Origin: a virus
IMG/VR virus record: IMGVR_UViG_3300010151_000129
Span: 1-26,308 of that record
Length of the DNA: 26,308 nucleotides
Reading direction: 5' to 3' (one strand)
The stretch's first letter is position 1, and each line of letters opens with the position of its first letter. Shown here piece by piece: positions 1 through 26,308 of the stretch. The notes under the pieces are model-generated. The model made no database searches, was not told where the DNA came from, and saw nothing but the letters and a program-made list of their open reading frames with translations. The position numbers and the translations under genes are program-made.

Positions 1-147
1 ATAGAAACGCTTGCGGCGTTGCCGTCGGAAATGGCGCGCGCGGCGTTGGAAGAAAGCGAAGAGGAAGAGGTCGCGGCGCGGTTCTTCGTCTCAAGAAATC
101 GCGAAACGGTCGCGCCCGGCGAAGTTAGGCGGTTGGTATGCCGCTAA
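1..147 (+). CDS. C-terminal end of an upstream tail-region gene (partial)
   Basis: Frame 1 is open from the window edge to a TAA at 145-147, giving the last 48 residues of a protein. The visible piece has an acidic run (EESEEEEE-like, about residues 17-23) followed by ARFFVSRNRETVAPGE and a basic end. It overlaps the next start (ATG at 138) by 10 bases, which suits a co-translated tail operon. In phages with DUF2163 plus NlpC/P60, the preceding gene is often another tail-tip protein, but the fragment is too short for me to assign a family. It reads as coding because the frame is open, has the same codon bias as its neighbours and joins the next gene tightly. Confidence 0.7.
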   Translation: METLAALPSEMARAALEESEEEEVAARFFVSRNRETVAPGEVRRLVCR

Positions 148-1031
148 CTATTCCGACAATTCATTCGGATTTTAAGACGACATGGACGAAGCGTCTTTCT
201 CACGCTTGGAAAATCACGCGCGCCGATGCAACCGTGTTCAAATTTACATCATTCGATCGAAAGGTTACGCTCGACGACGGGCTAGTTTATACGCCTGTCG
301 GCGGGTTCGATCAATCCGCCTCGCGCCGGTCCGACTCAATGCGCGATCACGATACAGAGTTTCGCGGAGTAATTACCGCCGCGTCGATTACCGACGACGA
401 TTTGCGCGCGGGGTTGTTCCGCGAAGCAATGGTCGAAGAGTATGTTTTCGATTGGCGTTGTCCGTGGGCGGGGCCGGTCGTTACTCATGTTTACTGGATC
501 GCGAAAACAATGTTCGACGGCGAGAAATGGCAAGCCGAATGCACCGGCCCGATGCGTTTTCTTAAGACGAAGATCGGCGACGTTTACGGTCGTACTTGTC
601 GTTGGGATTTCGGCGATTCGAATTGCGCGTTTAACGTCGCGTCGGTTACGCTGTCCGGTCGCCTTGTTCTTGCAATGGAAGACGGATTAAAGCGGCGAAT
701 TATTCTCGCCGATCCGACAGGTCCGCCGGGGTTCGGAACATTTACAGACGAAGCCGTTTTCGACGACGGGAAAATTACGTTTACAAGCGGCGCGAACAAC
801 GGGTTAACCGGCATCGTTAAAAGCTACCGAAACGCCGACAAGCGAATTGAACTTCAGGTCGCAATGCCTTACGACATCGCGTCCGGCGATGCCTTCGACA
901 TTGTCCAAGGTTGCGATAAGTTGCTCGGAACCTGTCGCGATCGATATTCAAATATCGCGAACAACGGCGGGTTCCCATATATTCCGGGGCAAGACCGAGT
1001 CTTGCAGACGCCCGCGAGTAAGACGAAATGA
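138..1031 (+). CDS. DUF2163-family phage tail-tip protein
   Basis: The 297-residue product fits the DUF2163 / phage BR0599 family. The N-terminal half contains WKITRADATVFKFTSFDRKV and later the DDDLRAGLF segment typical of the family. The middle has the conserved block DVYGRTCRWDFGDSNCAFN (about residues 148-166), whose two cysteines are characteristic of these proteins and probably form a structural site. Family members sit in the distal tail or baseplate next to an NlpC/P60 peptidase and a tail-tip protein, which is exactly the context here. The stop overlaps the next start in ATGA at 1028. The family is secure; its exact place in the tail is inferred from other phages. Confidence 0.9.
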   Translation: MPLTIPTIHSDFKTTWTKRLSHAWKITRADATVFKFTSFDRKVTLDDGLVYTPVGGFDQSASRRSDSMRDHDTEFRGVITAASITDDDLRAGLFREAMVEEYVFDWRCPWAGPVVTHVYWIAKTMFDGEKWQAECTGPMRFLKTKIGDVYGRTCRWDFGDSNCAFNVASVTLSGRLVLAMEDGLKRRIILADPTGPPGFGTFTDEAVFDDGKITFTSGANNGLTGIVKSYRNADKRIELQVAMPYDIASGDAFDIVQGCDKLLGTCRDRYSNIANNGGFPYIPGQDRVLQTPASKTK

Positions 1032-1465
1032 ACAAAGAAGTTGAACACATAATCGACGCGGCTCGCGCTGAAATCGGATCGCGCTTTGCTCACCAAGCGC
1101 GGTCTCCCGGCGTTGCGGTTGATTGTGTCGGATTGCTCGCAGTTACGGCGGATAAGCTCGGAGTTCCTCACGGCGATATAAAGCGTTACCCGCGACTCGC
1201 TACGCCTGATATGCTGTCGGAAGGCTTGGCCGACTGTGGGCTTCTTGGCCCGTTTCTCGCGGACGCTATGAAGACGGGCGACGTTCTCGTTTTTCGTTGG
1301 GGACCATTGGGCCGGTTGGGCCATGTTGGAATATTGGTTTCGCCGTCGCGATTTATTCACGCATACGCAGCGGCGGGGCGCGTTTGTGAGAGCGACTTGT
1401 CGGATTCGTGGCTTGAAAAAGTGTCGGAAGTTTGGCGTTTTCCCGAAAGAAGAAAAGGGTCTTAA
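1028..1465 (+). CDS. NlpC/P60-family tail peptidase (cell-wall hydrolase)
   Basis: This 145-residue protein has the NlpC/P60 catalytic layout. The nucleophile cysteine is Cys33 in VDCVGLLA, the general-base histidine is His99 in GHVGIL, and the third polar residue is His111 in FIHAY. The segment DVLVFRW before the histidine is also typical (usually GDLVxFR). Phage members cut peptide links in peptidoglycan at the tail tip so that DNA can enter. The length matches the phage subfamily, with no extra anchor domain. It starts within the previous stop (ATGA) and ends in TAATG shared with the next gene, so the three tail-tip proteins are probably translated together. Confidence 0.93.
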   Translation: MNKEVEHIIDAARAEIGSRFAHQARSPGVAVDCVGLLAVTADKLGVPHGDIKRYPRLATPDMLSEGLADCGLLGPFLADAMKTGDVLVFRWGPLGRLGHVGILVSPSRFIHAYAAAGRVCESDLSDSWLEKVSEVWRFPERRKGS

Positions 1466-4101
1466 TGGCTTCGCTCGCTTTAACCGTCGTCGGGTCGTTA
1501 GTGCCGGGAGTCGGTCCGATTCTCGGTCCGATTTTGGGCGCAATGGGGAGCTATATAGACAACGCGTTTCTTTTGCCCGCGCTATTCCCGCCTGAAGACA
1601 CCGAAGGGCCGCGACTTAACGAACTTCAGTTGCAATCAGCCGAAGAAGGCGCGTCGGCTAACTATATCGCCGGGGCGGAAAATCGAGTTGCGGGGACGAT
1701 TATTTGGATTTCTGACTTAGAGGAAACCGAACACCACGAAACGATAGGCGGCAAGGGCGGCGGCGGGCAGGACCATGTAACGTATCAATACTTCGTTTCG
1801 CTTGCTGTTGCTATCGCGCCGCACACGATTAACGGGATCGAACGCGTTTTCGCAGAGGGCAATGTCGTATACGAAGAAGTCGACGACCCGTCCGCGAGTT
1901 CGAACCAACTTTCGGGGACGGTAATTACTGCGGGCTATTCCTTCGGTTCGCCGGCGCGCATTGGCGGTGTCCCGTTTTATACGTTCCAAATTGACTCGCC
2001 TAACGGGGGGCCGGATTTGTCCGCCTTTCGGTCCGGCGTCGACTGCGTTATTAGCGGATTTTCGAACGGAGCAAATAACGGAACATTTGGCGTTATTTCG
2101 TCGTCGTTTACGGCGAGTTCCGGTGCGTCGCGGCTTCGCGTTCAAAATAAAAACTGCGTTACCGAATCAGCGGGCGCAACTGTCACAATAACGCAAACAG
2201 TACCGCCGTTTTTCCCCGACAAAGTTAAAGACGTCCGGATTTATAACGGCGGGCATGCGGCGGTCGACTCGATCATTGAAGCGATCGAAGATCCGACCTC
2301 GATCGGCGGGCAGGTTCCGCCGTTCAACGGCACTGCTTACGTTGTATTCGAACGACTCGCTTTGGCCGACTTCGGAAATCGAATTCCACAATTAAACTTC
2401 ATTGTTCGAGGCGACGCGGGGACAGTTACCGCGCCGACAGTTATCGGGCGGTGGATGGATCGCGCGGGCCGGTCGGGCAAATACGACACTTCGCGCGCTA
2501 GCGGAACAATGCGCGGCGTTACTGTCGTCGGGCCGGTCGCGGCATCAAAAGCATTGCAACCTATAATGATGGGTTACGACATAATCGAGCAAGAGCGCGG
2601 CGAGGACGTCCACTTTTTCGACCGCGAACTCGCGACGGTTATCGACGTCTCGACTGATCACCTATCCGCAAGAGAGACAGGGACGGACGCCAGCGAATAT
2701 CCGATTCAGGTCGAAGACGACAACGGCGTCGAGATTCCCGCCGAAGTGAACATTCGATACATTGATTACGAAGCCGATTATCAATTCGGCTCGCAGCGGC
2801 ACCGGGTCCAAGAATTCGATTCCGACGCGGTCTTAAATATAAACCTTCCTATCGTCCTGAATCAGTCGGGCGCGGAAGCGCGAGCGATCGCAAAACGAAC
2901 GGCATGGTATGCGCGCGCGAACCGGCAGCCGGTCAAACTGTCGCTACCCGCGCGCTATCTCGACTCATTGGAAAACGACGTTCTTCGATTCGTCGCGCTC
3001 GATCAACTGTGGAACGTTTTAGTTCGCCAAGTGGACATCGGCGCGAACTTTATCTTACGTCTCGATACAATCGTCGAGTCTCGCGACATAGTGACGCAAC
3101 CGGCAACGGCGGAGTCGCCAACAAACAAGAACGTTCAAATATTCGTACCGCCATTTGTGCCAACTTACGTCGTCGACATTCCGCCTATTTACCCAAGCAC
3201 GACGCTTGTCCCCGGATTTATTGCGGGAACGGCGATTCCCGGCGGCGCGTCATGGTCGGGCGCGGTCCTATACGAATCCCTCGACGACTCAGAATTTACA
3301 TTCACGACGAACATTGTCGGCGAGGCGGCGGTCGGCTATGTGACTTCTGTTTTAGCCGACGGCGTTGTCGGAAGTTGGGATCGCGCCAACAGCGTAACGC
3401 TTGAATTGCTTTCGGGTAACTTGGAAAGCGTGACGGAAATAGAGTGCCTTAACGGCATGAACCGGCTACTTATCGGCGAAGAGATTATCGGTTTCCAAAC
3501 CGCGACGCTTGTCGGCGGCAAGACTTGGACCGTATCGAAGTTGCTTCGCGGTCTTCGAAACACGGAGTCGAAAACAGGCTCGCACGCGGCGGACGACCTC
3601 GCGATTCATCTTAACGACCACGGTTTAACGTTTGTCGAGATCAACCATTCGGCGATCGGTCAAACTCGATATTACAAAATTATACCGATCGGCGGAGCTA
3701 TTGCTGATTACTCGTCGTGGCAAGTTCAATTAAGCGGCGAAAATATTAAGCCGTTCTCGCCCGCCGACCTTCAATACAACCGCGAGTCGCCGTCGACGGA
3801 CGACGTTTCCATTTCTTGGATTCGCCGAACGCGCCAAATCATGCGGTTAATTGGGCAGTTGGACGAACCGCCATTAACGGACGGGTTCGAAAAATACGAA
3901 GTCGACATATTGAACGCCGCCGGGTCGACCGTTCTTCGAACGACGACGGTAACGGATTCTTCGTCTTTCGTGTATACTTCGGCGATGCAAACTGCCGACG
4001 GACTGGTCGCCGGATCGACGGCTTTTTCTGCGAAGGTTTACCAAAAGGGAACGGCGGGGCGGGGTCGAGCGAGTGCGTCGTTAGCCGTTCTCGCAACGTG
4101 A
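1465..4101 (+). CDS. Large tail-tip / host-specificity protein (phage-tail_3 type)
   Basis: I start this gene at ATG 1465, overlapping the preceding TAA. AAAGGG lies five bases upstream; a TTG at 1432 in the same frame lacks such support. The 878-residue product opens with a small, Gly/Pro-rich hydrophobic stretch (VPGVGPILGPILGAMG). It then has the family signature EGPRLNELQLQSAEEGASAN followed by RVAGTIIWISDLEE and YFVSLAVAI, as in putative tail proteins near DUF2163 genes (PF13550-like, gene-transfer-agent/lambda-J-like hubs). The last 120 or so residues (from PFSPADLQ, with DDVSISW) look like a fibronectin-III-type beta domain. It probably forms the central tail-tip hub and carries receptor-contact domains. 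Hub role is by family; receptor is unknown. Confidence 0.85.
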   Translation: MASLALTVVGSLVPGVGPILGPILGAMGSYIDNAFLLPALFPPEDTEGPRLNELQLQSAEEGASANYIAGAENRVAGTIIWISDLEETEHHETIGGKGGGGQDHVTYQYFVSLAVAIAPHTINGIERVFAEGNVVYEEVDDPSASSNQLSGTVITAGYSFGSPARIGGVPFYTFQIDSPNGGPDLSAFRSGVDCVISGFSNGANNGTFGVISSSFTASSGASRLRVQNKNCVTESAGATVTITQTVPPFFPDKVKDVRIYNGGHAAVDSIIEAIEDPTSIGGQVPPFNGTAYVVFERLALADFGNRIPQLNFIVRGDAGTVTAPTVIGRWMDRAGRSGKYDTSRASGTMRGVTVVGPVAASKALQPIMMGYDIIEQERGEDVHFFDRELATVIDVSTDHLSARETGTDASEYPIQVEDDNGVEIPAEVNIRYIDYEADYQFGSQRHRVQEFDSDAVLNINLPIVLNQSGAEARAIAKRTAWYARANRQPVKLSLPARYLDSLENDVLRFVALDQLWNVLVRQVDIGANFILRLDTIVESRDIVTQPATAESPTNKNVQIFVPPFVPTYVVDIPPIYPSTTLVPGFIAGTAIPGGASWSGAVLYESLDDSEFTFTTNIVGEAAVGYVTSVLADGVVGSWDRANSVTLELLSGNLESVTEIECLNGMNRLLIGEEIIGFQTATLVGGKTWTVSKLLRGLRNTESKTGSHAADDLAIHLNDHGLTFVEINHSAIGQTRYYKIIPIGGAIADYSSWQVQLSGENIKPFSPADLQYNRESPSTDDVSISWIRRTRQIMRLIGQLDEPPLTDGFEKYEVDILNAAGSTVLRTTTVTDSSSFVYTSAMQTADGLVAGSTAFSAKVYQKGTAGRGRASASLAVLAT

Positions 4102-4126
4102 TTCGATAGGGGACAAGGGTTCGGTT

Positions 4127-4840
4127 ATGGCAAATCTAATTAAACACACTTCGACACAAACCGCGATCGCTCTTTTAACCGAAGGGCAAGCGAGCGGCGA
4201 GGTAACGCAAAACCAAATATCGAACTTGCTCGACTTGTTCGCGGGCGGAATTACGCTCGTCGACCGTGATATTCTTGCTGCTCCGGGGTCGCCTACTACC
4301 GGGCAGGCGTACTTAATCCCGGCGTCGGGGACGATAGCGAACGCATGGGCGACGGACTCCGCGTCGCATGGCGACATCGCCGTTTATCTTGGCGGCTGGA
4401 TTTACATAACGCCGGGAAGTTACGCGATCGTCGCTTATGTGACCGACGAGAAATTATGGATCGCATATAGCGAAGTAGAGTCGGAGTGGCACCCGTTACA
4501 AGATTCTTGGTCGACTACCGAGCATTGGACCGGCAAATACGCGGCGGTCGGCGGCGGCAAAATTTACTCAAAGACGGTCAACGTCGGGGCATTGCCGAAC
4601 GCGACGACGGCGACGACGGCGCATTCGATTTCAACGATCGACTTTTCCGGACAAGTTCGGTTTGAGTTTAGTTTGAAAGAGGACACCTTAAACATCGCGC
4701 TTCCGGGTAATGGGACGATCCTAATCGCCGGTGCGGCTCTTGTCGAGGTAACGGTAAACGCGACGAACGTTGCCATTACGACAAACTTCGACGCGACCGC
4801 CTACGATATTGTAGTTCGGATTGAATACGAAAAAGCATAG
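4127..4840 (+). CDS. DUF2793-like tail fibre / receptor-binding candidate
   Basis: The 237-residue product has a DUF2793-like segment at about residues 30-125. It includes LVDRDILAAPGSPTTGQAYL, then HGDIAVYLGGWIYITP and a Trp-rich end near residue 120. DUF2793 is found in phage fibre and decoration proteins. The last 90 residues are Thr/Ala/Val/Ile-rich with alternating beta pattern (about 145-237), compatible with a trimeric receptor-binding or jelly-roll-like head. The start has a modest Shine-Dalgarno (AAGG) upstream. It follows the tail hub after 25 bases and precedes a second protein of the same type. Family match is good; the binding role is inferred. Confidence 0.75.
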   Translation: MANLIKHTSTQTAIALLTEGQASGEVTQNQISNLLDLFAGGITLVDRDILAAPGSPTTGQAYLIPASGTIANAWATDSASHGDIAVYLGGWIYITPGSYAIVAYVTDEKLWIAYSEVESEWHPLQDSWSTTEHWTGKYAAVGGGKIYSKTVNVGALPNATTATTAHSISTIDFSGQVRFEFSLKEDTLNIALPGNGTILIAGAALVEVTVNATNVAITTNFDATAYDIVVRIEYEKA

Positions 4841-4856
4841 CGGAGGATAAAACCAA

Positions 4857-5531
4857 ATGGCAATCGGACAAGAAACAACGGGCGCGAAGCAAAACGCGCC
4901 GCCGGAGTCCCCGTCGCCGGGCGACATTCATATTGTGGGCGATAGCGGGTCGGGAACGTGGTCGGGGCGCGCCGAGAACGTATTGGCCGTTTCGGTCGAC
5001 GGCACGGCGTGGCTATTTCGAACGCCGGTCGCGGGCGAACGAGTTTATTCGACAGATAAAAACGCCGACATCGTTTACGACGGCACGAATTGGCTTGCGA
5101 TTGGTGCGCCGTTTACTTTGCTTTATCAGGCGACCCATGCGACGGCGGAGAATTCGAATCGGTTCGGTCGGTTAACATCCTCTTCGACAAATTCGTCGGG
5201 TATTATTCCGTCCGGTCGGTCGGCTCTAGTTCTTTCGTGCGAGTTCAGCCATAAAACCGGGGCGGACGCCGGAACTTATACGGTTTTCGGTTTGCTTCGG
5301 GACGTTGGGAATAGCGCAAACTATTTACTCGGCGCGGCGTGGACCGGCGCGCAAAATACGCGACTTCGCGAATCTCGGTTCGGATCAATCGAAAGCCCGC
5401 TCGCATTGGTCGACGGCGGAGCGGCGACGCGATTTTCGGTCGGTTGGCGTAACGAGTCGAGTTCGCCGGGCGCGATGGCGTCAGAGTATGCGAGTTGCTA
5501 CGTTGCTGGTTTTTATGTTGAGAAGTTGTAG
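4857..5531 (+). CDS. Second DUF2793-like fibre protein
   Basis: The 224-residue product has a short, Pro/Gly-rich N-terminus (NAPPESPSPGDIHIVG) and then a DUF2793-like pattern (VSVDGTAWLFRTPVAGERVY, DIVYDGTNWLAIG; about residues 40-87). The C-terminal part is a Ser/Gly/Ala-rich beta-type domain with no recognisable catalytic motif. GGAGG lies about 10 bases before the ATG. Side by side with the preceding DUF2793-like gene, it may be a paralogue with a different C-terminal head, so the tail may carry two adhesins. It could instead be an adaptor or short tail-tip decoration. The family assignment is weaker than for its neighbour. Confidence 0.65.
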   Translation: MAIGQETTGAKQNAPPESPSPGDIHIVGDSGSGTWSGRAENVLAVSVDGTAWLFRTPVAGERVYSTDKNADIVYDGTNWLAIGAPFTLLYQATHATAENSNRFGRLTSSSTNSSGIIPSGRSALVLSCEFSHKTGADAGTYTVFGLLRDVGNSANYLLGAAWTGAQNTRLRESRFGSIESPLALVDGGAATRFSVGWRNESSSPGAMASEYASCYVAGFYVEKL

Positions 5532-5545
5532 GGGACGATAGAAAA

Positions 5546-5893
5546 ATGGCGACACAGACGAAAACAGAGGCAGAACTAATAGCGACCGGCTATTCGCGCG
5601 TTTCCCTTTCAATTCTCCGCGCTCAAGTTTGGGAAAAGTGGAGCGACGGAGACTTGGCCGACGAATTGCTTTACGACGCGACGACGAACGAGTTGTTCGA
5701 CCTCCCGGACGTTGACTTAGTCGGCGGCAACGCCGAGGCGTTGTATGCGTTGTCGGGTTCGCTCGACGACCGAGAGCTTTATAACGGCATGGTCGACGCG
5801 CTCGAATCGGGCGGAAGCATGACGACGGCGCAAGCGGACGCGGCAAGGCGACCCCTTCCCCTGATAATTCGCGACAGGGCGCGCGCGGTCTAA
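5546..5893 (+). CDS. Small protein of unknown function at the end of the tail block
   Basis: This 115-residue acidic protein (rich in Asp, Glu, Leu, Ala) shows no domain I recognise. It has no signal peptide, membrane helix or cysteine cluster. Residues 20-60 and 70-90 look helical, and it ends in a short basic tail (IIRDRARAV). AGGGGA lies upstream of the ATG, and the stop overlaps the next start as TAATG. Its place after the fibre genes suggests a virion or fibre-assembly accessory, but nothing in the sequence itself proves that. Confidence 0.7.
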   Translation: MATQTKTEAELIATGYSRVSLSILRAQVWEKWSDGDLADELLYDATTNELFDLPDVDLVGGNAEALYALSGSLDDRELYNGMVDALESGGSMTTAQADAARRPLPLIIRDRARAV

Positions 5894-6099
5894 TGTCCGG
5901 CGATTTCTTTCGCGGGTTTGCGGACGGGTTAAGCAACACGCACCGCGCGCGCTTTCAAGAAGTCAAAGTTAAGGGCGAAGAAAAGGGTAAACGAAAACGC
6001 GTCGTCTGCGGTTGCGGTTGGGTCGGCCCGACCGCGCGCGCGGAGTTGTTCGGGGACATGCCCGCGCGATGCCGATTCGAAGACGCGAAAGACGAGTAA
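5893..6099 (+). CDS. Small basic protein with a cysteine pair/trio
   Basis: The 68-residue product begins MSGDFFRGFADGLSNT, an amphipathic N-terminus seen in many small phage proteins. It continues with a Lys/Arg-rich linker (KGEEKGKRKR) and then CGCGWVGP and a later cysteine in MPARCRFED. Three cysteines in the last 32 residues suggest a small metal-binding or disulfide site, although a full four-ligand zinc ribbon is not visible. The basic linker would allow nucleic-acid contact. It is the last gene of the tail operon; 200 bases without genes follow. Confidence 0.65.
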   Translation: MSGDFFRGFADGLSNTHRARFQEVKVKGEEKGKRKRVVCGCGWVGPTARAELFGDMPARCRFEDAKDE

Positions 6100-6232
6100 C
6101 CGCGCTCGCGCCGAAAAACTATTTTCAAAAACTTAAATAGTTGTAAGTCGTTTCGCCACGTTGAACGCTCGACCGATGAACAACGAGTTACGTCGCAAGT
6201 CGCGGCGCACTAAAATTCGGTCGATTGGATTT

Positions 6233-6241
6233 TGTTATAAT
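6233..6241 (+). promoter_or_regulatory. Extended -10 promoter for the gene at 6311
   Basis: TTGTTATAAT contains a perfect TATAAT (6236-6241) preceded by the TGn extension of extended -10 promoters. No good -35 box lies 16-18 bases upstream, which is usual for this class. Transcription would start near 6248, just before the 6251-6271 palindrome. Confidence 0.65.
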
Positions 6242-6250
6242 GCCGTATAA

Positions 6251-6271
6251 CGAAGTCGATCGTCGACTTCG
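6251..6271. promoter_or_regulatory. Perfect 21-bp palindrome (operator or hairpin candidate)
   Basis: CGAAGTCGA (6251-6259) and TCGACTTCG (6263-6271) are exact reverse complements around TCG. As DNA it would suit a dimeric repressor bound at about +4 to +24; as RNA it would form a 9-bp hairpin at the 5' end of the transcript. The T-rich stretch after it (ATCTTTGATTTTTG) is interrupted, so a strong terminator is unlikely but an attenuator is possible. Confidence 0.5.
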
Positions 6272-6310
6272 CCGATCTTTGATTTTTGAATAACGAAAGT
6301 GAGTAATCAC

Positions 6311-6688
6311 ATGAGCAAGAAGCACGAAAGCTTCCAAGGTACTGATTCTAAAATGAAACCAGTAATCACGATGGCTAACAGCGAGGGATACCATGTCGAA
6401 TATTATGTTCTCGTGGAAGGCCAACGTCTCAGGTTTCCCGGTGTCAAAGAAGGCAGCGCGCGCGCCTATTGGTTTGGTCCGGCGTTAGTCACGCGCGACC
6501 TTTCGCATAGAGGCTTAAGCGATAATGAAATGTGGAGCGACGATCCCGGAGCGTGGGAAGGCTTGCAAAACTTGGCGCGACTTGGCTTGGCTTATCTCGA
6601 AGAGAACGCGGGCGGCGAAGACTTCAGTCTTTGGACCGATGAAGGCAAAGCGAAGTTGGCGCAGTTCGAGCCAAAAGTAAATAAGTAA
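6311..6688 (+). CDS. Unknown soluble protein, single-gene unit
   Basis: The start chosen is ATG 6311 (MSKKHESF), giving 125 residues. An in-frame GTG at 6299 would add four residues and shows the same GTGAGTAA...ATGAGC layout as later units. The protein has aromatic and charged segments (YHVEYYVLVEGQRLRFPG, about residues 22-39, and a Trp-containing middle) with no recognised motif, cysteine site or membrane segment. The second half (DDPGAWEGLQNLARLGLAYL) looks helical. It stands alone between its own promoter and a strong terminator at 6706-6740, so it is probably regulated separately from both the tail genes and the recombination operon. Confidence 0.75.
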   Translation: MSKKHESFQGTDSKMKPVITMANSEGYHVEYYVLVEGQRLRFPGVKEGSARAYWFGPALVTRDLSHRGLSDNEMWSDDPGAWEGLQNLARLGLAYLEENAGGEDFSLWTDEGKAKLAQFEPKVNK

Positions 6689-6705
6689 CGAAGCTCGACG
6701 GGATA

Positions 6706-6740
6706 GCCGTCTTGCCCGATCGCGGGTAAGGCGGCTTTCC
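6706..6740 (+). terminator. Rho-independent terminator after the 6311 gene
   Basis: GCCGTCTTGCCCG (6706-6718) pairs with CGGGTAAGGCGGC (6723-6735) through 13 positions including two G-U pairs, with a four-base loop, and is followed by TTTCCTGTT. Confidence 0.8.
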
Positions 6741-6811
6741 TGTTGTCTGTCGGCTGTTTGAAAAAAGACAGGAATAAATTGTTTAGGGGTATGGATCTTT
6801 TGGGTCGACCG

Positions 6812-6862
6812 TGCTATATTCCACTCATGAGCAATTTAACGACAACAACGAAAGGCAACAAA
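6812..6862 (+). promoter_or_regulatory. Promoter and leaderless in-frame leader, copy 1
   Basis: TGCTATATT (6812-6820) is an extended -10 promoter. Six bases later comes ATG 6827, which would be the first transcribed codon. Its frame (MSNLTTTTKGNK) runs without a stop into the main ATG at 6863, 36 bases on, and includes the AAAGG Shine-Dalgarno of that second start. It is the shortest and most diverged of the six leader copies, and it lacks the TTGAC/TTGTC -35 box of the others. It drives the long operon that leads to the replication genes. Confidence 0.65.
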
Positions 6863-7051
6863 ATGAGCAATCGAACTCCCGAAAAAATCATTGAAGACAT
6901 CCACCGCTGCGAAGACTTTATCAGCGAAGTAGGCGCAGAGGCGCGAAACGAAGCAGTCTTATACGGTGACGCAGTTCCTCAATCTGGATACCAAACAGCA
7001 ATACACGCACTGACCAAATTAGAAGCAGAACTAAAGGAGGCAACAAAATGA
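6863..7051 (+). CDS. Small unknown protein, first gene of the replication operon
   Basis: From ATG 6863 (AAAGG 7-8 bases upstream) the product has 62 residues; from the leaderless ATG 6827 it has 74, beginning MSNLTTTTKGNK. The body is mostly helical and acidic (EKIIEDIHRCEDFISEVGAE, then a second helix ALTKLEAELKEATK). It may be a small coiled-coil-like protein. No family is recognised. It overlaps the next gene by ATGA at 7048. Being first after the promoter, it is likely among the earliest made products, which often are host-takeover proteins, but that is only inference from position. Confidence 0.7.
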   Translation: MSNRTPEKIIEDIHRCEDFISEVGAEARNEAVLYGDAVPQSGYQTAIHALTKLEAELKEATK

Positions 7052-7407
7052 GCAACGAGACAATCAACACAAACGAAAAGATGGTCGACGCGGTACTACG
7101 CGACATATGGAAGAAACGCGCTTGTTTCGCCAGTCGCCTGTCGGCGGGTTACAGTGTCGCGGTTCGAGTGACTCACGCCGAAGCCCCGTTTAACGCGTTG
7201 AACATCAACGCAAAAATGAACGGGCGAAACCTCAAGGTTTTACATGAGGGAAGCATTATTGGCGCGTTGTCCGGTTGGGGGGCCGCGCCGAAATCAAAGA
7301 AGTACAAGCAAGCGGGAAGCGAAGTCGTCTTGGCGACGGTCCAAGTCGAAGACTTGAAAACAGAGATTAAGTGGAATCTAAACCAAAAACGAAAGGCAAC
7401 AAAATGA
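7048..7407 (+). CDS. Unknown protein, 119 residues
   Basis: A very strong AAAGGAGG precedes the ATG. The protein starts MSNETINTNEK, an Asn/Thr-rich opening nearly repeated by the following gene (MSNETSNTNEK). The rest is basic (many Lys/Arg; KSKKYKQAG, NLNQKRKATK at the end) with no recognisable catalytic motif. Residues 35-110 look like a mixed alpha/beta domain. Both ends overlap neighbours by ATGA, so translation is coupled. The basic character would suit nucleic-acid binding, but this is weak evidence. Confidence 0.7.
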   Translation: MSNETINTNEKMVDAVLRDIWKKRACFASRLSAGYSVAVRVTHAEAPFNALNINAKMNGRNLKVLHEGSIIGALSGWGAAPKSKKYKQAGSEVVLATVQVEDLKTEIKWNLNQKRKATK

Positions 7408-7589
7408 GTAACGAGACAAGTAACACAAACGAAAAGGCAGTCGACAATAGGCTTCCCCTGACAAACGCCGGTAACGCGCAAGGTTGCACTTGCTCTGCGC
7501 CGACAAGTAACCGCTACACTTTGAAGGATCGCGGCGACGGAGAAGTCGCACCGCATTGCAGCGGTTGCGGCGAGGAGTTGGAGCTATGA
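7404..7589 (+). CDS. Small zinc-ribbon-like protein
   Basis: The 61-residue product begins at ATG 7404 inside the previous stop, with AACGAAAGGCAAC just upstream. After the Asn/Thr-rich start comes a cysteine pair in GCTCSA (about residues 28-30) and a second pair in HCSGCGEEL near the C-terminus. C-x-C plus C-x2-C spaced by about 22 residues fits a small zinc ribbon. Such proteins in phages often contact nucleic acid or host polymerase, but no specific family is recognised. The stop overlaps the next start (ATGA, 7586). Confidence 0.7.
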   Translation: MSNETSNTNEKAVDNRLPLTNAGNAQGCTCSAPTSNRYTLKDRGDGEVAPHCSGCGEELEL

Positions 7590-8020
7590 ACGACCCAACA
7601 ACGAAAATTCAATTAATCTGGAAGAAGATCGAAGCCGGTTGCTATCGCGCGACCTCGCCAGAGGGCGCGCTTATTCAGGTTGCCAAGTATCCCGGCAACT
7701 ACGCACCGGGCGGGCGACCTTTCTATTGGGCGGTCACGCTTTGGGACACCGAGGACGTAACGAACTTGACCTTCAAAGATCGCGCCGAAGAAATCATACA
7801 AGCCGACGGCGTTTATCAGGGAACACTACTCGAAGCCAAAGACTACGCCGAAGACCTTTTAACTTGGGCGCAGAACGAAACGGTTAAATCGGAAGCATTC
7901 GAAGCGAGCGTTTATCCGAGATTCTTCTTGCCCGGCGAGTACGACGTCGCGACAGGTCGACCGGCGGCGGAAGTTTACGAATTTAACGGCGATCGAATCG
8001 TCGCGAAGGGGGAAAAATGA
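7586..8020 (+). CDS. Unknown soluble protein, 144 residues
   Basis: The start is ATG 7586 (MNDPTTKIQL), eight bases after GAGGAG and overlapping the upstream stop. The product is acidic and aromatic-rich. The N-terminal half has a beta-rich pattern (CYRATSPEGALIQVAKYPG, PFYWAVTLWD) and the middle a helix (LLEAKDYAEDLLTWAQ). The end (EVYEFNGDRIVAKGEK) is charged. Gene position between a zinc ribbon and a small membrane protein gives no functional clue, and I do not recognise the fold. Confidence 0.7.
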   Translation: MNDPTTKIQLIWKKIEAGCYRATSPEGALIQVAKYPGNYAPGGRPFYWAVTLWDTEDVTNLTFKDRAEEIIQADGVYQGTLLEAKDYAEDLLTWAQNETVKSEAFEASVYPRFFLPGEYDVATGRPAAEVYEFNGDRIVAKGEK

Positions 8021-8148
8021 AACTTGCAACGTTAACCAACATCGCCCGCGAATTGCTCGCGGTCGTTTTTGTCGCGGCAGTCTTTGCCGCAATTCTCGCG
8101 GTCGATACGGTTCGGCTCGATCGCATTTTTACGGAGTGGATTAAATGA
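8017..8148 (+). CDS. 43-residue single-pass membrane protein
   Basis: ATG 8017 sits in ATGA with the previous stop, has AAGGGGG four bases upstream, and its own TGA (8146-8148) overlaps the next ATG (8145). That perfect fit on both sides supports a real gene. The product has a short charged start (MKLATLTNIARELL), a hydrophobic helix of about 17 residues (LAVVFVAAVFAAILAV) and a charged tail (DTVRLDRIFTEWIK). It has no lipobox. It is probably an inner-membrane microprotein. Similar small phage proteins include holin-like, superinfection-exclusion and membrane-anchor proteins, but its place among recombination genes makes lysis unlikely. Confidence 0.7.
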   Translation: MKLATLTNIARELLAVVFVAAVFAAILAVDTVRLDRIFTEWIK

Positions 8149-8453
8149 GCAAAGGCAAACTAACAGCGGCGGTAAAAGATCGACGCGCGACGCGCGTCAA
8201 CATTGCGCGCGCCGCGCAACTAATGGATATGAAGTATTCGTCTATCCGCGAAGCGATGGATCGCGGGTACATCCGGGCGACCGTTCGCTATGAAGGGTCA
8301 AACGGGCGAACGGGTCGGCTTACAACAATTGGCGACTTGGAAGACTTTCGACTTGTGCTAATCGAACGTTACTCCGCGTACAACAGCGAACACCACGCCG
8401 CGAAAGTCGAGTCGCTTCAATCTATCGGCGACCTTTCGGACATTGCAACATGA
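8145..8453 (+). CDS. Small DNA-binding protein candidate (helix-turn-helix-like)
   Basis: This 102-residue basic protein contains VNIARAAQLMDMKYSSIREA followed by MDRGYIRATVRYEG (about residues 24-57). That resembles the helix-turn-helix plus wing of excisionase/MerR-like domains, in which the second helix enters the groove and a Y/R-rich hairpin follows. The C-terminal part (DLEDFRLVLIERYSAY) is helical. It overlaps both neighbours by ATGA. A role as a regulator of this operon, or as a recombination accessory, is plausible. The motif is read by eye and not strong enough to name a family. Confidence 0.65.
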   Translation: MSKGKLTAAVKDRRATRVNIARAAQLMDMKYSSIREAMDRGYIRATVRYEGSNGRTGRLTTIGDLEDFRLVLIERYSAYNSEHHAAKVESLQSIGDLSDIAT

Positions 8454-9658
8454 GCAACAAAACGAAAGCAACAGGCGATACGAATCTCGACCGCGCCCGC
8501 GCGGCGGGGTTCGAGATTGTGACCTATTCTTCCCTGTCCCGGTTCAGGAATTGCCGTCGAAAGTTCAAGCTCGGCTACGTTGACGGACTCAAGCCGAAAG
8601 CGAAGAGCGACGCGTTGTGGATTGGAACGATTTTTCACAACGCGATCGAGGCGCATTATAAGCGCGGCGAAATTGACGTCGACCGTTTCTTAACCGAAGA
8701 GCAAGGTTTAACGCTCGACGACGAAACTCGCGGAACGTTTGAGTTGTTGCGCGCAATGTTGCGCGGCTACTTTGCGCGTTGGGGTACGTCGAAAAGCGAC
8801 AAGCCCGTCGGCGTTGATCCTCGCGGGATGATTCGCGACGACGAACTTGAATATCTCTACGTCGAACCGACATTCGTTCACAAAATCCGCAATCCGGAGA
8901 CGGGCGCGAAGTCGCGTTCGTTCATCCTGTCCGGCAAGATCGACGGACTCGTTCATTTGAAAGGAACGAACGAGCTTTACATAAAGGAAAACAAGACGGC
9001 GGCGACGATCGACGGCGCATATCTTGAGCGGCTATGGTCCGATTTCCAGTCGATGCTATACGCGCGATACATCGACGACATCGTTTCGGACGGTTTCGGA
9101 ATGAGAGTCGTCGGCGTTCTGTACGACATAACCGAAAAGACGCGCATTCGTCGCAAGGCGGGCGAGACTGTCGACAAGTTCGAGGAACGACTCGGTCGTT
9201 ACAAGACCGAAAAAACGATCGAGAAGCACCGCGAAGCGGGACCGAAGCCCGCCGAAACTTGGGAAGCGTTTCGCGAGCGCATGAAACGCGAGTACGAAAA
9301 CCCGGACAAGATGCACCGCGAGTTAATACGCTTCGACGAGCAACGGCTCGCGGACATCGACGGCGAGGTTTGGGAAATGACGCAACAAATACTCGACGCG
9401 CGTCGACGCGACAGGTGGTCGATGAACACTTCGCAATGCTATTCGTTCGGCTTCGGCTGTTCGTTCGTCCCGATTTGCCGCGCGGGCGGAGTCCTCGACG
9501 AGATAACAGCGAACGACTTCGAGGTTCGAGTTCCATTCGAAGAACTCGACGACGTAGACTTCGACTTCGAGTCGAACGGAATGATTTTTCAGCCGACCGA
9601 AAAAAAGGTCGCTTCGACTATTGACACCGGCGACGAATCGCCTACCCTTCCTTTCTAA
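8450..9658 (+). CDS. PD-(D/E)XK exonuclease, RecB/Cas4-like, with probable Fe-S cluster
   Basis: The 402-residue protein has the RecB-like nuclease motifs in order: YSSLSRFRNC with the GTIFHNAIEAHY helix (His63), the metal aspartate in SGKIDGLVHL (Asp165), and E-x-K in YIKENKT (Glu180/Lys182). Cys35 near the N-terminus and Cys330, Cys337 and Cys343 near the C-terminus match the split four-cysteine Fe-S cluster of AddB/Cas4-type nucleases. In phages, this enzyme is usually encoded beside a Sak4-type ATPase and a DUF669 protein, as here. It probably resects DNA ends for recombination or replication. It overlaps the upstream gene by ATGA; the acidic tail after residue 360 is probably disordered. 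Confidence 0.9.
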   Translation: MSNKTKATGDTNLDRARAAGFEIVTYSSLSRFRNCRRKFKLGYVDGLKPKAKSDALWIGTIFHNAIEAHYKRGEIDVDRFLTEEQGLTLDDETRGTFELLRAMLRGYFARWGTSKSDKPVGVDPRGMIRDDELEYLYVEPTFVHKIRNPETGAKSRSFILSGKIDGLVHLKGTNELYIKENKTAATIDGAYLERLWSDFQSMLYARYIDDIVSDGFGMRVVGVLYDITEKTRIRRKAGETVDKFEERLGRYKTEKTIEKHREAGPKPAETWEAFRERMKREYENPDKMHRELIRFDEQRLADIDGEVWEMTQQILDARRRDRWSMNTSQCYSFGFGCSFVPICRAGGVLDEITANDFEVRVPFEELDDVDFDFESNGMIFQPTEKKVASTIDTGDESPTLPF

Positions 9659-9685
9659 CCTTTTCCATTTTTTGGAGTTCAAGAC

Positions 9686-10516
9686 ATGACAACGAAAGCA
9701 ACGCAAACGAAACCGGCGGAAGCGACGCCGACAACAACGGCGAAGCCGGTAGGCGTTTTACCGACCGCCTCGACACCGCCGAAGCGAAGGATCGAAGACC
9801 TTTCGATTCTTCTTTACGGCGCGCCCAAGATCGGGAAGTCGTCGTTCGCGGCGCAGTTCCCCGACGCACTCTTCCTACCAACCGAACCCGGCTTAAACTC
9901 GCTCGACGTTTTCCAAGCCCCGGCCGACGGGACAGGCGTTAAAGACTGGCCGGAGCTTTCCCGCATTTATTCGGAAGTCGCGCGCGGCGGACACGGCTTC
10001 AAAACAACAGTTATCGACACAATCGGCAACGCCTACGAATTTGCAGCGGCGCACGTTTGCGGCGCGCGCAACGTTGAATACGCGGGCGACCTCGCGCACG
10101 GTAAAGGTTGGGGATTGATTAAAGCGGAGTTTAAGCGGCTGATTACGGCGGCGGCAAAACTTCCATTCGGTTTAATCATGATCGCTCACGCGACAAACGA
10201 CAAAATCGAGCAAGGTGGTAGCGAGATAATCAAAACGCGTCCGACCTTGTCGAACGCTTGTCGCGAAGTGCTTTTGGGTCTTTGCGATATGATTTTGTTT
10301 TTCGACGTCGAGAAAGTTAACGACGACAACGGAAACGTTCGGTTCGATCGCGTTTTACGCACGAAGCCGAACGCAAACTTTGAAGCGGGCGATCGCTCGG
10401 GAACACTCCCGGCGGTTATCCGTGTACCTAACGGCGCGTCGATGAGTGGCCCGGAACACTCCCGCGCCTTATTTAACGAGTTCCGGAAAGCCTACGAAAG
10501 CGGTGTAAAAAAATGA
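9686..10516 (+). CDS. Sak4-like RecA-fold ATPase (phage recombinase/annealing partner)
   Basis: The 276-residue protein has a Thr/Pro-rich N-terminal tail of about 35 residues, then a RecA-type core. Walker A is GAPKIGKSS (residues 45-53) and Walker B is TTVIDTIG (Asp111). The TEPGLNSLD segment after Walker A is typical of the phage nucleotide-binding/AAA_24 group that includes Sak4. Sak4 proteins work as single-strand annealing or strand-exchange factors together with a single-strand binding protein. The nuclease before and the DUF669 gene after it form the usual trio. GGAG lies eight bases before ATG. The fold is certain; the Sak4 role is inferred from order and motif. Confidence 0.88.
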   Translation: MTTKATQTKPAEATPTTTAKPVGVLPTASTPPKRRIEDLSILLYGAPKIGKSSFAAQFPDALFLPTEPGLNSLDVFQAPADGTGVKDWPELSRIYSEVARGGHGFKTTVIDTIGNAYEFAAAHVCGARNVEYAGDLAHGKGWGLIKAEFKRLITAAAKLPFGLIMIAHATNDKIEQGGSEIIKTRPTLSNACREVLLGLCDMILFFDVEKVNDDNGNVRFDRVLRTKPNANFEAGDRSGTLPAVIRVPNGASMSGPEHSRALFNEFRKAYESGVKK

Positions 10517-11043
10517 ACGACAACAACGGCGATTATTACGGCGATGTTCTGGCAGAAATGGACGACGCGTTCGCGAACGCGCCCGCTCCCGACGGCGGAG
10601 TAACCGAAGTTCCCGACGGCGATTATCAGGTCGTCGTAAAAGAAGCATTCTTGGCGACTTCGCAAACATCGGGCAACCATTTACTAAAATGGAAACTTAA
10701 GGTTATCGGTCCGCGCCATCGTGGCGCGACACTGTGGCGCAATAACGTTATCGCGCGCGATAAGATGCAATGGTTAAAGAAAGACCTCGCGGTTGCGCGG
10801 CTCAATCTCGAAAGCCTGTCGGAGCTTGAAACGCGCGTCGAAGAATTGAAGGGCGTTGTTATGGACGTTCGCGTTCAAAAGAACGGCGACTTTCTTAACG
10901 TATGGCTTAACCGTTTCGTAAAGGTCGACCCGAACGCCGATCTTTCCGACGCGGCTCAAAGTGGCTTCGCTTCGCCAGTTGTTAACGACGTCGGCGCAAC
11001 AACACCGCAAGCACCAATTGACGAAGAAGGGGTTCCGTTCTAA
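10513..11043 (+). CDS. DUF669-family protein (probable single-strand DNA-binding partner)
   Basis: This 176-residue protein shows the DUF669 pattern: PDGDYQVVVKEAFLATSQTS, then HLLKWKLKVIGPRHRGATLW with a run of beta strands, and the KKDLAVARL helix in the middle. An acidic, low-complexity C-terminus (about 150-176, ending EEGVPF) resembles the acidic tip of SSB proteins, which recruits partners. DUF669 genes commonly follow Sak4-type ATPases and are thought to bind single-stranded DNA. It starts in ATGA with the ATPase stop, so the two are translationally coupled. Confidence 0.88.
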   Translation: MNDNNGDYYGDVLAEMDDAFANAPAPDGGVTEVPDGDYQVVVKEAFLATSQTSGNHLLKWKLKVIGPRHRGATLWRNNVIARDKMQWLKKDLAVARLNLESLSELETRVEELKGVVMDVRVQKNGDFLNVWLNRFVKVDPNADLSDAAQSGFASPVVNDVGATTPQAPIDEEGVPF

Positions 11044-11056
11044 AATCTATCGGTTT

Positions 11057-11122
11057 GGCGTCGCGCGCGTTTTTTGCTTTCAACAGCAGTTTCCTACTAT
11101 TCCATCCCTCGCGCGCGACGCC
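11057..11122 (+). repeat. Long inverted repeat (13-bp perfect stem, 40-base loop) before the ERCC4 gene
   Basis: GGCGTCGCGCGCG at 11057-11069 is the exact reverse complement of CGCGCGCGACGCC at 11110-11122. The loop is pyrimidine-rich. The RNA stem would end about 10 bases before ATG 11133 and is followed by TCTTTCTCTT, which is not a clean U tract. It could lower read-through or control translation of the nuclease gene. Confidence 0.6.
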
Positions 11123-11132
11123 TCTTTCTCTT

Positions 11133-11642
11133 ATGCCAAAACGCGAAACAATTCGATTGATTGTCGACACTCGCGAAAAGCGACCTTGGGTTTTTTCGCC
11201 GATCGTGACAACGCGACGCGCGAAGCTCGAATCGGGCGACTACTCAATTGAAGGTTTCGAAGATCGAGTCGCGGTCGAGCGGAAGACGAAAGACGACTTC
11301 GTTTCGTCGATTTGTTCCGGGCGATCGCGATTCAATCGAGAGCTTCGTCGACTGCAAGCGTTCGAGTTTGCGGCGGTCATTGTTGAAGCGGAATTACCCG
11401 ACTTGTTGTCGGGGAACTATACAAGTGGAATGTCCGCGCGCGCTGTTCTTGCGACAACGGCGGCGATCACGGTAGAACGCGGCATTCCTGTTTTCTTTGC
11501 GAGCCATAGAGCGGCGGCGGCGATACTCGCCGAAGCGTTCTTCGCTCGCTTCATAACTAAAAACGAAAGAACGAAAGGGCGAGCAAATGCAACGGCAGAA
11601 ACAAAGACGCGCACCGCGCGAAAGGAAGACCGGCCCGGTTGA
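11133..11642 (+). CDS. ERCC4/XPF-type nuclease
   Basis: From ATG 11133 the product has 169 residues. A TTG at 11055 in the same frame would add 26 but starts inside the inverted repeat, so I prefer the ATG; neither has a clear Shine-Dalgarno. The ERCC4 signature is complete: LIVDTREKRPW (Asp12), ESGDYSI (Gly35-Asp36), then VERKTKDDF (Glu49, Arg50, Lys51, Asp54), the GDXnERKX3D catalytic motif. A later block RSRFNRELRRL is also typical. There is no C-terminal (HhH)2 domain, so this is a minimal nuclease likely to act on branched DNA or flaps. The last 30 residues are Lys/Arg/Thr-rich, and the gene overlaps the helicase gene by 56 bases. Confidence 0.88.
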   Translation: MPKRETIRLIVDTREKRPWVFSPIVTTRRAKLESGDYSIEGFEDRVAVERKTKDDFVSSICSGRSRFNRELRRLQAFEFAAVIVEAELPDLLSGNYTSGMSARAVLATTAAITVERGIPVFFASHRAAAAILAEAFFARFITKNERTKGRANATAETKTRTARKEDRPG

Positions 11643-13860
11643 AGCGACCGGTCGGGTAACGCGAATTTACTATTCGTCCGACTCATTTTCGGCGGGCGTG
11701 TTAACCGCCGACGACGGCACCGACTACAAATTCGCGGCAAAGGGCGAACTCGAAACAGGCGACCGCGTAACGCTCTCGGGCGAGTGGAAGTATCACGCGA
11801 AATACGGCTCGCAAATTGACGGCGCGACTTTCTTGTTTGATACCAAGCCAACAACCGAAGGGCTTGTCGCCTACCTGTCGAAGAGCGATCGGTTTAAGGG
11901 TGTCGGTCCATCGCGCGCGGCGGCTCTTGTTAACTCGATCCTCGCGTTAGGTGACTTCGAAACTATTGTCGTGAACACCGACCCGGCAGAAATCGCCGAA
12001 CGCGCGGGCGTTCCCGTTGCAGTCGTTGAAACACTCCGCGACGAATGGACAACGCAAGCGGGGACGAATGGGATCATGGCCGAGCTTGCCGGTTTCGGCG
12101 TGACACCGGCAGCGGCGAAGAAGTTGTTCGACAGGTTCGGCGGCTCGGTTGTAAAAACGATTCAGCGTAACCCGTACTTTCTTGTCGGTCGGATTCGAGG
12201 GTACGGCTTTAAGCGTGTCGATGAAATCGCGCTCCGGGCGGGCATGACGAAAAACGATTCGAGTCGCATAGCGGCGGGCGTTGTTCACGTTTTGCGCGAG
12301 GCGCGCGACAATGGCGGACATACATTCACGGCGGCGAAGCCGTTCGTTCGCGCCGCTCTTGAGTTGCTCGCGCTCGACACAATAGACTGTCGCGAACGCG
12401 TCGAAGCGGCAATCGGCGACGCGGTCGAGGGCGGCGATATTCGCGCGGCGGAAATCAACGGCGAACACCTGTTCGGCTTGCCTGAACTGTGGCAAGCCGA
12501 AGAGGTTGTTCAGGGCGCGATTAAAGCAAACGCGCAAGGCGCGGGCGCATTCTCCGAGCAATCGCCTGAGAGTCTCGCAAAGCTCGCTCTCGACGCGTGT
12601 TCGACCTTGAACGACGGACAAGTCGCGGCGGTCGTTGGCGCGCTCTCTAACCGCCTGTCGGTGATTACAGGCGGCGCGGGATCGGGAAAAACGTTTCTCG
12701 TCGGTGCAATCTGCGACCTGTTCGAATCTCACAACGACGCAACCGTCGCGCTTGCCGCGCCTACCGGCAAGGCGGCGAACCGCTTAATCGAATCCGTCGG
12801 GCGAAAGGCGACGACGATTCACGTTTTACTCGACCCGAAGCCGCAAACCGTCGACGGCGAAGTCGTCTTTAACTTCGCGAAAAACGAAGAAGACAAGATC
12901 GACGCCGACCTCTTGATCGTCGACGAAGTTTCCATGGTCGACGTTCTTTTATTCTCGTCGCTATTGCTCGCGGTCGATTGGAACCGAACGACGGTCGTTC
13001 TTGTCGGCGATCACAACCAACTGCCGCCGGTAGGCGCGGGCGCGGTTCTTCGCGACCTTATCTCGGGCGACCTCGCGCCGGTCGCGCGGTTAACTGAAAT
13101 TCACCGCAACGCCGGAACGCTCGAACGCAAAATTAACAACGTGTTGTCTGGCGTCGTCGAGGCGTCCGTTCCTCGCGACTCGGGTTCGATTGAGATTCCG
13201 CCTTGGACCATACTTCCGAAATACAAAGACAAAGACGAAGCGGCTACGTTTATCGCGCGCCTGTTCCGCGAACATTTGGAAAAGTTCACGCGCGCGGACG
13301 GGTCGCCAGTTGATCCGATATGGGGCGTACAACTGTTAACCGCGATGCACAACGGACCGGTCGGAACGAAAGCGTTAAACTTTGCGCTTCAAACGATCGC
13401 GGCGGAGCGCGACGGACGACCGGCACCGATTGCAAATCCGAAGACCGGGATCGCCCCGATTCAAACAGGCGACAAAATCATTCAGACGAAGAACGATTAC
13501 AAAATCGGAGTTATGAACGGAACAGTCGGACGGGTCGTTTCAAAAAGTGTAGACTCTCAAGACATGACGATTGATTTCGACGGAATCGGAGTCGTCGAGC
13601 TGTCCGGCTCGGCGGCGAGTAACGTCCAACTCGCCTACGCGTTAACCGTTCATAAGTCGCAAGGGTCGGAATACCCGATCGTCGTATATGTTTGTCACAA
13701 ATCACAGTCAATAATGTTGCATCGAGGATTATTTTATACTGCCGTCTCGCGCGCCCGCGAAGCGGTTGTCGTCGTCGGGGATTCGTGGGGAATCCGAACT
13801 TGCGCGAAGCGGATTCGAACGGATAAGCGACGAACGTTGCTTTCGTTGTCGTCGAAATAG
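11587..13860 (+). CDS. RecD2-type SF1B DNA helicase
   Basis: The 757-residue protein matches RecD2 (RecD/TraA family). The first 80 residues form an OB-like domain (EATGRVTRIYY, LSGEWKYH). Helix-hairpin-helix-like segments follow at about 100-220 (FKGVGPSRAA, ELAGFGVTPAAAKKL, VGRIRGYGFKRVD). Motor motifs are Walker A GGAGSGKT (362-369), LAAPTGKAA (389-397), DEVSM (446-450) and GDHNQLPPVG (474-483). Near the end are LTVHKSQGSEY and TAVSRARE. It would move 5' to 3' on single strands. AAAGGG precedes the ATG within the upstream gene. No deletion of a motor motif is visible. Confidence 0.93.
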   Translation: MQRQKQRRAPRERKTGPVEATGRVTRIYYSSDSFSAGVLTADDGTDYKFAAKGELETGDRVTLSGEWKYHAKYGSQIDGATFLFDTKPTTEGLVAYLSKSDRFKGVGPSRAAALVNSILALGDFETIVVNTDPAEIAERAGVPVAVVETLRDEWTTQAGTNGIMAELAGFGVTPAAAKKLFDRFGGSVVKTIQRNPYFLVGRIRGYGFKRVDEIALRAGMTKNDSSRIAAGVVHVLREARDNGGHTFTAAKPFVRAALELLALDTIDCRERVEAAIGDAVEGGDIRAAEINGEHLFGLPELWQAEEVVQGAIKANAQGAGAFSEQSPESLAKLALDACSTLNDGQVAAVVGALSNRLSVITGGAGSGKTFLVGAICDLFESHNDATVALAAPTGKAANRLIESVGRKATTIHVLLDPKPQTVDGEVVFNFAKNEEDKIDADLLIVDEVSMVDVLLFSSLLLAVDWNRTTVVLVGDHNQLPPVGAGAVLRDLISGDLAPVARLTEIHRNAGTLERKINNVLSGVVEASVPRDSGSIEIPPWTILPKYKDKDEAATFIARLFREHLEKFTRADGSPVDPIWGVQLLTAMHNGPVGTKALNFALQTIAAERDGRPAPIANPKTGIAPIQTGDKIIQTKNDYKIGVMNGTVGRVVSKSVDSQDMTIDFDGIGVVELSGSAASNVQLAYALTVHKSQGSEYPIVVYVCHKSQSIMLHRGLFYTAVSRAREAVVVVGDSWGIRTCAKRIRTDKRRTLLSLSSK

Positions 13861-13875
13861 CAGAGAAAAGGGAAC

Positions 13876-16800
13876 GTGCAACAGCACGGAGAAAGGGAAA
13901 GAAAGTTGAGCAAGCCAAGCGAAGCGGCGTCGGGGAATCGTTCGAGCGAGGTCGGAGAATATTACAAGAGGATAACGGCGACGCCTATCGGCGACATCGC
14001 GCGCGAACTCTTAAGCGGTCGAATTACGGCGGAAAGGTCGGGCGCGCTTTTAGTCGACTGCCCAAACCATAAATCTACATCGAAGACAAGTCTACACGTT
14101 GACACGCGCGGCGGCTTATTCCACTGTTTCGGTTGCGGTGTCGGTGGCGACGTCTTGCAACTGGTTGAGTTTGTCACAGACGGCACCGTTACAAAACTCG
14201 CGCGCGGCGAACGGGCGGGCGAATCCCATCGTCGCGCTCGCGATTGGCTCGCGTCGCGTCTGGCGATGCCGACGCTATCGCAAGTCGGGCTATCGCCTGA
14301 ACGAATCGCGGAAATTGAGGCGCACCGAATCGAATCGGAAACGGTCGCGTCCGCGCTATGGCAAGTCTTCGACGTCTACCATAAACACCTAATGAGCGGC
14401 GAAGGCGCGGAAGTTCGCGAATGGATCAAATCGAATTACGGTTTCGACGATCAAGTTTTGGCCGACTTTCGCATCGGTTGGGCATCGCCGAACAATCGAG
14501 CTTACGAATTGTTGAAGCGAGCCGGAGTCGACGCGCGAACAGCAATCGCAACCGGCGCGTTCCGACTCGACGCGCAAGACAACGCGCGACCGTTCTTCGA
14601 AGGACGCGTCGTCTTTCCCTACCTGTCACGCGGTCGCGTCGCTTACGCAATCGGACGCGCTACGCCGTGGACGAATTCAATCGACGCGAAAGCCAAATAC
14701 AAGAAATTGCAAACGCATAACGGCGCGAACCGATCCTTCGTTTCGAAGACGATCGACAATTCGGTTTTGTTCGGCGAGGACGTTTTGCTTGAATCGCCGA
14801 AGCGAATCGCGATCACCGAAGGCGTTACCGATTGTATCGCCGCGCTTGCCGTCGGCATTCCGACGGTTTCGCCTGTTACGGTTCGATTCAAAACGGACGA
14901 CGTCGATCGGATCGTTCGCCGTCTTCGCGGCGTGGAAGAAGTCGTTTTCGTTCAGGACAACGAGTTTTCGGGAATCGGAATCGACGCGGCACTTTCAACC
15001 GCCGAGCGGTTCGAGGCGGAGCGCGTTAAGTGTTCAATCGCGACGATTCCACTTGAAGACTCACAACGCGAAGCGCGCGAGCGACTCGCGGAGCTTTTAG
15101 GCGATCGCTATTCGGAAGTCGTTTCCGCTCCGCCGTCGAAGCGTCGTCGCCTTATCGACGAAGTTGTCGTCGACGAAGCCGACCGCGACTCGGTCGACGG
15201 CTTGATCGCGAACGCGAAAATTGATCTTTGCGAGTGGCTCAAGAATAACGACGCGGACGCGCTGTCTTCCCTGCTGGATTCGGCGCGGCGTCCGCTCGAA
15301 GTTGCGATCGACAATATTCGCCCGCTCGACGACCCGGTCGCGATGGTCGATTCGATCGCGCCAATACTGGCGCGCGTCAACGTTCAACGACCCGTCGACC
15401 GGAAGCCACTTTTCCAGCGGCTTAAAGAATTGACGGGAATCGGCGTTACCGAATTGCGGCAAGAAGCGAACGCGTTGTCGAAAAATCAAAAGAAGAACGC
15501 GACGAAAACGAAGCCGGAAGACGTAACAACGCTCGCCGAGCCGGGAACGCTCGCCGCCTCAATCGAACAAACGCTAACCGCCTCGCGCCTAAACGGCGAA
15601 TCGCCGCCGTGGCTCGAACTGTCCCGCTCTACGCTTGAGTGGTTCCGCGCGAACGGTGCGGTCATTTGGAAGACCGAAGAAGGCAAGCCGATGATCTTTT
15701 TCGACGGCGCGCCGTTCGAGGTCGTCGCTTCGACCGCATACGAACGCCACGCGTTCCAAGGCATGTTTTGCAGGACGACGGGCGTTCCTTCAGGCACGAC
15801 TACTTATCGCGCGTTTTCTTCAAACTTCGCCGACGTTATCGTCGACGTTTCCAAAACTAAAGCGAAGACCTCATGGGCGACCGCGTTCGTTGCGCGCGGC
15901 GTCGTTTACTTTTCGTTAGGCGACGAGAACCGCGTAGCGCGCATTGACGAAAGCGGCGTCGAGGTCGTCGCGAACGGGACAAACGAAGACGCGGTTATTG
16001 TTGCGCCGTCGCCAAAAATGGCACCCGTTATCTTTGACGCCGACGCACCCGTCGAAGATCTCGACGCATATCTCGACAAATATATTGGTCGGCACCTCGC
16101 TTGTTCTAAATGGGAACGACGTTTGATTCTCGATTGGCTTTCGTGCTTCCCGCTTCTCGGTCTTGTTGGAACGCGACCAATGCTTCGATTCGAAGGCGAA
16201 GCGGGTTCAGGCAAAACGTGGGCGGCTAAAATGTTGACGACGCTAATTTACGGCGAAGAGCGGCAAAAGAAAGCGACGTTGGCGGCTAACTATGTTGACT
16301 CCGAACGCTCGCCAGTTGTTGCGCTCGACAACATCGAAACCGCGAACATTACGCGCGACCTTCTCGACTTCTTTCTAACCGTCGTTACCGGTGTTGAGCG
16401 AGAAAAGCGCGACGTTAATTCGGAAGGCACAATTTCAGTTACGCCGTTTTGCCTGTTACTAACAACTGGAATCGAGCCGCTATCGGGCGACGTCGTCGAA
16501 CTTCAGGGCCGAATGTTCTTGTCGTGGTTCGACAAAGCAAACCAAGCCGAGTTCGGCATTTTGGAAAAGCAAGTTCTCGACGAAATAAAGTCGGTTCGGT
16601 CGCGACTGATTTCGTTAATTCTCAAGCGAGCCGCAACCGTTCTACGCTTAATTAAGCGCGGGGCGCACCCGCTAATAATGCGCGGACTGTCGGTCGCCTT
16701 GGGCGACCATGGCAAGAAGCGCGCGAACGACTTTATCGCGTTGCTATATCTTCAACGGGTCGCAGCGGCTCGCGAAGAAGAGCGCGGCGCAATGCTCGAC

Positions 16801-17286
16801 ACGATCGACGAGTCGTTTCTTTCTTTGATTCGCAACAGCAACGCAAAAACCGAAGCCGAAGCGCGCGAGTCTTCGCCTATCGTCGCCGCGCTTACCCGCT
16901 TTTTCTATTGGATCAACGCGGAAGGCGCGCGACCTGATTTGCTCGGGATCACAATGAACGATATTCATTCGACGATCGTCGACGTTCAATCGCAAGTTTT
17001 GTTTAACGCGTTGGTTCAATGCAAGCGCGATACAGGAATGCAATTTGAGTATCGAAACGCTTTGCAGTTTGGGCGACGTCTAAACATGGACGCGACCGCG
17101 CTTGCCTCAAATGGATTTACCGTTACGTCGAAACGCGATCGTTCGGGTAAGCGGTATTATTCGATCCGGTGGAAGCGCGACGATACGTTCGACGCCGTTC
17201 CCGCGCCTATTGTCGAGTTAGTAGAGCAACAAGAAGAGTTCAGTTCGGACACGCCGTTTTACGGCGAAGACGAAGCCATTTTCTAA
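13876..17286 (+). CDS. Primase-helicase: CHC2 zinc finger, TOPRIM and P-loop ATPase
   Basis: The 1136-residue protein joins priming and unwinding. A DnaG-type zinc finger is at residues 60-90 (Cys62, His65, Cys84, Cys87 in DCPNH...FHCFGC). The TOPRIM domain has the acidic motif ITEGVTD (Glu315) and QDNE (Asp361). The C-terminal ATPase has GEAGSGKT (774-781) and the Walker B-like PVVALDNIE. A variable helical region (about 400-580) links the halves. The GTG at 13876 is assumed; TTG at 13906 (MSKPSE) is a good alternative because it has AAAGG nearby and the TTGAGCAA form common here. It is probably the main replication enzyme and sits next to the candidate origin. Confidence 0.9.
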   Translation: MQQHGERERKLSKPSEAASGNRSSEVGEYYKRITATPIGDIARELLSGRITAERSGALLVDCPNHKSTSKTSLHVDTRGGLFHCFGCGVGGDVLQLVEFVTDGTVTKLARGERAGESHRRARDWLASRLAMPTLSQVGLSPERIAEIEAHRIESETVASALWQVFDVYHKHLMSGEGAEVREWIKSNYGFDDQVLADFRIGWASPNNRAYELLKRAGVDARTAIATGAFRLDAQDNARPFFEGRVVFPYLSRGRVAYAIGRATPWTNSIDAKAKYKKLQTHNGANRSFVSKTIDNSVLFGEDVLLESPKRIAITEGVTDCIAALAVGIPTVSPVTVRFKTDDVDRIVRRLRGVEEVVFVQDNEFSGIGIDAALSTAERFEAERVKCSIATIPLEDSQREARERLAELLGDRYSEVVSAPPSKRRRLIDEVVVDEADRDSVDGLIANAKIDLCEWLKNNDADALSSLLDSARRPLEVAIDNIRPLDDPVAMVDSIAPILARVNVQRPVDRKPLFQRLKELTGIGVTELRQEANALSKNQKKNATKTKPEDVTTLAEPGTLAASIEQTLTASRLNGESPPWLELSRSTLEWFRANGAVIWKTEEGKPMIFFDGAPFEVVASTAYERHAFQGMFCRTTGVPSGTTTYRAFSSNFADVIVDVSKTKAKTSWATAFVARGVVYFSLGDENRVARIDESGVEVVANGTNEDAVIVAPSPKMAPVIFDADAPVEDLDAYLDKYIGRHLACSKWERRLILDWLSCFPLLGLVGTRPMLRFEGEAGSGKTWAAKMLTTLIYGEERQKKATLAANYVDSERSPVVALDNIETANITRDLLDFFLTVVTGVEREKRDVNSEGTISVTPFCLLLTTGIEPLSGDVVELQGRMFLSWFDKANQAEFGILEKQVLDEIKSVRSRLISLILKRAATVLRLIKRGAHPLIMRGLSVALGDHGKKRANDFIALLYLQRVAAAREEERGAMLDTIDESFLSLIRNSNAKTEAEARESSPIVAALTRFFYWINAEGARPDLLGITMNDIHSTIVDVQSQVLFNALVQCKRDTGMQFEYRNALQFGRRLNMDATALASNGFTVTSKRDRSGKRYYSIRWKRDDTFDAVPAPIVELVEQQEEFSSDTPFYGEDEAIF

Positions 17287-17301
17287 ACGAAAGGTTCTAA
17301 T

Positions 17302-17712
17302 ATGTTGATTGGTTTTTTATGTCTCTCAGTCGCGATCGGCTACGTTTACGGCGCGGCGTTTGGTTGGTTGTTGGTTGGCGCGACGTTTGTCGTTCAGGGG
17401 TTGGTTTCGGCGCAACAACGGGAACGCCAGAAGCGCGCGCGCGTTGAGGTTCTTCGCTCGATTTCAAACGCGACGATTGATTCGCCCGCGCTCGCGGAGT
17501 TAATCGCGCTGGTCGACTCCGCCGGTGATCGGAAGTTCGGCGTTTCTGAATTTGACCGCGCTCGCGACTTAATCGAAAAGCTATCGCCAGAAGAGCGGAC
17601 GGGCGACGCGTCGCCAATGGGGCGGGATCGTTCGGCGGTCGATATAATGTTTTGCCCGCACGGAAACAGGCGTAGCCGTTGCGAGGCTTGCGAGACGGAG
17701 TCTCTCCGATGA
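17302..17712 (+). CDS. Membrane-anchored small zinc-binding protein
   Basis: The 136-residue protein opens with about 36 hydrophobic residues (2-37; LIGFLCLSVAIGYVYGA then WLLVGATFVVQGLVSA), which can form two closely spaced membrane helices. A basic stretch (QQRERQKRARVE) and a charged helical domain follow. The end carries CPHGNRRSRCEAC, a compact C-x-H-G-x3-RS-x-C-x2-C site like those in small zinc-finger proteins. The topology would place this site inside the cell. AACGAAAGG precedes ATG by seven bases, the same initiation block used by the small-gene units. It follows the primase-helicase directly and may tether replication to the membrane, but this is speculation. Confidence 0.75.
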   Translation: MLIGFLCLSVAIGYVYGAAFGWLLVGATFVVQGLVSAQQRERQKRARVEVLRSISNATIDSPALAELIALVDSAGDRKFGVSEFDRARDLIEKLSPEERTGDASPMGRDRSAVDIMFCPHGNRRSRCEACETESLR

Positions 17713-17996
17713 GCAAGACAGGCAAGCGCGAAGCGGCGAGGCGGTTTATCGAATCGCGAGCGGCTATGCCGAACGAAGTTTACCGGGCGACTCAGTCCGC
17801 AATTATCGACGTCGCCGAGAAACTCGGCGGATTAGATTTAACTGGATTCGTCGAGCGGACGGCGGCGGCTAAAACGCTCGCCCCGGACACGACTTCGCGC
17901 GACTCGGCGGCCATGTTGCTCGAAATTGGCCGTCGGCTTCTCGAATTCAAACGAGCGGTCGAGCGGTCGGCGCAACGGCTGGAACGCCGACCGTAG
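17709..17996 (+). CDS. Small helical protein, last gene before the candidate origin
   Basis: ATG 17709 sits in the ATGA of the preceding stop and gives 95 residues (MSKTGKREAARRF...). It is basic and almost entirely helical by composition (Ala, Arg, Glu, Leu), with a repeated amphipathic pattern in LLEIGRRLLEFKRAVERSAQ near the end. It has no cysteine, membrane helix or catalytic motif. The basic helices and its place beside the repeat-rich region make a DNA-binding role possible; no family is recognised. The start follows GGAG by eight bases. Confidence 0.7.
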   Translation: MSKTGKREAARRFIESRAAMPNEVYRATQSAIIDVAEKLGGLDLTGFVERTAAAKTLAPDTTSRDSAAMLLEIGRRLLEFKRAVERSAQRLERRP

Positions 17997-18505
17997 TCGC
18001 GCAAGCCTCGACAGGACGTCGAGCGGACCTCGACGTTGCCCCCTGTTGCGCGTTCGGGCGTTTCGGGCGCGGTATATCGGGTTGGAAAAGAAAACGATTC
18101 AGGGCGAACCTCGGCGTTCTGCTGGTAGTTGCTGGTAGTGTGCGGGTAGTTGAAATCGGCAACTACCCGCATTCGTAACCCGTTGCTATTAAATGGTTTA
18201 TTCTTCTTCTTTCTTCTTTTGCTGGTAGTGCTGGTAGTTGTAAGTAAGCACCCCCCGTAAAGGGGGCGTTCGATTCGAAGAAAACGGGTCGATTCGCGTC
18301 GGGCGGCTGTTTTTCTTCATATTTCGAAGGAAATAAGGGGGGTGTTTGTTTAGGACTACCCGCACTACCCCGCACTACCCGCAAGCGGTCGTAAGTCGTT
18401 GAATGGTAGCGCGTTAGCGTTGCGGGTAGTTGGGGTAGAAATGCAAAGCAACTACCTGCAACTACCCGCGCTTGGGTTTATTTTGCGTTCGGGCGGATTT
18501 TCTTC
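17997..18505 (+). other. Gene-free region, candidate replication origin
   Basis: About 510 bases have no convincing gene on either strand. The first part holds an inverted repeat at 18016-18036 (ACGTCGAG and CTCGACGT around five bases), which may end the upstream operon but lacks a U tract. From 18121 to 18470 the GGTAGT/ACTACC array dominates. Between its clusters, 18187-18220 is T/C-rich (ATTAAATGG then a long TTC run), and C-rich (18246-18256) and G-rich (18337-18347) tracts could pair. This combination of iterons, an A+T/pyrimidine tract and a nearby primase-helicase is typical of origins. I saw no DnaA box. Confidence 0.6.
18121..18470. repeat. Iteron array: twelve exact GGTAGT / ACTACC hexamers
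   Basis: Forward GGTAGT starts at 18124, 18134, 18145, 18224, 18233 and 18425. Reverse ACTACC starts at 18162, 18355, 18364, 18374, 18451 and 18461. Within clusters the spacing is 9-11 bases, about one helical turn, so a protein would bind on one face. Most copies extend to GCGGGTAGTTG or CTGGTAGT. Two exact 11-bp inverted pairs exist: 18142-18152 with 18160-18170, and 18423-18433 with 18459-18469. Near copies GGTAGC and GGTAGA lie at 18405 and 18434. Confidence 0.85.
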
Positions 18506-18584
18506 TTGACGATAGGCAAAATGAGCCTATAGTCAGGCCATGAGTAAGACAGTAAACAACGCAACCGCAACGAAAGGCAACGAA
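18506..18584 (+). promoter_or_regulatory. Promoter, operator-like repeat and in-frame leader, copy 2
   Basis: TTGACG (18506-18511) and TATAGT (18528-18533) are 16 bases apart. ATG 18540 follows six bases after the -10 box, at the expected +1. Its frame (MSKTVNNATATKGNE) continues into ATG 18585, 45 bases on. ATAGGC (18512-18517) and GCCTAT (18525-18530) form a perfect inverted repeat across the spacer and -10 box, a likely repressor site unique to this copy. Confidence 0.75.
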
Positions 18585-18785
18585 ATGAGCAACGCAACAA
18601 CAGCAAAAGACATCCAAGAAATCATCGACGGAGCAAAGAAGTTCCTCGAAGCGAACAAGGACACGGACCCGAACCATAGGGACCTCGATAGTGGATTTTC
18701 AATGGACGTTCTACTCATAGCGCACAGGGATGTGATTGAGCGAATGGAAGCCAGACTTGCCGACCTTTACAACGAACGAAACTAA
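18585..18785 (+). CDS. Small helical unknown protein
   Basis: From ATG 18585 the product has 66 residues (81 from the leaderless ATG 18540). After MSNATTAK it is charged and helical (DIQEIIDGAKKFLEANKD; then DVIERMEARLADLYNERN). The final LADLYNER recurs in the third gene of this unit (19262-19621), including 21 identical bases, which suggests shared descent or a shared binding helix. No family recognised. It is the first gene of a four-gene unit ending at the 19996-20049 terminator. Confidence 0.7.
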   Translation: MSNATTAKDIQEIIDGAKKFLEANKDTDPNHRDLDSGFSMDVLLIAHRDVIERMEARLADLYNERN

Positions 18786-18827
18786 ACCAAAACGAAACGC
18801 GCCGACAGGCGCAAGAAAGGCAACGAA

Positions 18828-19163
18828 ATGACAAACGAGAGCAAAAAAATGAATGACAGGGAAACAATGGGCGTCGTTCTTGAAAAGGGCGTCGATCGCT
18901 TTTGGGGCGGTAGAGTTCTCGACATGCTCACATACATCGCATGCCGAGGAAATGGACACTTCCAGCCTACAAAGCAACCGGTTCGTTTCGTCGGCGTATC
19001 CGTTCGCAATGGCAAGTCGTGGCCGATGCGCGGATTAAATGGCCCGTCGTCGGTGGTGGTCGAGGATGAAGAGGGTCGTCGTTGGAAGCTCGAATTATCA
19101 AAGGGCGACAGCGGTAATTTCCAAGTTCGCGAAATGCTCGCAACAGGTAGCCGCATATCATAG
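18828..19163 (+). CDS. Unknown protein, 111 residues
   Basis: GAAAGGCAAC lies just before ATG 18828; another in-frame ATG (MNDRET) is eight codons in. The product has a basic middle with several aromatic and Gly residues (KGVDRFWGGRVLDM, FQPTKQPVRFVGVSVRNG) and a C-terminal beta-like part (GRRWKLELSKGDSGNFQVRE). No membrane segment or metal site is present. I do not recognise a family. It is separated from the next gene by the first copy of the tandem-hairpin element. Confidence 0.65.
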   Translation: MTNESKKMNDRETMGVVLEKGVDRFWGGRVLDMLTYIACRGNGHFQPTKQPVRFVGVSVRNGKSWPMRGLNGPSSVVVEDEEGRRWKLELSKGDSGNFQVREMLATGSRIS

Positions 19164-19169
19164 GACCGA

Positions 19170-19227
19170 GGGAAGGCGCGAGCCTTCCCCGCTCTTCGAT
19201 CGCCATTCATTCGAATGACGATCGAAG
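19170..19227 (+). ncRNA. Tandem-hairpin RNA element, copy A
   Basis: Hairpin 1 is GGGAAGGC / GCCTTCCC with a GCGA loop (19170-19189). Hairpin 2 (19194-19227) has a 9-bp stem CTTCGATCG / CGATCGAAG, a C-A mismatch (19203 and 19218), and an inner stem CATT / AATG. No U tract follows, so it is not a standard terminator. The downstream initiation block begins about 20 bases later. Confidence 0.65.
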
Positions 19228-19261
19228 ATCGAGCAACTAAACCAAAACGAAAGGCAACGAA

Positions 19262-19621
19262 ATGAACGACCCGAAGACAATCGACGTAACGCCAACATGG
19301 TCCGGCATACTCCCGGCACTACTTGCCATAGTCGCAAACGGTGAAACCTTCGAAGCGCGCAAGGAAGCACAAGAGCAACTCGCACAAATGGCAAAACTCG
19401 CCGACCTTTACAACGAACGACTCGAAGACGCCGACGAAATGCGCGACGCGCTGTTGGTCGTCAATACTTCCCCGGCGATTCGCGATTGGCTTGTCGATAA
19501 TGACTTGCAATGTTTGAAGCAAGTAAACGCCGCGCTCGGTTGTTCCGATTCGCATTTGAAAAAGCTCGAAGCGGAAAAGTTAGAACGCATGTCCGAGCAA
19601 CTGGAGGCAAAAACGAAATGA
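19262..19621 (+). CDS. Unknown helical protein sharing the LADLYNER motif
   Basis: The 119-residue acidic protein follows AACGAAAGGCAAC. Residues 30-60 form a charged helix (EARKEAQEQLAQMAKLADLYN) that carries the motif shared with the first gene of this unit. The C-terminal third is also helical and charged (LKKLEAEKLERMSEQLEAKTK), compatible with a coiled coil and perhaps with oligomerisation. A middle segment, PAIRDWLVDNDLQCLKQVN, looks globular. There is no known domain. Its stop is in ATGA with the next start. Confidence 0.7.
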   Translation: MNDPKTIDVTPTWSGILPALLAIVANGETFEARKEAQEQLAQMAKLADLYNERLEDADEMRDALLVVNTSPAIRDWLVDNDLQCLKQVNAALGCSDSHLKKLEAEKLERMSEQLEAKTK

Positions 19622-19977
19622 ACTTCGACGAAGCACTAACGACCGCCGCAACAGGCGGCGGTCGCCTTGTCCCGTCGCACGACGACGCCATTCTCGCCGA
19701 AGCAATCTTCGCCGTCGCCGTTACTCTTTCAGAACACGAAGTCGCGTTGTCGACAGGCGCAATCGGGATCGAGTACGGCGCGCCAGTGAACGCGGTTCGC
19801 AATGTCCGGGCGATGATCGCCGCGCGACTTCTCCGCGCGTTACCAATGCCCGACGATTCGCCCGGCAATCGCGCGACGTTGACGAGCGAGGGTCGCAACT
19901 GGTTAGCGACGTTTCAATCGTTGGACGGAGTGAAACGGCTTCAGGGCATCGCGGACGAGCGGTCGTCGGCGGAATAA
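19618..19977 (+). CDS. Possible winged-helix-type regulator, last gene of unit 2
   Basis: ATG 19618 lies within the previous stop, with GGAGG about 10 bases upstream; product 119 residues. The middle (about 35-95) reads like a winged helix: a helix with VALSTGAIGIEYG, a likely recognition helix VNAVRNVRAMIAARLLRALP, then a short hairpin and TLTSEGRNWLATF. The family TLTSEG block is common in DNA-binding proteins of this type. No signal or membrane segment. DNA binding is inferred, with moderate confidence; a regulator for the cassette promoters is an attractive but untested idea. Confidence 0.65.
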   Translation: MNFDEALTTAATGGGRLVPSHDDAILAEAIFAVAVTLSEHEVALSTGAIGIEYGAPVNAVRNVRAMIAARLLRALPMPDDSPGNRATLTSEGRNWLATFQSLDGVKRLQGIADERSSAE

Positions 19978-19995
19978 GTGAAAATTCTTTCGTTC

Positions 19996-20049
19996 GAGAG
20001 ACGTCGTTTACGCGTTGTATTCGGCGTTTCTCTTTTTTCTTCTTGAGCG
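19996..20049 (+). terminator. Rho-independent terminator of unit 2
   Basis: GAGAGACGTCG (19996-20006) pairs with CGGCGTTTCTC (20032-20042) at 11 positions with two G-U pairs. A 25-base loop and six T residues (20043-20048) follow this pattern. The next promoter begins only 14 bases later. Confidence 0.7.
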
Positions 20050-20062
20050 GACTATTTTATAG

Positions 20063-20138
20063 TTGACGGGAAGGAATGTTCACCTATATTCATGGTGTGA
20101 GTAACGCAGTAAACAACACCGCAACGAAAGGCAAAACA
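20063..20138 (+). promoter_or_regulatory. Promoter and in-frame leader, copy 3 (GTG type)
   Basis: TTGACG (20063-20068) and TATATT (20085-20090) have a 16-base spacer. GTG 20097 lies six bases after the -10 box. Its frame (MSNAVNNTATKGKT) reaches the main ATG 20139 after 42 bases. This is the only copy with GTG as its first codon and the only one whose main gene does not begin ATGAGC. Confidence 0.7.
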
Positions 20139-20357
20139 ATGTACTTCAGCGAAACAAACAAAATCGAAACGATCGGCGACTTCAACGTAGTTACTTCTTG
20201 GGGCATCGAAGAGGTAAGCGTTCTTCGCAAGGGCGACGTCTACATCGCAACGATGATTACCGGGCCGCGTCATTTCACCGTAGTTAATCAGGCCGACGGC
20301 GACACCATCGCAAACGCAATGCTCGCCGTCGTGACGAAAGCCGAAGGGACAAACTAA
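20139..20357 (+). CDS. Small beta-rich unknown protein
   Basis: The product has 72 residues from ATG 20139, or 86 with the leader. Its residues alternate as in beta strands (NKIETIGDFNVVTSWGIEEV, GDVYIATMITGPRHFTVVNQ), suggesting a small barrel or sheet, with a C-terminal helix (ANAMLAVVTKAEG). It has no cysteines or membrane helix. No family is recognised. It is the first of five genes in unit 3; the next starts after two bases. Confidence 0.7.
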   Translation: MYFSETNKIETIGDFNVVTSWGIEEVSVLRKGDVYIATMITGPRHFTVVNQADGDTIANAMLAVVTKAEGTN

Positions 20358-20359
20358 TC

Positions 20360-20545
20360 ATGCGCGCAACAATTATGAATCACCCGACGACTCTTTTTAC
20401 AATCGAACAGGCGAACGACTTAGTAATCAAGTTGAACGCGGACGACGAAGAGTGGACCTACGTCGCGAAGCACGATCCGACGGGTCGCGGTTTCTCGTTC
20501 ATCGAAATCACCGACGAAGACGGCTTCGTTCTCGGCAACCTCTAA
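20360..20545 (+). CDS. Small unknown protein, 61 residues
   Basis: It starts at ATG 20360, two bases after the previous stop; an in-frame ATG at 20375 (MNHPTT) is an alternative, and neither has a strong Shine-Dalgarno, so translation is probably coupled. The product is acidic (DDEEW, TDEDG), with an N-terminal TIEQANDLVIKLN helix and a beta-like C-terminal part. No motif recognised. The tight fit in the unit and consistent codon use support a real gene. Confidence 0.6.
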   Translation: MRATIMNHPTTLFTIEQANDLVIKLNADDEEWTYVAKHDPTGRGFSFIEITDEDGFVLGNL

Positions 20546-20573
20546 ACCTAAACCAAAAACGAAAGGCAACGAC

Positions 20574-20795
20574 ATGAGCAACAACAGCAACGAACTAAAC
20601 GCGCTTCTCGAAATCCACGAAATCGCAACCGACATCGCGGAGCAACGCGGGATCGCGAGCGGCAATCGCGAAGCACTCGCGCGAGCGGCGAAGTCTTACA
20701 CGGGTTGGCATTCACACTGTGGCGCACTCGGATTCGTCCGGGCAGTTAACGCGCTCGTCGAATCGACGCGCGAGTTTGAAAGGGCAAGCAAATGA
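20574..20795 (+). CDS. Small unknown protein beginning MSNNSN
   Basis: The 73-residue product follows a full copy of the initiation block (AACGAAAGGCAAC, then ATGAGCAAC). It is mostly helical: ALLEIHEIATDIAEQRGIA, then EALARAAKSYTGWHSHCGAL. The single Cys and two His residues near position 50 are too few for a clear metal site. It ends in ATGA with the next gene, which opens with nearly the same MSNNSN sequence. No family recognised. Confidence 0.65.
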   Translation: MSNNSNELNALLEIHEIATDIAEQRGIASGNREALARAAKSYTGWHSHCGALGFVRAVNALVESTREFERASK

Positions 20796-21028
20796 GCAAC
20801 AACAGCAACAACAGAAAACCGCGTCGAACTATGGAGCAAATCGCGCGCGATGAAATCGCGACAGTGACAACCAAGGCGGGCGAACTCCGCGACGACCTTC
20901 TCGATCATCGAGAGACATGCGAACGTTCACGGGCTGGTAAGACTTGCGAGACATGCGAGGCGATTACATCGTACTTTGTCTCAACGACTGCCGGGTTCGA
21001 TTACTTGAGCGAAGGCGGCAAATTATGA
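20792..21028 (+). CDS. Small unknown protein with C-x2-C motif
   Basis: The 78-residue protein starts MSNNSNNRKPRRT, with a basic N-terminus, then a helix (MEQIARDEIATVTTKAGELR). The middle has HRETCERSRAGKTCETCEA: His-x3-Cys and Cys-x2-Cys together could hold a zinc ion. The end (SYFVSTTAGFDYLSEGGKL) is uncharged. The arrangement of basic start plus metal site suits nucleic-acid or protein binding. AAAGGGCAAGC is just upstream. It overlaps both neighbours by ATGA. Confidence 0.65.
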   Translation: MSNNSNNRKPRRTMEQIARDEIATVTTKAGELRDDLLDHRETCERSRAGKTCETCEAITSYFVSTTAGFDYLSEGGKL

Positions 21029-21195
21029 TCTTCGCGGTCACAATCGGCGGGGCCGTCTTTCAACGGTTCGAAGCGTACGAAGAGGCGGTCGCGTGTTACA
21101 TCGCCGTAAGGCGCGACTACGGGTCAAGAGCCGACGTTGAACTCGTCGCGCTCGATTACGCCGACGCGAAAGGGGTTCGCATGAACGGCCAATAA
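21025..21195 (+). CDS. Small unknown protein, 56 residues
   Basis: ATG 21025 shares ATGA with the previous stop. The product (MIFAVTIGGAVFQRFEAYEE...) has a beta strand, then a helix (YEEAVACYIAVRRDYG), then a strand (DVELVALDYADA), a compact beta-alpha-beta-like order. The hydrophobic opening is too short to be a membrane helix. It is the last gene of unit 3 and ends 19 bases before the terminator hairpin at 21215. No family recognised. Confidence 0.6.
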   Translation: MIFAVTIGGAVFQRFEAYEEAVACYIAVRRDYGSRADVELVALDYADAKGVRMNGQ

Positions 21196-21214
21196 TTACT
21201 TTCGTTGAATTCGT

Positions 21215-21252
21215 GCGCGGATCGGCGATTTGAGCCGGTTCGCGCTTTATTT
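21215..21252 (+). terminator. Rho-independent terminator of unit 3
   Basis: GCGCGGATCGGC (21215-21226) pairs with GCCGGTTCGCGC (21234-21245) in 12 positions with two G-U pairs and a seven-base loop, followed by TTTATTT. The flanking sequence CTTTCGTTGAATTCGTG is shared with the terminator of unit 4. Confidence 0.8.
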
Positions 21253-21257
21253 CGGGT

Positions 21258-21355
21258 TTGACAGGAAATTACTCTTGTCGGCAGGAAGAATGGACCTATA
21301 CTCTGTCATGAGTAACGCAGTAAACAACACGACAAACGAAACGAAAGGCAACGAC
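21258..21355 (+). promoter_or_regulatory. Promoter, direct repeats and in-frame leader, copy 4
   Basis: TTGTCG (21275-21280) and TATACT (21297-21302) are 16 bases apart. ATG 21308 is five bases after the -10 box. The leader frame (MSNAVNNTTNETKGND) enters ATG 21356 after 48 bases. ACAGGAA (21261) and GCAGGAA (21281) form a direct repeat 20 bases apart. A consensus TTGACA at 21258 is too far from the -10 box to serve as its -35. Confidence 0.75.
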
Positions 21356-21529
21356 ATGAGCAACGATTACGATACACCGAAAAACATCAACGAGTATCTT
21401 TTCGCCGAGTGCGTTTCCGACGCGTTGGGCGAGGAATTTTCGATCGAACTTCACTACGGTTACATCACCGTTACAGGACCAACCAACCCGACGACCATCA
21501 TCGAAGACGTTAAGTCTTCGATCGTCTAA
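21356..21529 (+). CDS. Small acidic unknown protein
   Basis: The product has 57 residues (73 with the leader extension). After MSNDYDTPKN it has a helix (INEYLFAECVSDALGEEF) and then beta strands (SIELHYGYITVTGP). It has no family I can name. Its size, and the helix followed by two strands, vaguely resemble the N-terminal part of the next gene, but identity is too low to claim a duplication. It is first in unit 4; the next gene starts after 18 bases. Confidence 0.65.
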   Translation: MSNDYDTPKNINEYLFAECVSDALGEEFSIELHYGYITVTGPTNPTTIIEDVKSSIV

Positions 21530-21547
21530 TAAACGAAAGGCAAAGAC

Positions 21548-22030
21548 ATGAGCAACAGCAATAACACACCATCGAACGACGTAACCGCCAAGGCGAAAAT
21601 CATCCGGGCAACAATCAAGAAGCAACTCGGCCACAACGCGAAAGCCGTTAGCGTTCGAAGCCATCGTTACTCGATGGGATCTTCGATCTATGTAACAGTG
21701 AACACCGCCGCCGCCGCAAGAGACGTCGACGCCATTCGGGACATCGCTCAAATCGGCACGGTCGGTTACAACAGCTTCGTTCAAGTTTCGGTTAGCGATT
21801 CGGCGCAAGCCGAACTCGCTACGCCGGAGCTTATCGAAGCCGTCGCAAACGCTCGCGCAAAGCTCGACCCGACAAAAAAAGAACTCGTTCCCGTCGAAGG
21901 GACCGATGTTGCAATCAGTTTCTACTATGGGTTCGACGTAAACGTTTACGTCGAAGGCGTCGGCTTCGCCGTTCTAATCAGCGGCTACAAAAACGACGCT
22001 TACATCGCTTACAAAATCGCTACACTCTAA
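21548..22030 (+). CDS. LPD29-like protein
   Basis: The 160-residue protein starts MSNSNNTPSN and then reads KIIRATIKKQLGHNAKAVSV followed by RSHRYSMGSSIYVTV (about residues 18-52). That matches my memory of the LPD29-type domain, found in large polyvalent proteins of phages and plasmids, where a FSVRS-x-SYxGGxSI pattern is typical. The second half (from VPVEGTDVAISFYYGFDVNV) is another beta-rich segment. The activity of LPD29 is not established. Here it stands as a small separate protein and not inside a giant one. AACGAAAGGCAAAGAC precedes ATG. Confidence 0.65.
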   Translation: MSNSNNTPSNDVTAKAKIIRATIKKQLGHNAKAVSVRSHRYSMGSSIYVTVNTAAAARDVDAIRDIAQIGTVGYNSFVQVSVSDSAQAELATPELIEAVANARAKLDPTKKELVPVEGTDVAISFYYGFDVNVYVEGVGFAVLISGYKNDAYIAYKIATL

Positions 22031-22058
22031 ACCAAAACCAAAAACGAAAGGCAACATC

Positions 22059-22700
22059 ATGAGCATTTACATTTACACACTACAGGCGCGCGGACGACAA
22101 ATAACCTTCCCCGATGGAAGCGAACAGACGGTTTACCCGATGCAATTTCGATCGGGAAATTGCTTCAGCGAATGGAATTTCAATTCCTACAACTCGGAAA
22201 CTATCGCAGAACATTACGGCGAGTTGGCTATGAATCGTTGGCACGAACGCGAAGCGACCAACAAAGGCGCGAAGTACATTCGCCACGGCGACGAAGTCTA
22301 CGACGTTAGCGATTGCTCGGTCCTCGAATATTCGAGTTGGATCGATACCGACGCGCTTCCCGGCGAATTTATCGGTACGTTGAAAGGGCGAGTTCTTGAA
22401 CCGGCGTCGCGTTGGGAATTATACGAAATTCACGCGAACCCTTGCGAGGCGAGGAAGCGGGATACTGTCGTTTTTACATGCGAAACGCGACTTACCCGCG
22501 AGTGGGATGGCACGGCGTCGGTTTACGAATGCCGCATGCGGGCGCTTGACGTTCAGCCCGGCGTAGTTGTTACGCACTCGCTCTACGTCGGCGACACCGA
22601 CTCAGGAATCGACTCGGAACGGATCGCGGCGCATTGGGACGGCTTCAAGCGTACGCAAACCGCCTACGCCGAACGCGCGCATACGACGACGCCAGTTTAA
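22059..22700 (+). CDS. Unknown protein, 213 residues
   Basis: This is one of the larger accessory products. It starts MSIYIYTLQARGRQITFP after the initiation block AACGAAAGGCAACATC. The sequence is aromatic- and acid-rich, with many Tyr, Trp and Glu residues (CFSEWNFNSYNSETIAEHYG; SVLEYSSWIDTDALPG). Six cysteines are scattered and do not form a clear zinc site. It has no membrane segment. The last part (SERIAAHWDGFKRTQTAYAE) is helical. No domain recognised. It is the last gene of unit 4 before the 22727-22765 terminator. Confidence 0.7.
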   Translation: MSIYIYTLQARGRQITFPDGSEQTVYPMQFRSGNCFSEWNFNSYNSETIAEHYGELAMNRWHEREATNKGAKYIRHGDEVYDVSDCSVLEYSSWIDTDALPGEFIGTLKGRVLEPASRWELYEIHANPCEARKRDTVVFTCETRLTREWDGTASVYECRMRALDVQPGVVVTHSLYVGDTDSGIDSERIAAHWDGFKRTQTAYAERAHTTTPV

Positions 22701-22726
22701 GCCGAGATTTCTTTCGTTGAATTCGT

Positions 22727-22765
22727 GCGCGAATCGCTGTTCTAAGGCGGTTCGCGCTTTTTCTT
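22727..22765 (+). terminator. Rho-independent terminator of unit 4
   Basis: GCGCGAATCGC (22727-22737) pairs with GCGGTTCGCGC (22747-22757), 11 positions with one G-U pair, loop nine bases, then TTTTTCTT. It is homologous to the unit 3 terminator. Confidence 0.8.
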
Positions 22766-22772
22766 TGCCTGA

Positions 22773-22862
22773 ACAGGAAATTCCTCTTGCCAACAGGAAG
22801 AATAGACCTATACTCGGGTCATGAGTAACGCAGTAAACAACACGACAACGAAAGGCAACGAC
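22773..22862 (+). promoter_or_regulatory. Promoter, palindrome and in-frame leader, copy 5
   Basis: TTGCCA (22787-22792) and TATACT (22809-22814) are 16 bases apart. ATG 22821 is six bases after the -10 box, and its frame (MSNAVNNTTTKGND) meets ATG 22863 after 42 bases. ACAGGAA occurs at 22773 and 22793 (20 bases apart), and AGGAAATTCCT (22775-22785) is an imperfect-centre palindrome just before the -35 box. Confidence 0.78.
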
Positions 22863-23279
22863 ATGAGCAACGCAACAACAAATACGAATCCTTCAAACCA
22901 AAACTTCGAAACGGTACGCCTGAACGGCGACGCGGCTTTCTTCGTGAACGCCGCAACCGGGCATAACAATTGGCGTCAAATCAATACTACTTCTGAGTCC
23001 GTTCTTAATTGGGACGGCGTCAATTCCGGCGACTCAATGTTCGCAATCGAAAGCAACGTTTACGAAGGCATTATGGCTTACGTTTCGTTCGAATCCGTTA
23101 CCGGTCGCATGGCGACAAGAATTCCGAACGAAGACGGCGCGTATGGTTTCCGCGTTAAGTTGGCGATCGAAGTCGACAACAAACGCCTTTCCCTCTTCGG
23201 TTGGATCGCCGTTGCCGGTGGACCTGCAATCACGCGCGCCGAAGTCGACGCAATCGTCGCCGCCGCGACGATCAAGTAA
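22863..23279 (+). CDS. Unknown protein, 138 residues
   Basis: The product starts MSNATTNTNPSNQN, an Asn/Thr-rich and probably disordered tail, extended by 14 residues if the leaderless start is used. The body is beta-rich (ETVRLNGDAAFFVNAATGHN; MAYVSFESVTGRMATRI) and ends with GWIAVAGGPAITRAEVDAIV. It has no cysteine site or membrane helix. I do not recognise the family. The second tandem-hairpin element follows directly after the stop. Confidence 0.68.
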   Translation: MSNATTNTNPSNQNFETVRLNGDAAFFVNAATGHNNWRQINTTSESVLNWDGVNSGDSMFAIESNVYEGIMAYVSFESVTGRMATRIPNEDGAYGFRVKLAIEVDNKRLSLFGWIAVAGGPAITRAEVDAIVAAATIK

Positions 23280-23289
23280 CGGACGGGAC

Positions 23290-23340
23290 CGGGGCGAAAG
23301 CCCCGCGTTCCTTCATCGCCGCGACAAGCGACGATGAAGG
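23290..23340 (+). ncRNA. Tandem-hairpin RNA element, copy B
   Basis: Hairpin 1 is CGGGGC / GCCCCG with a GAAA loop (23290-23305). Hairpin 2 (23310-23340) has a 9-bp stem CCTTCATCG / CGATGAAGG, a C-A mismatch (23319 and 23331), then an inner stem CGC / GCG with a five-base loop. Compared with copies A and C, several stem pairs differ on both strands together, so the fold is kept while the sequence changes. Confidence 0.68.
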
Positions 23341-23389
23341 ATCGAAGACCGAGAACGAAAGAAACTAAAACCAAAAGAAAGGCAACAAC

Positions 23390-24370
23390 ATGAGCAACGC
23401 AACAGAAACAAAAATGAGCGAAAAGGCAGTTATCAAAAAGATGGCCCTGAAGTTCGCCGAAGACAACGAAGCGGAAAACGCGACCAACCCGGTCCGCGTT
23501 ATTACGACGCGCAACGGAACGACCGTCGAGTCGCGCTACAGCGATCGGTCGGTACAGGCGGCACTTCGTTTTTACGTCAACGCCGAAACTGTTACCTCGA
23601 ATTTCGCGCGGTCGCTTGCTGACCATTCGTCGCGCGTAGGCGGCGGCGGCTTTTCGCGGTACAAGGCTTGCGGTTTGTCTCCGGAGCAAACTTGTTGGGC
23701 GCATGTCATCGTCGTTCAAACCGAGGCGCGCTTGCTCGAAGAGGTCCGCAAGATTAAGGCGGCAGTCGCCGAAGTCGTAAGCGAGTTCAAGGCGAACCGA
23801 AAGCCGATCGTCGAGCGCCTTCAGGCGGCGCGCGAGTCGGGCGTTAATTATCCGAAGATTCGTCTGTCGACTGACGACGGCGATAAGGTCGTCTTGAGTC
23901 TCGCCGGGTCGGCTTCGCGTAATCCCGGTTCAGTGTCAGTGACGGACGGCGGGCCATTCGAGCAAAACGTTTATTACGGTCGCGTCAACGTCGACGGAAC
24001 ATTCGTCGCCGCGCGCGCCTTCAACGACAAAGTCGCCGCTGTTCTCGATGCACTGGCGGACGACACGGCAACAGCCGCCGCGATTCACGGCAAGCGTACC
24101 GGGTCTTGCTCGTTCTGCGGAAGGCATCTTGAGACGACCGAATCAGTGACCGCCGGATACGGTCCGGTTTGCGCGGAACGCTACGGCTTGCCTTGGGGCA
24201 AGGCGGCGGCAGTCGAAGCCGAAGAGACTGTCGAGCAATGCCACGGCGTAGGGCGCGACTGCTCGAACCCGGCGACGGATACGATTGGCGGCGCGCCGCG
24301 TTGCGCCGATTGCTACGAAGAGATTCGTTCGGAAATGGCGGGTTATGAGGATGATTTGCGCGCGATGTAA
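23390..24370 (+). CDS. DUF6011-like zinc-binding protein with a second Cys cluster
   Basis: The 326-residue protein is the largest accessory product. Its middle has long charged helices (about 100-150). At about residues 238-270 lies GSCSFCGRHLETTESVTAGY followed by GPVCAERYGLPWG, the DUF6011 pattern seen in many phage proteins, with Cys240 and Cys243 and a later Cys. After it, CHGVGRDCSNPATD and RCADCYEE form a second possible zinc site. Such proteins probably bind nucleic acids or protein partners. An in-frame ATG nine codons in (MSEKAV) is possible, but the initiation block supports ATG 23390. It is the last gene of unit 5. Confidence 0.8.
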   Translation: MSNATETKMSEKAVIKKMALKFAEDNEAENATNPVRVITTRNGTTVESRYSDRSVQAALRFYVNAETVTSNFARSLADHSSRVGGGGFSRYKACGLSPEQTCWAHVIVVQTEARLLEEVRKIKAAVAEVVSEFKANRKPIVERLQAARESGVNYPKIRLSTDDGDKVVLSLAGSASRNPGSVSVTDGGPFEQNVYYGRVNVDGTFVAARAFNDKVAAVLDALADDTATAAAIHGKRTGSCSFCGRHLETTESVTAGYGPVCAERYGLPWGKAAAVEAEETVEQCHGVGRDCSNPATDTIGGAPRCADCYEEIRSEMAGYEDDLRAM

Positions 24371-24381
24371 CGCGCCGAACC

Positions 24382-24420
24382 GCGCGCCGCGACCAATCCG
24401 TCGCGGCGCGCTTTTTTTCT
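24382..24420 (+). terminator. Rho-independent terminator of unit 5
   Basis: GCGCGCCGCGAC (24382-24393) and GTCGCGGCGCGC (24400-24411) are exact reverse complements, with a six-base loop and seven T residues after them. It is the strongest terminator in the window. Confidence 0.92.
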
Positions 24421-24480
24421 AACGCTGAATTCGACGCCTGTCGGGCGGTTTGGCGCGCTTTGCGATTTATCTTTGCCTGA

Positions 24481-24582
24481 ACAGGAAATTCCTCTTGTCG
24501 ACGGGAAGAATACCCCTATACTCAGTTCATGAGTAAGACAGTAAACAACACGGCAACAACAACAGCCACGAAAGGCAACACC
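24481..24582 (+). promoter_or_regulatory. Promoter, palindrome and in-frame leader, copy 6
   Basis: TTGTCG (24495-24500) and TATACT (24517-24522) are 16 bases apart. ATG 24529 is six bases on. Its frame (MSKTVNNTATTTATKGNT) meets ATG 24583 after 54 bases, the longest leader. ACAGGAA (24481) and ACGGGAA (24501) are 20 bases apart, and AGGAAATTCCT (24483-24493) is identical to copy 5. Confidence 0.78.
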
Positions 24583-24867
24583 ATGAGCAACGCAATAACA
24601 ACCGTCGAGAAGATCGAAGTCGGAACAAAGATCGTAATCAGCAACGTAACGTATACCGTCCACTTCGTGAACACCCCCGCTTACTACCGCTCAGTAGGTA
24701 ACGACATTAAGGCCGACACAATGGAAGAGAACGATTGCACCGCCGACATTCTTTGCCATCGTGGCAACGCACACCGGGGCCGGGTTCATATGCTCCGCAG
24801 TTTCGATCATGGCGACTACGGCCAAGCCGTCTACCACATAATGACAATCGACGGAACTTCTTGGTAA
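24583..24867 (+). CDS. Unknown protein, 94 residues, His-rich
   Basis: From ATG 24583 the product has 94 residues (112 with the leader). A beta-rich start (VEKIEVGTKIVISNVTYTVH) is followed by a segment with Cys and His residues (ENDCTADILCHRGNAHRGRV, then DHGDYGQAVYHIMTIDG). The two cysteines and nearby histidines could bind a metal, but the spacing does not match a family I know. No membrane segment. The third tandem-hairpin element lies right after the stop. Confidence 0.68.
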   Translation: MSNAITTVEKIEVGTKIVISNVTYTVHFVNTPAYYRSVGNDIKADTMEENDCTADILCHRGNAHRGRVHMLRSFDHGDYGQAVYHIMTIDGTSW

Positions 24868-24873
24868 GCGAAG

Positions 24874-24936
24874 GAGGGGGGGGCGAAGCCCCCCCCCTCG
24901 CTCTTCGATCGCCGTTCACTTGAACGACGATCGAAG
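24874..24936 (+). ncRNA. Tandem-hairpin RNA element, copy C
   Basis: Hairpin 1 pairs eight G with a run of nine C around CGAAG (24876-24897). Hairpin 2 (24903-24936) has a 9-bp stem CTTCGATCG / CGATCGAAG, a C-A mismatch (24912 and 24927), and an inner stem CGTTCA / TGAACG, versus CATT / AATG in copy A. The tail ATCGAAGACCGAGAACGAAA is shared with copy B. Confidence 0.68.
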
Positions 24937-24980
24937 ACCGAGAACGAAAGAAACTAAAACCAAAAACGAAAGGTAACACC

Positions 24981-25340
24981 ATGAGCAACGACAAGATTTT
25001 CAGAAGTTCAATAACCGCGATTTACTCCGACGGCACGACCGGACGTTTTGCCGACCTGTCCGACGAACTGATCGTGCGCTTCGGAATGAAACTCGTCGAC
25101 GTTGACCCGCGCGACGGCAAGAAAGCGATTTCGCTTTATGTGTTTCGCAAAGAAGTTGGTTCGCGTTTTCACGACATACTAAACATCGACCTTGCGCCGC
25201 ACGACTCGCGAATTACGAAGCGTTCAAGTTGGCTTTACAATGGGTGCAATTCCGGCGCGGCTTTCAACTCAGTTTCCGCCCATTACTTGCGCAAGAGGTT
25301 GAGCCCTGATTCTTGGGTCGGAAAGGAGGAGAACAAATGA
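24981..25340 (+). CDS. Unknown basic protein, 119 residues
   Basis: It follows the initiation block (AACGAAAGGTAACACC) and starts MSNDKIFRSS. The sequence is mixed alpha/beta and basic, with VRFGMKLVDVDPRDGKKAIS in the middle and a Lys/Arg-rich end. Ser and Asn residues are common near SSWLYNGCNSGAAFNS. No catalytic or metal motif is seen. It is the last gene of unit 6; the strong terminator starts 30 bases after its stop. The family is not recognised. Confidence 0.68.
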   Translation: MSNDKIFRSSITAIYSDGTTGRFADLSDELIVRFGMKLVDVDPRDGKKAISLYVFRKEVGSRFHDILNIDLAPHDSRITKRSSWLYNGCNSGAAFNSVSAHYLRKRLSPDSWVGKEENK

Positions 25341-25369
25341 GTCCCAACTAAAACCAAAACTAAATCATT

Positions 25370-25409
25370 CGCCCGATCGTTCTTTCGAACGGTCGGGCGT
25401 TCTTTATTT
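25370..25409 (+). terminator. Rho-independent terminator of unit 6
   Basis: CGCCCGATCGTTC (25370-25382) pairs with GAACGGTCGGGCG (25387-25399), 13 positions with one G-U pair and a four-base loop, followed by TTCTTTATTT. Confidence 0.88.
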
Positions 25410-25476
25410 CTGTCGACCGTTTGTCTTGCTTCTCTTTTCCGCGCTGTCTCTCTGGCCGATCGTTTCGTTTGACCGT

Positions 25477-25506
25477 TTGACTTCGCCCCCCGCATAACCG
25501 TATAAT
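25477..25506 (+). promoter_or_regulatory. Consensus sigma70-type promoter for the ParB-like gene or small RNA
   Basis: TTGACT (25477-25482) and a perfect TATAAT (25501-25506) are 18 bases apart. Transcription would start near 25513. This is the only promoter in the window with near-consensus boxes on both sides, and unlike the cassette promoters it has no ATG at +1. Confidence 0.85.
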
Positions 25507-25511
25507 CGCGC

Positions 25512-25591
25512 CGTCGCTGTTGCTCATATTGCGACGTTGCTTTCGTTTGCCGGTCGATTCGTGCTTCGCAACTCGAATCGACCGGTTTTTC
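25512..25591 (+). ncRNA. Two-hairpin leader ending in a perfect terminator: attenuator or small RNA
   Basis: The first hairpin pairs CGTCGC (25512-25517) with GCGACG (25531-25536), right at the expected 5' end. The second pairs CCGGTCGATTCG (25550-25561) exactly with CGAATCGACCGG (25574-25585), followed by TTTTTC. Most transcripts should stop near 25590, giving an RNA of about 80 nt, 15 bases before the ParB-like ATG. Either this is a free small RNA or some signal lets RNA polymerase read through. I recognise no known riboswitch. Confidence 0.65.
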
Positions 25592-25605
25592 TTGCGAGGT
25601 ATTCC

Positions 25606-26308
25606 ATGGCAAAGGCAAAGGCAAAAGCGAAGAGCGTTCCCGCAACGACAACCGTCGAGATTAACGGCGCATCGTATCCAGCAATGCGGGTTGCCGACCT
25701 TCGGTCGCGACGAGCGGACTACAACCCCCGGCGTATATCGGATCACGACAGGGCCGCGCTTCAACGCTCAATCGGTCGATTTGGCGTCGTTCAGCCGGTC
25801 GTCTTTAACTCCCGGTCGGACACGATCGTCGGCGGGCATCAACGATTAGACGCGGCGGCGGCGGAAGGAATCGAACTCTTCCCCGTAATGGTCGTCGACC
25901 TGTCTCACGCCGAAGAGCGCGCGTTGAATCTATCTCTTAACCGCGTTGGCGGTGATTTCGATTGGGAAGGCGTGGCGACCGTTCTTCGCGACCTTGCCGA
26001 TTCTCCCGAATGCAAGGAAGACGGCGATTTTATGGATTTGGCCGGGTTCACGGCTTCGGAAATCGAGCCGCTGTTGACGGCGGAGTTCTCGACCGACGGC
26101 GTTGTCGAACTTCCGGACGACCTGTCGCTCGCGGTCGAGAAAGCGGTCGACCGGGTTAACGCCGGGACAATTGCGTTCGACGAGTTCGTCGAACTGGCTC
26201 GCGCCTTCATCGACTCGCCCGAACCGGCTTCAATGTCCGGCGAGCGCGAGGAAGAGCGAGCGGCATTCCATGATTTGATACGTTCCGCCGTTGAGGGCTA
26301 CGACGACG
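25606..26308 (+). CDS. ParB/Srx-fold protein (partial, runs off the window)
   Basis: ATG 25606 follows GAGG by six bases and the frame is open to the window end (234 codons). The start is a short Lys/Ala repeat (MAKAKAKAKS). The ParB N-terminal fold is clear at about residues 28-120: LRSRRADYNPRRIS, then LQRSIGRFGVVQPVVFNS and IVGGHQRLDAAAAEG, the conserved GGHxR box. An AEERALNLSLNRVGG segment follows, as in phage ParB-like proteins. Members bind CTP or DNA, and some phage ones are nucleases or sit before methylase or terminase genes. Downstream context is missing, so the role is open. The acidic C-terminal part is helical. Confidence 0.88.
   Translation, partial: MAKAKAKAKSVPATTTVEINGASYPAMRVADLRSRRADYNPRRISDHDRAALQRSIGRFGVVQPVVFNSRSDTIVGGHQRLDAAAAEGIELFPVMVVDLSHAEERALNLSLNRVGGDFDWEGVATVLRDLADSPECKEDGDFMDLAGFTASEIEPLLTAEFSTDGVVELPDDLSLAVEKAVDRVNAGTIAFDEFVELARAFIDSPEPASMSGEREEERAAFHDLIRSAVEGYDD

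Follow-up and report, generated by a model that had tools for sequence, protein, structure and literature searches.

The window, the whole 26,308-nucleotide stretch of viral DNA that was analyzed, carries six operons on the + strand whose first genes each have two potential starts in one frame, one directly behind a -10 box and one led by a Shine-Dalgarno (SD) site. A sequence scan confirmed the six -10 boxes at 6815, 18528, 20085, 21297, 22809 and 24517, followed by first starts at ATG 6827, ATG 18540, GTG 20097, ATG 21308, ATG 22821 and ATG 24529 (ATG at five sites, GTG at one). With gaps of 6, 6, 6, 5, 6 and 6 bases, all six show the spacing applied here for leaderless mRNAs, a -10 box approximately 5-7 nt before ATG or GTG. 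The distances from first start to SD-led ATG are 36, 45, 42, 48, 42 and 54 bases, all in frame, and none of the six leaders holds an in-frame stop. These boxes, gaps, distances in threes and open leaders reproduce what an earlier note on this DNA had described. That note also placed the first codons exactly where transcription should start, of which the leaderless geometry stands and the word "exactly" is too strong for a transcript start deduced from -10 spacing.

In operon 1, the -10 TATATT (6815-6820), ATG 6827 and the 36-nt in-frame leader MSNLTTTTKGNK with its SD ACGAAAGGCAAC span 6815..6862, and the first gene runs from SD start ATG 6863 (6863..7051; 62 aa, or 74 aa from 6827). The scan gave no -35 for this site, and its box is absent from the promoter list; the other five conform to TTGNCN-16-TATANT. 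Operon 2 begins with promoter TTGACG-16-TATAGT (18506-18533), ATG 18540 and a 45-nt leader, MSKTVNNATATKGNE (18506..18584 in all), before the gene at SD ATG 18585 (18585..18785; 66 aa, 81 aa from 18540). Promoter TTGACG-16-TATATT (20063-20090) of operon 3 leads to GTG 20097 and the 42-nt leader (V)SNAVNNTATKGKT (20063..20138), followed by SD ATG 20139 (20139..20357; 72 aa, 86 aa from the GTG); the 20085 box has an additional ATG one base 3' of it, besides the GTG at gap 6. The remaining three comprise TTGTCG-16-TATACT (21275-21302), ATG 21308 and the 48-nt leader MSNAVNNTTNETKGND (21275..21355), with SD ATG 21356 of operon 4 (21356..21529; 57 aa, 73 aa from 21308); TTGCCA-16-TATACT (22787-22814), ATG 22821 and the 42-nt leader MSNAVNNTTTKGND (22787..22862), with SD ATG 22863 of operon 5 (22863..23279; 138 aa, 152 aa from 22821); and TTGTCG-16-TATACT (24495-24522), ATG 24529 and the 54-nt leader MSKTVNNTATTTATKGNT (24495..24582), with SD ATG 24583 of operon 6 (24583..24867; 94 aa, 112 aa from 24529).

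Terminator-like hairpins on the + strand lie 5' of the 6815 promoter (14 pairs, 6705..6736) and, with 12 pairs each, 5' of the 21297 (21215..21245), 22809 (22727..22757) and 24517 (24382..24411) promoters. All five hairpins of at least 12 pairs (6705, 21215, 22727, 24382 and 25370) are at operon borders; terminator-like sites in total showed no excess (41 versus 39.9 in shuffles). Promoter-like sites in 6400-26308 were in little excess as well (12 versus a shuffle mean of 8.0, sd 3.1). The top-ranking of these, TTGACT-18-TATAAT (11/12; 25477..25506, + strand), provides an internal contrast, having no ATG or GTG at gap 5-6; its next likely start is ATG 25606 of a ParB_N protein, about 100 nt downstream.

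The first codon looks like a real start. The 48.5 kb sister contig carries the 8-mer ATGAGYAA at 21 positions of the + strand and two of the - strand, and each of the 21 + strand copies begins an ORF no shorter than 57 codons; five are the leaderless-type starts described above, and 12 of the other 16 have AAAGG closely upstream. The sixth leaderless-type start reads GTGAGTAA. Alignment of the six regions showed NTGAGYAA kept at every site and the bases from the -10 to the start differing, with TGAG.AA after the first base invariant and the sole first-codon change, ATG to GTG, still yielding a start. Because ATGAGYAA marks starts across the contig and NTGAGYAA stays constant amid varying bases, these data argue for a genuine first start.

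In pairwise comparison, five of the promoters are alike at 0.62-0.87 and their leaders at 0.67-0.88, and the genes beyond those leaders show a likeness of 0.47-0.57, which is background. Judged by these sequences, the five sites are copies of one promoter-plus-leader cassette set before unrelated genes; the 6815 promoter is unrelated to the other five. T4-type phages carry a stem-loop with an early promoter as a movable unit, much like this cassette, and we know of no leaderless coding leader in the T4-type promoter/stem-loop cassettes. The six places counted by the earlier note are all present, but since five share one cassette they are not independent events, and the effective count is one cassette family plus one. 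We estimate that the paralogous leaders provide only about four length changes as independent tests of frame. Runs of ACA, ACG and GCA triplets can also slip by threes without coding constraint, and this slippage, together with the paralogy of the copies, counts against the frame rule as proof of translation. Differences by codon position among the leaders, inspected by eye, were too few for a count. None of the six first genes matched Pfam (E up to 0.001) or PHROGs (E up to 0.01).

The sequence after the first codon is CA-rich, as had been noted, and would encode an extension of 12-18 Asn/Thr/Ala-rich residues. In base shuffles, the joint probability that all leaders are stop-free was 0.105, so the absence of stops is by itself weak evidence for a translated leader. 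The earlier claim that the leader is strongly suggested to be translated is accordingly over-stated where it draws on frame and stops alone, and it gains from the start context and the frame rule. Three of the six leaders fold less stably than all 200 of their shuffles, in favor of a leaderless start, and the other three, against it, resemble theirs; the first GTG of the 20097 leader is predicted to be paired (-8.1 kcal/mol), and part of the SD of the 24529 leader lies within a predicted 3-pair stem (-9.1 kcal/mol). An attenuator or leader-peptide function was rejected, as the leaders have no in-frame stop closing a short peptide and no predicted terminator hairpin, although two of them nevertheless fold to about -8 and -9 kcal/mol.

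Several of these observations would also fit a leader that is an untranslated operator, CA-rich ribosome-binding enhancer or stability tag, with the SD start alone making protein. The five homologous copies could have inherited the ATG at +1 and the frame from one ancestor, stop-free leaders are not rare at such composition, and CA repeats are reported to help SD-led initiation too (PMC9031893). This explanation is unlikely, in that NTGAGYAA is held at 6/6 sites while adjoining promoter bases vary and the same 8-mer marks starts contig-wide, and in that the promoter of the 6815 copy is unrelated and the leader length differences are all multiples of three.

The second start carries the signature of the phage's other early genes. 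All six first genes retain an intact SD string, ACGAAAGGCAA, ahead of the second ATG, compared with 5 of 11 other early starts, of which 10 have AAAGG; over all 17 early starts compared, AAAGG precedes 16 and ACGAAAGGCAA precedes 11. An SD-led second start downstream of the first codon, the mark of a dual mRNA with a 5'-uAUG plus SD, is therefore found at 6/6 sites. An open in-frame ATG or GTG 30-60 nt upstream was found for 6/6 first genes versus 1/11 other early starts (one-sided Fisher 0.0006). These data bear on the possibility that the leaderless start alone is used, the first genes being 12-18 residues longer and the SD start a leftover from a time when promoter and start were placed before SD-led genes. 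The -10 spacing agrees with this, as does the context of the start, and leaderless starts in mycobacteria are described as often extending annotated genes upstream in frame (PMC4633059). A leftover, however, would not be expected to keep its SD string and second ATG intact at 6/6 sites despite divergence of the leaders in length and codons, nor to match the AAAGG of 10/11 other early starts, and we consider this explanation improbable.

On balance, we think it fairly probable that these sites represent a portable early cassette of a tailed marine phage, which makes both leaderless and SD initiation available in a single frame. A sigma-70 type promoter would begin the transcript at the AUG or GUG of the first codon, and the 36-54 nt CA-rich leader, itself coding, would be followed in the same frame by the phage's usual SD start. 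70S ribosomes would initiate at the first codon as on a leaderless mRNA and other ribosomes at the SD start in the manner of internal genes, such that each first gene would yield a long and a short form 12-18 residues apart; judging from the paired starts, two protein forms per first gene are likely. The benefit is most likely robust, early ribosome loading onto the first gene, with the kept frame allowing 5'-entering ribosomes to make usable protein and avoid out-of-frame passage over the second start. The N-terminal extension probably has little function, as it varies little from one unrelated protein to the next. Counting against the cassette are the 6815 promoter without a listed -35, the paired GTG at 20097 and the SD partly in a stem at 24529. 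A broader proposal, that dual initiation (70S leaderless plus 30S SD) is phage-wide and lets early expression continue whatever befalls initiation factors or the anti-SD, is doubtful; if true, the N-terminal forms would report the route used. That long and short forms have different jobs, with their ratio shifting with ribosome state during infection as the earlier note proposed, is speculation and very improbable, because the sequence holds no pointer to a switch and six unrelated proteins, all without Pfam or PHROGs matches, share much the same low-complexity extension, even though leaderless and SD initiation are reported to differ in their response to factors including IF3 and S1 (PMC9031893).

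Leaderless and SD initiation have been studied mostly on separate mRNAs, and both routes in one frame, repeated with varied leader lengths, amount to a natural experiment on when each is used, and on whether phages hedge between initiation routes. Gene callers may also mis-set the starts of such first genes. In E. coli, both kinds of initiation on one mRNA have been shown experimentally (Beck et al. 2016, PMC4965119), and as in those 5'-uAUG mRNAs, with 70S ribosomes at the first start and 30S at the second, a first AUG precedes an SD-led start in the phage, here as read from sequence. The 13 E. coli cases tested there had been selected as separate uORFs lying out of frame, whereas the phage pairs are 6/6 in frame and stop-free, and five of the six are copies of one cassette. 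Nine of the 13 tested 5'-terminal uORFs gave less than 8% of the downstream gene (PMC4965119 Table 2), and leaderless expression in E. coli is reported to be weak and GTG poor (PMC4633059), all of which counts against the cassette. An ATG or GTG at the inferred transcript 5' end is shared with leaderless genes of mycobacteria and Caulobacter, of which the former are described as including leaderless starts upstream and in frame, and the latter as including a gene with two isoforms in one frame (PMC4633059, PMC4117421); those are single, experimentally mapped host genes, in contrast to a predicted phage cassette repeated before unrelated genes. In cluster K mycobacteriophages, the SAS is a short repeat placed immediately ahead of the start codons of many non-structural genes; some copies, termed ESAS, also have a repeated promoter upstream of them (criterion, an imperfect inverted repeat of 17 bp that surrounds the promoter), and a leaderless transcript is predicted for Adephagia gene 90 (PMC3203893, PMC11373665). 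Like the SAS, the motif of this phage is repeated within a few bp of many starts (AAAGG at 16/17); unlike it, the consensus is ACGAAAGGCAAC rather than GGGATAGGAGCCC, and the latter was absent from the 17 stretches upstream of early starts. By its letters, the motif works like an SAS but is not one, and no in-frame leaderless-plus-SD pair is known to us from SAS or ESAS.

Control scans used a filter, designed after the phage had been inspected, that required a -35 of at least 4/6, a -10 of at least 5/6, an ATG or GTG 3-11 bases on and, after a further 24-75 bases, a second ATG or GTG with an SD-like string and a reading frame of at least 50 codons. On 48.5 kb of the phage it returned five pairs at gap 5-6 that were in frame and open and, for the 20085 box, one further pair that was out of frame at gap 4. 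On 131 other loci, consisting of terminase relatives and six other loci (1.82 Mb; 1,824,103 bases, some overlapping, with 688 promoter-like sites), it returned no in-frame pair at gap 5-6; nine pairs were found in all, including an out-of-frame pair at gap 6 (L129) and in-frame pairs at gap 8 with a stop (L086) and gap 10, open (L105). The terminase alignment search supplied the best 80 of 537 viral loci (two being this phage) and at least 47 genome loci, each scanned with up to 10 kb of flank, which early regions farther away would escape. Among the matches listed and scanned, no terminase relative had the arrangement, and start enrichment at gap 5-7 after promoter-like sites was absent among those listed; this absence counts against a dual-initiation cassette.

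Exact and codon-degenerate leader patterns matched the sister contig only, with no diverged relative, and searches with the SD-plus-start motif, primase and tail protein led to that contig and to further contigs of this phage, identical at ≥99.9%. Three further SD-plus-start matches (L030, L032 and L033) have no 20-mers in common with the sister contig and look like chance matches. Leader 1 is present in five other contigs and leaders 2-6 in one, with the compared promoter/leader stretches unchanged. The named relatives MW202621 and MW202657 have early genes that differ from those of this phage, and of the six places per genome, within the initial 50,000 bases, where a start follows a -10 box, none has an in-frame SD second start. 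A general phage rule was sought with TATAAT-N5-6-ATG-N24-54-AGGAGG-N6-ATG in viral contigs (at least 120 stretches, at least 80 loci), a pattern with TATAAT and AGGAGG where this phage has TATACT/TATATT and AAAGG. Among the loci listed, 100 distinct matches fell to 72 after removal of redundancy and of second ORFs under 40 codons. A general rule of in-frame pairs was rejected, since among the matches listed 6/72 were open and in frame (frames 0/1/2, 23/12/37) versus 7/68 in the displaced control (N14-15; 99 reduced to 68; frames 21/30/17). The frame counts are uneven, frame 2 being over-represented in the first sample; related contigs may account for this.

A rescan of the sequence reproduced the six -10 boxes reported in the earlier note (6815, 18528, 20085, 21297, 22809 and 24517), their first starts (ATG at 6827, 18540, 21308, 22821 and 24529; GTG at 20097), and the distances and frames. 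Five of the six promoters consist of TTGNCN, a 16-base spacer and TATANT. The leaders, running 36-54 nt from each first start to the second, Shine-Dalgarno (SD)-led ATG, encode in order the peptides MSNLTTTTKGNK, MSKTVNNATATKGNE, (V)SNAVNNTATKGKT, MSNAVNNTTNETKGND, MSNAVNNTTTKGND and MSKTVNNTATTTATKGNT. The claim that they hold no in-frame stop also stood, as each contains two or three stop triplets, all out of frame. A long terminator-like hairpin lies shortly upstream of the cassette in four cases (6705, 21215, 22727 and 24382). Not every promoter of this phage would share the arrangement, since a start codon is missing from the leaderless position of the region's highest-scoring promoter-like site (25477-25506), a contrast provided by one putative site. 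ACAGGAA occurs 47-48 bases upstream of three first starts and 59 upstream of 6827 (window positions 6768, 21261, 22773, 22793 and 24481), with a second copy, ACAGGAA or ACGGGAA, 20 bases further at two of these promoters. The window + strand has six exact copies in all, five of them at these promoters, and the motif is a possible regulator site.

Independently of the frame argument, sequence context says that the first codon is kept as a start, because ATGAGYAA opens reading frames, the bases that follow the codon's first position are conserved, and its one substitution preserves a start. The 48.5 kb sister contig of the same phage has 21 copies of ATGAGYAA on the + strand and two on the opposite strand. 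Each of the 21 begins an ORF of 57 codons or longer, and AAAGG stands directly upstream of 12 of the 16 outside the leaderless-type starts. ATGAGYAA is present at every leaderless-type start except one, which reads GTGAGTAA. Alignment of the six regions showed TGAG.AA to be invariant and the bases from the -10 box to the start to be variable, and at 20097 the first codon has changed to GTG, still a start codon. This GTG lies inside a GTGTG run (window 20095-20099), so the 5' end of the transcript may offer two GTG starts that overlap and differ in frame.

The second start should also be functional, since the sequences preceding it are those of other early starts: ACGAAAGGCAA precedes the second ATG in all six first genes, and among the 11 other early starts listed, ACGAAAGGCAA precedes five and AAAGG ten. 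ACGAAAGGCAA has not decayed despite the leader length changes. Three of the leaders are predicted to fold less than all their shuffles and three like their shuffles; in two of the latter, a start or SD is partly within predicted pairing. At window 6299-6322 a 125-129 aa ORF is preceded by another closely spaced pair of starts, GTGAGTAATCAC and, 12 bases later in the same frame, ATGAGCAAG.

We propose a portable cassette whose transcript would start at the AUG or GUG and present two in-frame entries for ribosomes. Two protein forms for each first gene are rather likely; a function of the N-terminal extension is doubtful, as much the same extension is found on unrelated proteins.

Pairing of a leaderless start with an in-frame SD start as a general rule was rejected: among the matches listed from viral contigs at large, an ATG at the leaderless position followed by an SD start was in frame in 23/72 and open (no intervening stop) in 6/72, resembling the displaced control (21/68 and 7/68). 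For this phage, stop-free leaders alone are weak evidence (joint probability 0.105 in base shuffles). The shared frame carries more weight, though it is limited by the relatedness of the copies. Likeness among five of them is 0.62-0.87 for promoter regions and 0.67-0.88 for leaders, with 0.43-0.49 for the 6815 promoter against the others and 0.47-0.57 for genes further downstream. Five distinct leader lengths imply at least four length changes, all multiples of three by chance in roughly 1 in 81 cases, a rough estimate that loses force because slippage in triplet runs itself proceeds in steps of three.

Empirical controls are stronger than both arguments. A filter for promoters followed by two starts, devised after seeing this phage and covering gaps of 3-11 bases between -10 box and first start, picked out five pairs in the 48.5 kb contig that are open, in frame and at a gap of 5-6. 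At that gap it picked out none in 131 other loci (1.82 Mb), where nine pairs of any kind occurred across gaps 3-11. An open in-frame ATG or GTG lies 30-60 nt upstream of 6/6 first genes versus 1/11 other early starts listed (Fisher 0.0006). No relatives with diverged leaders were found in viral contigs or, within the limited flanks scanned, among the terminase relatives listed; in near-identical contigs the promoter and leader stretches compared were unchanged (five other contigs for leader 1, one for leaders 2-6).

Beck et al. (PMC4965119) showed E. coli mRNAs with both a 5'-terminal AUG, bound by 70S, and an SD start, bound by 30S; those cases were chosen out of frame, whereas the phage pairs are in frame. 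Other papers report in-frame upstream leaderless starts in mycobacteria and a Caulobacter gene with two isoforms (PMC4633059, PMC4117421), repeated start-associated sequences, some carrying promoters, in cluster K mycobacteriophages, with one Adephagia gene predicted leaderless (PMC3203893, PMC11373665), and CA repeats downstream of the start that help both kinds of initiation (PMC9031893). Among the open-access papers listed by literature searches, no report was found of a phage with a repeated in-frame leaderless-plus-SD cassette.

Judged by its tail genes, replication and recombination genes and terminase, the window, a virus record of 26,308 bases, is from a tailed phage, and it overlaps the sister contig (IMGVR_UViG_3300006754_000004, 48,514 bases) at >99.9% identity. 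The large tail protein has matches in 115 phage records, most frequently Caulobacter and Rhodobacter phages, the closest being a Manatee Spring contig (36%). Other window genes encode an exonuclease V/RecD-like helicase, a primase, an exonuclease and a Sak4-like annealing protein, and the terminase is 52% identical to MW202621 and 46% to MW202657. At position 24876, in an intergenic G run, the sister contig has one more G than the window. Past the window end, the sister contig (L023:13364-14023) encodes a QueC family protein (PF06508, E 2e-32), flanked by a ParB-like gene and the terminase, from which deazaguanine DNA modification is possible.
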